A stretch of 64,000 nt of DNA from Pyronema omphalodes. Taxonomy: Eukaryota > Ascomycota > Pezizomycetes > Pezizales > Pyronemataceae. Location of the stretch: positions 62,001 through 126,000 of the forward strand of contig JAJJXM010000087.1 in NCBI GenBank assembly GCA_024516155.1, written 5' to 3'. Below, piece after piece: positions 1 through 64,000 of the stretch. Position 1 is the first letter of the stretch. The number at the start of each line of letters is the position of its first letter. The notes under the pieces were generated by a model that saw nothing but the letters and a program-made list of their open reading frames with translations, did no database searches and had not been told where the DNA came from. The translations under genes were made by a program, and so were the position numbers.

Positions 1-1985
1 GTTAGAGGTTGAAGGTGTATCCCTATGGGTTGCCTTCGATTTCTGGTCGCGTTCTTTGTCTCTCTCGTTTTTCTTCCGTGTCTTATCTTTTTCCGGCTGG
101 AGATCGATTTGTTGTAGGCGTGGATTCTCCTTCTGATTCTTCTCCTTTTCTCGTTGGGTGGCCTTTTTTACAAGGGCGGCCTTGAAGAGTTCGAATGACG
201 GGTCGTATGGATCTTTGGTTAGATCTGATGCGGCTTGGATGACCTCGTCATGGAAGGACTGACTGTACATCTCTTGGAGGACTTCTCACTGAAGTTGATC
301 CTTCCCCTGGTCGATTGACATCCGAATTCGCCGCTCGTCAGCAGGAAGCCCAGCCTTGTACCAGCCCGGGAGGTGCTTCCAACGAAGTTTGTTCATTCTA
401 GGGGTGTAGTTTCTTCGCTCGTGTGGGTCCCAGAAATACTGAGTCATTGCTGCCGCGTATGTTTGCCAGGTGTCTTGTGGCTTAGACGACTTCTACATGT
501 CGACACGATTCTGGTGTCATTGGCGGGCGTCACCCTTAAGGAAGGATCCAAGCCAATGGATCTTTTGAAGGTCAGTCTGATAGTCGATAGCTCGGACTGT
601 CATAAACTCCTTCACGGCCTTGAACCAAGGCATGAATTCGGCCTTCTCTCCAGAGAATGATTCTGGCTCATTCATCTTAGGAGCCTTGCCCATGACCACA
701 GGTGCTCGGTTTGTGGATACCCTATTTTTTCTATCCCTTTTCCGCAGCTCCTGAATGGATCGCCGAATTTCCTTAGGAACCTGCTCAGCATACCTGCGCG
801 CAGAGTCTGAATCAGATTCTGAGGACCCAGAGCTACTGCTGTCAGGTGATGGAGGAGGAGGGGGTACACGTCCGTTTGGTGGACTACTTCCACGTCTAGA
901 ACCTATTCAGGAGGCTTGGATAGATCCCCGCCCATTCCGGTCATTTGGTCTGGGAGGAATTGGCGTGGCAAGTTATACAGGGAGTCATCATCTCCCTGGT
1001 CGTCGGATTCGGAATCGGTCACGTCATGGTCACTCTCCGGTGAAGGGGCCCGACCATCTGTGCGGCGTCCCTGGATCACTTTGCTGATTAGTAACGCCAC
1101 ATCTGCTTGCCTACTTGGGTCCGCAACCCTTTTGACTTGCTCCTGTAATTCCAACTCAATCGCCTTCCACTTGGTGTCGAAGGCAGCCTGCAATCCTTCT
1201 CTTTTGTGCTCACTTCGCGCGGCGGCCTCGTCTTGTTGTTTCTTCAGGCAATCATGATCAGCCTGCTGTCATTTCTGCAGTTGTGAAAGGCGGTCCATTT
1301 CCTTTCGGACATGCTTTTTGCCGGCTGCCAAGTCCGCCTTCAACACAGCTTCCTTATCTTTCAACTCCTGCTGGTCTTTAGCCATCCAGGCCTCCAAGTC
1401 CTTCTCTTTTTGTCGTAATTCTCCTGCCCATCGTTCGCAGCTGGTGTTCCATGCGTCGTGTTTTGTGGCTTCCGCTTTATAGTAAGCCATGATAATTTGT
1501 TGGTTATTTTCTAAGTTTTTGGTATAGGCCTCCAGGGTCACTTGTCGATGGACCTCATCCTTGGCTGCAGTGATTGGGAGGTCCTCCATTTGCCATTGAA
1601 GCTGAGTATATTCTTCGGCGACGTCCATAAATTGGCGGTTGGTCATGTTGAATTGGGTATTCACCGCATTACCCATCTGTTGTTGTGTTTGTTGAGGGGC
1701 TTGGTCCAAGTTGACTTGGATGTTTTCGTACTCCGTTTGCATACTCATGAACATCCAGATTGCATCGCCCTCGTCGTTCTGGATTTGGCTGCGTAAGTCG
1801 CTAATGTCTACAGCAGTACGAGCCAGTTGTCTCATCACGTCCTCAGCCCATGGTCGGATGCCCGGGATACGGATGGAATCTGGTAACCCACTGATTTCTA
1901 TCTCATCACTGACGTTGTCGGGGTCAGCACTGAGGAGAGCCCATGAGGCCAGGGGCTGAGATTCGTATTCGATAAGTTCCGCCAT
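1..1985 (-). pseudogene. Decayed LTR-retrotransposon gag, runs off the left edge
   Basis: Reading leftward from an ATG at 1985 there is a long acidic, coiled-coil-rich region (1985-1272), an in-frame TGA at about 1269-1271, then the same frame continues to about 903. A frame change near 905 leads into a Ser/Asp-rich linker and a gag capsid-like segment (699-517) with the pattern P-E-S-F-S-G, then F-M-P-W-F-K and L-G-S-F-L-K-G. This is the usual look of a Ty3-type gag (Retrotrans_gag). Further stops follow at about 517 and 490, after which gag-like residues (F-W-D-P-H-E-R-R, G-W-Y-K-A-G-L-P) continue to the window edge. No protease or RT is visible. The several stops and the frame change make it a pseudogene. 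The family is inferred from pattern only. Confidence 0.7.
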
Positions 1986-3738
1986 GTCGTAATATAGTGG
2001 CTGATGAGTACTTCTCGATTCACTCAGTGAGGTGTATGAGTAAACATATAGTGTATACCGGGGGTCCTAGAGTAAATGGACGGCCGGGTAACTCTGAAAT
2101 ATTCGAAAGAAAAGACAGAAGTAATCATTCCAAGAAGGGGAATTATACCTTCTCAAAGGGACTCTTCTAACGGAATATAGAGGTGATAAGAGTTATAAGT
2201 TTGAACTCTCCTGCGTATCTCAGGGAGTGTTTCGAGAGTACTGGTTCGGTTTGGTGGTCGTTTCTTGAAGAGGGAGAACCGAAGGTATTTTAGTGCTTTC
2301 AGGTAAGGTTTGGATTCGATGCCGTTGGGTATCAACTCAAGAGAAGACAATAACCCCTTGTGGGATGTGTTGTTGTATACGGGACAGTGGTAACGGTGTT
2401 GCTGAATGATGTCTTCTTTGTGTGGGGGCTTTTGAGACTTTTTATATTTTTCTTATCATGAGCCCCCCCCTCATATACCCTGCGAGCACTATGCGGTGGG
2501 CGGAAGTGGAAGTACCTTAAGACGTTGGCTGGCTACACATCAACGTGATTTTTCCACCATACAAAATGCAACTTTGGGTAAAAACGCTAATATCGCGAAT
2601 TTACTTTAAGGTATCCTCCGGGCCGTTATCCGGATCATGCCTTAGTCATTTGCTAATGCCTAGACTCGTTCTTTTCGTCGTTTGCACTGACGTCATCGAG
2701 AATAACAAGGCATCGGAATGCATTTCGAAGAATGTGCATTGCAGGACTGGCTGACGCGTTCCTGCAACTCACATCGGACTTCGATATCCGGTTGGAGATT
2801 CCCTCGGTTCCGGTGAAGTCGTTTGTATGATCTGACGATGTCGTCATGGCCGGCAGTAGACTGTGGGCATTCCGGGGGTCCGTAATAGGAGGTGGTCCGA
2901 TGTTCGGTTCCTCATACAGTCGTCTCGTGATATCGGCAGTTCGAAGGTGCGTTTGCGAAGATAAGGTTTCCGGTAATAACTACCGACAGAGGTAGTTAAC
3001 TCCTTATCTCCTTCGGCCGACTAGACTCCGCTGTCGTATGTTGTTATTGGGCTTATCCGGTTTCCTTCCTCGGTCAGGCGCAATGCCACGGTCACGTATG
3101 ACTATGTTTTCTTGTTTATGGCAAAGTGTTCCGTGAATACATTATCCCATACAACTTAAATACAGTTCTTTCCCTCCTAACCTTTCTATCCTTATCATCC
3201 TCGATATCTGTTTCCTGCGGTGACCTATTTGCGTCACATTCTCCTTCCTATTCGTATTCATATCTGGCGCGCCGTGTCTCTTAGTTCCACGACCCTGTCC
3301 GGACGGTTTTCTCATATACGGCAGAAGAGGTGCGTTCGCTCAAAGGCTTCGGTAAGTCTTTGAGTGAGGTCCTAAGGTTATAAGTATTCCAGGTTTTTAT
3401 CAGCGGCAGCGGTATGTTCCTCGAGGTATGGCTGCACATTAGAAACCACAGTCGTTGATCGGAAACAGACCCACCTCAGGGGCTGCCCGGGGTTTCCCCG
3501 CCCTCGATGATGCTGACTTTTTCCCTGGCCCCCCATTATCCTACTTCCTGCGGGAAGTGGATGAAGGGTAGTTAGTAATAGCTCTCGCCTTTGGCTTGAG
3601 TTATTACTTACATAAGGATTCCCATTCTTTAAAATGTCATATTGGGGTAGGGTATGACAACTGACTTCCCACGTGAAAAACAAAAGAAAACCTCGTAAAC
3701 ACCTAAAAGATAAGTAAGGAAAAATTACAAATGATGTT
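1986..3738. other. No gene; probable retroelement-derived spacer
   Basis: I see no coding sequence I can support. The stretch lies upstream (in gag orientation) of the decayed gag, so part of it may be its LTR or leader, but I find no TG...CA-bounded pair in the window and no convincing primer-binding site. Short open frames here have no recognisable motifs. Confidence 0.4.
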
Positions 3739-4029
3739 CTAAACACCTGGCCCTCCCACCCGTGCGTATACGTATCGTCTGCCTATCTCCATCGCAGTAA
3801 GAAATCTCAAGATCGCTTTCGTGGGTCGATCGTCCCTGAAAAGACCCACTATCTTGAGCCTTCCCCTCAGCCTTCCCCTTCTTCCCCGAATCCTATCCAC
3901 CTCTTCCTTGAACGTCTTAAACTCATTCCTCCAATGAGGGCAATCGCCGGAGAGATGACCTCTGGTTTGTCTCTTGATTGACTGGCACCACTGGCACCGA
4001 TCCGACTCCTCTTTCTTGATGCGTACCAA
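3739..4029 (-). pseudogene. C-terminal fragment of a LINE reverse transcriptase (Cys/His knuckle)
   Basis: A 96-codon frame carries C-x2-C, then Q-T-R-x-H-L, then C-x2-W-R, followed by a basic tail. This C-W-C ... Q-T-R-H-L-F ... C-x-x-W pattern is the usual C-terminal end of fungal LINE (Tad/CgT-type) ORF2 proteins, after the RT domain. No RT or endonuclease sequence adjoins it, so it is a fragment. It lies on the opposite strand to the neighbouring truncated LINE at 4.18-6 kb, so it comes from a different insertion. What I see is the motif; the family is inferred. Confidence 0.5.
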
Positions 4030-4177
4030 GTGGGCTTTTTGTTTTTTTGAAGATGCGGTTTCTGTTAGTCGGAAACTTGTCGTGTGATAAGTTGTGAAGT
4101 GGTTACGCGATAGGCCTCATAACGTGTTGAACCCTCGTACCGACAAGCAAACATCATTCTACTGCCCTTTTCCGGCC

Positions 4178-5985
4178 ACCTTTCAACAATGACGAGTCAG
4201 AAATGTTGCATTTTCACCGAGCCAAGAAAGATGATGACAGAGAAGAAGAGAAGATTACTTTGCCAGATGGTACAGTGGTGTCACCAGGGACTCAAGGAGG
4301 AAAAAGGGATGTTGTCAGATGGATGGGAATTCATTTTGATAGAAAGCTTACATTTAAACACCATGTGCATGAAAAGCTGACTGCCGCCTTCAGATCCTTC
4401 ATTGCCCTATCTAGCCTCGTCCGCTTCCAAACAGGTTGGTCCCCAGCAGCTGCACGCTTACTTTACTGTGCCTGTGTCCAATCCAGGTCCGATTTTCGAG
4501 TAGAGATTTGGTGGCAAGGACACAAAGGTCTGGCCGAAACAATGCAACTTCAACAAAAAGAAGCCCTGAGGAGGATTGTCAATGTGTACCAATTGACACC
4601 TATAATGGCCCTACACAAGGAAAGTGCAATACCACCAGTGACGATCAGACTAAATGGAAAACAAAGAAACTATGCCCAAAGGCTTCTCACACTCCCTCCA
4701 ACACATCCTGTGGCTTCCAGGTGTCCATCCTCCTTCCCGATGCCAAATGACTTCGAAACCTCACTACTATCTAACCGGGAATATGACTGGCAATGGCAGA
4801 GTGAACTTGGAGCACCCTCACGGCTTGCTTGCTTACTTCAATACCTGGGAGCATGGCTATCCCCCATAGACACAGTCCAGGACACAGCCTAACCATCCAT
4901 GAAACCTTGGGAGAAGAGCAGCATCCATACCGAAATTGAGGAAATCCCAAGACAAGACGCCGCCAGAAAACACATGAACAGACTGCAAGATTATATACAC
5001 TGACGGCTCATCGAAGGGAGATCAAACAGGGGCTGGTGTCTAGATTCCTCGTGGACTCCCACAAATAATTACAACCACGATACCGATGGGAGAAACCAGT
5101 GAGGTCTATGATGCAGAACTCCGAGCAATACTTGAAGGCCTCAAGAAGACTGCATCATTTATCAAGCGACACAAGGAATCCAATTGCCATATCTACATCT
5201 TTTGTGACAACCAGTCAGCGATCCGTAGGATAAGACACCTCCACAGGGGACCCGGCCAATATATTGCCCGAAGCATCCATGAAATTACAAAAACCCTGAT
5301 GAAATTCAACACTGAAATAACAATCTCATGGGTACCGGGACACACACAAATCCGAGGAAATGAGATGGTAGATGACCTCGCCAAAGCTGCAACCTCTCCG
5401 AAACCGGATCGCACGCCTGTGGTATCCATCTCCTGGCTCAGAAGACAAACCCGAGGCCAGAAACTGAAGGAGTGGAAGGAATGGTACGAACAACAAAAAC
5501 CGCCAAAAACATACAAATCAGCTCATGTAGGACAGCTAGACATTGCATACACAAATACCACCCGCAAAATCTCATCAGCCATCCTAGGCCTCAGAACCGG
5601 TAATGGATATTTCTTGCATTACCTACCAAAGACGAACTCCGAAAAATATCCTTCACCCAGATACACCTATCCAATGCAACCCCCACAAACACCCAAACAT
5701 TCCATCCTAGGCTGCCCAAAATACCAAGTACAGAGGAATAAGCTCCGCCGCGAACTGAAACTGCACAGGAACCACCCTGCACCACTCCAAGTGATACTCT
5801 ACCCTCCTGATGGAACCAAGGCCCTTAACACTATGATCTCTACTACCAAGATTGCCGCCGTAAAGTGGATACAGGCACAGGTAAGTAATGCTCCCGCTGT
5901 GGAAGATGACCCGGAAGGAAGGAGAATGGGCTGGGGAACACTGATCGAATCTGAGAACGAGCACGAAGCGGTTCGGAGCGAATAA
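4178..5985 (+). pseudogene. 5'-truncated, mutated LINE ORF2 (end of RT plus RNase H)
   Basis: This frame is clearly related to the ORF2 on the minus strand at 52047-54270. Shared stretches include L-H-F-H-R-A, D-V-V-R-W-x-G-I, R-C-P-S-S-F-P and, in the RNase H part, Y-T-D-G-S, D-A-E-L, D-N-Q-S-A-I and W-V-P-G-H-T. The catalytic acidic residues of RNase H are still present. Homology begins just after the point where the RT Y-x-D-D box would end, so the copy is 5'-truncated, as is common for LINEs. It is dead: there is a TAA after the D-T-A codons at 4890-4892, a frame change before the RNase H, and a TAG inside the first RNase H strand (about 5040). The last intact part is 5086-5985. Confidence 0.8.
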
Positions 5986-6665
5986 GACGAATAATGCTGT
6001 AAAAAAAAAAAAAAAAAAAAAAAACAAAAAAAACCTGAAGAGAGATACATTATGTACATAGAGAGCCGAAGAACAGCAAGAGCGAGAAAGGGTGCCGCGC
6101 GAGAAAGGCAAAAGAGAACAAGTGAGAGGAAGAAGAGGACCGGATGAGACAAAAGCTGAAGAGAGAGGTGAAAGGAGAGGTCTAAAAAGAAGGTGGAAAA
6201 GTCGAGGGGCGAAAGGAAAGAGGTGGAGTGAAGTGATATCAAAGAGCAGAGAAGAGGAGCGAAGACCAGTGTAATGGAGCAGAGAAGAGAGGAGAAGAGA
6301 GGAGAGGAGCAGAGAGGATTGAAGTAGAGAGGCGAGGTGAGGAGAGGAGAGTGAAGGAGAGCATAGGAGAGCAGAGGGGAGCAGAAGAGAGCAGAGACAG
6401 GGTACGAATAACGAAGCGAGAGTGTAGAGTTAGACTGCCGGGAGGGAAAAGAGCAAACAGGGCTCCAAAATGTAACGACGAGAATGAAAACCAGCAGGAG
6501 GAAGAGAGGTGGCAACAGGCCCAAGAAATGGAGTACGCTCTGGGGCGGATCCCAGCGAGACTCCAAGGTAACAGCTGGAGCCTCAAAATATAATTAGACT
6601 GTGGCATACGTCATAACCTTGAGGTTGGGAACGTTCAAGAAAATTAAATCAAATCAAATCAAATA
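5986..6665 (+). repeat. 3' tail of the truncated LINE: poly(A), GA-rich tract, (AAATC)n
   Basis: Directly after the ORF2 stop comes an A tract (about 6001-6024), then some 400 bases of almost pure purine (GA-rich), and finally an AAATC repeat at about 6641-6665 that looks like the element's 3' terminus. The LINE at 51.5 kb has the same order of parts on its coding strand, which supports reading this as the element's own 3' UTR and not host sequence. Confidence 0.6.
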
Positions 6666-7091
6666 AGTGATGCTGTACTATTTCGATACGAGTGATGACG
6701 CATGATGGGACTGACACACTGAATAGTTTGTCAAGTAACGTATTCCCGTATTCCCGTATTCTTAATTGAGCTTTTTACTACCCTATCTATCTGGCAAAAG
6801 AATAGCAATCTCTTCAACGGAATTGGCCTTGAATTCATTCGTTGTTATGTATTTGCAAAGGAAAAAGAATATGGTATCTAGGCTATAAAAATTGACAACT
6901 TTTATGAAGCACCGCGAGACGTAATTTTGGGTATCATTTGGTAGGAGTTATGATGCTTATGATATCGTTTCCGCTTCCGCAATATTGACATTATCACTCC
7001 CCTCCCCCTTTTCGCCTGTCACCCTCGACATAGACATTAGCAGTTCGCCACAGAGCTTCTTTCCTTTCCACCCCCAACCGCCCGAACCCCG
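6666..7091. other. Intergenic, no feature seen
   Basis: This is AT-rich spacer between the LINE tail and the 3' end of CHK1. I see nothing coding. It must contain the CHK1 3' UTR and polyadenylation signals, which I cannot place. Confidence 0.5.
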
Positions 7092-9152
7092 TCAATTCCC
7101 CGTCCAAACAACCTCCTTACAAAGCACAGTAACCTCTCTAAAAAACCTCCTCCACTCAAGTGGATCTCCAACATTCTTACTAAACGTAACCTGCAACAAG
7201 TCCTCTGCCAGTCTCTCGACAATCACATCACCTCTCAGGGGACATTTTCTTCGATCCTCAGTTTTTATTGGGATCCACGTTTCCGTGTTATTGTCATCGT
7301 AGTCGGAGGGTTTGAATGGTGGAATTAAGATACCCATACGGTGAAGGGCGCTGGAAATTATCGGCAGGATTTGTCGGAAGGAGTAAGATGAGAAGAAACG
7401 TGTTAATCGTTGGAAGGGACAGATGTCACCGAATTTACTGGCGTGTTGTGTCTGTTAAGAAAGGGGGTTAGTATCTAGTATCTTGAATGCCGCAACAAAT
7501 GAAAAGATGAAGGATGGGGCAAGTTTACCAGAGAAATCAATCCATCACTACCCCTAGGCGCAAACTGGCTCATAGTAGGATCCTCCGCCAGCGCCGCCCA
7601 AATACTCTGCGATTCCCTATTTTCCAATTCATCTTTACTATCTCTCGCCACAGGCTGACTCGCAAACGGTTGTCTCAGTCGTTCAATATCAAACTGCATA
7701 TCCCCCGCCGCAGCCGCCACAGGTTGCGTCGATGATAGTCGTCCAAAGTCATTATCCACCTTAACATGCCGTACCGGTGGTTCTTTACTGAAATCAATCT
7801 TTAGATTCTCCATCATTTTTGCGGCTAATCCCACCCCATCGGAACACCGTCCGTCGAGTGATAGATAAGGATTTGGCCTGGTGAACCAAGGATGGTCTCT
7901 TATCCGCTCCAAGGAGAAGCGTGAGGAGGTGGAAATACACATCATGCCCCGTAATAAGGATAATGTGTCGTTGGGTACAAATGGCCAGGGATCATAAGAT
8001 GGGCGTCCTTTACTTCGTTTGTAAAGATCGAATTCGAAGGAACGGTCAGTAGGCTCATCCCATGGTGTATTACCTACTAGTAAAGTGAAAAGAACAACAC
8101 CGCAGGACCAGATATCGCAGTAGTCGGCGCGGTAGGAACCTACCAGGACCTCGGGTGCCGCATACGGCGGCGATCCGCATAAGGAACTGGATTCTTTGTA
8201 TTTGCCTTTGTAGTGGAATAGTACGGCGAGGCCAAAGTCGGCGATTTTTAGGTTTCCGTTGCCGTCGAGGAGAATGTTTTCTGGTTTTAAGTCTGGTGGG
8301 TGTTAGGAGTTGCTGATTGATGAGGGGTTGGAATGGAGAGGATGAACTGTTTACCCCGATGTGCTATTCCTTTGCCGTGCATCCAACTTAAGCCAGAGAT
8401 CATTTGGACAAAGTAGAAATGTGCAATATCTTCCGGTAGTCCCACATCCGGTTCTGCTTACTGTCAGCCTTTCGTTCTTCCGCCGTTTTCCCTACTCCTC
8501 CCACTCCATGCCTTAAAGATATAATTTCCCCCCCACAAACAACATCCAGCCCAAGAAAACCCACCTATCTTATCAAACAAATCTCCTCCCTGTGCATACT
8601 CCATAGCAATCCAAATCCACACATCATTCTCCCCATTCCCATAAAACTGAATCAAATTCTTATGACCACTCGAAAGCTTATGAAGCTCTACCTCGAACCG
8701 TAGTTGTCTCGCCGATATATGTCCTCGCTCTAATGCGTTTTTCTTGTGTACAAATTTTACTGCAAATACTCCAGTGTCGCTTTTTCCTTTTTTGACACTG
8801 CGTTATAGAAGGTCAGCTTTGACTATTAAAAATACGCGGACTATGGGAAATAAAGCAGCTTCTGAAGCAAAAATGAAGCAAGCACAGAGCAAGCTCGTAG
8901 CAAGCAGAAACCAAGCTCGAAGTAATACAGCTAGACACAGAAAACAAAAAGAAACAGCAAGGAGAAACCCACGAAGCATAAGCACCTCTTCCAATAGTTT
9001 TCGATACAACATCGAACGGTAAATCATTAGGCAGCGGATCAAGCTGTGTCAAAGTAGTCTGTTGTGTAGTCTATATAGCACCACCATAGCACAATTCAGC
9101 ATTTAATTTCACCATCGCCCCCATGGTAAATACCGGAAGGCTTACTCACCAT
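7092..9152 (-). CDS. CHK1: CHK1 DNA-damage checkpoint Ser/Thr kinase
   Basis: The protein is a nuclear effector kinase that arrests the cell cycle after DNA damage. Six exons (9152-9150, 9058-8973, 8797-8565, 8453-8355, 8292-7529, 7451-7092) total 1545 nt and encode 514 aa, with every junction GT-AG and in frame. The glycine loop is G-R-G-A-Y-A (24-29), the ATP lysine is in F-A-V-K (K44), H-R-D has D141, D-F-G has D159, and an S-P-P-Y-A-A-P-E activation segment follows. The C-terminal 200 residues fit the CHK1 regulatory tail. The frame upstream of L-T-Q-L-D-P-L-P-N-D-L-P-F has no ATG before a stop. The start is supplied by a lone ATG directly followed by a consensus donor (gtgagt), giving M-T-T-L-T-Q. 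The N-terminus matches the fungal CHK1 style (P-L-P-N-D-L-P-F..VSKTIG). Length is normal for the family. Confidence 0.9.
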
Positions 9153-10260
9153 CTCAACTTTTATAAACTTCCGAACGCGTTGATGAGTGACTGGAGCACT
9201 GGAGACGCGTTCGGGACTTCTGGGGCGCGGGGTTCGGCGTTCGGACCGGGATGACGCAGTGGTGGGGTACCTTGGGTCCTTGAGGCTTGAGGCTTGAGGC
9301 TTTAGGCTTGGCTTAAGGGTCGTTTGGCTGCTTCAAGCTTGGGTTACTTTCGCTGTGGCTGTCTTCGCTGTGCTTTGCGTTAGGTACATGTGATACCCCG
9401 CACCGCACTGAAGGATGGATGACACGTATGGTATATTGCATATTACAAAGTTCTTCACGGGATAAACGGAAATCTTCAAGCCCTATGGATATTGCAAAAT
9501 GCAGTTGAGCTTTCAGTTGTTTGGGATTATGAGATGATGAGACGATGGGATGGATGGGTGTGTGGATACTGTAGGCGAAAATGTGCCTGTAGGCAGGAAA
9601 AGCAGTAGATGAGGGAGGGAGCCTGATATGGAATTGATGATGATGGTGATGGAAAAGAATGGAATTTTGGTGTCGAATCTCGATGACTTAGCTTAGCTTA
9701 GCTTCGTTGGGCCTCAGAGCTCAACAAATCATTCGTTTCCCCGCATCTGCCTCGTTTTTGTTCCATTTTGCCTTCGTTTAAGCATTAAACATTCCAGTGT
9801 GGTCTCTTGTTGTGGTAATGATGTTCATTTACGAGCGCATGAGAAGAGACCGGTATGCCACATGTAATAAACGAGATTAAACTTGACATCTCAAACACGT
9901 GCTCTTTGAGCCTTTATGAGCTCACCTACGCGCTGTAGGAAGAGGCACAGTCGACGACAATCGCTCGTCATGACGTCATATACAGATCCACTCAAATACG
10001 CTGGTATCCAAGCCTACAGAGTCGCCGCTTGAAACAGAAGATTTAAATTATGTAGAGCCAAAACCAGGACAATGATTATCTAGGAGGTACAATGAACCTG
10101 AAGGACGACAACGAATTGAAATGATATCTGGAATCAACAACGGTGCGCCGAATCCGACAGACCTAAGAAACTTTACATTGAAAAGCAATCTGACCAAATT
10201 GTCCCGCTAACGAAACCCCGCCCGCTGGAAACGAAGAAACTGAAATTGACAATGGTATAA
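9153..10260. other. Intergenic between CHK1 and LC8
   Basis: This holds the CHK1 promoter and the LC8 3' flank. A short run of TTGAGGC-type repeats lies at about 9278-9310. I see no coding region, RNA gene or transposon. Confidence 0.5.
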
Positions 10261-10968
10261 CTACGCAGTTTTGTACAAAAGGACAGCAAGGTTGCCGACG
10301 TAGAAGTAGATGAAGTGCTTGGTCTCTGAAATGGCATTAGTAAATGCGGACGGGACGGCATTGGTAGAGATGCGACGTACCGTGTGTCACGAAACTTCCG
10401 AAGTTGCGGCCGACGATGCAGTGCCCTGAGACAAGATTAGTATGACGATGGTAGCGTTAGGTAGCGGGATACTGCGTACAGGTGTTGCCGTATTTCGCAT
10501 CGAACTAAGGGTTCAAGTCAGCGCAAGTTGCAAAAAAGTGTCACCACATCACATACCTCTTTCTTGATCATCTGTGCGATGTCCTGTTACTTTTTAGCAT
10601 CGCTGTCATTTCGACTGCTCTACCGGAAGGCAAACCTTCTCGACATTGTTCTCCTTCATAGCTTTCTTGGCTACACAATTTTGTCAGTTGACTGTAAAGA
10701 ACTGTCCAGCAATTGATGTAACATACCGACTTCCTGAGCAGCAGCTGCCATGTCCTCAGCCTAGCAAAAGTTAATTTCGTGAACCTTGGGAGCTCGAATA
10801 GTCATTCGTACCATGTCGACAGACTTTACAGTCGCTACAGAAGCTCACAGTCAGTTTCTAAACTTCCCCTCGTCCGCAAGAATGGAATCTAGAGGTGGAC
10901 ATACTCTTGAGCTCGGCGACGTCTCCAGCACGATCAGCAGGGGCGGTAGCTTTGGCCTCAGAAGACAT
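10261..10968 (-). CDS. Dynein light chain LC8 (DYNLL/Dyn2 type)
   Basis: LC8 is a small homodimeric hub that binds dynein intermediate chain and many other partners. Eight exons (10968-10905, 10834-10812, 10760-10727, 10670-10636, 10583-10557, 10504-10480, 10425-10381, 10325-10261) total 318 nt and encode 105 aa, with all introns GT-AG and in frame. Recognisable blocks are K-S-V-D-M-A-E-D-M, the D-I-A-Q-M-I-K-K-E-F-D helix, Y-G-N-T-W-H-C-I-V-G-R-N-F-G-S and T-H-E-T-K-H-F-I-Y-F-Y, all near-invariant in LC8. The N-terminal extension (about 20 residues, Ala/Glu-rich) is longer than in animals but usual in filamentous fungi. Six of the eight exons are 65 nt or less apart from the 64-nt first one, and two are 25 and 27 nt, so gene finders could easily miss them. 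Confidence 0.92.
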
Positions 10969-11539
10969 GATTGTGATAGTTGGTTTGGTGTTGGTAAAGC
11001 GGGGTACGGGTTTCTGAGAGGATCGCGGAGTCAGAATATCACGATAAACGGAGACGTGGATAAGGGTTGAGGTGTACCGGAAGAGATTGAGTTGTGGCGG
11101 TGGCTATTGGGAGGTTTGGTGGGGAGGTGTAGCTGGTTTAACGATGCTTCGTTGTTCATGTGTTTATGGTTTATGGTCGTGTTGGTGCATGGATGCGGCT
11201 TAACGAGAATGGCTACTAATATCCCGATCAGGTAACCCGAATGTTTGATGAGCCTGGGTGCTGCATGCATTCAACTGGACATTAATGACCACTAAATATC
11301 TCTATTTGGGAATTACGACGCGTTGGGAAATTAGCCAAGTGGTTGAATTAGCTTTAGCACAGCGTCTGCTCTAGAAGTCGATGGACACTTGCCAGCAGCC
11401 ACCTGTCGCGGCGCGCTTCCTCGACCCTGTAGGCTGTGGAACGCTAGCGAGAGTTACTAAAGCATCGGCCAATTTTTTTTTCTTGACATGCATATAACCA
11501 GTCGCTTCTGCGTCTCTTCTCCAACAAACTCCCTCTACA
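10969..11539. promoter_or_regulatory. Shared divergent promoter region of LC8 and MRD1
   Basis: The 571 bases between the two start codons must hold both promoters and 5' UTRs. No TATA box is obvious on either side. A pyrimidine-rich stretch (about 11510-11537) precedes the MRD1 start. Confidence 0.4.
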
Positions 11540-14469
11540 ATGTAAGTTCGACAACGCCGCCGTTCGCACAACAATCACCGATCAATACTAATGTTTCAAA
11601 AGGTCTACAAGAATATTCGTAAGGGGTATTCCTCCCGGATTCACCGAAGCGGGTTTCCGCGCCCACTTCGAGAAACAGGGTGAATTGACCGATGTGCGAC
11701 TTATTCCGCATCGACGAATTGGATACATTGGGTACAAGACCACTGAGGCTGCTGAGGCCGCGGTCAAGTACTTCAATCGTTCCTACATTCGCATGTCAAA
11801 GATTTCTGTTGAGCTGGCAAAATCTGTTTGTACCCCGTTCTCGCTTACCCCGCCACGCGGTCACTGACAGATCCCGCAGGTATCCGAAAGCCAAAAATTC
11901 GTTCCCAAAAATCTGAATCGCCAGGCAGCTGCCCCAACAGGCAAGCCTGGTCAATCGGCTGCTTCGACTTCCGAGAACACACTCAAGCGTAAAGCTGATG
12001 CGTCTGAAAAGGACGCTCAGGAGCCTCCCAACAAGAAGCTGCAAGAGTTCATGGAGGTTATGGGCGCCGGTTCCAAGTCCAATACTTGGTCCAACGCCGA
12101 CCATGCTGCAAACCATGCAACTGTCCCTGTCGTGGAGGCTACCGAGGAAGATGATGAATACGTTGATCTTGTTCCTTTGAAGACTGCACCGGCCCCCATT
12201 GTTACGCCAGCACCACTACCAATTACTGAGACCGTTACTGCACCCTTGGAGACTCAAGACACTGACATGCAGGAATCAAATGAAGAGGTCAAGGCACCTG
12301 TCTCTGACGCAGACTGGCTTCGTTCTCGAACCAGCCGTCTGTTGGACCTGGTTGATGACGCTCCTGCTATTCTTACTAGCAATGTTCAGTCTACTCCTGC
12401 ATCTGTTGTGGCTTCAACACCCAACGTTGCAGTCCAGCCGGCGCCAGTTCCTGTACAGGCTGCGCAGCCTATGACTATTGATGAACCAAAGCTCTCTGAG
12501 ACTGAGCAGGCCATCCAAACTATTGAACAATCAGGGCGCCTGTTCGTCCGCAACTTACCATACACTGCTACTGAAGATGAAATCCGCCAGCACTTCTCCA
12601 CGTACGGTGAACTACAAGAGGTACTTACACCCCACACTCTCTCCATTACCTTTGCCCATTCCCCGCCTTTTATGATGATATCTATATGATAGGGACATCT
12701 TAGGCATGCTAGCATGTCGATGATTACCTTTTCAATCCAAGATAGTAGAAACCTCTGATATATGGCTTTTTATCTACTTTATTACGCATTGATTTTTCTG
12801 TATCAAGGCTAACCAACGCTCAATAGGTCCATCTTGCCGTTGATTCCAAATCACACAATAGTAAAGGGTTTGTCTATGTATTGTTCCAGAATCCTGCAGA
12901 AGCTGTGGATGCCTTTAAACACTTAGATGGGCGAGAATTCCAAGGACGCCTAATTCATATTCTACCTGCGGCTCCCAAAAGAGAAAATAAACTTGATGAA
13001 TATGCCATATCCAAACTCCCATTGAAGAAACAACGCGAGTTGAAGCGAAAGGCAGCAGCCTCTACCAACCAAATTTCTTGGAATCATCTGTACATGAATG
13101 TAATTGAAATCCGTGTTCTTTCCGCGTGCTTTTTCCATCCTGTATCCACATGCTAATAGCATACCCAGGCCGACGCCGTAGTCTCAGCCGTAGCCCAGAA
13201 GTTAGGAGTCGCCAAAACCGACATCCTCGACCCTACCAATTCCGATGCCGCCGTAAAACAAGCCCTCGCAGAAGCCGACACAATCGCTGAAGCTAAAGCC
13301 TTCTTCACTGCCTCGGGAGTCGACCTCAAGGCCTTCGAACAAAAGGAACGTGATGACAAAATCATCCTCCTCAAGAACTTCCCTCACGGCACCAAACCCG
13401 ATGAACTCCGCAAATTGATTTCCGACTTTGGAACCGTCCGCCAGTTCATCATGCAACCCCACGGACTCCTCGCCATCGCCGAATTCGAGACTCCCGCCGA
13501 GGGTCGTGCAGCTCTCAAAAACCTCGCCTACCGTCGCTTCAAGGATGGTATCCTCTACCTCGAGAAGGGTCCCAAGGGCTTATTCACTGGCTCAGCACCA
13601 GTCCTTCCTCCTACTACCGTCGGCAACACTGGTGTCGAAGCCAAGATTTCTTCCTTGGATCTCAAAGATGCTCCCACCGCAGACACTGCCACCGATAATA
13701 TCACCACCCTCTTCGTTCGCAACTTGTCATTCAACACTAGCGCCGATGGATTCACCAAGGCCTTCCAGCACTTGCCTGGCTTCATGTGGGCCAGACTCAA
13801 GACCAAGACTGATCCTAAGAAGCCCGGACAGGTTCTTAGCATGGGTTTCGGATTCGTTGGTTTCAAGGAACCTGAGAATGCGAAATACGCACTTGGAGAG
13901 ATGGATGGACAATCACTTGACGGTCATAAGCTGCTGGTGAAGATGGCGAACCGTGGAGCTGATGCCGGAGAAACTACCAAGAAGGCCGATGAGAAGAAGA
14001 ACAAGGAAGCTCAGGGTACCAAGATTGTCATCAAGAACTTGCCCTTCGAAGTTTCCAAGCAAGATATCAGAAGCTTATTCGGGTATGTCATACCATTTCT
14101 CTCCCGTAACCTCATCATTTCTTGTCGCTAACACAAACCCCCAGTAAATTCGGTACTCTCCGTTCCGTTCGTATGCCCAAGAAAATCGGGAACAAAACCC
14201 GTGGATTCGCCTTCGCCGAATTCGTCACACCTCGCGAAGCCGCAAACGCTATGGAATCGCTTAAGGAAACTCATCTTTTGGGTCGTCGTTTGGTTCTGGA
14301 TTATGCTCAGCAGAACTCTGAAGATGCTGAGGAGGAGATTGAGAAGATGACCAAGAAGGCGGCGAAACAGAGTGAAATGGTTGCCCTGCAGAGACTTAAG
14401 GAGAAGTCCAAGTCCAAGATTGTGTTGGATGAAAGTGGGGCTGTGGATGAGGGGATGGAGATGGATTAG
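11540..14469 (+). CDS. MRD1: MRD1, five-RRM protein of the 90S pre-ribosome
   Basis: MRD1 is an essential nucleolar factor that binds pre-rRNA and U3 snoRNA regions for 18S rRNA processing. Exons are 11540-11541, 11603-11825, 11880-12620, 12827-13099, 13169-14082 and 14145-14469. They total 2478 nt and encode 825 aa, close to the usual fungal length. There are five RRMs. RRM1 starts at residue 2 (M-S-T-R-I-F-V-R-G). RRM2 follows an acidic, Ala/Pro-rich linker (G-R-L-F-V-R-N-L-P). RRM3 has I-I-L-L-K-N-F-P, RRM4 has T-L-F-V-R-N-L-S, and RRM5 has K-I-V-I-K-N-L-P. The W-L-R-S-R-T-S-R-L-L-D-L segment before RRM2 is also typical. The initiator ATG is split AT|G by the first intron (11542-11602, donor gtaagt, branch site TACTAAT). 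The unspliced ATG is followed at once by TAA, so splicing is required. Confidence 0.93.
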
Positions 14470-15562
14470 AGGATACGTCGGGGGTGAAAAGGTGATGGCG
14501 GTTGGGTGTGGATGGGCTGGACGATGGGGGAAGGTGGAGGGGGAGTAATGTGTGGTTGATATTGGGAACATAGTGGGAAACATAGGAGGAGAAGCAGGAG
14601 CCAGAGACACCCAGGAAGTCCCGCACAGCACCGCACAGCACCGCACAGCACCGCACCGCAAAGGTAAACAAAAAGTTATGCTTCGAACAAATATCATGGG
14701 ATTCGGCTTGGGAAAAATTATGGCGTTTGGGTTGTTTGTTATTTTTTGGTTAATTTTTTCTGTATTTAGTCTGTAGGAATTGGAAACTGGAAATGGAAAA
14801 AGCTTGTTTCTTTTACTTTGTGATCCTTGTGTTGAGAGTGCTGAGAATAAAAGGTATTAACCAACCAACTGCGGTGATTTTTGATTTCAGTCAAGAATAA
14901 TGTTATGATGCTATATTCACCGTTTCTACACTTTCATACTTCCAACAAATAAAGGAAATCCGAAAGCTCGATAATCCTTCGCAACCCCCCTATTGTCTTT
15001 TTTTTCTCCTTCCAAACTACCCTGCTGCTGAAATATAATCGACACCCGCCTCCAAAACCCGCCGTGACATGACGGCAACCTCTCATTTCCACGCACACCT
15101 TTTGTCCGTATTCTACCTTTGAATGTTGCCATAAATACAGTAAAATCTCCAGCAGCCAAGTATCTGATACTCAGCATCCCAATCCTCAGCATCACCACCC
15201 CACAATACTAACCCAATTCCATCTTCTTTATATCCCAAAAAAACGTAAAAATTTTAATACCTTCGGACCATCGGTGTGTAGTTATGCCGTTACTGCTACT
15301 GCGACTGTTAATTCTGCTGCTGCTTTATATTTGTCTGCTTGTTGGATTATCTACTTATCTACTTACACACTTTCTTTTCCGTTCTTTTCTTTTCTTTTCT
15401 TTTGCTTTGATTTTGCTTTGGATTTTGATATGTGATGCTGGCTATATACATACATACATAGATAGGTACTTACACATTCATGTATTGGCTTGGGATTTTG
15501 ATGAGCCGGAACGCGGAATTCAGCTGGTATTTTCGGTTGGGATTGTCGGATTAAAGTAAAGT
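14470..15562. other. Intergenic; short CCGCACAGCA tandem repeat
   Basis: This is the 3' flank of MRD1. A 10-bp unit CCGCACAGCA is repeated about four times at 14621-14660. Open frames here are unsupported by any motif. Confidence 0.5.
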
Positions 15563-15793
15563 GGGGAACTTCCCGTAAGACCATAGCAACGCTTTTTCTA
15601 TTACATTTTCGAACAAAACACAATGTCATCCAATCAGTCAAGAGTTGTAACTCTGAAATTACAAAGGCATTGGGGTTAGAGACGCGCTCAATCGTGATAA
15701 GCGAAATCGTAACAATTTACGGTATTAATCTGCAGTAAATGCAATAGAAAAATTGTTGCTATAGCGTGTCTATAGCCTTACGGGAAGTTCTCC
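15563..15793. mobile_element. MITE-like element with terminal inverted repeats
   Basis: The left end starts GGGGAACTTCCCGTAAG at 15563. The right end, read on the minus strand from 15793, starts GGAGAACTTCCCGTAAGG. Beyond these 17 bases both arms continue with the related pieces CTATAGCAAC / CATAGCAAC and TTTTTCTATT, giving imperfect inverted repeats of about 40-50 bases around a core of roughly 130 bases. There is no coding capacity. Each end is flanked within a few bases by a TA (AAGTAAAG on both sides), which would fit Tc1/mariner-pogo target choice, but the exact boundary is uncertain. Size and structure fit a non-autonomous DNA transposon. Confidence 0.65.
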
Positions 15794-16403
15794 AGTGAAG
15801 TAAAGTCAAGTAAAGAAAGTCAATATTCCTAGTGTTCTAATTTTCTGGCTGTTGTAGCGCTTCTCCTCAATTTCGTCATTTTACTTCTGTTTTTGACTTG
15901 TCCTGATGTTGGCTGGCCGCTGTATATAGCTGGGTACGTACATTATGTACATACAACCCATCACCCAGCCTACTCGAGTCAACAGAATTCAATTCATTTG
16001 ACTTATTTTCATAAAAGCTATCAGCATAGTAAAAAGGACTTTGAAAAGACTCTTCCAGTTTTGTATCTTCCTACTTGTCGTTCGTTGCGTTTCTTCTAAA
16101 TTTCGTCATAATCCTTTCTCTTGCCCCGGTACTTGCTGAAGCTGGATGCGTATGTACATCTTCGCCTGAATAACCCAGCCTCTCTAACCGAGCGGGGTCA
16201 AGCGTCTCGTTTCCCTTGGATTCCCTTGGTTGCCTTCGTAGTTTGGACTCGGGTTCGGCCTGTTAGCCTATTAGCCTGCTATCCTGGCAGCCGACGCCGT
16301 ACATACCCACACAGCGCGCCTTCGCCGCACCAAGTTCCAACTCCATCAGAAACCATCATTCAACCCCAACACCAACAACAATAACAACAGCAATAACATC
16401 ATA
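15794..16403. other. Intergenic, promoter side of the GLTP gene
   Basis: No gene is seen. The last 60 bases before the ATG at 16404 are CAA/CAC-rich, unstructured leader sequence of the kind common before fungal starts. Confidence 0.45.
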
Positions 16404-17717
16404 ATGTCTACCTACTTCGATACCGCAAAGCGCAACTTTAAGGATGTCCCGGTTGACGCCTCCGGAAAGGTCTCTACTTCCGAGTACCTTGAGGCTGCGG
16501 AGAGCGCGGTGGCTTTGTTCGGTATGTACGCGATGAGCTATGAGCTATGGGGTAGTGGAGATAGCTATGGGTTGCAGCTGCGGGTCGAGGGAGGAGCGGG
16601 GAAGGGAGAAACAATGAAGGGGAAAAGATAGGAGGAGGAATAGAGTACACGAAGATGAATACAGTAGCTAACAACAACCCTCCAGATCTCCTCGGAAACA
16701 AAGCCTTCGTTCCCGTCCAGAAGGACATGACCGGCAACGTGAAGGTAGCTCTCTTTACCTCCTATTCCTCCGCATCACCTCTTCCGTCCACATTCCATCC
16801 GGCCACAGCACAGAGAATCAACAGAACTAACAAAACCCCACAGAAACTCCGTGACAGACAGCTCGCCCACCCCGACCAAAGCGCTACTATCCAGGACCTT
16901 GTCAACAACGAGCTTGCTAGCGGTTCTAAGACTGCTTCTGAGGGTTTGCTTTGGTTGCTTCGGTAGGATTGCCCTTGGTTGTTCCTGTTTCCCCGCTGCT
17001 GGGTGTCGCGCTGCTTGAGAATGCTTAAGAATTGCGGGGTTGCGTACAACACTTGTTGCGTTTGTATATCAATTGCTGGAGGCGACGTGGCTGGAACGCA
17101 CACACGGAGCTATAAGCTATGGGCTATGAGCTACCTTGCGGCTCTGCGCTGAACCGCTGTATCGCGATGCCTTCGGAATGTCGGGGTTTCGGGATGGCAG
17201 CGGCGGCAGGGGCTTCTCAGCGTTGTGGCGTTACTGCGATGCGATGATGTGACGATGTGGCGTTGACAAGCTGCCGCTTTGTGGCTTGGTAGTTTTGCAG
17301 CTCTGCAGCTCTGCAGCTTCGAAAGCCCACATCACAATCTCCTGCGGTTCTCCACTGTTTCTCGCTATTCCCGCACCCATACATCTTCAAGCTTATCATC
17401 AAACCTGTACTAACAACTTCCCTAGTGCACAAGACTTCACTCTTCAAGCTCTCAACAAGAACCAAGCCTCTCCCACCGAAGAGCTAACCCAGTCCTTCAC
17501 CGCCGCCTACGAAAGCACCCTCAAGAAGCACCACAACTTTGTCGTAAAGGGAATTTTTGCTGTCGCTATGAAGGCTTGTCCTTACAGAGTTGATTTCTAT
17601 AAGAAACTTGGTGATGACCAGGAGAAGGTTTCGGCTCAGATGAAGGAGTGGCTTGCGGCCTTGGATAAGATTGTTGGTATTTTGAGTGTGTTCATTGCAG
17701 AGAAGAACATTAGCTAG
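16404..17717 (+). CDS. Glycolipid transfer protein (GLTP / HET-C2 family)
   Basis: GLTP-fold proteins move glycosphingolipids between membranes from the cytosol. The Podospora member HET-C2 acts in vegetative incompatibility. Exons 16404-16521, 16686-16744, 16844-16962 and 17426-17717 total 588 nt and encode 195 aa, the normal size. The lipid-headgroup residues are present: D53, N57 and K60 in the D-M-T-G-N-V-K-K-L motif, W96 in G-L-L-W-L-L-R, and a histidine in L-K-K-H-H-N-F. The opening M-S-T-Y-F-D-T-A-K-R and the end V-F-I-A-E-K-N are also family-like. The third intron is 463 nt, much longer than the others here, with a perfect TACTAAC branch site near 17409. Without that splice the frame stops right after W-L-L-R. 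Confidence 0.92.
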
Positions 17718-18351
17718 AAGCTAGATGCAAGATGCGAGGCGCCCGGAGGACGGGGGGGAAAGAGGGATGGCAGGGGAGGGATGCCGAAGTTATTTTTTCA
17801 TCTATAAACATTTGAATCATCAGATGAGATGGGGATTTCTCGGGATAAGAATTGAGGCGGTTAATGTTATTTCTTAGTTTAAGATTGGAAGAAACAGAAA
17901 ATTTAATATACGGAAAATTATAGGCTTTCCTGCAAAAGCCGGTAAAAACAATCTGTTTATTTCTGATAAAGAACATAAATCATGACATTCCCGGCGTGCA
18001 ACACAATATTGGACGGCTTACATCTAGAGCAAGGACTCGAAGTGAAGAACTTGCAGAAGATTTCTCGAATAAATCGAAGACAAACCCAAGATTACCAAAA
18101 TCCACAACTTTCGTAACATAAACCCACTCTCGCAATATTTCACCATAACCCAAAAACTCATCCTATACCATCCGGATCAGTGTATACAATGATTGGTGTA
18201 GATCACGTAATTCATTCACAACCGGTAACAGGTGTTGAAATTATAATCAAGATAACCTCTAAAAAATGCGTATAGTTTACATATATATACTCCTCATCTA
18301 TTACATACACATTATCCCCCCCCCCCCCCCCCCATCCTACTCCACCCCAGA
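17718..18351. other. Intergenic between convergent GLTP and secreted-protein gene A
   Basis: This is AT-rich spacer. A run of 18 C lies at 18316-18333, just past the stop of secreted gene A. I see no gene. Confidence 0.5.
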
Positions 18352-18916
18352 TTAGAAAGCATTAGGACACCGTTCCCCACACTTAAAACTACTAATCCGT
18401 TTCTTATGATGATCCCCAAGTTCTGCGTGTCGTCGATTTTCTGCCGTGAATAGATGTTCTTTACAATTCTGGTCGTCATAGAAGGTACAGCAGCCGCCTT
18501 CTACACTGTAGGATATTATCCTTTGAGATATTAGCTTGTATCTCGCGGAGGTAAGCTTGTTTCATGGTGTCAAGCCCTGCCTCCGGGATGTGGTGATGCG
18601 GTAGGGGAAATAAGGACAGGAGGGTATAAAAGATTGGATATCGAAGGAAAACTAACACATTATCATGATTCGGCCCAGATAAAGCTCGGCATATCATAAA
18701 CTCGGGGAAGCGTGTATAACAGTCTTGGTAGTTGGCTTCGCGACAGTATTTTAGACGTACGTAGGGGATGTGCATTCCGAAGTTTCGTTTGGTTATTTCT
18801 GCGGCTGGGAGAGGGGGGGCTTGGTTACGGATGCCGGGGATGGCGGGAATGGCAAATGTGGAGGGGATTGTGAGGAGGAATGTTGTGAGCAGAGTAAGAT
18901 GGGTTGGGGTATGCAT
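18352..18916 (-). CDS. Small secreted 8-Cys protein A (Greek-key-like family)
   Basis: The function is unknown. Two exons (18916-18657, 18520-18352) encode 142 aa. Residues 1-22 form a clean signal peptide ending S-T-F-A, followed by a short pro-like segment with a K-R pair. The mature part has eight cysteines spaced C-x7-C-x9-C-x20-CC-x7-C-x27-C-x3-C. Each half ends in an I-S-S/I-S-Y motif and the second half opens G-G-C-C-T-F-Y-D, the pattern of beta/gamma-crystallin-like Greek-key domains in small secreted fungal proteins (inferred, not proven). A donor at AATGT|gttagt restores the phase-2 junction used by its three relatives. The alternative donor two bases earlier would add a longer insert. 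This copy lacks the second intron found in B, C and D. A TATATAAA box lies about 110 bases upstream. Confidence 0.75.
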
Positions 18917-20655
18917 TTTCTTTTAACGACGGTGGAGAATGGATAAAGGGTGGTTGATAGGCGGCTAGTTGATAGACGGCGATATTTCTGTTAGAGAATC
19001 GAAATATTCGAAAGAATTGCTGGTTTATATATCTCGAATTGTACTTCCTAGGTTCCCTATAGGTTCTTGCCCCAATGCACTTTCACCATAATTTAGAGAA
19101 ACATTCCAGACAAGTGCAAAATATTAATATCCTCAGCAAGCCCCAGGCAGCAGGCAAATTCGAAGTAAGGGCTGGATTTTGTCAGGTACCCTAAACGACT
19201 TTATGGATATATGATACCTGGTATACTTAAGTTTTGACGCGCGGGGACTATTACTGGTACTGTTGAGTTTCTGTATTTTTATATTGCTAAAGTTGTATCT
19301 GTATTGAATACCCTGAAATGCCGTTTTGTACCGTGCTTCTGAAATGCTGAAATTCTGGTAGTTTTGGAGTAATGGGCGGAATGTTTGGAGGATCAAATAT
19401 GAAAGATTAAAAGATGAAAGATGAAAGATGAAAGATGAAAGATGAAAGATGAAAGATGAAAGATGAAAGATGAAAGATGAAAGATGAAAGATGAAAGATG
19501 AAAGATGAAAGATGAAAGATGAAAGATGAAAGATGAAAGGCCGGTTCTCAAAGCGAAACTTATATAAACTTCTATATCAGTGATTTCTTGATTTCTTAAC
19601 AAGAAAGGTATGGATGCATTCAATAGCACAGAAAACACGGCTTCGTAAATAATACCCGGATGCTATGCATATCATTTCATTCCGATCATATCGATATGAG
19701 TGTCTATTCATTGATACACCTGAATCTCTGCTCTTCTGGTAGCTATAGTCTAGATGTTTTCCGCTTGGGAGTGGTATTCCCGAACACTTGTACATACGCT
19801 GCATGTTTTGATTTTGATTTGATTTTGATTATACACTGACCGAGGCCTGAGACGCCTATGCAGGACGCTACAAAAAAAAAACCTTTAATCCCGTCTTCGT
19901 GACTAAGGTCACATAGTGTGGCCCCCCGATTCATATGCTGTATGTAAGGGGGGTGCACGTGACTTTCATTAACACAAGTGAGATGTTATGAGGTAATGTA
20001 TGCATGTAGGTACTTCGCTTGTTTGATAGGCATAGCAACTGCGTGCTGATTTGAGAGGGCAACGGATGTTGATATTAAAAACTCTCCACTTGATATCATG
20101 GTATTGGACGTGAGTAGTGCGGACGAGATATTAAGGCATGCTTTTGAGTGCTTTACAGCAATGTTGTGTCACTATCTATAAAGGAGACAGAGTTCAGCAG
20201 GGCAGGAACACGGGTTGAAAGAAACCGGCGAGAATAATTGTGTTTTGTCGAAAGCTGGTGATAACTATCGAAGTCTGTTAACACAGTATGGTGTAACATT
20301 CACAAATAGATGGCGGTCATCAACTGGATAATAATCACGGGCGATCATTAATTCCGAAAGGACTGGGGACCCGGATCTGCTTACGTTAATGAGTATAGTC
20401 GTCCTACATAGGACACTTGTTCAGTAGAACTACTCCGTAATCGAACAAATGAACAAGCCAACCGAATAACTTTGAACTTTAAAGTTGACGAGTATATTTG
20501 CCTCACTTCAGTATTTCCATAGAACCAGCTCTCCATCTTCGTCTTGAACCATCACCCCACCCAAAAGTCCCTATCACCCCCAGAATCGCCGACCCCAGCT
20601 GACCGTAAATTCATCACCAGCTCCATCATGATATCAATTCCCTTATCGTGCGGCA
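18917..20655. repeat. Gene-poor spacer with a (GATGAAA)n microsatellite
   Basis: The 7-bp unit GATGAAA is repeated about 18 times at roughly 19411-19539 with hardly a break. On the minus strand this makes an open frame of S-S-F-I-F-H-L repeats, which is an artefact of the repeat. The rest (19.5-20.65 kb) is AT-rich with no recognisable gene. Confidence 0.7.
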
Positions 20656-21215
20656 TTACCGAATTGGAGGACAAGTATCAGCACACTTGATACTCGAAAT
20701 ACGGTCATTATGTTCCTACCAATACATTAGTAACCATACTACTGTCTGGCTCCATCGCGGGTGGGGGGAAGGGGGAGTGTATTATGCCTACCGGTCCAAT
20801 CAAATTATGCGCTCTATTAGTAGCCGAAAACAATTGTCCCGTGCAATTATCATTATCATAGAATGCACAGCATCCTCTTACGACTCTGTACGATGTGATC
20901 CTGTTTGTTTTATATAAGTTAGCTACTGTTGTGGTCATGAGAGTGGAAGGATGATGGTATGAGTTATGAGGGTCGGGAATGAAAGGAGAAGTCAACGTAC
21001 GAATCATTATCAGCGCCGGATAATGGCATACATTCATCATTGTCCCGGAAGAGTTGATCACAGTCCCGGAAGTCTCGGTGTTTGCAGTAGACGAGGAAGA
21101 CCAATTGCCGCGCTGCGAGTGTGTTTGGTGAGGTGATGGGTTGGGGAAGGGCGTAGGCTGGGGATAGGAACAGAAGGAAAGAGAACATGGTGGCGAAAAA
21201 TAGTGGAAGCTGCAT
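20656..21215 (-). CDS. Small secreted 8-Cys protein B (Greek-key-like family)
   Basis: The function is unknown. Three exons (21215-21001, 20900-20792, 20715-20656) encode 127 aa. I start at M-Q-L-P-L-F-F because a typical signal peptide (to S-P-A-Y-A, about residue 22) follows at once; the open frame extends further upstream but looks non-coding. Cysteines are spaced C-x7-C-x9-C-x19-CC-x7-C-x27-C-x3-C. The first half ends D-N-D-S-I-T-S-Y-R-V, the second runs G-C-C-A-F-Y-D-N-D-N-C-T-G and closes H-N-D-R-I-S-S-I-K-C. Intron 1 (100 nt) is phase 2 between the two halves and intron 2 (76 nt) is phase 0 before H-N-D. Of the four this is the one whose sequence most resembles a textbook two-motif beta/gamma-crystallin unit. 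Confidence 0.8.
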
Positions 21216-22480
21216 TGTTGAATGTTGGTTTGAGATGTGAGTTGGAAACTTTATGATGATCAGAAAATCTGGGGAAGGAATTGGATAGTCGAGTGGAGAT
21301 TGGGGTTTAAATAAGAATATTGGGATTGTCAAGCCTGGGTATGACTTACCGCCACCGGACTGCTGTAATCCCTCCGGAGAATACCATGGAAAAACTCGAT
21401 ACGGCAGATGTATTCCTTTCGGATATCATCATCACTGATAGATGCCTAAGAATGCGCCTCCTGTAACATCGTTAGACAATGTGGCTTTGTACAGACTCAT
21501 CCAACAATAACCCCATCGAGTCAATACCCAGAAACCAAGACGTAATAACGTTACAATGCATCGTCTCACAATGTCAGCATTAGCCGGGTGATAATTCAAA
21601 ATCTTTCGCCACAGACTACAAAGAATGCATCCCGCATATGCTGTGTAATTGGCGCATAGACACAACACAAGAATATCAAGCACAAACAAGCATAGCTGCA
21701 ACCAATCTTCATTTTAACACCAAAGAAGGCATAAACATAAAAACAGAAACGTCGAAAGTCATAGGGTATTTTTTAGCCAGTCATATGATCGATGTCGCCC
21801 GTTTCATATGCTTCACTTCCAAGTGCATATGTTGGGGCAGTGATACCCATGGCTCGTCCCGGAGTGCACAGTTAAGTTCAGTTGCCAGTGGCGATAGGCT
21901 ATTGCGGCACAGTCCAGTGCAGTTTTAGATGGTAGTCGACTGTGATTAACTGCCGACTTCAGGGTTGAACGTCGAGGGTTGAGATGGTAGCCTGGATTCG
22001 GGTTGTGAAAATCGAAGTGTTGTTTTTGAGGTACATATCTTTCTCTCTGTTTCTTCAAAATCTATACCCCCCTGTAACCATTTTACAAATTTATCATTGT
22101 ACTGAGTATCATGGATTAAGCAATAGAAAAATGCGAAAATTTCTTCTATTGTAGAAAATCAGTTATGTAATTTCAACAACAAATCCTGGATACACAACCC
22201 ACCAAGTCCATATATCATGATCCTAATTCTCTCTCATTGTAGAACACCTGCATTATCTCTGCATCCCCGCGGTGTTTGCACTTCAGGACCCAGGACGGCA
22301 AATTTTGCAATTGGCTGTAGTACGAGGTACCGAATAAACCGTGATATGTGGTTCAGTCTCGTCTGCACCCCGGACTAGACTGGACGGACGGTATGGGACA
22401 TTAGCTGCCTTTATGAATTGAACGTACCACGATCACAACCCATCACGGGAGCATAACATGACATGTTTAATTCTGCAATT
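21216..22480. other. Intergenic, no gene seen
   Basis: This includes the upstream region of secreted gene B (a TATTTAAA-like box about 90 bases before the ATG). Nothing else could be supported. The short open frames lack motifs. Confidence 0.45.
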
Positions 22481-22499
22481 CGTAATTGCATCGTTGAGG

Positions 22500-22605
22500 G
22501 GGTGGCCCCAGTAGTTGAGTGATAGTACACTTGTTATTTTGGTGTAGGTATATCAATATATGCAACTGCTCATCAGGTAACGGGTTAGAATCCCGTGTAG
22601 CAGCT
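22500..22605 (+). repeat. tRNA-like sequence, possibly a SINE or tRNA relic
   Basis: A perfect T-arm is present: 5-bp stem ACGGG/CCCGT (22580-22584 with 22592-22596) around the 7-base loop TTAGAAT, i.e. a good Pol III B box. About 60 bases upstream TAGTTGAGTGATAG (22512-22525) resembles an A box. The bases flanking the two boxes do not pair as an acceptor stem, and I cannot fold a clean anticodon arm. It is therefore not a functional tRNA gene by eye; a tRNA-derived SINE or a relic is the better guess. Confidence 0.3.
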
Positions 22606-23025
22606 ACAGTTGTCACTTGTTTACAGTGGTTTATCGTCAAGCGAGGTTTACACACCGTTCAAGAAATGTAATCATTGTTACCTAATTTTATCATCATAGG
22701 TATACACAAGTAACAGAATAATGGCGCCAAGCTGTGGCTTTAGAAAATTCCGGAGCCTCACACAGTAGCTCAAACCATAAGTACATAATTGACTCGGATT
22801 CCATACATAATCAACACATGAATCCAATATCCACCTCATCAGACCGCCTGCCAAATATTTAACACCATCAAAATTGTCCTCACTAAATTTACAAAATCTT
22901 ATCTCTCTCTAGCCAACCAGTGTCAATTTCTCATCCAGAGATCCCTTCGACAATCAAAACCACCGTCACTATTCCTCATCCTCTATCTTCTATACCTCTT
23001 TCCACCAAGCTCCAGTCCCGAAGCC
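22606..23025. other. Intergenic, no gene seen
   Basis: This is AT-rich 3' flank of secreted gene C. No features are supported. Confidence 0.45.
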
Positions 23026-23740
23026 TTATGCCATCGGCGGACACACATACCCACATTTATAACTCGAAATCTTGTCATTATGCCACTGTGTTTTTCAGTA
23101 TCAGCCACAAATTAAATCGTCTTATAAAATCCCCACCCCCCGTATAAAACATCCCCCACCCCACGAGGACTTCCTCATCTTCGAAGATCTCCAGTCTCAC
23201 TATTTTGTAGATATTGATAGATACAGATAAGAAAAGGACATACCTTTCCAATCTTCCCATGACTTCTATTAGTAGCGGAAAATAGTTCCTTGGTACAATC
23301 CCGTTCGTTGTAGAATGCACAGCAGCCATTTTTGACACGGTAGGATGAGACTCTGTGAGGTGGTTGGTTAGGTAAAGAAAACTCCTGGGTAATTTCCATG
23401 GGGCGGCGGGTGATGATTACGAAACAAAAAAAGCGTGGATAAGGGCGGGGGGAAGCAGAAAAAACAAAACAAAAACTCACTGATTATCCCATAACTCCTC
23501 CATCTGATAACACTCCCAATCGTTTGGGGTCTTATCTTTACACCACAGCCAATCTTTGTGTATACAATACTGTAGTTTAACCGAATTTGACATCCTATCT
23601 ACTTCTGTTCTCTCATCGCTCTTCGCAAGTGTCATGTCAGAGTCCATGGCTGGGGGAGATGAGCCGAGAGTAGGTATGATGAGAAAGAGATCTAGGAGAA
23701 GAATTGGGAGGAGATAGGATGAGCAGAGTAGAAGCTGCAT
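23026..23740 (-). CDS. Small secreted 8-Cys protein C (Greek-key-like family)
   Basis: The function is unknown. Three exons (23740-23481, 23352-23244, 23085-23026) encode 142 aa. The start at M-Q-L-L-L-C gives a hydrophobic signal peptide of about 28 residues. It carries one extra cysteine inside the signal and eight in the mature part, spaced C-x7-C-x9-C-x19-CC-x7-C-x27-C-x3-C. The halves end V-S-S-Y-R-V and H-N-D-K-I-S-S-Y-K-C; the middle reads N-G-C-C-A-F-Y-N-E-R-D-C. Exon 2 (109 nt) and exon 3 (60 nt) have exactly the lengths seen in gene B, and exon 1 (260 nt) exactly that in gene A. Introns are 128 and 158 nt, with the same phases as B and D. Around 30 residues between signal and first cysteine are acidic and probably disordered. 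Confidence 0.78.
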
Positions 23741-26530
23741 GTTTTTTGTTTTTGGTATCGATCTTTTGGAATTGCTGTTACTATTGCTGCTGGTAGAAGT
23801 ACTCCTAAGTACTTTATTTGAAGGTCGTTTGAAGTACTTTATGAAATACCTTTTCAACCTGTCTTTAAATCCAAATATCAAGTTCCATATTACAAAAGTG
23901 TTTTTATTTACGGGGAGCGGTCGTGTGCTTGACATGTGTGCCGGTGATCAGAAGGGTACCAGTACATAGGTCGAGTGATCATCTACAAGGTACATAGACT
24001 TTTAGCGGTATGCGGGGTTGTAGTACAAGATTCCTCTATTCATTTATTCATTTATTTTCGTTCGTTTCCTGGGTTTCTTTACTTCGTTTAGTTCTTGGGT
24101 TAATTTATTTCCTATCTACGTTTGATCTATGTACTTGATCCACTTTATTCAATCTAAGTACTTAGCATAGACTTTGATGGGATGATAAGAATCATAAGAC
24201 GCATAACGCAGATCTATGATACCCAGTCATATGCTTGATGTTTGATGCTTCGTGGTACCTCCTCATGCTTCTTGATATCGATACCTGAGATGGCCGAGTT
24301 TAGCGAAGGCCTAAGCAGTGAAGTATCGTCTTTGGTATAAGTATAGTGAATACAAAGTACGTAAAGTAAGTGCAAATGATCTGATAACAACGTGCACATC
24401 GAAGGTAAGTTTCAAAATACTGAGAAGGTGTTAGTTACTTTGGCGCTACTAGAAACGATTGTGCAGTTCTTGTGTGTGACATATATCTTACCAGATACAG
24501 ATTGCAAGAGGCTTGTAACAGCTACTAAGTTTTGGGGCAATTTTGGTTGTTAGTTGCGACTTATGGCAGATAGAATAGCATAGGGTATGATGGAATAAGA
24601 TAAACAAAACAACGATGACAGTGACAGCGACAGTGATGAGGCCAGAGATATGAGATGAGATAGAGGCTAGTCTATTTATCAAATAACAACAGAGATGAAA
24701 GCCGTTTGTGGGAGATACCAAAGTGGAGGTGGGGCTCATTGAACCATTTATTTCCTTGGATATTTCATTGAATTCACGTGATTCCTATTAGTGATTCCCG
24801 GAGTTAATTGTATCCAGTTAATCCACTTAGACACAAATCAGATTATAAGGACAGGACAAATTCGTGATACCAAATCGTCGACATGATGCCTGATGATGCC
24901 TCCTAATACCTCCTGACATCGATACCTGAAATAGGCGAGTGTGGCAAAACATTCAACTCCAGCTTCCTGTCAACCTTCGTCTCCAACCACTCTAACTATT
25001 CAAGAGCCAACAGTTTTGCGGGTAGCTTAACCTAATGACTCAGCATCAATACCTTTTTAAAGCATCATATCTCTTTCATATTTCGTGTCTTCATGCATAC
25101 CAAAAGAGGTGACCACTGATAAGCAGTAAAGCATCACTTTTGACCCGGCCGCACGAGTACGGGAAGGAAATGCAAAAAGGTCCGATAACGTGTAACTAAG
25201 TCGAAGTTACGTTTCAGAATGTCGGAACAAAAAAAAGGAAATGCACTTTCCTTTCTTGTATCTCTCTTGATGTATGTATGTTATGTATATGTGATATGTT
25301 TCAAATCTTTTACTCTGTGATAGCTCTTGATAGGCTCGACAACCTTAGTTGTGCTATGATGTGCTATATGATAAGATAAGGTAAGATAAAACCGCAAAGT
25401 GACAGTGATGGTGACGGTGATGGATAATATAATTCAAATTCCTGGGCTAAATGCAAGTCAGTACAAGCGCCTATTATGGGATGACAGTACATAGGAAAAA
25501 AAAATAGCAGCTAACTGTCTGGTAAGAATTATCCATACCGCATGGTTTTTATTTTCGTTATGATAAGCTCTCGATGAGAAGCAAAACTGTTATGGCTATG
25601 GTAATTTGGTGGTAGCAATACAACGGCATATGTAACTGGTGACTTCTTATATCTTATCTCTTCTCGCGCTCAGTAACATACTAATATCAAACATCTTCAA
25701 CCCGGTATTATTTCTTTGAGAAAAGCTCTATACATACGATAAACCCCAATCCCCAACCCTCATGATCTTTTTTCCGGTCCTTTTCAGTCCGGATGCTGGT
25801 GAAGATATGAAGAAATGAAGATATGAAGATGTGAAGATATGAAGATATGAAGACATAATAGATATCTACTTATAATGAGTAATAAATGAAGCTTACTGCA
25901 ATACCAGTACCAGTATCAGTAACGATCAAAATCCATACCAGAGCCGCCTTTACAATTTCTTGAACTGCTTATGATTTTTAAATTAACTACACCGGAAAAA
26001 GACTGCACTGAAACACAACAATATCTTCGTATTCAAATACATCTCTATCATTATCTTTCATAGCCATAGCTCGGCTCATTTCTCATTCCCAATCACCGCT
26101 CCCCCAGCACCCCGCACGCAACAAGAAAATAAAGGCCAAGAATTTGAGACTTTGAGAATTTAAGAATTTAGAAATTTCCACACTTAAGAATACGATTACA
26201 GATATCACATCCCCTATCCGCTATCTCCTCTTCCGAGCCGTGATAAGCCCTAGGATATAAAAAGTAAAAACAATAAAAAAAAAACACCAACGCTTAAAAT
26301 GCAAACGCCAAATCCCCGGTAAATCTCTCTTTCTGACACAACCCCCTCCCCACCCATCCACCGTCCTTTCCATCTGTTTGATCTTTTGTAGCTTCAATAT
26401 CCTCCCCACCCTCCCTGTGTGTATCATCCGACTAGTATGCCACATCTGCCGCATGTTTCCTTGGAGATGGTGAGTGCCCTTTTGTGAGATCTTACTCGGC
26501 AAGATGCTATTATGGCAGTTAGCTTTCGTT
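23741..26530. other. Gene-free spacer with a degenerate ~0.65-kb tandem duplication
   Basis: Two stretches, about 24230-24720 and 24880-25450, share a series of landmarks in the same order: CCTCCT..C.TGA.ATCGATACCTGA, then AGCAGT.AAG.ATC, then a TCCGATAACGTG-like piece, then GTGACAG.GA..GTGA. They look like diverged copies. A short minus-strand frame in the first copy (24739-24488) encodes one hydrophobic segment but is not conserved in the second, so I do not call it a gene. A few GAAGATAT-type repeats lie at 25800-25850. Confidence 0.45.
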
Positions 26531-26615
26531 CTCTCGTCACCCCGGTATATCATCCCATCGGCCACTGCTCCACCCGCCCACCCACCACTCTCCCCCAGTG
26601 CAGGAAGTAACTTAC

Positions 26616-28168
<1,553 letters not shown>

Positions 28169-28652
28169 CTGTTAGGTTCCATATCGGCCACAAAACAGCA
28201 CGAAAGTCAGCGGGGGGAACAACTTTCACTCTTGACAGTCGGCATGACGCGTCGTCCTTCGAGTTCAGGAGGCGACTTTTGTGGTGTCTTTTAGCTGTCA
28301 CCAACGCGGCAAAAGTGTTGATTTCAAAGGGTCAAACAGCTGGGTTTATTCTGCGGGATGACGTTCAGAACGTGATGAGGTGGTTCGTGGGCTCCTCCTA
28401 GCTCTCGGGAGCAACTGTCGCGGATAGTTTGCAGTTCAACTTGGAGGTCGGTTCCACCTATTTTCGGCGTTCCGTTGTTCGGCATATGCGGGGCGCTAGC
28501 GGCTGCTCATCTACAGGGATGTTTACGCCAAGCCGCGAATTGCGTCGTGTCCAGAGCAGCGGCAACAAAGAGCTTCCAGAAGACGAAGCGACGAAGCGAC
28601 AAAGGCACCAAAACATCTCAGGTCGAGTCGATACGAAGGAATAATACTACAA
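28169..28652. promoter_or_regulatory. Divergent promoter region of GCN5 and OST5
   Basis: These 484 bases separate the two ATGs. No TATA box is seen. The sequence is clearly more GC-rich than the flanking AT-rich spacers, as expected for a shared housekeeping promoter. Confidence 0.4.
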
Positions 28653-29048
28653 ATGGATACTGAGTGGAGCAACATGATTCCTTTTGAGCCTCTGGTCTCA
28701 AAGGATCTACAGTTTCCGGTCGCGTTTGTTCTGATGTGCATTGGTAAGCTTCCAGAGAGCTTGAGCTGAGGAGAGGGAGGCTAATGAAGATACAGGCTTC
28801 TTATTGACGGGATTGTTTTCGCTGAGTGAGATCCTCATGGGGGAATTGAGGAAGGAGGAAGGAATAGCAAGAAGCTAACATTGACCTAGACAAGTCCTTT
28901 ATCACCGCACCGTTCATAGCTCTTCCGGCGTCAGCATCATTTGCGTACGACCTCCTACCCCGCTGCAAGCCCGTTCAATTGACTGACAGGGTCTCTCTAC
29001 AGCTTCGGTGCAGTAATGTTAATCTGTGCATGCGGAGTATACGTATAA
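28653..29048 (+). CDS. OST5: OST5-like subunit of oligosaccharyltransferase (TMEM258 family)
   Basis: This is a small ER membrane subunit of the complex that N-glycosylates secretory proteins. Four exons (28653-28743, 28796-28825, 28890-28944, 29003-29048) encode 73 aa with all GT-AG junctions in frame. Exon 2 is only 30 nt, so no single open frame shows the gene. The protein opens with a polar stretch ending P-L-V-S-K-D-L-Q-F-P. It then has a first membrane span (V-A-F-V-L-M-C-I-G-F-L-L-T-G-L-F), a loop with N-K-S-F-I-T, and a second span ending G-A-V-M-L-I-C-A-C-G-V-Y-V at the C-terminus. This two-span plan and the terminal G-V-Y-V are typical of Ost5/TMEM258. CTAAT/CTAAC branch sites precede the first two acceptors. 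Confidence 0.85.
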
Positions 29049-29327
29049 TTGCTTTCTTTCAGCATTGGTAGTTGAGCTGAATTTGCGGGTGTATTGCTGT
29101 TACTTATTTCTTTACCTGGACCTAAAAGCGCTGTTAGAAGGGTGTGAGGACGACAGAGCAGACGAGAGAGTTTATTTATTAGAGCTACGACCGGCGCGTA
29201 CAGCTTGAAAATTGCATAAGGATACCCATCAGTTTTGTTCTCGTTCATAGCTCCCAGTTTGTGACATGTGACTTCGCATCTTCAACGCGTCTTCCTCTCG
29301 CTGCTAGCACCATAGCTCCCCACCACC

Positions 29328-30577
29328 ATGCCATCCAACGCGACACGCGAAAGCACCGCTGCACCAACCGTCACCGATGATGAACCACAACCCGTATTTA
29401 CAGCTACATCATCAAACGCCCGGCAACTCTACAATGTCTTAAAATGTCTAAATTTTCAGTCCAAAGCCCAGATTGAAATAAACCGCGATGGATTGATAGT
29501 AACCGTTGAAGACTCGAGGGTAATGCAAGGTAAGTGCATCTTTCTTTCTCTTTTTTCCCCTTGTGTTTGAAGCCGGAATGTTAAAAGCTGATACCTCCCA
29601 GGCACCGCCTTCATAGAATCTAGCCTCTTCACCAGCTTCGTCTACAACCCCCGTCCTAGCTCCTCCAACGATCCGCCCACTGAAACCAATGAAACCTTCG
29701 CCCTCTCTCTTTCCATCCTATTAGAGTGTCTCCAAATTTTCACACCGGCGGAACCACGACAGTTTTCCAATGGAGGCAGCGGTCCAACCTCCAATAACGT
29801 CTTCTCCCCGGCTATCCTAAGAAGCGGAGGCACTGCAAAATTTACATATAATGGGCCTGGAAGCCCGTTGTTTTTGACGTTGGCCGAGGGTGGGGATATC
29901 ACGACTTGTGAATTGACTACTTATGAACCGGAGATGATTTTGCCGATTCCACTGAGGATGGAGGAGCTCGGGGTTAAGGTTATTATGAAGGTATGTTGTT
30001 CTGTTTTCTTGGGGATGGGTTAGTTGGGCGAAGGCGGTGAGGAACGGGGATCAAGGCAAGACAGAGAAGCCGCACAAAGCAGAGAATACCGAGAAGACAT
30101 AAAAGACAGACAAAGAAAAAAAAAAACAATTCGCTAATCCATCCCTTACAGGCCGCCTGGCTTCACGACGCCATCCGCGAACTCGACAACAACCTCACCG
30201 ACACCGTAACCCTCCTACTTCGTCCCCCCAATCCCTCCTCTTCCACTTCCTCTTCCACAACCTCCCCCGATTTCCTCCTCCTAACCTCCGGCCCGCTCGG
30301 TTCCACAACCGTAGAATTCGGCAAACAGATCCAAATCTTGCATTACACAGAAGGCTACCGGTTCTCGTATGCATTTTATCTAATCAAGAATGCTGCTAGA
30401 GCTATGGCATTGGCAACTAAGGCTAGTGTTAGAGGTGATTCTCAGGGGGTTTTGAGTTTGCAGTTTATGATTGAGGGAGATGGAACGGTGGAGGCGGGTG
30501 CGGATAGAGAGGGGGGAAAGAGGTTGGAGACGAGTTTTTTGGATTTTAGGTTTGTGGCTGTGGAGGAGGTGGAGTAA
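29328..30577 (+). CDS. RAD1: RAD1 subunit of the 9-1-1 checkpoint clamp
   Basis: RAD1 forms the PCNA-like 9-1-1 ring that is loaded at damaged DNA and signals towards CHK1. Exons 29328-29529, 29602-29990 and 30152-30577 total 1017 nt and encode 338 aa, the normal length. Family blocks seen are N-A-R-Q-L-Y-N-V-L-K-C-L-N-F (first clamp strand-helix), I-E-I-N-R-D-G-L-I-V-T-V-E-D-S-R-V-M-Q-G-T-A-F, L-L-E-C-L-Q-I-F, and near the end G-V-L-S-L-Q-F-M-I with a hydrophobic F-L-D-F-R-F-V terminus. A Ser/Thr-rich loop and a Gly-rich loop interrupt the fold, as in other filamentous fungi. It lies 279 bases downstream of OST5 on the same strand. Confidence 0.88.
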
Positions 30578-31559
30578 TGGGATTACAAGGAGGGGAGGGG
30601 GGTGGAGGGGTACTGTGCAGTGTGAGTTGGCGGCTGGTAAAAAAAAGTTCATAAGCAGGGGATATCTGAAGCCAGGAGAATATACAGCCGACCAGTGTAC
30701 CTCATAAAAAAACATTAAATAGAAATAAACCAGAAATAACAATTCGATACAATAATAATCCCACTATCCATTCCAGTCCATTTATTCTCAAAGCGACCAA
30801 ATATATATCCATAATTTACCACATAACCAATCCCCCTCTATCCATATTGAACCAAACCTAAAGCCCAGATCAAAATAACAATTCACAATTGAAACCTCCT
30901 ATCCGTATGACATGTATCAGGCTTGCTTTGATCAGAAGATCGGGTGGGAAAATTGGCAATTTCGAAAAGGAGTTTCATGGAGGAATTCAAAAGTGAGCTT
31001 TTTGCTTCCATCCCCCTCTTCCGTTATACATAAAATTTATAGAGCTGGTAGTTTCAGTTGTCGATGGGCGTTAATGGCTGAAGAGGGGGGAGGGGGGGGG
31101 GGATGATATGCTGTTTTTGATATGGGATAACTGTTTCAAAACGGTCAACGTATAATTTAATAATAATAATAACCGTTTCAGAAGATTTGTTCATGTGCTC
31201 TATAGTGGTTTATGGTGGTTTATTTGCTGTAGTATTGATACCTTGATGTCCTGGTGTCCCTGTGTCTTGATGTCTTGATGTCTTGATACATCACATATTG
31301 AATTATATGTTGATGATTATACAATACACGAAAGTTTACTAATCGACAAGTTTAGATAAATCTGATTCTGATTCCTCCAGTTCTTCCAGTTCCTCTAGTT
31401 CCTTCATCCATCCCACCTTCTGCTGCGTTTGAACTTTTGTAACAGATATTACATGCGCATACAACCCCACTCTCTGAGTGACTGAGTCAATATGATATGA
31501 TTTGATTTGATTTGATTTCCACCGTCTGATTAGAAGGTATGTACTTGTATATCCATATC
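30578..31559. other. Intergenic, no gene seen
   Basis: This is the 3' flank of RAD1 and AT-rich sequence with short G runs (31084-31103) and TGTCTTGA-type micro-repeats near 31260. No coding region is supported. Confidence 0.5.
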
Positions 31560-32590
31560 ACATGGGGTGTAGGAAACTTTAGCCATCCCCGGAGTATATG
31601 TATATGTCTTTATACTCTCTGTTTGCTGTCCTTGCTCACTGGCCACTTGCTCACTTTATCAATCAATCAATCAATCAATCAATCAAGCAATGCATTTGTC
31701 ATCTGTAATTTATCATCTATCTTCTCCACAACCACATTATTTTTCTTGTTTCTCATTTCAATAGTCAATTAGTCATTTAGTCAATAGTCAATAGTCATTA
31801 TAACCTCATATCATCATATCATCCGAACGACATCATAACGTTATGTCATTAACATCATACCATCATCCCGCGGCCCCATTATCGTCACTACCTTTAGGTA
31901 TACTAGCGACCAGCCAGTAGCCACTAGCGAAATAAACAGCCTCTTCCGTTAACAAACACTCCCTCCTCCATCTTGCATATCCACATCCCAGTTCTTTTTT
32001 CCGAAGCCTGTTTCTGTTTCTGTTTCGACTTCGACGCATCTCCCACCATGCTTATTCCAGGAGTCTATAAGATAAGTCCGTTTTTTCAAGGGCGTTGAAA
32101 TAATATCGCTATCTACCACTGTATACACAGGAACTAGAAACGAGGGACTAGGAAATAGCTACCCAAACAGCTACGCAAAGCCTACCCGAATCAACCGCAA
32201 ACCGCAACCCAAAGCCCCACCAAACTCAGCCGCAAACCGCAACCCAAGCCCACTGTCAAGCCCACTGTCAAGCCCACTGTCAAGCCCATACTCCATACTC
32301 CATACTCCGCAACCCATCCTCAACCCATCCTCAACCGCCCTACGGCCGCAACCCAACCGCCAGAAATAGCCGACGTAAACCGAACTTTTGGGGGTGGGGG
32401 GGGGGGGGGGGGATGTTTTAGGGCGCTGGTTTATAGTTAACTGGCCGCAAACCGAACCAGGAATGTTTTACATAGATACATAGTTTATAGTCTAGATCGA
32501 TCAGTTACATCAATCAGTTACATCAATCAGTCAGTCAGTCACTGATATATTGATATATTGATGATATATTAACCAAACTTTCAGTGGTTA
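31560..32590 (+). repeat. Degenerate ~1-kb repeat, copy 1
   Basis: This shares a long ordered set of landmarks with 33550-34545. They are TTTAGCCATCCCCGG, CCCGCGGCCCCATTATCGTC, CCGTTAACAA..ACTCCCTCCTCCAT, TTCGACTTCGACGCATCT, GAACTAGAAACGAGGGACTA, and an (ACCGCAACCCAAAGCCC)-like tract ending in CCAGAAATAGCCGACGTAA and a G run. A TCAA microsatellite is at 31656-31686. There is no coding capacity. It could be a diverged transposon end or a segmental duplication. Confidence 0.65.
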
Positions 32591-32969
32591 TGAAAGAAAA
32601 GAAAATAAAGTATCTTGTCTTGTATTATCCTGTCTTGTCTTGCTATTATTATTTATTGCTGTTTTGGTTATTATTATTATTATTAATTATTATTATTGAC
32701 AGACCTCCCAACCGTATAGCTACATAGTTTACCGGATAAAATCATAAACCAGGTAAACCAAGTAAACTGAACTAACAATTCCCAGATAGTTGGTACAGTT
32801 TCGGTATCCCGGATATGTACACAGTTGGTTTAGTTTTGAGTAGTCCTGGGTCCTTGGTCCTGGGCCGTGGGTCCATAGAACCAGGTAACTGCAGTGTACT
32901 GATTAAACAGACTCGATAAATACCAACCAGTTTAACCGCATCAGGAACCAATGCATTCAGGAATAAATA

Positions 32970-33188
32970 ATGTATGTATTCTCAACCTCGTTTGAACCCA
33001 TCGGTAGCCGAGCCTGCCGGTATCTCAACCCTCCTTATTTTATTCCACCAGCTTCTGGTAACTACATAGATTTCCCAACCTTTTTCAAAATGGCGTTGAA
33101 CTATGTACTCTCAGTTCCCGTGATGATTGCCGAGGTTGAGCTGCTGTTTTCTGAATGCAAGTGGATCGTTGTATCAGATCGCCATTGA
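32970..33188 (+). pseudogene. hAT transposase relic (C-terminal dimerisation motif)
   Basis: A 72-codon frame ends with a stretch reading A-L-N-Y-V-L-S-V-P-V-M-I-A-E-V-E-L-L-F-S, then S-D-R-H and stop. This matches the well-known hAT C-terminal pattern (A-x-D-x-L-S-I-P-x-S-S-A-x-x-E-R-x-F-S...D-R-R). The catalytic region is missing, so this is a remnant. It lies between the two ~1-kb degenerate repeats. Confidence 0.55.
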
Positions 33189-33549
33189 ATGTAAGCAGAT
33201 ACTAGCAGATACTAGAAGATACTCGGGAGACCATTGGCGGGCTCAAGAGCTGCAATCATGGGCGTCAGTTGTGATTAATTTCTGGGGACACAAGTAGTAT
33301 AGAACTTCTGTTATTTACGCACTGAATAATATTTATTTCCCCTTCATAAACCAGTTCCTTTAGACAAAGCAGTTTTCGCAGTTTTTAAACAGTTCACCTG
33401 GTTCACCTGGTTTGCTAAGCCTTGCATCTAGTTTAACCAGTTTAAGTAGTTTCTACTACTGACAGTAAACTGAACTGGGTCGCCGTACAGTTCTAATATT
33501 CCAATAGTCCGTATAGTCCGTTTTGGTCGTTGTTTTGAACTGGTTTGTA

Positions 33550-34545
33550 AGACTGGGAGGTCTGACTTTAGCCATCCCCGGTGTATATGTCTTTGTATCA
33601 TCAGAACGACATCATCCCATCCCATCATACCATCATACCATCATCCCATCATCCCATCCCCATCATCGCCATCTTCCCGCGGCCCCATTATCGTCACTTA
33701 ACCTTCAGGTAGACTAGCCACTAGCAACTAGCGATGTACAACTCGGTCCGTTAACAACAACTCCCTCCTCCATATCTATATCCATAACGTAGTTCTTTCC
33801 TCCAATATAGTCTATTTCTGTTTTGACTTCGACTTCGACTTCGACGCATCTTCGACTTAAATGCATCTTCGACGCATCTTCCAGCTGATGCTACGATTTC
33901 CCCAGGATTTCTATAGGTCTGTTTCTTTTTTGCAAGTTTGTGAAAAAGTCGCGTTGAAACAAGGGCGTTGAAATATGGTCTATATCTACTACTGTATACA
34001 CGGGAACTAGAAACGAGGGACTAGGGAAGTAGGAATGGGGAATGAGGGACTAGAAACGAGAGATTAGGGATGAGGGACTAGGGACTAGAAACGAGGAAAT
34101 AGCTACGAGCAATGAGGAAACAGCTACGCAAAGCCTACCTAAAGCCCACCTAAATCAAGACACCTAACCGCAACCGCAAACCGCAAAGCCCATCCAAATC
34201 AACCGCAAACCGCAACCCAAAGTCACACCCACCCATCCTCAACCACCCCGCCACTTAACCGCCCCGCAACAACCCCGCCACTTAACCGCTCCGTAACCCA
34301 AAGCCCCACCATCCTCATCCGCCCCACAACTCAACCGCAAGCCCAACCGCAACCGCAACCCAAACCCATCCTCAACCGCCCTACGCCCGCAACCCAACCG
34401 CCAGAAATAGCCGACGTAAACCGAACTTTTTTTTTGGGGGGGGGGGGGTATGTTTTAGTTTTAGTTTATATAGTTGATAGTCTAGATCCATCGGTTGGTC
34501 AGTTGGTCGGTAAGTGATTATTGATATATCAAGCAAAACGTTATG
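33550..34545 (+). repeat. Degenerate ~1-kb repeat, copy 2
   Basis: This is the second copy of the unit at 31560-32590, in direct orientation, with the same order of landmarks and extra copies of short internal motifs (TTCGACTTCGA, GGGACTAGAAACGA). The two copies start about 2.0 kb apart. Confidence 0.65.
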
Positions 34546-34990
34546 GATTTTATGGATTTTATGGATGCCGTGGATGCTGTAGATGCTGTAGATGCTGTAA
34601 AGGTGGGCAGATTTTATAGATGCTGTAGATGCTGTGGATGCTGTAGATGCTGTAGATGCTGTAGATTTTATGGATTTGTAGATTTTATGGATGCTGTAGA
34701 TGCTGTAGATGCTGTAGATGCTGTAGATGCTGCGGATTTTATAGATGCTGTAAAGATAGATAGACATAGACATAGACAGATACAGATGCAGATACAGATG
34801 TCGTACAGTTACAGATGCAAGTCGTACAGTTACAAGACTCCGAGATTTTAAGATCTAGAGATTCAAGACTCCAAAGCCCAAAGCCCAAAGCCCCAAAGTT
34901 CCAAAGTTCCAAAGCCCAAAGTTCCAAAACCCCAAAGTGCAAAGTTCAAAATCCCAAAGCCTGAAACCCCGAAGCCCCAACTCCCAAAAT
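34546..34990 (+). repeat. Microsatellites (GATGCTGTA)n and (CCAAAG)n
   Basis: The 9-bp unit GATGCTGTA is repeated in two blocks (about 34560-34680 and 34688-34750). A run of CCAAAGCCCAAAGTTCC-type repeats covers 34868-34980. Open frames here follow the repeat on both strands and are not genes. Confidence 0.75.
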
Positions 34991-35479
34991 TCTTCTTTTC
35001 CCATCTCTTTCTCTTTTTTTCTATTTCTCTTTTTTTCTATTTCCATTTCTCTTGTTGGTTCTATTCCTCTTGCTCTATCTTTCTATTTCTCTCGTTGGTT
35101 CTCTATATCCACCCCGTTCCAACCGCTTCCATCCATAACCCGGCCCGCGGACCATCCGGTAGCCGTACCCATACCATCACTCCCATCCATACCATCCATA
35201 CCATACCATCACTCCCATCCATACCATCCCCGTGAATTCGATCTGATCTGATCTGATACATACCCGATACACTAATCCACCGATACACCAACCAATTCAT
35301 CAAAGCAGGCTTAAGCGAGTTGTTATTGCGCTATGTATTTACTATTTACGGCTATTTACCACTATTTATGACGAGACTAGAGGATTTATGACTAGGCTAG
35401 AGGATTTACGACTACTACTACGACTAGACTACTACGACTGGAACATTTACGACTGGAATAGACTACTAGACTAGAAATA
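34991..35479. other. Low-complexity spacer
   Basis: It holds pyrimidine-rich TTTCTATTTCTC repeats (34990-35100), CCATACCATC repeats (35160-35230) and GACTACTA-type repeats (35395-35475). Nothing coding. Confidence 0.6.
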
Positions 35480-36125
35480 AGAAATAAGAAATAAGAAATA
35501 AGATTTCGAGATCTCTGCGGGATCACTGCGGGATATCTTGGGGATGATGATGCTAGGTTTCGTTAGTTTTGGTTAGTTTTTTGTAAGTGTGCGTTAACAG
35601 GCTGTGAATGATGATGATGATATAATGATATAATGATATAATGATATGACGTGGTGGCTATGTAAGCTACCAATTACGACTTACGACTTATGACTTACGG
35701 TTTATAAGGTTAATGGCATGGCATGGTATGGGATGGTATGTGTGTTAATTTTAATTATATATAAGTTTTTTTGGGTGTCGTAATTGCTTAGACTAGAAGA
35801 TATAGAAATAAAGAAATAAAGAATTAAGAAATAGGATTTCGAGATCTATAGCGGGATCCATAGCGAGATCCATAGCGAGATCCATAGCGAGATCCATAGC
35901 AGGATATCTTGGGGGATGATGATGCTAGGTTTCGTTAGTTTTGGGTAAGTGTGCGTCAACAGGCTGTGAATGATGTTGATGATGATGATGATGATATAAT
36001 GATATAATGATATGACGTGGTGGCTATGTAAGCTACCAGTTACGACTTACGACTTACGACTTATGAATTATAAGGTTAATGGGATGGGATGGTATGGTGT
36101 GTGTGTTAATTATATATATATTTTT
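35480..36125 (+). repeat. Tandem duplication, unit about 340 bases
   Basis: Two copies (about 35480-35775 and 35810-36125) each begin AAGAAATA.GATTTCGAGATCT. They continue through GATGATGATGCTAGGTTTCGTTAG and CAACAGGCTGTGAATGATG to the shared GATATGACGTGGTGGCTAT, and end in TATATA-rich sequence. Copy 2 has an internal GGGATCCATAGCGA expansion. The two are similar enough to be a fairly recent duplication. Confidence 0.75.
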
Positions 36126-36299
36126 TTGGGTGTCGTGGTTGTTGGTATTGTTTTCTTGGATTGGTTTTTTGTTGAATGGAGATGTTGATGGAGTTATTAA
36201 AATGGTATTGAATGAAGTCATTGTAACTATTGTTTTCTGAATTGGTTTTTGTAGTTGCCGAGTGGCGGGAAGGAGTAGTTTTTTGTTGGATGGAGTTGT

Positions 36300-36560
36300 T
36301 GATGGGGTTATTGTCGGCATTATATCGGCATTATATCATTATTACCGTTTTGTTGACGGGAAATGGGAAAGTTGCTCTATTATATCGTCATTACCTTTTT
36401 GTTGACGTTCATTGACGGGAGATGGGAAGTTGCTCCATTATATCGTCATTACCTTTTTGTTGACGTTCATTGACGGGAGATGGGAAGTTGCTCTATTATA
36501 TCATTATTACCTTTTTGTTGACGTTCATTGACGGGAGATGGGCAAGTTTCTCCATTATTC
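36300..36560 (+). repeat. Minisatellite, 58-59-bp unit, about four copies
   Basis: Units start CGGGAGATGGG at 36357, 36416, 36474 and 36532, giving periods of 59, 58 and 58 bases. Each contains TTGCTC.ATTATATC.T and TTACCTTTTTGTTGACG. It lies about 1.7 kb upstream of the ELL start. Confidence 0.85.
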
Positions 36561-38229
36561 GTGATTCGTGAGCTGTAAGATTAGCGTTGTGTTACGTTGT
36601 GTTGCGTTTTGGTACGTTGTGCTACTCCAGTAGTCTTATATACACGCCCAAAATGGCATAGCGCGGGTGGTCAGCCGCTATCGGACCTGACTTGACCTGG
36701 ACGCAACCAGGGTCTAGTCTCGTCTACCGTCAAACGCTGCGGCGCTGCCTTTGGAACGGAGAGAGCCCGCAATGTAAGCTAGTTGAAGCCGTGAGAAGGA
36801 AGAAATGGGTATAAGACGCTTGGAGGAATTGCTCGGTCAATTCTTCTATCGTTCATCGTTATACAACAAGCCGTCAGTCACAGTCAAACGCTTTCTTCGT
36901 CATTTGTTTTGACATTTGACCCTCTTCACCTTGCTTCCCTCCAGCGATTCTTTCGTCTTGGACAACATCATAATCAATCAATCATTGTTCTTGACAGGGT
37001 TTGTGTTCCCTTATATCTCTTTTGGTAGAGTTGATAGTAGATACTATAGCAGCAGTGCTACTACGCTGCTCTAACCCGCCAACTCCGCCTTACTTACTCT
37101 CCTCTCTTACATACCTGCTGCTGCTGCAACCACCACTCCCGTCACAACCACCTCCACCTCCACCACCACCACTGACGGTCGTTATAGGAAAGGAAAGGAA
37201 AGGAACGGAACAAAACAGAACAAACGAACGAACGAACAACGCGAGCATTCACTAGAAACTACCCGGACTTCAAACCAGTCTTTACGGCCATTCGTCCACA
37301 TTGGCCTCGCCTCCCTCGTGCACCACCAAACCTACCTACCTACCGCCGCTCCGCTACCTCTCCTCCACCACCCGTCAACCTACAGTAACCACCGCGAAGC
37401 CCGGTGACTTATTACTATTACTATCCACGAAGCAACACATTCCGAAATATCTCTCCACCCCCCCCTTGTCGCTTACCCGCGACATCCGCGCTATTGCTTT
37501 ACTGCTTTCTGCGAGCAACGAAGCACACACCCGACACCGACAGGAAGACACAGGAAGGAGAAGAAGCATTTCCCGAGTTTACGAGTTGAGTGGTTAGGTT
37601 ACAGTTTCCAGACTTTTTACTACCGCGAACCGGACATCACCACCACCACCACCACCACCATCAACACGATCCGATTCTTCCCAGAAGACAGAGCAGAGCA
37701 GCGAGCAAACGGTTCAACATCACGCCGAGACACAGACACGTCCTAGCTCAGAGTCATCTGGAGACCCGAGGGGTTCAACTCCAAACACCTCTTTTTTCTT
37801 TTCTTCTTCTTTTCTTTACCGTTCTCTAGATAAAATCGCTCATCTAAACCGAACTTTTTATCTAATACGAAAAAACTATTCTTATTCGGAGGGGGTGTTT
37901 TTTTAATACTATTTCGACACGCTTTGGCTTCTTTTAAAGATTTCATAGGCCGCGGGTGCTCGCGCTCGCTTCGCACGCTTTGCAATTTAATTTGCAAGCC
38001 CTGCACACCTCACCACACAATCATACACCTACAGCTTGCTTCGCCTTGCTGTATTCTATTATTCACGCACTTACGCTACTACGTTTCGACGGCTTGAACG
38101 CTTACCACTTACGAGTTTATACGCTTTTTTTGCTTCGCTCGAAGCTTTTACCGACACGGCAAATCAAACGAACGATATCTTACATTTAATAATTTTAACA
38201 CCAACAAATAGCTACCTCATATATTCAAA
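36561..38229. promoter_or_regulatory. Upstream region of the ELL-like gene
   Basis: No gene is seen. The stretch turns more GC-balanced and pyrimidine-rich towards 38200, as expected for a long 5' leader. CACCACCACC repeats lie at 37640-37660. The exact promoter cannot be placed. Confidence 0.4.
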
Positions 38230-41200
38230 ATGAGTAGTTCAACGGCATTAGAAATTCCCCCCGGCGGGTTTATTCTGGAAAAGTATCCAGAGGGAAAGCA
38301 GTTTCAAAAACAAGTCATGCGTCTGTCTCTTACAGATGAAGACATTATACAGGAAATGGTCGATCCTGGGAGTATCTTGAAGATTGCCTTTGGGAAGACC
38401 ATGGTATGGCCGCTTTACTCCAGCTCGCGTCTATACTACGTTTTGTTTTTTGACGCGATGGCTCCCGGAGTGTTTTGGTGCTGACTTTCCTTTGTTTGTA
38501 GAAATTGGTAATTGGAGAGGACGAATATAGCATAATGGCCGAGAAAGTCAGCGAAGCTCAACAGCCAGAGCTTTACCAAGCGGCCGGTAATAAGCTAAAT
38601 TTCATCTCTACAATTACTCACACTCTCCAAATCCAAGACGATGCAGATTCCGCAAATGAGAGTGAGCAAAAATTGCGAGACTCTTACGACCAATTAAACC
38701 AAGAGAAGGTGGTGGCTTCGACGTAAGTGGTCTCTTCCTCCAGGATTATGACGCCCCACCCCGTCTTTACTGCCTCTCTGTGTTTTTGGTCAAAAAAATG
38801 CTCACATTCTGTTTTTACAAAGTGTCTTGGTATCCGATTATGGATTGCTACCTCCGCCCCGTAACGCTCGCCAATTTGGATCATTGAAGAAGGCGTCGTA
38901 TTTAAAGAAAAACAGAAAGACCGTCGGAGCTACAGGATCAGGACCAACTACTCCTGGTCAAATTGGCCGATCTCCCGCTAGCATGGCCCAATCCACCGTC
39001 GAGTCCAGGGAGCTGCAAAAGGCCTTGCGGATCCCGATGGTGCATCTATTGGCACTTGGTCCGTTGACCGCAAAATCATTGGCAATAAAGACCAGAGCTC
39101 CCATCGAGCTTGTTGAAAAAGTCCTGCCTAAAATCGCAAAGATCGACATCACCGGTCGTCAATGGATCCTTCTCGATGACGCCTACAAGGAATTGGACGT
39201 TTGGGATTTCCCTTACATGAACGCCGACGACCGTGAAAAGGCGATTAAAAATGCCAAAGAGGCATTCAAGAGACAGCATCTCGCCAGCAGGGAGGAGGCT
39301 TGGTTTATGCTTGTTGAACCAGACAAGCGGGACGAGGCCAAGAGAAATGCCATCTCTGTGACTCCTGTTATGAGCGATAAGGAGGCTGCCGAAAGAGCCA
39401 TTTCTCTTCCTCCTCCTATCGATGCCAGCAAGCTGGCAAAGCAAGCTGCAAAGCCTCAGAAGGCGGCAAAGCCTGCAAAACAGTCAAATTTGATGTCTCG
39501 TCTCAAGGCCGGAGGAAAGATTACTGCACCCAAGGCGAAGAAAAATCCTCCTGCCAGCACCACCGCCGCCGCCACCCCTGCCGCCGCGCCCAAGGCAAAG
39601 GGAACCGTTGGACGTCCTCCTAAGAATCCGGCAGCTCCTAAAACTACCAAGGCTAATGCAAAGTCTACGGCTGCCAATAATTCAAAAATCAAGTCGGCGG
39701 AAATCATTACTGACTCAGATGAAGAGGCGGATATGGAGGATTCCGTTGTCTTGGCTCCTCCGAAGCCTGCACCAACAAAACCCTCGCCTGCTCCTCGTGT
39801 CACGCATGCGCTACCACCAAAGCCAGTTGTCTCTGCTGTACCTACCAAGCAGCTTGCAGACGCTCCTCGTCTTTCACCTAAGCGAAAGACGCTCGCCTCC
39901 AAGGAGCAGCCTGTTAATAAATCTCCGGCTAAGAAGGCAAAGACTCTTGCCCACTCTCCGGAGCCGCCTGTAAAGAGGGAGCCAACCAACTCCAAGAAGG
40001 TTTCCAGGGAACGTGCCTACTCGCCTGAGGTGGTTCAGAAATCTCGTGCTCCTCCTCCAGACTACTCCCCCGAGCCTGTAAAATCTCGGTCCTACGGCGG
40101 AGAGCAGACTTCAGAACCTACTAGAAAGAAGAATAGGGTTCCGTTGCCACCTGTCGGTACTCCGGAACACCTCAAGCGGCAACAATATAATGCCGCCTCT
40201 CCCGAACGACCTAAATCTTTGACCAACGCCAGAGATCTCTCCCCCGAGCCGGTCAGGAAGAGAAATAGGGTGCCTTTGCCTCCTGTTGGATCACCTGAGC
40301 CGATTAGAAAGGTTTATGACAGGTCCGCTTATTCTCCTGAGCCTGTCAGAAAGGCTCAGCAGAGCGCCGCTTACTCCCCTGAGGCAGCAAAGATTAGGAG
40401 GGACTATAGAGTTCGTGATCGCTCCCCTGAGCCTACTAGGAGGAGTCGTGATCGTTCTCTGGAGCCTGTGAGGAGGGGTCGTGATCGTTCTCCTGAGCCT
40501 TCTAGGAGGAGTGATCGTTCTCTGGAGCCTGTGAGGAGGAGGAGTCGTGATCGTTCTCCTGAGCCAGTTAGGAGATCTGTGAATGCATCTCGCCCTCGCG
40601 ATCGTTCTCGCGAGCCTGTCAGACGTCAGGAATCACTGGATCGTACCGTCAAGAGGGATGCTTATAAGATATCCCCAGCATCCGAGAAGAATGGATACAC
40701 CAACAAGACTTCTAACAAGACTCTTCCGAGACCCAGTTCGCAGCGCAGTGATAACAGCTTGGACCATAAGCGTACGCCATCGGACAGAACACCTATTGAC
40801 TCTAGGAGCCCTTCGTATCGTGGAAGCACCGACAGCCAGAGTCCTAGGGATAGCTTGAACGGACGCACGATAATCGACAGCCAGCCGCCAAGATACTCTT
40901 CTGTTGCTGTTAACGGTGCTAAGCGTAGAGGCGACCGTGATCGTGACGAATTGGTTGTCTCCAGCAAGTCTGGGAGATCCGCTTCTTCCTCTGAATACAG
41001 CAGCCAGAAAGATAGAGACGGCAACGAGCGAATCCTCAAGCGCCGTCCAGACAATGCCAACGGCGACAACGAGCGTCCCTCAAAGAAACGATCCGTCTCG
41101 CCTCCTTCCTCCAAGAAACAATCACCCTCTCCTCTACCCATTGGTGAAGTCGACCGCTCACTCCTCGCCAAAGCAAAACGGTTTAAAGATGAATATCAAC

Positions 41201-41430
41201 TCTTGAAAGATTTTCATAAGCGAGCTTCTCAGTTACCGGCTGGTAGTAGAGAGCAGCAGGCTCTGGTTGCAAAGGTTATGGATCTTACGGAGGATTTGGG
41301 GGCTATGAAGGCGGAGGTTTGGAGGAAGTCTGATAGGGAACTTGCTAGGCTGCAGCAGCAGCAGCAGGCGTCGGGATCATCATCATCGGCGGCGAAAATG
41401 GGACGGACGGATGCTGTTAAGGCTCGTTAG
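38230..41430 (+). CDS. ELL-like RNA polymerase II elongation factor with SPEP repeats
   Basis: ELL proteins bind Pol II, suppress pausing and work with EAF partners in the nucleus. Exons 38230-38403, 38502-38722 and 38823-41430 encode 1000 aa. Residues 1-135 form the beta-rich N-terminal part. Residues 199-290 (L-R-I-P-M-V-H-L-L-A-L-G-P to W-F-M-L-V) match the winged-helix ELL region, including the Y-K-E-L-D-V-W motif and the A-x-x-A-F-K-R-Q helix. The middle is Lys/Ala/Pro-rich with basic clusters, followed (about 529-732) by some 15 copies of an S-P-E-P-V-R-K/R motif alternating with D-R-S, like an RS domain. The C-terminus (about 908-985, L-L-A-K-A-K-R-F-K-D-E-Y-Q-L-L) resembles the occludin/ELL helical domain. 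The SPEP repeat is unusual for the family and could be a phosphorylation platform (inferred). Confidence 0.82.
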
Positions 41431-42633
41431 ACGGTGGGTGGTGGTTTATGATGCGTGGAATTGGGCTGTTTTGGGGGATCGATTGGATGCTCTGGAATAA
41501 TTATCGGCCTGCAACCGTTTTTATTATTATGTTTTTGTCTTTCTTCCATCCAGATTCCTAGTCCAACATAGTCCAGAAGTAAGCAAGCCTATGAAATGGA
41601 CACTAAGTTTATTAAAGGAAAGATGAAGATTATGTTTGACTTTTTTTTTTTTTTTATCTTGTTGACAATTTTTTCAAGCATTTGTTATGGAGTATATTAT
41701 TGCATTTGGAATTTTGTTTTTGCGATTTTGTACTTTGATTTTTTGTATTTTGCTGGAATGGGAACGGTTTTATTGCATTGCATTGCATGGCATGGCTATG
41801 TTTTTTTTTTTTGTTTCCTTCGTTTTTTTGATGTTCTGCTTTTTTTGATTTTTTTTTTTATCTGATTTTTTTATATGGGCTTATTGGCTGCTGCTGTATT
41901 TTTTTTTTCTTTTTTTTTTGTTGTTTTGTTTTGTTTTTTTTTTTTTTTTTTTTTTTTTTTTGTTTTTGCTCCTCAATGTCCTTTCTTTTATGGAATATGG
42001 AATATGGAATATGGGGGTGTTGTTGATTTGATTTGATTTGATTTGATTGACTACTGTGGTGCGGCCGTTCTTTGTAAAAACATATTGGCGTGTTGATTTT
42101 GCTTGTTTGTTTTATTTGTCTTGTTTGTATTGTTGGTTGCTGGCTGGTAGTTGGTTGGTAGTGGTAGTTGTGGGTAGTTGTGGGTAGTTAGGAGATGCTG
42201 TGATTTAATTATTATGGATATTTGCTGCGTTTTAAGCGTTTATTTCTCGCTCACTAAATTGATGGAGGCATGGAGGGATGGGGGGATGGGGGGATGGGGG
42301 GATGGAGGGATGGATTATTGTATCTTGTATATTTATTACGGCTTGGGAATTGGGGAGCTGGGGAGCGGACTGAGGAATAGACTTTCGTTGATATTGGTTT
42401 TGATTGTGATTGCGTTGTAAATTGTGATTGTGATTGTGATTGCGTTGTGAATTGTGATGTGATATTGATGTGACTTGGTGTTGATGTGATGTTGATGTGA
42501 TCTTGATGTGATGTGATATTGATGTTGATGTGACTTGTAACATCAACACCACAACCGCAACCGCAACCGCAACCCCTTTGCAACCGCTTTACCATATATA
42601 ATTCCTTCCATCTACCGCTACAGATCTCCCTAT
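41431..42633. other. T-rich and low-complexity spacer
   Basis: Long T tracts at 41641-41653, 41806-41960 and nearby, GGATGGGG repeats at 42277-42312, and GATTGTGATTGTGAT/TTGATGTGA repeats at 42410-42540. No genes. All open frames are products of the repeats. Confidence 0.7.
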
Positions 42634-43080
42634 GTGTCAAAACTTTCTATATATATATATACCTATCTATCTATCTATCTATCTTTAATCTTTCCTTCCA
42701 CCTTAAAATCCCTTTTTTTCTTTCCTTCTTCCTTTCCTTTATTTCTTTTTCTTTTTCTTTTTCTTTTTCTTCTTATTTCCTCTTTTCCTTCTTCTTCATC
42801 TCTTTTTCTTCTTTCCTTCTTTCCTTTCCGTTCCCACCCTCTTCATTTCCTTCCTTCATTTCTTCCGTTTTTATCATCAATCATCCCAATCCCAATCCCC
42901 CAGTCCCAATCCCAATCCCAATCCCAGTCCCAATCTCCCAATCATCCCAATCATCCCAATCCCAATCCCCCAATCCCATCCATCCCAGTCCCCCAGTCCC
43001 AATCCCAATCCCAGCTTTCAATCCCAATCCCAATCCCAATCCCAATCCCAATCCCAGTCCCAATCCCAATCCCATCTTTC
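42634..43080 (+). repeat. Pyrimidine-rich tract and (CCCAAT)n microsatellite
   Basis: From 42690 to 42880 the sequence is TTCC/TTTTTC-rich. From 42885 to 43075 it is mainly CCCAAT, with CCCAGT and CATCCCAAT variants. The unit is not the fungal telomere repeat (CCCTAA). Confidence 0.8.
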
Positions 43081-43770
43081 ACCACCAAGTTCAGTAGTTC
43101 AGTAGTTCAGTAGTTCAGTAGTTCAGTAGTTCAGTAGTTCAGCAGTATTTCAGTAGTTCAGCAGTTCAGCAGTTCAGTTCAGCAATTCAGTAGTCCCCCA
43201 GTCCCCCAGTCCCCCAATCCCCCAACCATCCCAATCCCAGTCTCCCAGTCTCCCAATCTCCCATCTTCCAACACCAAGTTCAGCAGTCCAGCAGTTTAGC
43301 AGTTCAGCAGTCCCCCAATCCCCCAATCCCATCTTTCACCACCATTTCTTCAACAAGCACTGAGCCCAGCAGTTCAGTAGTTCAGTAGTTTAGTAGTTCA
43401 GTAGTCCCCCAGTCCCCCCAGTCCCCCCAGTCCCCCAAGTTCAGCAGTTCAGCACCACCAGTCCCCCAAATTCAGTAGTTCAGTTCAGTAGTTCAGCAGT
43501 TTAGTTCGGTAGTTCACCACCAGTAGTTCAGTAGTTCATAGTTCAGCACCACCACCAAGTTCAGCAGTTCAGTAGATTAGCAGTTCAGTTCAGTAGTTCA
43601 GTCCCCCAAGTTCAGCAGTTCAGTAGTTCAGTAGTTTATAGCTTGGATTAGTTCAGTAGTTCAGTAGTTTAGTTCAGTAGTTCAGTAGTTCAGTAGTTCA
43701 GCAGTTCAGCAGTTCAGTAGTTCAGTAGTTCAGTAGTTCAGTAGTTCAGTAGTTCAGCAGTTTAGATTAG
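43081..43770 (+). repeat. AGTTCAGT satellite, about 700 bases
   Basis: The 8-bp unit AGTTCAGT is repeated in long runs (43090-43140, 43360-43410, 43620-43760), with GTCCCCC and CACCAC interruptions between runs. It is pure repeat with no coding sense. Confidence 0.85.
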
Positions 43771-43834
43771 ATTAGCTGGGATTAGATTAGATGGGGTTAG
43801 ATTAGAAGGGAACTGGAGTTGAAGATAACTGGAG

Positions 43835-44110
43835 TTGAAGATAACTGCGGCGTCCCCGGGGGCGGGGGAGCTGGGTTGGATATGGGGTATGGGGGATGGG
43901 GGCATGGGAGCTGGGGGCATGGGGCATAGGGAGCTGGGGCCAGGGGGCGGGGGGGTATGGGGGGGGGGTGTGTGGTTTGGGGTTTGGGGGCATGGGGTGT
44001 GGGGCGGGGGCGGGGGGCGGGGGCATGGGGACGGGGGGCATGGAGGTATTGGTTGGGTATTGGGGGTGGGGTGTGGGGGCATGGGGGGCTGGGGAGCTGG
44101 GGAATTTTGG
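43835..44110 (+). repeat. G-rich tract with many G4-capable runs
   Basis: Almost every 5-8 bases there is a run of three to nine G, separated by CAT, AGCT or TGT. The plus strand thus has strong guanine-quadruplex potential over some 270 bases. It directly follows the AGTTCAGT satellite and mirrors the C-rich tract upstream in strand bias. Confidence 0.75.
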
Positions 44111-45359
44111 AGTTTTTGGAGTGATCGGTATGGGTTGATAGCAGTGAGTTTGGGGTGCTTGAAGTTGGATATGATACCGTATAAGGCTTCAGGTTCAAGG
44201 TTTAAGGTCTAAGGTCTAAGGTTCTATCAAAAAAAAAAGGAAAAAAAATTTATTTCTTGGGGGAGATTATGAAAAGAAATGAAATGAAGTACATACAGCA
44301 TTTTGGAAATAAAAGAATCAAGATTCCGGAAGACGGGAACTAGGTTTCAGATTTCGGAAAATAGAAACGGAAAAAGAAAAAGAAAGATGAGAAGAGGATA
44401 GTGAATTGTTTTCCACTTTCGAGAATTATGATCACGTAGTTGAAGTGCAAGGGCTATTAACTCATAACTTATAACCTGTCGAGCGGAAAAGGAAAGATTG
44501 AAGTGAAGTGGAGGAGAGGGGGAATAGTCTTCATTATATACGGTAGTGATGGAGCTTGACGTGTGTACAGAAGGAGATATACCCAGTGTGGAAAGTTTAC
44601 CTGCACCGTGCACGTGCTAGTTACATGAGCCCTGACTGCTGCTGGCTAAGACACTGGAACTTTAGGTGACTTTTGACTTTTGACTAGAGGCCATGGAGAT
44701 CATGGATATCATGTAGGCCATGGAGATCATGCAGGTTTAGAACCGTGAACTTAGGAACTTAGGAACCTGTTGCAGAGATAGTTCAACATCGTTCCTTTCC
44801 CAATATCTTCTATATCTCGTATACTAGCATGATCAGGCGCCCAGGTCGTATCCAGATACCGTTTACTCCCCTCACCCAGCTGACATCGCCGGGTCCAACC
44901 CTAAGCTCCAGCTCGGCTCGGCTCTCCGTTATGTTATCTCCATCCTCCCGCCGCGGTGAGATGTTGACAATCTTCGGTGTGGATATATCGGATCTTTCGG
45001 ATAATTCGGATCTTTCGCTATTTCGCTATTTCGCTATTTATGGCGTTTTAGAATCCTGAAACTGAGACTGAGACTGAGACTGAGACTGAGCCTTGGTAAC
45101 CGTAATTCCTTCCAAGTTCCGACTATTGACAAAAACCATACCCAGCATATACATAACAGCAGCAGGTAACATTTTTCTTCCCCCAATGGTGTATCAAGTA
45201 TCAAGTATCAAATACCAGCCGGGTATAGAAACCAGAGGAATCAAAAGCTGGTGAACCGATAATTGCTTGAGGCGCCGGAACCGAAGAATTGGGTATGCTA
45301 GGATGTCTTGGAGTAGTGGGATGATGATGACGGATGATGGATGATGATGACGGATTACT
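44111..45359. other. Intergenic, no gene seen
   Basis: Short repeats only: TTTAAGGTCTAAGGT (44195-44225), ATGGAGATCATG (44690-44730) and ACTGAG (45060-45092). No supported features. Confidence 0.5.
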
Positions 45360-46805
45360 AAGATGATGATGATGGTATATTCTCTGTTGTCGTATATTGT
45401 GGGGTTATAATACTGTAATGGAGAACAGGCATGGAGAAGTCTTGAAGGGGTGGTTTGATGATGTCTAAGGTCTTTTCTCGTGTGGGATATGTTGAGGGCA
45501 TAAAGCTGCAACTATGAGGGAGGACGGGGAGGTTGTTTTGGATTCCGTCTACACGAGGGGGAATCATAAGCTGGTGAATCGAGAATCGAGAATCGAGAAT
45601 CTAGAATCGAGAATCGAGGGGTTCGATAGTGAGGATAATGGGGCGGTTTTGAAGTGCTTGGGTAGAGGTATGATGAGTGTGGTGATGTCGTCTCTGTTGT
45701 GAGATATTTTGAGATTATAGAGCTGCTATGGAGAGGAGGGACGAAAAAGTCTTTCGGATGCGGCATGGCAAAGGTTATGATAATGTCTTCTCTCGTGAGA
45801 TAATTTGAGGTTATAGAGCTGTAATGGTTAGGAGAAATGAAGGAGTCGCGAGTAGGGCTCTGTACTGAATTGATGGGTTCTAAAGATGGTGAACTGATGG
45901 TTGATCTAGCAGCGGTACGATGGTGGTAATGATGAGATATTCTGAGATTTTCGACCTTCCTGAAGGATTAAAGATACCGCTGAATGGGTTAGAGGCGTTA
46001 TAATCAGAGGCATGAAGAGCTGAGTGCAAGATTCGACATTCTCGACCGTAGACGAATGACCATATTTCCAGATCAGGAAGTGCAGATTCTTGTTTGAGGT
46101 ACTATAGCATTGGTTTCTAATTGATATTTTCGTAAAATATTGACGCGATGATTTTTGGGTAGCTTTCAAACAGGAAAAGGAACGGAAACACAATATGCTT
46201 TTGGAACGCAATTGTTGTTTTGACCGGTTGTAATGCAAGCCGCACAACAAACGATTATGCACGTCTGATCAATAGATCGGAAGAAGTAACCTACCATTAT
46301 CTTCTTCCGCAAACTGAACCCATTTGCTGTCTCTAAAACCTCCAACTGGCTAGTATCTGTTAGTATCAATCTCAAACATATAACAACAGGGATTAACTTA
46401 CGATGATATCTTAGCCATTAAGAAAGAAGAAGCATTCATCATCTGCGTCTATTCATCGTCTTTGAAAGCCATATCCACATGCCAAATCTGACTCACGATA
46501 ATACTCCCTCCACATAAGATACCGAAGGTGGATGAGAAGCCAAAAACCAGCACAACAATATCGGATGTCGGCTTGAGGTCTTAATCGTCTGAAAGATTCG
46601 AGGTTTTCAATTCTTTCATGAAAACTTTCACTTTATAGTGTAATATCCTTCTGAGGAGTTGGAGAACAAGCCGTGAACCCATGAAATCACGAGGCGAGGC
46701 AGTGCTGCGGTTTGGCTGTAGGTGATGGTGTAGGCAGAAGTGGTAATATTGGTATCTATGTGATACTAATCTACTGACAGTGAAACGGGTCATTCTTGGT
46801 AGCAT
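45360..46805 (-). pseudogene. Decayed multi-exon gene of unknown family with a repeated C-terminal motif
   Basis: From an ATG at 46805 one frame runs to 46402 but is broken by TAA (46581-46583) and TAG (46449-46451). It includes a membrane-like segment (D-I-V-V-L-V-F-G-F, then G-G-S-I-I-V). A textbook intron follows (46401-46350, donor gtaagt, TACTAAC branch), and the next piece reads Q-L-E-V-L-E-T-A-N-G-F-S-L-R-K-K-I. Further left, 46100-45360 encodes four or five diverged copies of a motif like H-S-S-S-I-I-S-K-Y-L-T-T-E in shifting frames. I do not recognise the family. Both stops could come from C-to-T changes in Gln codons, as in RIP, but two sites prove nothing. Confidence 0.4.
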
Positions 46806-49800
46806 GTTTGATTGTGGGAAAGTGCTGGAGGTGGTACCAGGTGGTATGTTTTGATGGTTGATGAAAGCTTGAAGATTGTTAGAAACGCGTGAGGAGAGAC
46901 GTACAACCTAGGGGGCTACGTACTGTGGTCTTGACAAAGATGGATCATGGACCCTAGTGGGTTTGTGATAGAAGCTGCATCAAGGAAGATTTCCGGCTGC
47001 TTTGACGATAGGGATAAACATCGTGACTGGTGGATTGAAGGCGTGATGTGTTGCCTAGAACGCGTGGATGGTGAGAGATGCAGGTGTTTGTAGAGATGAC
47101 AAAGGGTTGTGGGGGAAAGTTTTCATTATCCGGTACAAATATTGCGGCACTGATTGTTTGTGTTGGTGCTGCCGATATCAGTTTGGAGAGACATAGGTGC
47201 ACCCGCAATCACTCCGAATCCACATCTTACTACGTCACGGGAGGGAAAATCGTTCATATAAAAGTTCATCTACACCATTGTGAAAGCATTGGAGACCGAA
47301 TAAGGGATTGTTCTTTTATTTCCGCTTTATCTAAAGACAGCCTTGGTTCAGAAGTGAATACGGTGCTAGAATGGGCGTAGGATTTCAATTTTCGATAAAC
47401 CCCTCAATCCCCACCAATCCCCACAAGCTCCTGTGGACGTCAAAGACTAAAGGAGCTCACTTCCTTTTATAAGTCCCATTAAGAATATACCGTAGTTCAT
47501 CAATCAAAATGTTGTTCCCGCAATCTCCTTTATTTCTCGTCAGTATGAATCAATGCGTTCTGTGTTTTGCGGAAACCGGTTTTGATTGTTGCGGGATATG
47601 GTCAGATGAAGGTGGGGAATGTAAGCAAAATATGGGAGAGTATTACATCATGATTACTGGATATTAAAATGCACAGTGAAATCATTGTACCCGTCAACCT
47701 CAATGGCGTTTTGTACCCGCGTGCAGGGGTAAGTTCGGCGCTGTGTTGTATCGTTGTGTCAGACTTTTGTTCACCATGCAACCGTAGATGCTAGGATTAC
47801 TGACCCTCATGAATTACGAAACATTTTAAAGCGACAGTCATGTAATGGGCTATCACATGGCTCTTTAACCCCGAGTACCTTTACTCACGAAATCTCTCCA
47901 ATTCTGGCTGTTCCATTACTTTGTATACATTATATTGAAAGTGTCTTACTCAAAGCGGCTCCAGAGCACAAGAAAAGAAGCGTATAGAGAGCCTATCGTA
48001 AAAAGAAACAGGGGAGAAAGAAATCGACTATGTGGAAAAAAATGCAGAGGCTCCCATTTCGTTTGTGTCATACAAGCAAAATTCTTTTCGATGATCATTG
48101 TGCTACTTTAGTTTTATGCCGCATCAGACGTTGTGGCTTCCCTCATTTTAAATCTGCTTCCGGAAACAACGAGCATAACTTTTCTAGAAGACAATGATTA
48201 CGCGCTAAAAGTTTTGAATTAACGATAAGTACAGTAAGCAAGCTGGGGATTGATTGATATAGGGAAACACTCGCTCCTATAGCTTCTTTGAGGCGTAGAA
48301 GACGTTTTCCTTTGGTAATAATGACAGCATTGACAGGTATAAAGTGCAGGTGGCGTCCGCATAAGCTTATCCCAGGCCGTCACTTTGGAACTAGAGTGCA
48401 AAAGACGTTTCCATCAAGTTTGTACTCGCTCGATTCAAATGGTGTCACCGAGTGCAGAAATTATGTTCAGCAATTCATTGGGTTATACTCTGGAATATTG
48501 TGTACGCAAGTCTTATTAATCTGGTGTAAGATGTTACATATGGACCTGTGGGCATGAAATTGCGCTGGGATACATCTGCAGAGACGTCAATGGAGACATG
48601 ACTACTGAGCGAATTGGAAGAGATATCTCCTACATCGGGCTTTGATGAGTAAGGATTGAGAATCACTAGGCATTGGTGTCACCAAGAAAGTTTTAACTAC
48701 GCTATGGATTTAAAGTTGGCGTTAATCGTGTAACCACAATGCCACTAAGCGGAGACATTTAAGACAAGCCCCAGAGATCTAGTACATGGCGCTATAATAG
48801 GGTCATGGATATTCATGTCTATGCGCCAAACAATCAAACATATTGAACCCCACCAGTCTGTGTAATGTAGTGCTGCGCCTTTTTGGGCGGCTTCACTTGT
48901 GGAGGAGCTACGTGAAAATTGCCGACCGTTGTGCCTGGTGCGCACTCAGGAGACAAGAATAAAGAAATCTAAAACACGGGTATGTGCTTTGAACATAATC
49001 TTGGGAATGATTCGGACGGTGAATCCGGGTAGTTGATCTAAATTCCCAGCAGAGGATTAACTAACTACACGAGTCGCACAGGCCAAAGAGAGTGCATCAG
49101 AAACCTCTTACATAATCACGAGTTGTATAGCAGTCCAACATACGCATGAAGCACTGGAGAATAGCTCAGTATATGAGCTTATGGAGTACATTTTCGTAGG
49201 ACGATGGTTGAGGCTTTCGCTATATTGAAAAACAACTCATTCGTCTTGATTATATTGGTTTCTATCTGTCGGTAGTTTTATGTTCCACGATTGAACTCCT
49301 GATTTGAAAGGCCTTTAGATGCAGAATCCTAAGCTTTGAGATGTAATGTCTCAGAATTCTTTCTGAGTTGACTCGGGGCGTTGTAGGTGCAGATCTCCTC
49401 GGCTGCCATATCGTAATATCTGACAACCGTCACGGACTTTGATATTTTACGCAGCTGATTAATATCATCTACATATGTATAAATATATTACATGCAAATT
49501 TGGTGAATGCACATTATTGATTGCATTTGGAAACGTGCATAAAAATTAAACTCTGAATAAATTAAATATATAATGCTTATTTTCTCGAACTACCACAACA
49601 ACATCATCCTAAATCCTGAATCTCGATAAATCAAGTGTGCAACAGAAAGCCTGGCTACTTCATATTTTGTACATCGAGTAACATCACTTTGAGCACAGAA
49701 CTGGTACGTTTTTTTCATTCTCTTTCACCAATCAAGATACTTGCACATCTTACAAGCCGATTCTCCTGTGTGTTGAAATTTGTTGCGGTTTGACTATTGG

Positions 49801-50013
49801 AGTCGGCCAAGTGATACATGGAGCTCTATATAAATATCAATTTTATTCGCCTTCATGTCCTTGAATGAATCAACCCTTTCACTCCGTTTCTTCCCCTATC
49901 TTTTCAGTGTGTGCTAAGAAGAGAAAGGTCTAGATATAAAAACACAGGCGCAAGACTCCCAGTAATAATCAGCAAATCAACTTTACAGTCACTACTTATC
50001 TTATCTCTTCATC
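46806..50013. other. Gene-free spacer
   Basis: About 3.2 kb of AT-rich sequence. Several open frames of 60-100 codons exist (e.g. 47078-47380, 47754-47987) but show no motif, splice pattern or composition that supports coding. A TATATAAA box at 49827-49834 lies about 180 bases before secreted gene D. Confidence 0.5.
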
Positions 50014-50576
50014 ATGCATCCCAAAAACATCTTTCTCTCTACAATACTTCTATTTCTCTCCTCACTTCCACTCATACTTGCCCTTCCCAGCGAAATATCC
50101 GACATGACATTTGTGGGATCGTCGGGATCGTCAAGCGCAACCGGCATAAGCGCGCGCGGCGCTCGGGGGCCCGCAAGCGTAAAGGTCCTTCTCTGTCACG
50201 ACAAGGACTGGGTATTATGCCAATGGTTTAAGATAGAAGATTATTACTGTTGGCGCCTACCCGCTATTTGGACAGAATCGTATGTCCTCTCATATCTCCC
50301 TCTATCCGATAGATGCTAAAGAAAATAATACAGTATCTCAGGCTACCGGGTAGAAGGAGGTTGCTGTGTGTTCTGGTCAGAGAACTTTTGCACCCAGGGT
50401 TACATGTTTGAGGCAACAAATAGACAGCACAGCAAGCTCGGGAAGGTAAATTCAAAGTCCAAATAACCCATGATTAAACGGTTTTGAAAGCTAATTGTAA
50501 CTTATAGTGGCATAACGACAAGATCAAAAGTATCAGATGTGCTCCGGTAAACGATCCGAAAGACTGTCCATTCTGA
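50014..50576 (+). CDS. Small secreted 8-Cys protein D (Greek-key-like family)
   Basis: The function is unknown. Three exons (50014-50279, 50334-50445, 50508-50576) encode 148 aa. A signal peptide of about 23 residues ends L-I-L-A. A Ser/Gly/Ala-rich stretch follows, with the dibasic-free cleavage-like motif A-R-G-A-R-G. Cysteines are spaced C-x7-C-x9-C-x19-CC-x7-C-x28-C-x8-C, one residue longer in the sixth gap and five longer in the last gap than in A-C. The core reads G-Y-R-V-E-G-G-C-C-V-F-W and the end K-W-H-N-D-K-I-K-S-I-R-C, closest to gene C. Introns are only 54 and 62 nt but in the same positions and phases (2 and 0). It is on the other strand and 26 kb from the cluster. A TATATAAA box is 180 bases upstream. 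Confidence 0.8.
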
Positions 50577-51489
50577 GAAATTTGATGCAAACCAAATGGA
50601 AGGAGTCAAAATGAAAATATGTGTTGAGTAATCAGTTAGAGTTTGTCCGGTAAATCAATGTGGAATATCTTTTGCTTTTGTTATGATATACAGACAATAT
50701 AATATTTTTTTTGAAATACATCAATGCGAGATCAAGAGGACAAGACTGGAACCATAAGAGAAAAGTAGATGGAAAGCACGACGCACGTCACGCTGGGCTC
50801 AGGCTTGCCGCTTGGTACCGAGTCAGGTAGTATGATAAGCACAGATTGCTAGAGTCTTATCCACCTATTCGGTTAGCATGATGTTGTGAGCTATGATCGT
50901 CCGCACTTGAATCAAACTGTACTCATTCCTGGATGCTTACTGTATTTCGGGAAAGCGAGAAACTTTATCCCCCACACGATCACAGCGAGTGATTGTGAGC
51001 AGACCTTGGAAACTGTGTTTAATATAAATAGTTGTATAATAAACTCCATTATAGTTATTGATATTCTTGAAAAGGCAGGTGATTGATGAAAAGTAACCTC
51101 ACCAAGAGCACGTAGGAGGTCCACAAGATAGATAGCGTAACACTGCATTGTCTTCCTAGCGCCCCACTGAATTCCTGTTCTGAACTACATCTGATGATGA
51201 GTGAGTTCAGAGTGGTATGTTTTCACTAGGTTCTGGGTGTCAGAACTTAACGGAAAACGACTTGTGGCGAATCTTCTTCAAGGGTACTTCTGACCGGTTT
51301 GTATAAAGTTTATCTGATTTCTGCCTGGAAATATTTTTCGGTAGTGTAATCAAAATTGTTACGGTAAAGAATATCCGCTCGCCATGGTAGACAGTATAGC
51401 ACATACCCCAAGAAAACATTTTTTATTAAGGTTCTGTCTAGTTTTCCCTGAATGGACCGTGGCTTCAGACAGAACCAGGTTTTCGGTCT

Positions 51490-51491
<2 letters not shown>
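50577..51491. other. Intergenic up to the LINE 3' end
   Basis: No gene is seen. A 10-bp inverted repeat, GGTTCTGTCT (51430-51439) and AGACAGAACC (51467-51476), could form a hairpin beside the LINE insertion point. Confidence 0.45.
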
Positions 51492-51526
<35 letters not shown>

Positions 51527-51783
51527 TTCATACACGCATCTAACCCTACGGTTATGGCGGATGCTACCTATATACATTGCTAACCCTGGAATGTTACTTC
51601 CAGGGTCACCGAGAACGCCTCGGAGCGGTCATGCTGTTGTCAGGGTGTAGCCCCCTTCCTGCCTTCTCCTTCTCCTTTTCTGTTCCTTCTCGTCGTTGTG
51701 TCCTTGAGCCCTGTGCGCTCCCCAAATCACCCTTCCCGGTGTTTGGTATCCTCCTCCCTTCCCCGCGTACGTCCCCCTTTATG

Positions 51784-51814
<31 letters not shown>

Positions 51815-52014
51815 CTTACTCCACGCCCTTCCCGTCCCCTCTTCTCTCCTTTCCCACTCGTCCCCGTTACGTCCCTCCGTTTCCTCCTCATTCTCCTCTT
51901 CCTTCCTTCCTCCCTTCCGTCATTTCTCCTCCTCTCTCCTTTCCCGTCTCCCTTTCCTCTCTTCCTTTCTTCCCCCCTCCTTATCTATATACATTCTTAT
52001 TATCATACATGTTT

Positions 52015-52046
<32 letters not shown>

Positions 52047-54270
52047 CTAGTGTTCCTCTGCTGGGTCCAATAATGTCCCCCAGCCCGTCATCAAGGTATT
52101 TCTGCTGGGTCTGTTAGCCTCCTCGGGGTGCTTACTGAGTACCGAATGTGCCCATTCAGATGTGGCCAATTTCGAGTCAGAGATCATGGTGGCGAGGGCT
52201 CGGATTCCGTGTTTGGTGTGTAGGATCATGTGTAATTTGAGTTGTCGGTGGCGTGGGAGTTTCAGATGTTTTCGAAGCTGGATCCTGTGTGGGGTGAAGA
52301 GCGGGCAGGAGAGCAGCAGGTGTCTTGGTGTTTGGGGGGGGTGTAAGGGGCAGGGGCATGCGCGGGTGGGGTAGGTTGGGGTGGGGGGGTGTGCCAGGTA
52401 ATCCAGGAAGTATCCGTGTCCGGTTCGGAGGCCCAGGATCGCCGTTGAGACCTTTCTGGGTACGGTGGTGTACGCCTCATCGAGTGATTTCCTATGAGGA
52501 GCGTCGTACGTCTTGGGTTTCGGGCTTGTGTTGTACCACTGTGCCCAGTCCTCAGAGTGGGCTTCCTTGACTTGTCTGCGAAGCCACGACAGAGAGGTGG
52601 GAGGGGGAGTGAGTGGGTGTTGGGTAGTCGCTTGTTTTGCAAGACGGTCTGCTTCTTCATTGCCGAGGATGTCGGTGTGACCGGGGACCCAGTGTAGGTG
52701 TACGGTTGTCCCTGTGCGTCGGAGGAGGAGTTGTGTGGTGTGGTGGATACCAGTTGCGGTTTCTTGTCCTGGGCCCGGGGTGAGACGAGTTGCTCGGATG
52801 ATAGCGGCTTGATTATCCGTGAAGATGTGGATTTCGCGGTATTGGAGTTGTAGCCGGCGGATGTGGGTGTTACAGGTGATCAGGCATTCTTCGATGGCTT
52901 TCAGTTCTGCGTCAAAGACTTCGCACGAACTGCCTATCGGGATGGTCTTGCTGATGCTCTGATCGAGGCCTGTCGGGATGTAGAATCCTGCTCCGGTGCA
53001 GCCTTCGAATTGTGAGCCGTCCGTGTACGCTATGATCGTATTTGGTTTGGAGCGTAGGTGAGCGAGGAGGTTGTAGTGATGTGCCTCGGCTTCTTCTTTG
53101 GTGGACGAGGGGCTGTGGCGTGTCAGGGGGGGGTCCATCCATGGGGCGGGGTCTGGTTGTGCCGTATCCTCGACGGTGGTCCTAGGGGATAACCATCTGT
53201 TTAGAGATGATATTGTTGCGACCAGGCGAGTGATGGGGCGTGTTCCGGAGGTCCAGTCACAGTCGTACTCCGTCGGGGATTGTATGGCGTGTGTAAAGTG
53301 ATTAGGGATGGGGAAAGATGAGGGGCAACGGGTGACGACGGGGTGGGTAGGGGGAAGGGAGAGGAGGCGGAGGGCATATTTCCTGCGCTTGTGGTTTAGT
53401 CGGGTGGTGACTGGGGGTAGTGCTGCCTCGTTGTGTAGGGCGAGGATCGGTGTGGAGGAGAAGGCGTTTAAGATTCGTCGGATGGCTGCGTTTTGCTGGA
53501 GTTGTAGTTTTCTGGCGAAGGATTTCTGGCCGGCCCACCAAATCTCTGCTCCGAAATCGGATTTTGCCTGGACACATGATCGGTACAAGGTTCGCACCGC
53601 CGTGGGGGACAGTCCAGTTTCCTGTCTGACGAGGCTTCGAAGGGCATTAAAGGCTCTGGACGCAGAGGTTAGCCTAGTTTGTACATGATGGGAGAAGGAG
53701 AGTTTTCTGTCGAAGTATATGCCGATCCAGCGGACCACGTCCTGTTTCCCATTCTGAGTTCCTGGCCTAACCACGGTGCCGTTCGGGAGTGTCACGCATG
53801 TTAGGGGTGTTATCTCATCTTTCTGTGCCCGGTGAAAGTGTAGAAGTTCTGATTTGGCGTCATCGAAAGCTACGGCGTTGTCCTCTGCCCACTTGAAGGC
53901 TATTCGGGCCGCTTTTTCCAGGGTTCGGGAGTTGGCTTCGCGTGATTTTCCATGACACACCACCGCAACGTCGTCGATATAACTCGGTGTCCATAGGGTG
54001 GGGTTGTGCTTGGACAAGGCGTCGAAGAGGGGGCGGAGGTACAGTAAGAAGAGGATGGGCGAGGCGGGGGAGCCTTGAGGGATACCTGTTCGGGTCGGTC
54101 GTTGCACATCTGTTCTGCCGTCGAAAGAGAGAGCGATCGTCCTATCATTCAGAAATGAGTGACACCAATTAACGACCGGTGTAGGACAGCCGAGGGAGCG
54201 CATGGTGGAGGTCAGTCGTGCGGAAGAGACGTTGTCGAATGCGCCTCTGACGTCGAGGAAAAGGGCGCAC
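52047..54270 (-). pseudogene. LINE ORF2, C-terminal part (RT palm to RNase H)
   Basis: This is the downstream 740 codons of ORF2 after the Ty3 insertion. It opens inside RT motif A (F-L-D-V-R-G-A-F-D-N-V). It continues with the G-I-P-Q-G-S-P-x-S-P box and Y-I-D-D (the catalytic pair), then a thumb/connection region. The RNase H has Y-T-D-G-S, D-A-E-L, T-D-N-Q-A-A-I and W-V-P-G-H-T-D. The tail after RNase H carries a few Cys-Pro motifs and ends G-W-G-T-L-L-D-P. It has no own start and is cut from its N-terminal half, so it should not yield a working enzyme. Reads are uninterrupted over the whole piece. Confidence 0.88.
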
Positions 54271-54809
54271 TGTCACGGCTCCAGCATTGTCACCCGTATT
54301 CTGGATTGTCTCAGCCTGCACAGTCATAGAGCACAGCCGCAGGGCTGCGCCACATCATATGTCAGCACCAGTACAGCCACCCTCGCAGCCGCAACGCACT
54401 AGTCTATCCTTTCCTTATCACCTTCCTTATCTGTCTTAGTTATCTTAGTTCGTTTCATCAGCACAAGCGTCACATTGTTATCACATGCATTAGTTTCTTG
54501 GCTTCTTTGTTTAGGTTCTTGGCTCGGTTGAAAACCCTGTCAGGGTTTGGGTTGTTCTTAGGAGGATTTGTGTATATAAGGAGGGCTCTCCCTCCGCTCT
54601 GTCCGTTTCCTTTTCTTTCTTCTTTACAGAACGTCTTGTCCAGTTAGCAATCTAGTTACCTTGACAACTCCTCCTCCTCCAGCCTTGTCTTCGTCTTGAC
54701 CTCTGCCTCCTCCTCCCAGTATCTCCTCCTCTTGCTCTACGTTCCTGTTCTTGCCCTCTGTCCTGAACACTGCGTACCTTGGACGTTCCCTCGAGCCTGT
54801 CCCGTTACA
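54271..54809 (+). repeat. 5' LTR
   Basis: 539 bases bounded by TGT...ACA. It contains a TATATAAG box (54573-54580). The sequence ACAGAACGT at 54626-54634, 46-53 bases below that box, is the probable RNA start and self-primer. Confidence 0.95.
54573..54580 (+). promoter_or_regulatory. TATA box of the Ty3 element
   Basis: TATATAAG in the LTR, followed by a GC-rich hairpin-like GGAGGGCTCTCCCTCC and then pyrimidines. The same box is in the 3' LTR at 60389-60396. Confidence 0.7.
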
Positions 54810-54811
54810 TT

Positions 54812-54820
54812 ACGTTCTGT
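54812..54820 (+). promoter_or_regulatory. Predicted self-priming primer-binding site
   Basis: Two bases after the 5' LTR the sequence ACGTTCTGT is the exact reverse complement of ACAGAACGT inside the LTR (54626-54634). No tRNA-complementary TGG... site is present. In Tf1 and related chromodomain elements, the 5' end of the RNA folds back and primes minus-strand synthesis at this position. The 9-base match and its placement fit that scheme. Confidence 0.6.
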
Positions 54821-54989
54821 CGAACAAATCTCCAACCTACGCAGTCCATAGCCTTTGAACCCCAGAACAAACCACCAAGAGTGTCTTTATTCTTGCCGAG
54901 TTGCTGCTGTGTATTCCGATCTTCGCTTGCGAATTTGAAGAATACCTGACACTGCCAGTCAAGATAACTGCCTCCTGTAGTCATTGTTC

Positions 54990-55220
54990 ATGAACAAAGT
55001 CGCTTGGGTCCGCGAATTCGAACCTGCCTTGATCAGTCCGGAACACCTGTTCTTCAGATTTGGTATCCCGACCTCCTACTACGAAGACGCCCAGATCGCC
55101 CTCCAGCTGGCCAAAGAATACGGCTACCTAGCAATCCTGTGGAAATACCAACCACCGTCAACCTCCGGAAACTCCAGCTCAATCCTGTTTACCCTCACTG
55201 TCCCAGTACCCCGCCACTAA
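54990..55220 (+). CDS. 76-codon ORF in frame just upstream of gag
   Basis: The first ATG after an in-frame TAG (54978-54980) opens 76 codons that end in TAA (55218-55220). One codon later comes the gag ATG at 55224, in the same frame. The residues look like structured protein (E-F-E-P-A-L-I-S-P-E-H-L-F-F, then Y-Y-E-D-A-Q-I-A-L-Q-L-A) rather than random sequence. Either gag once began here and a stop has cut off its N-terminus, or this is a conserved leader ORF that controls gag translation. No motif decides between them. Confidence 0.45.
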   Translation: MNKVAWVREFEPALISPEHLFFRFGIPTSYYEDAQIALQLAKEYGYLAILWKYQPPSTSGNSSSILFTLTVPVPRH

Positions 55221-55223
55221 ATC

Positions 55224-56366
55224 ATGCCTGTCCACAAAACCTTCACCGATGAGCTCTGGGCTAACATCCAAGATGCTTCCACTATCACCGCCTTCGACCC
55301 CACAATTGGTCCGGTCAACTTTGTCCGCAACCTCTGTGGTCATGTTCTCAACGCCCCTGACCATGTCCTGCCCGATCCCGCCCCAGAACCTGATGTTGAC
55401 CCCAACCAACCAACCCTGGCTGAGGAAACTGCTCGGGCCGATGCTGCGGAAGCCGAACTTGCCCGACAACGCGAAATCATCACCCGCCTCCTTGCTGCCC
55501 CACAGCCTGCGGGCCAGGGTGAGAAACTCCCTGATGCACCTTTGTATGATGGCTCCAGGGAAGAACTCCGAGCATTTGTCACCCACCTGCGCCTCAAGCT
55601 CCTCAGTGACCAGGGTCGCTACCCCACTGCCAAACAACGTGTTGCCTACGCTGTGGGACGCCTCCGAGGTCGTGCCATGCAACAACTGATCCCCTTCATC
55701 CGCGAAGATGGCGAAACGGCATCCCTGGACGATGTTGAAGATGTTATCAGGATCCTTCGGGCTACCTTTGGCGATCCCGATGCAGCTGCAACCGCCAGAC
55801 ACAAGCTCCAGGCCCTCCGACAAGGCAACAAGGAGTTCTCAGCCTACTACGCTGAGTTCTCTAGGTTGGTCTCTGAACTTAACTGGGATGAACGCGCTAC
55901 CATGGATGCTCTTCGCAATGGCCTGTCCATTGAGATTCTTGAGAAACTCATTGGGGCACCCCCTGCTACCGATCTCCGCACCTTCGTCAACCAGTGTCAA
56001 AACCTGGACTCCCAGATCCGTGCCATCGATAATCTGCGAAAGTTGAGAACTGGTTCCCGCACTACGAGTCACGCCACACCCCGTGCAGCCCCACCCGCCT
56101 TCGCTCCTGCACCCGCACAACGACCCGCTCCGCCCAGCACACCCTACTACGGACCTGCCCCCATGGACCTCTCTGCTAATCGACGCAAGATTACACCCCA
56201 GGAACGCGCTGCTCGCCTAGCTGAAGGCCGCTGCCTCTACTGTGGTGGACATGGACACATGGCTGCAGCCTGCCCGAATAAACCGGCCACCCTTCGTGCC
56301 GCAGCAGTTGCGCCTAACCCAGTTCCGGAGACTCCCCTCTCTGACGAGGAGTCGGGAAATGCCTAG
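55224..56366 (+). CDS. Ty3 Gag (capsid and zinc knuckle)
   Basis: 380 aa. An acidic N-terminal part and a coiled-coil-like A-x-A-E-L-A-R-Q stretch are followed by a capsid region with R-E-E-L-R-A-F-V-T-H-L-R-L-K-L and L-R-G-R-A-M-Q-Q-L. Then come a Pro/Ala-rich linker and a nucleocapsid knuckle C337-x2-C340-x4-H345-x4-C350. The last codons are S-G-N-A-stop, where the -1 slippery heptamer sits. Gag forms the virus-like particle and packages the element's RNA. Its length is within the normal range, though the upstream in-frame ORF may be a lost N-terminus. Confidence 0.9.
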   Translation: MPVHKTFTDELWANIQDASTITAFDPTIGPVNFVRNLCGHVLNAPDHVLPDPAPEPDVDPNQPTLAEETARADAAEAELARQREIITRLLAAPQPAGQGEKLPDAPLYDGSREELRAFVTHLRLKLLSDQGRYPTAKQRVAYAVGRLRGRAMQQLIPFIREDGETASLDDVEDVIRILRATFGDPDAAATARHKLQALRQGNKEFSAYYAEFSRLVSELNWDERATMDALRNGLSIEILEKLIGAPPATDLRTFVNQCQNLDSQIRAIDNLRKLRTGSRTTSHATPRAAPPAFAPAPAQRPAPPSTPYYGPAPMDLSANRRKITPQERAARLAEGRCLYCGGHGHMAAACPNKPATLRAAAVAPNPVPETPLSDEESGNA

Positions 56367-56399
56367 ACCAGCCGCACATAGATGGCTATGCTGCTGGTC
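56345..56399 (+). promoter_or_regulatory. -1 ribosomal frameshift signal between gag and pol
   Basis: Gag and pol frames overlap from 56345 to 56366. At 56354-56360 the gag frame reads G GGA AAT, a heptamer of the X XXY YYZ type. Five bases later begins a perfect 7-bp stem, GACCAGC (56366-56372) with GCTGGTC (56393-56399). It encloses a second 5-bp stem, CATAG (56377-56381) with CTATG (56386-56390), and a 4-base loop. Spacing and order are those of known -1 frameshift sites. GGGAAAC, one base different, is the known heptamer of the sushi-derived mammalian gene PEG10. Confidence 0.75.
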
Positions 56400-56407
56400 A
56401 CTCTCTT

Positions 56408-59400
56408 TTGTTGTCTTCATTTAGTTGGAAAGTACCTGGTCCTGGAATTACGAATGCAGTAGTAGAAGAAATGTCAATGGAAGGAAAACATCTTGTTGTC
56501 TCTTGCACGCTTACCTTCGGTGATAAAAACATTCGTACCCATGCGCTAATCGACTGTGGCGCCACTGGTATCTCCTTTGTTGATGAAGACTTCGCCCGCC
56601 ATCACCAGATCCCCCTGCAACCCCTACGAAAACCCCGTGCCCTGGAAGTCATCGATGGCCGACCTATTGCCTCTGGTGACATCACCCACCTCGCCCTTGC
56701 CCAATGCACCATACACGAGCACCGCGAACAGCTCCCTATGTTCGTCACTAAATTAGGCCACTACCCCCCAGTCCTTGGAATCCCCTGGTTGCAACTTCAT
56801 GATGTTGCAATTCGCTTCAGCTCAGGAACAATCACGTTCGGATCACAATACTGCCTGGCCCACTGCAACCCAGTACCAACAACTGTCTCTGGTCTCAGTG
56901 AAGAACCTCCAGAAACCTTCCTGTACCCACTCTCTGCGGCCCCAGCCAAACTACACATCGCCTCCCTGACAGCATCTTCCTTCTGTCGAGTGGCTAAGAA
57001 ACAGAGACTCTCCATATTTTCCCTGTCTCTGTATGAGTTAAATAAAGCCCTCGACAACAAAGTCAACACTCCTGAGGACCTGAAACGAATCGTACCAACG
57101 GAGTATCACGATTTCTTGAACTTGTTCGAAGAAGCTGTTGCCAATAAGCTGCCACCCCACCGACCCTACGACCACCGGATCCCGTTGAAGGAGGGATTTA
57201 CACCACCTTTTGGCCCCCTGTATTCCCTGTCGCGCACAGAACTAGAGGCCCTCAAGGCATGGCTCGAGGAGAATCTTTCCAAAGGATTTATCCGACGGTC
57301 ATCATCGCCAGCAGCCTCACCAATCCTGTTTGTCAAGAAATCCGATGGTTCGCTGCGTCTCTGTGTGGACTATCGTGGATTGAATGACGGAACTATCAAG
57401 AATCGATACCCCTTGCCCCTGATTCAAGAAACCCTGCTACAACTGTCTAAGGCCAAGTACTTCACAACATTGGACATTCGAGGTGCTTACAACCTTGTAC
57501 GCATGGCAGAGGGGGAGGAATGGAAAACTGCATTTCGCACTCGTTATGGCCTCTTCGAGTCTCTTGTTATGCCTTTCGGACTTACGAATGCCCCAGCTGA
57601 TTTCCAGGCGTTTATCAATGATGTTCTTCGACCTTACCTCGACCTCTTCTGTACCGCATACCTCGACGATATCCTGATATATTCCGAAAACCTGGACGAT
57701 CACCGGAAACATGTTCGCCAGATTCTTGAAGCCTTGAAGAATGCCGGCCTCCACCTAAAACCAGAAAAATGCAAGTTTCACCAAACAGAAGTCAAGTATC
57801 TTGGGTTATTGGTTGGACGAGACGGTATCAAGATGGATCCGAAAAAGGTAGAAACAGTGGTAAAATGGGAAAACCCTTGCAACCTCAAGGACGTCCAAGA
57901 ATTCCTTGGATTTGCAAATTTCTACCGACGATTCATCCGCGATTACTCGAAAGTCGTGGCCCCCCTTACCAGTCTTACCAAGAAGGAAAACGGCAAACCC
58001 GTCCCATTCATCTGGGGTCCGGACCAACAGAAGGCCTTTGACTTGTTAAAAACCTCTTTTACGACCGCACCAGTCCTGCGACACTTCGACTATGACCGCG
58101 ACGTTATAGTGGAAACCGATGCCTCAGACTACGTTTCTGCCGGTGTTTTATCACAGTACGATGATGATGGTATATTGCACCCAGTTGCCTTCTTCTCCAA
58201 GAAGCATTCACCAGCGGAATGCAACTACGAGATCTATGATAAGGAATTGATGGCAATTGTCCGCTGCTTCGAAGAATGGCGTCCTCACCTTGAGGGGTCA
58301 GCATTCCCCATCCAGGTTCTCACTGATCATAAAAATCTCGAATACTTCATGACTACCAAGCTTCTGAACCGTCGTCAGGCCCGGTGGTCCGAATTTTTGT
58401 CACGCTTCAACTTCAAGATTATCTACCGGCCCGGGACTGCAGGTGGTAAACCCGATGCCTTGACTCGAAGGTCTGGAGACCTGCCAAAGGAAGGGGATGA
58501 ACGACTGTTAGCCAACCAACAAGCTGTCTTAAAACCCTACAACTTACCTGAGAATCTTCAACTTGCTGCCGAAAACCCACCAAAGGAGAAATATCCCTCG
58601 CTCGAAATGTTGTTCACTGAAGGTTACAAGGCAGACCCATTCCCGGAGCATGTCCTGCAAATGCTTGATGATGGAGCCCAACACTCAAAAGACATATCAC
58701 TTGCCGATTGCTCAAAACAACAGGACCGACTCATGTACCGTGGCTGCCAATACGTCCCCGACTACGACCCTCTCCGACTCCGCCTCATCCAAGATCACCA
58801 CGACCCCCCTACCATGGGACATCCAGGACGCGCCAAGACCTTCGAGCTTCTCTCCAGGAACTACTACTGGCCATCAATGCGGACTGATGTCGAACGGTTT
58901 GTACGCAATTGTCATACCTGCAAACGTACTAAAGCCACAAGACACGCCCCCTTTGGTACCCTCAAACCTCTGCCCGTCCCACATCAACCTTGGCAAAGCG
59001 TTTCGGTAGACTTCATCACTGGCCTTCCTCCATCCGATGGATACGATGCAATTTGTGCAGTTGTATGTCGACTGACGAAGCAACGGCACTTGATCCCCTG
59101 CCATACGACCATCACAGCTCAAGGGTTTGCTCAGCTCTTCGTGGATAACGTTTTCCGATTGCATGGCCTGCCAGATGTTCTTATCTCTGATCGAGGACCA
59201 CAGTTCATCGCCAACTTCTGGAAATATCTTGCATCCTGTCTAGGGATCGAAACGGCAACAAGCACAGCATTCCACCCCCAGACGGACGGTCAAACAGAAC
59301 GTATAAACGCCGTCACCGAACAGTACCTGCGAGCTTACGTATCCTACCTGCAGGACGACTGGAAAAAGTACTTGTCCCTAGCTGAGTTTGCAGCAAACAA

Positions 59401-60061
59401 CCAAGTATCCGACACGACTACCCTCTCCCCGTTCTTTGCGATCTACGGCAGGCACCCGAAGTGCTCCTTCGAACTTAATATCAGAACCGATAACCCAGAT
59501 GAAGTCAACGCTAAACTAGTAGCAGAACGCATGTCACACATTCATGACGTTCTGCGATCGGAAATGAAGTACGCCCAGGCACGATATACAGAAGCGGCCG
59601 ACCGGTCACGTGTACCAGCCCCTGTGTTTAAACCCAACGATCTTGTCTGGCTAGACGCTCGCAACCTGCGCACCGAACGGCCATCACGGAAGTTGGAAAA
59701 CAAGCACCTCGGCCCGTATCGTGTTGTCAGAGCCATTGGCACACATGCATACGAACTTGACATCCCCGGCACCATGAACCATCACCGGACATTTCCAGTA
59801 TCACTACTCAACCCTGCCCAGTCGGATCCTTTGCCCGGACAAATACTACCGCCTCCCCTGCCTGTTGTTGTTGATGGTGAAGAGGAATGGTTCGTGGACG
59901 AAATCCTTGATAGCCGGGTTAGACGAGGTCGCTTGCAGTACCTCGTGAAATGGAAGGGTGACTACACGCCAACATGGGAACCAGAGGAATTCCTTGAAGA
60001 CGTTACGGCAGTCGATGAGTTTCACCAGCAATACCCAGACAAGCCTCGACCTCTCTCGTAG
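56408..60061 (+). CDS. Ty3 Pol: protease, RT, RNase H, integrase, chromodomain
   Basis: This frame is open from 56345 and has no ATG near its start (the first is at 56471), so it is expected as a Gag-Pol fusion by frameshifting. Numbering below is from codon 56408. Protease: A-L-I-D-C-G-A (D49), with Cys in the place where Ser or Thr is usual. RT: R-L-C-V-D-Y-R-G-L-N, then Y-L-D-D at 418-421. RNase H: E-T-D-A-S-D near 570. Integrase: H-x-x-H-x-x-C-x2-C zinc finger (about 800-845), then catalytic D868, D928 and E964 (35 residues between the last two) with H-P-Q-T-D-G-Q. Chromodomain: about 1158-1212 (F-V-D-E-I-L, Y-L-V-K-W-K-G, T-W-E-P-E-E), which would direct integration to marked chromatin. 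No stops or gaps. Confidence 0.95.
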   Translation: MLSSFSWKVPGPGITNAVVEEMSMEGKHLVVSCTLTFGDKNIRTHALIDCGATGISFVDEDFARHHQIPLQPLRKPRALEVIDGRPIASGDITHLALAQCTIHEHREQLPMFVTKLGHYPPVLGIPWLQLHDVAIRFSSGTITFGSQYCLAHCNPVPTTVSGLSEEPPETFLYPLSAAPAKLHIASLTASSFCRVAKKQRLSIFSLSLYELNKALDNKVNTPEDLKRIVPTEYHDFLNLFEEAVANKLPPHRPYDHRIPLKEGFTPPFGPLYSLSRTELEALKAWLEENLSKGFIRRSSSPAASPILFVKKSDGSLRLCVDYRGLNDGTIKNRYPLPLIQETLLQLSKAKYFTTLDIRGAYNLVRMAEGEEWKTAFRTRYGLFESLVMPFGLTNAPADFQAFINDVLRPYLDLFCTAYLDDILIYSENLDDHRKHVRQILEALKNAGLHLKPEKCKFHQTEVKYLGLLVGRDGIKMDPKKVETVVKWENPCNLKDVQEFLGFANFYRRFIRDYSKVVAPLTSLTKKENGKPVPFIWGPDQQKAFDLLKTSFTTAPVLRHFDYDRDVIVETDASDYVSAGVLSQYDDDGILHPVAFFSKKHSPAECNYEIYDKELMAIVRCFEEWRPHLEGSAFPIQVLTDHKNLEYFMTTKLLNRRQARWSEFLSRFNFKIIYRPGTAGGKPDALTRRSGDLPKEGDERLLANQQAVLKPYNLPENLQLAAENPPKEKYPSLEMLFTEGYKADPFPEHVLQMLDDGAQHSKDISLADCSKQQDRLMYRGCQYVPDYDPLRLRLIQDHHDPPTMGHPGRAKTFELLSRNYYWPSMRTDVERFVRNCHTCKRTKATRHAPFGTLKPLPVPHQPWQSVSVDFITGLPPSDGYDAICAVVCRLTKQRHLIPCHTTITAQGFAQLFVDNVFRLHGLPDVLISDRGPQFIANFWKYLASCLGIETATSTAFHPQTDGQTERINAVTEQYLRAYVSYLQDDWKKYLSLAEFAANNQVSDTTTLSPFFAIYGRHPKCSFELNIRTDNPDEVNAKLVAERMSHIHDVLRSEMKYAQARYTEAADRSRVPAPVFKPNDLVWLDARNLRTERPSRKLENKHLGPYRVVRAIGTHAYELDIPGTMNHHRTFPVSLLNPAQSDPLPGQILPPPLPVVVDGEEEWFVDEILDSRVRRGRLQYLVKWKGDYTPTWEPEEFLEDVTAVDEFHQQYPDKPRPLS

Positions 60062-60073
60062 GAACTCGAGCCT

Positions 60074-60082
60074 AAGAGGGGG
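60074..60082 (+). promoter_or_regulatory. Polypurine tract
   Basis: AAGAGGGGG followed by CTCC and then the 3' LTR at 60087. It serves as the plus-strand primer. A four-base gap between tract and LTR is acceptable for this group. Confidence 0.7.
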
Positions 60083-60086
60083 CTCC

Positions 60087-60625
60087 TGTCACGGCTCCAG
60101 CATTGTCACCCGTATTCTGGATTGTCTCAGCCTGCACAGTCATAGAGCACAGCCGCAGGGCTGCGCCACATCATATGTCAGCACCAGTACAGCCACCCTC
60201 GCAGCCGCAACGCACTAGTCTATCCTTTCCTTATCACCTTCCTTATCTGTCTTAGTTATCTTAGTTCGTTTCATCAGCACAAGCGTCACATTGTTATCAC
60301 ATGCATTAGTTTCTTGGCTTCTTTGTTTAGGTTCTTGGCTCGGTTGAAAACCCTGTCAGGGTTTGGGTTGTTCTTAGGAGGATTTGTGTATATAAGGAGG
60401 GCTCTCCCTCCGCTCTGTCCGTTTCCTTTTCTTTCTTCTTTACAGAACGTCTTGTCCAGTTAGCAATCTAGTTACCTTGACAACTCCTCCTCCTCCAGCC
60501 TTGTCTTCGTCTTGACCTCTGCCTCCTCCTCCCAGTATCTCCTCCTCTTGCTCTACGTTCCTGTTCTTGCCCTCTGTCCTGAACACTGCGTACCTTGGAC
60601 GTTCCCTCGAGCCTGTCCCGTTACA
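60087..60625 (+). repeat. 3' LTR
   Basis: 539 bases. I found no difference from the 5' LTR on reading both side by side. It ends ...GTTACA and is followed by the target copy CGGAC and the interrupted LINE ORF2. Confidence 0.95.
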
Positions 60626-62396
60626 CGGACGTCGTCATCTTCTGTTGTAGGTGTGTTTCGACGTCATGGGTGAGCGCCATTGCTGCGTCAATTGCGGATC
60701 GTCTCAGGCGACCACCGATTTGATCGTGGTGCAGGAGGTCGTTTGTTTCGGCTAACTGGCTCAGTCGTGTTGCCATGAGCTTTTCAAGTACCTTGCCCAT
60801 GCAGTTGAGGACCGCAATGGGTCGGTAAGCTTTGACTGAGCTGTAATCCGGCTTGTTCGGTTTCGGGATGATTACTGTGGTTGCCTCTCGCCAGCACTTC
60901 GGTTGATAACCTACCTCTCCGAGTGTGGCGTAGAGCTGGGTTAATTGGTCGGGGATGATTTGGAGCACTTTTCGCAGACAGAGGAAGGTGATGCCGTCTG
61001 GGCCTGGGGCTTTCTTCGGAGAGGAGGAGAGGATCGCTTGTGCTACTTCTCTTTCAGAGAAGGTAGTCCATGGCAAGGGGCTGCGGGTTTGGGGGGGGGT
61101 AGAGGAGGGGGAGGACGGGGGGGGAGGGAAGAGGGCCTGGAGGGCGGATACTTTCCCTTGGAAGTCTGTATGGACGGTGGTTATGCCGTTCGTTGTGGAT
61201 GTGAGAGGGGGGGTGAGTTGAGCTCGGCGGGGGTTAGTGTACCGAAACGCCGCCCAGATGTCTTCTCCTTTGGCCTGGCTCAAGTATTCCTTCCAGAGCC
61301 TGTCTTTGGCGTGGCGTACGGCTCTGAAGTGGGCGTTGCGTGCGGTTCGGTATTCCTCTAGGCACAACTCGTTTCTTCGTTGTTTCCACCTCTTGCGAGC
61401 TTGTGTCATGAGTTTCTTAGTTTCACGAAGCTCCGGGGTCCACCATCTCTTTGCTCGGGGGGAGTGTTGGATCATCGGGGTCGAGGACTGGGCAGCTTGT
61501 TGGATTGCGAGTTGAAGCGAGGCTGCCCATTCGTCTAGGTTGGCGTGAGTTGGGTTTTGTTGGAGTATCCTCCATCGGGGATTGAGGTTGGAGGAGAGTT
61601 TCGTGAGGGCTTCCGCGAACTCATCCCAGTTTGTCCGTTTCCAATTCAGTCGAGGGGTGAGGTTGGTGTAGTCCACATCTGGGTGTTGAGATCGAATCTG
61701 GAAACGCACGACTTCGTGGTCTGAGCCCGTCGTGGCTTCTTCGTCCACACACCAGTTTTGTACTTCTTCGTGCATTGCCGGGGAAGAGAGAGTTAGATCG
61801 AGGACTGATGATCCACGGCCTGTCTTGAAGTGGTAGGTTGGTGTATCTGGGGTGTTTGCCAGATGCCATCCTTCGTTCTCGATCAGGTTCACTAACTCAT
61901 CCGCTCGGGCAATGCGTTTGAGGTGGCTGTTCCATAAGGGGTGGTGGGCGTTCATATCTCCTGTGATAACGCACCGATTGGGTAGGGAAAGGGGGGTTAG
62001 GGATCTCGGAATGGTGTATAGTTTCGTTTGGGGGTCCCATTCGTTGTAGATGTTGATGAGGTAGAAGGAGGGGATGAGTGGAGTTTGTACCTCCAGGATC
62101 TGGATGTCGGGGTCGGGGCAAATGTCAGGGCGGGGGGTGACGTGGAGGAAGGGGTTTAGGCGGGTCACGTACGCCGCCGTCCTGACAGTTGCGCCATTGT
62201 TGGCAGGGGGGTAGATGGTGATGAAGTTTGGGTGGGTAGTTACAAAACGAGGGTCTTTAATGTTTGCTTCTTGGATGAGGATTATATCCGCTGTGGGGTC
62301 AGCGGAGTTTAGTAATGTGTTTAGAGCGTTACTGCTCCTATTAATATTGTGGGATATGACATTTATGGTGGCTGCTGATTTTTCCTGTCTATGCAT
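60626..62396 (-). pseudogene. LINE ORF2, N-terminal part (endonuclease and RT fingers)
   Basis: 590 codons from ATG 62396 to the Ty3 insertion. The APE-type endonuclease has S-H-N-I-N (metal/DNA Asn), I-Q-E-A-N (catalytic Glu), G-D-M-N-A-H-H, S-V-L-D-L-T-L and S-D-H-E-V-V, so all catalytic landmarks are present. RT fingers follow with K-A-P-G-P-D-G-I and Y-R-P-I-A-V-L-N, and the frame runs into the 3' LTR at D-V-E-T-H-L-Q-Q-K-M-T-T. The start overlaps the end of ORF1 in the octamer ATGCATAG (62396-62389), in which ORF2's ATG precedes ORF1's TAG. This suggests reinitiation after ORF1. Confidence 0.9.
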
Positions 62397-64000
62397 CAGT
62401 GATCATAGCGGAGTCAGCGTGTTGGTCGGGAAGGGTTGGGCGGGTGGATCGAGTCTTTTCCCATGACGCTCTCACTATCGCGAGTCTTACAGGGCATTTA
62501 GGATGGAATGCCGGGTGGTTCACATCATTCTGTTGCTCGGATGTGCAGTTGAAGCATTTGGGAGGGGAGTGGGCACAGCTTTTGCCGGCTCGGGTGGGGC
62601 ATTCTGGGCAGCGGTGGAGATCAGTTGGGTGGGGTTCGGCGCAGAGAGCGCACACTGGGCTTGCGGTGTTGGGGCAGATGGCGTGGTGGTGGCCGAAGCG
62701 GAGGCAACGGCGGCACTGGTCGGTTGGTCGGGCCGAGTGATACTCGGTGACCTTGCGAGGTTCATACCGGATGATTACCTTCGTGCGTTTGAGCCTTCGG
62801 GCGTCATCGGCAGAGGTTAGTGCAATCATCACGCTAGAGGCCGTCGTGCCAATTCTTTTGTCTGGGTGTGTAATATATCTGGGGGGTTGGGTGAGGTGTA
62901 CAGCGTTGTTGCGTTCTATTTCAGCTTGAAGGGCTGTCATACCGTCGGGGGTGTCAGGGAAGACGTCAAGGGGAATGCTGTGGACGGTTAATTTGTGCCA
63001 CTTTTCAGCTATGCGGGGGTTGTTGAGGGTCATATGCACAGACTGTGCGGCCTCGTGCATCAGGGGTAGGAATTGAGTGACTTCACTTTGGGTGTTGTTG
63101 GGGGGGAAGGTCAGGATGAGGCTCCCGCTGGGACTTTTCCGAACGGTTACCACATTGATGTGGGGCGGAGCCTCTGCGTCACGTAGCGCCCGATTGATCA
63201 TGTTGCCTACCTGGACCTTGGTATCGTCCGTAAGGTTTTCGGGGTCGGGGCATGGGATGACGACGCTCACAGGGCGGGGGTTTGGTTCTTTGGGGGGGGT
63301 TTCTACGGGGGGCGGGGGGGTTGGGTGGGGAGGATGCGGGGGCGGGGTTCTTTCTGTTGGCGGCGTTTTGTGGGTTGTCGTTGAATAGCCTACCAGCGAC
63401 ATTGGGGCCTGTCCAGGCCGCTTCACTTGTGGGGGGGGGGAAATACGGGGGAGGGGGGCACGGGGATGTTATTTTTGGTGAGGGCTTCCTCTGCTGCGAA
63501 GCAGCGGGTTTTCCAGTAGTTGATGAGGGCAGCGGATTGGGCAGTGTCAGGGGAGTTGGGGAGGGGGGAGGGTTCTTTCGGGGCGGAAGGCTTGTAGTTT
63601 GGGACCAGAGTCCGGAGCATGTCTTGGGTTTCGAGCATGATTGCTCTGTCCCTGTCCATCGTGCGGAATGCCTTTGTGATTCGTTCGTTCGTGTGGCGGT
63701 CGGTCTCGCGAGCGCCGTCGGCGTAGGTGGCTACTGCTGATAGGAGGCGTTCGGCGATGGTGACGGGTAGAGTCATCGTTTCGGTGCGGGGTTCGGTTCG
63801 GGAGGTCTGGAGGGCGTCTGCGATCCCGGATTCGTACACGAGTGCACTCTCGGAGGAGGCGTCGGTGGTGGACGGAGCGGTTCGTTTGAGGGGGTTGACG
63901 GTCAGGGCGGGCGTGTCACGTAGGCGAATGGTGTGTTGCGTGCGGGGAGACGTGATCGGGGGGGCTCTGTTCCTGGGGGTCGGTTCGGGAGTGATGGTGC
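62389..64000 (-). pseudogene. LINE ORF1 (zinc-knuckle Gag-like), frame break, 5' end outside window
   Basis: ORF1 binds the element RNA. The C-terminal frame (62389-63426 and beyond) has a Pro-rich stretch, an RRM-like region and two to three CCHC-type knuckles: C-R-R-C-L-R-F-G-H-H-H-A-I-C, then C-A-L-C ... H-R-C-P-E-C and a C-F-N-C variant. The N-terminal frame (from at least 63999 down to 63423) is Thr/Ala/Arg-rich with a coiled coil. The two are in different frames and meet at a run of ten G on the plus strand (63431-63440). One base more or less there would join them. Either a real slippage mutation or a homopolymer sequencing error explains this. Confidence 0.8.

What the first reader, a model, noticed from the sequence alone, without database searches (positions are those of the whole stretch)
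18352..50576. Four-member family of secreted 8-cysteine, Greek-key-like proteins
Genes at 18352-18916, 20656-21215, 23026-23740 (all -) and 50014-50576 (+) share signal peptides and the pattern C-x7-C-x9-C-x19/20-CC-x7-C-x27/28-C-x3/8-C. Each half closes with an (N)D-x-I-S-S-Y/I motif, so the fold may be two beta/gamma-crystallin-like Greek keys with four disulfides. The CC pair followed by [FW]-[YW] is the family hallmark. They lie in gene-poor, repeat-rich DNA beside transposons, a usual setting for fungal effectors or antimicrobial secreted proteins. I do not recognise a named family.
Basis: partly seen in the sequence, partly recalled or inferred. Interest (0 to 1): 0.8.

Follow-up and report, generated by a model that had tools for sequence, protein, structure and literature searches.

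The report
Secreted crystallin-fold protein family in Pyronema
A soil fungus carries a large family of small, probably exported proteins that most likely share the fold of eye-lens crystallins, rich in cysteines and often keeping calcium-site motifs; such folds are known in fungi, and what this enlarged family does has not been tested.

Summary
The four genes read as stated, with conserved intron positions and exactly the given cysteine spacing, and are homologous beyond doubt. The window is Pyronema omphalodes: gene D is identical to a named protein of that species. The "unnamed" family is the betagamma-crystallin superfamily (Pfam PF00030): all four genes hit it, below its cut-off, and a Pyronema relative 52% identical to the NCBI model of gene C passes it. 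Structure searches list crystallins almost only, though from low-confidence models. The family has at least 32 loci in this assembly. The closing motif is the crystallin Ca2+ site N/D-N/D-x-x-S/T-S: in 21 aligned members strictly both sites 9, neither 11, one 1; 6 of the 11 have a site one residue off. Where the first cysteine is missing (7 of 27 rows), Tyr or Phe stands there. Pyronema is a non-pathogenic saprotroph (PMC3778014, passages), so a plant effector is unlikely; extracellular defence fits best, a coat protein next; neither was tested. Secreted crystallin folds are widespread in fungi (PMC10462633): a new variant of a known kind.

The parts
18352..18916 (-). Gene A, 142 aa, exons 18657-18916 and 18352-18520; presumed signal peptide, 8 Cys, neither Ca2+ motif strict (first is one residue off), no second intron
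   Evidence: PF00030 E 0.024, below cut-off
20656..21215 (-). Gene B, 127 aa, exons 21001-21215, 20792-20900, 20656-20715; 8 Cys; strict Ca2+ motifs NDSITS and NDRISS
   Evidence: PF00030 E 0.00043, below cut-off
23026..23740 (-). Gene C, 142 aa, exons 23481-23740, 23244-23352, 23026-23085; 8 Cys plus one in the presumed signal peptide; strict Ca2+ motifs DNQVSS and NDKISS. The NCBI model P0001 uses a further 3' intron and exon
   Evidence: PF00030 E 0.0035, below cut-off
50014..50576 (+). Gene D, 148 aa, exons 50014-50279, 50334-50445, 50508-50576; 8 Cys; neither Ca2+ motif strict (second is one residue off); identical to NCBI protein P0002
   Evidence: PF00030 E 0.03, below cut-off

Best explanation
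The four genes encode secreted single-domain betagamma-crystallins: two Greek keys, each with a C-x7-C pair in its first hairpin and ending in the crystallin Ca2+ motif. They belong to a Pyronema family of at least 32 loci that grew by duplication. In about half of the members both Ca2+ motifs are intact, and calcium should bind and stiffen the domain (inferred from the motif). In others the motifs are altered or lost and the disulfides probably hold the fold alone (inferred). The proteins are probably released around hyphae or fruiting bodies (inferred). My choice of role is defence or antagonism against soil microbes or rival fungi, where a rigid beta-sandwich carries diverging surface loops (inferred, not shown). 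I put the fold and family at about 0.95 and the defensive role at about 0.4.
Against: No expression, binding or activity data for any member were available here. Both models are low in confidence (mean pLDDT 58.7 and 47.6, 4-row alignments) and no Foldseek match reaches E <= 0.001. The half-to-half profile comparison is weak: probability 64%, 14 columns around the Ca2+ motif. PF00030 searched on the six-frame genome gave 0 matches. Protein S and spherulin 3a are stress-linked (PMC3551895, passages), which favours the rival. The co-occurrence of the two Ca2+ sites (strict count; Fisher P 3.4e-5) ignores relatedness: supported branches give 1 independent pair only, and 6 of the 11 'neither' rows have at least one site a single residue off. 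A 6-row profile also hit an acetylcholine receptor at E 0.55, ahead of 3hzb at 1.3.
Confidence: 0.5

Rival explanations
1. Extracellular coat, matrix or stress proteins: Ca2+-stabilised crystallins that pack on ascospores, hyphae or apothecia and protect them in burnt soil, like Protein S of Myxococcus or spherulin 3a of Physarum.
For: Protein S (1nps; 1prr) and 1hdf (recalled to be spherulin 3a) are among the structural matches, and both proteins are stress-linked and Ca2+-dependent (PMC3551895, passages). The crystallin domain of the Neurospora Abundant Perithecial Protein (5z6e) is match 3 of the P0001 model. In P. confluens more than 20% of orphan genes rise in sexual development, though multi-paralogue families were excluded from that count (PMC3778014, passages).
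Against: Many diverged copies with altered Ca2+ motifs are not what a conserved coat protein needs. No expression data were available here for these genes.
Confidence: 0.3
2. Host-directed effectors: secreted proteins that act on a plant or other host.
For: Small size, Cys richness and presumed signal peptides. Crystallin-like candidate effectors are reported in fungi (PMC10462633, section 6 and passages; PMC12396751, passages on FonR3SE1; PMC8146201, passage).
Against: P. confluens is described as saprobic and non-pathogenic (PMC3778014, passages). The most abundant candidate-effector fold families are said to occur in fungi of all lifestyles, KP6 apart (PMC10462633), so the fold does not mark an effector. 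Only D is near recognisable transposon ORFs.
Confidence: 0.07
3. Not crystallins: an unrelated Cys-rich beta fold whose NDxISS motif arose by convergence.
For: All four window genes score below the Pfam cut-off, and 6 of 21 members also weakly match LysM14_C. The models are low in confidence.
Against: P0005 passes the cut-off. Profile and structure searches agree. Y or F stands at the C1 position in 7 of 7 rows lacking C1.
Confidence: 0.04

Closest known systems
Microbial Ca2+-binding betagamma-crystallins (clostrillin, flavollin, Protein S, spherulin 3a; Pfam PF00030)
   Same: N/D-N/D-x-x-S/T-S motif in each half in B and C; among the best structure matches; flavollin also by profile, weakly
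   Different: Presumably secreted and Cys-rich; C1 stands at the first aromatic of the motif 1 signature and C6 at the second aromatic of motif 2; two conserved introns
Fungal orphan candidate effectors of crystallin fold (PMC10462633, section 6 and passages)
   Same: Small secreted fungal proteins with the beta8 double Greek key, in over 80% of the 20 species studied
   Different: Those were selected as lacking a recognised Pfam domain; Pyronema is not named in the section read; the relation by sequence was not tested
Yeast killer toxin HM-1/WmKT (1wkt)
   Same: Secreted fungal crystallin-fold protein of similar size (88-aa mature protein; PMC12715866, passages)
   Different: Not among the rows listed; no sequence relation shown; toxicity of the Pyronema proteins untested
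Abundant Perithecial Protein of Neurospora crassa (5z6e)
   Same: Fungal betagamma-crystallin domain; match 3 for the P0001 (gene C) model
   Different: 8% identity in that match; its pairing with an Ig-like domain is recalled, not from a call

Membership tests
betagamma-crystallin superfamily (PF00030) | Curated Pfam score cut-off reached | tested here: inconclusive
   0 of 4 window genes reach 25 bits (14.9-20.8); the relative P0005, 52% identical to P0001 (the NCBI model of gene C), reaches 25.9
betagamma-crystallin superfamily (PF00030) | Double Greek key fold | tested here: inconclusive
   Foldseek and VIA-align list crystallins, but from models of mean pLDDT 58.7 and 47.6
betagamma-crystallin superfamily (PF00030) | YxxxxY/FxG signature in each motif | tested here: inconclusive
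   Motif 1 has C in place of Y in 20 of 27 rows and Y or F in 7; its sixth position is aromatic in 23 of 27. Motif 2 begins with an aromatic in 27 of 27 but has C at the sixth position in 27 of 27
betagamma-crystallin superfamily (PF00030) | N/D-N/D-x-x-S/T-S Ca2+ motif in each half (of Ca2+-binding members) | tested here: met
   Window genes B and C: both sites, met. A and D: neither, not met. All 21 rows: both 9, one 1, neither 11
betagamma-crystallin superfamily (PF00030) | Ca2+ binding | not testable with these tools
   Needs calorimetry on purified protein
HM-1-type killer toxin | Killing of sensitive yeasts by glucan synthase inhibition | not testable with these tools
   Only a shared fold class is inferred; 1wkt is not among the listed rows

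The most novel reading that the evidence does not exclude
Pyronema has turned the crystallin domain into a multi-copy secreted arsenal in which Ca2+-gated and Ca2+-independent versions coexist: members with two intact sites would fold or act only where calcium is plentiful, as in ash soil, while those that lost both sites act on disulfides alone.
Probability: 0.15. Interest if true: 0.65.

Novelty: new variant of a known kind. Interest (0 to 1): 0.4.

Why it matters
It gives a name, a probable fold and a testable chemistry to a large secreted family that none of my paper searches turned up a description of. The assembly holds paralogues with intact and with lost Ca2+ motifs, and 8-Cys and 6-Cys versions, a ready set for asking how the crystallin fold trades metal binding for disulfides.

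Tried and rejected
Wider homologues: three protein searches returned only proteins named Pyronema and one unnamed near-copy of P0003, so distribution outside the genus was not established; P0005's own record title names a Podospora protein as similar. PF00030 run on the six-frame genome gave 0 matches; the exons are short and diverged, so I do not take it as absence. Internal duplication of the two halves: weak, 14 columns, probability 64%. Tree: backbone unresolved, so the number of Ca2+ motif losses is uncertain (5 changes on the best tree, 1 forced by supported branches). The all-or-none look of the two Ca2+ sites softened when near-misses were counted. HM-1 (1wkt) is not in the rows listed, which does not exclude a relation. 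Papers: 10 of 10 searches used. The search for Pyronema with crystallin listed 9; of these I opened passages of PMC10714830, where the word was 'crystalline', and judged the other eight by the listing. No other paper on this family was seen. Supplementary tables of PMC3778014 could not be read.

Full report
WHAT IS THERE. Joining exons at GT-AG introns gives complete proteins A (142 aa), B (127), C (142) and D (148). All four show C-x7-C-x9-C-x19/20-CC-x7-C-x27/28-C-x3/8-C. Intron 1 is phase 2 at the same place in all four; intron 2 is phase 0 at the same place in B, C and D and absent in A. Pairwise BLASTP without signal peptides gives E 5e-14 to 2e-30, and leave-one-out profiles score 87.4-115.3 bits against at most 12.8 in 2000 shuffles of each protein. 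Signal peptides were judged by eye.

ORGANISM. Gene D is identical to P0002, and gene C to P0001 over 135 residues, both recorded as Pyronema omphalodes hypothetical proteins. P0001 ends differently because its model takes another 3' exon. No protein identical to A or B came back although both were in the query. P0003 of Pyronema domesticum is 63% identical to D (80 of 128 columns).

FAMILY. Pfam PF00030 (beta/gamma crystallin) is matched by 4 of 4 window genes at E 0.00043 to 0.03, below the curated cut-off. P0005, a 114-aa Pyronema protein 52% identical to P0001, passes it with 25.9 bits against 25. Of 21 aligned members, 12 match PF00030 and 6 match LysM14_C at E <= 0.1; the two LysM14_C scores that I saw, 17 and 15.9 bits, are below its cut-off of 27. 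A profile of the 21 finds 7 PDB sequences at E <= 10, all crystallins; a 4-row profile found 3hzb alone (E 1.2), and a 6-row profile found an acetylcholine receptor (0.55) and 3hzb (1.3).

HOW MANY. Searches of the window's own assembly (60.8 Mb, 232 contigs) with five protein queries give 32 distinct loci after merging neighbouring exon hits: 22, 9 more, 1 more, none new. The tool calls such counts lower bounds; on the other side the weakest hits (E above 0.01) are unsure. I used models of 26 of the 32: 4 in the window, 16 others in the 21-row alignment (which also holds P0005), and 6 more, some partial. Six were left out. Not every model has a clear signal peptide (L017 does not).

CALCIUM MOTIF. 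The motif that closes each half is the known crystallin Ca2+ motif N/D-N/D-X-X-S/T-S (PMC3551895, passages read). Of 21 rows, both sites are strict in 9, neither in 11, one in 1. In the six extra loci L009 has both and the other five neither, one of them (L027) with no readable second site. Window genes B and C have both, A and D neither. Of the 11 'neither' rows, 6 (A, D, L014 both genes, L020, L023) have at least one site a single residue off and 5 are clearly lost at both, so the split is less sharp than the strict count. Fisher P is 3.4e-5 without regard to relatedness; supported branches of the tree give one independent pair only.

CYSTEINES. C1 and C2 are missing together in 3 of 21 rows, and neither is missing alone; in 4 of the 6 extra loci only one cysteine precedes the CC pair. 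In all 7 the C1 position holds Y or F, and four of these read [YF]-x4-[YF]-x-G, the crystallin signature (L019, L027, L029, L030). So C1 appears to stand at the first aromatic of the motif 1 signature. In motif 2, C6 stands where the second aromatic is expected, in 27 of 27 rows. C1-C2 is therefore a supported pair. C4 and C8 are both missing in one row (L023), while another (L024) lacks C8 alone; C4-C8, C5-C6 and C3-C7 are inference from topology.

SETTING. LINE and Ty3/Gypsy ORFs (Pfam) begin about 1.5 kb beyond D; none is near A-C. No 4-kb piece of the window meets both indices usual for repeat-induced mutation (thresholds recalled); 32-36 kb meets one. P. confluens is described as saprobic and non-pathogenic, with expanded secreted CBM_14 and Defensin_2 families that its authors tentatively link to defence in soil (PMC3778014, passages). 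That P. confluens and P. omphalodes are the same species is recalled. The word crystallin does not occur in that main text.

READING. Fold and superfamily: about 0.95. Role: defence or antagonism about 0.4, coat or stress protein about 0.3, host effector about 0.07, the rest open. Secreted crystallin-fold proteins are already described as widespread in Pezizomycotina (PMC10462633, section 6 and passages), so this is a new variant of a known kind.

Noticed in passing
window 54270-60625: A Ty3/Gypsy-type retrotransposon (gag ORF 55224-56366, pol ORF 56408-60061 with integrase and chromodomain, +) has 540-base LTRs at 54270-54809 and 60086-60625 that are 100% identical, so probably a very recent insertion; it sits between two minus-strand LINE pieces (52047-54203 and 60621-63426), a nested insertion.
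   Followed up: partly
window 4203-5985: Two plus-strand ORFs: the second matches RNase H, the first has no Pfam match but looks by eye like the LINE protein at 52047-54203.
   Followed up: partly
window 19391-19539: A 7-base tandem array, 21 copies of GATGAAA (CATCTTT on the other strand), lies between genes A and B, about 480 bases upstream of gene A.
   Followed up: no
gene C, window 22820-23085: The NCBI model P0001 splices out the end of the last exon and ends ...GRSDEVDIGFMC, whereas the unspliced reading ends ...GYVCPPMA like its paralogues; alternative splicing or a model error.
   Followed up: partly
L023, 1449-1757: An intronless 102-aa 6-Cys relative on another contig lacks C4 and C8; it may be nearer to the ordinary fungal crystallins.
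   Followed up: partly
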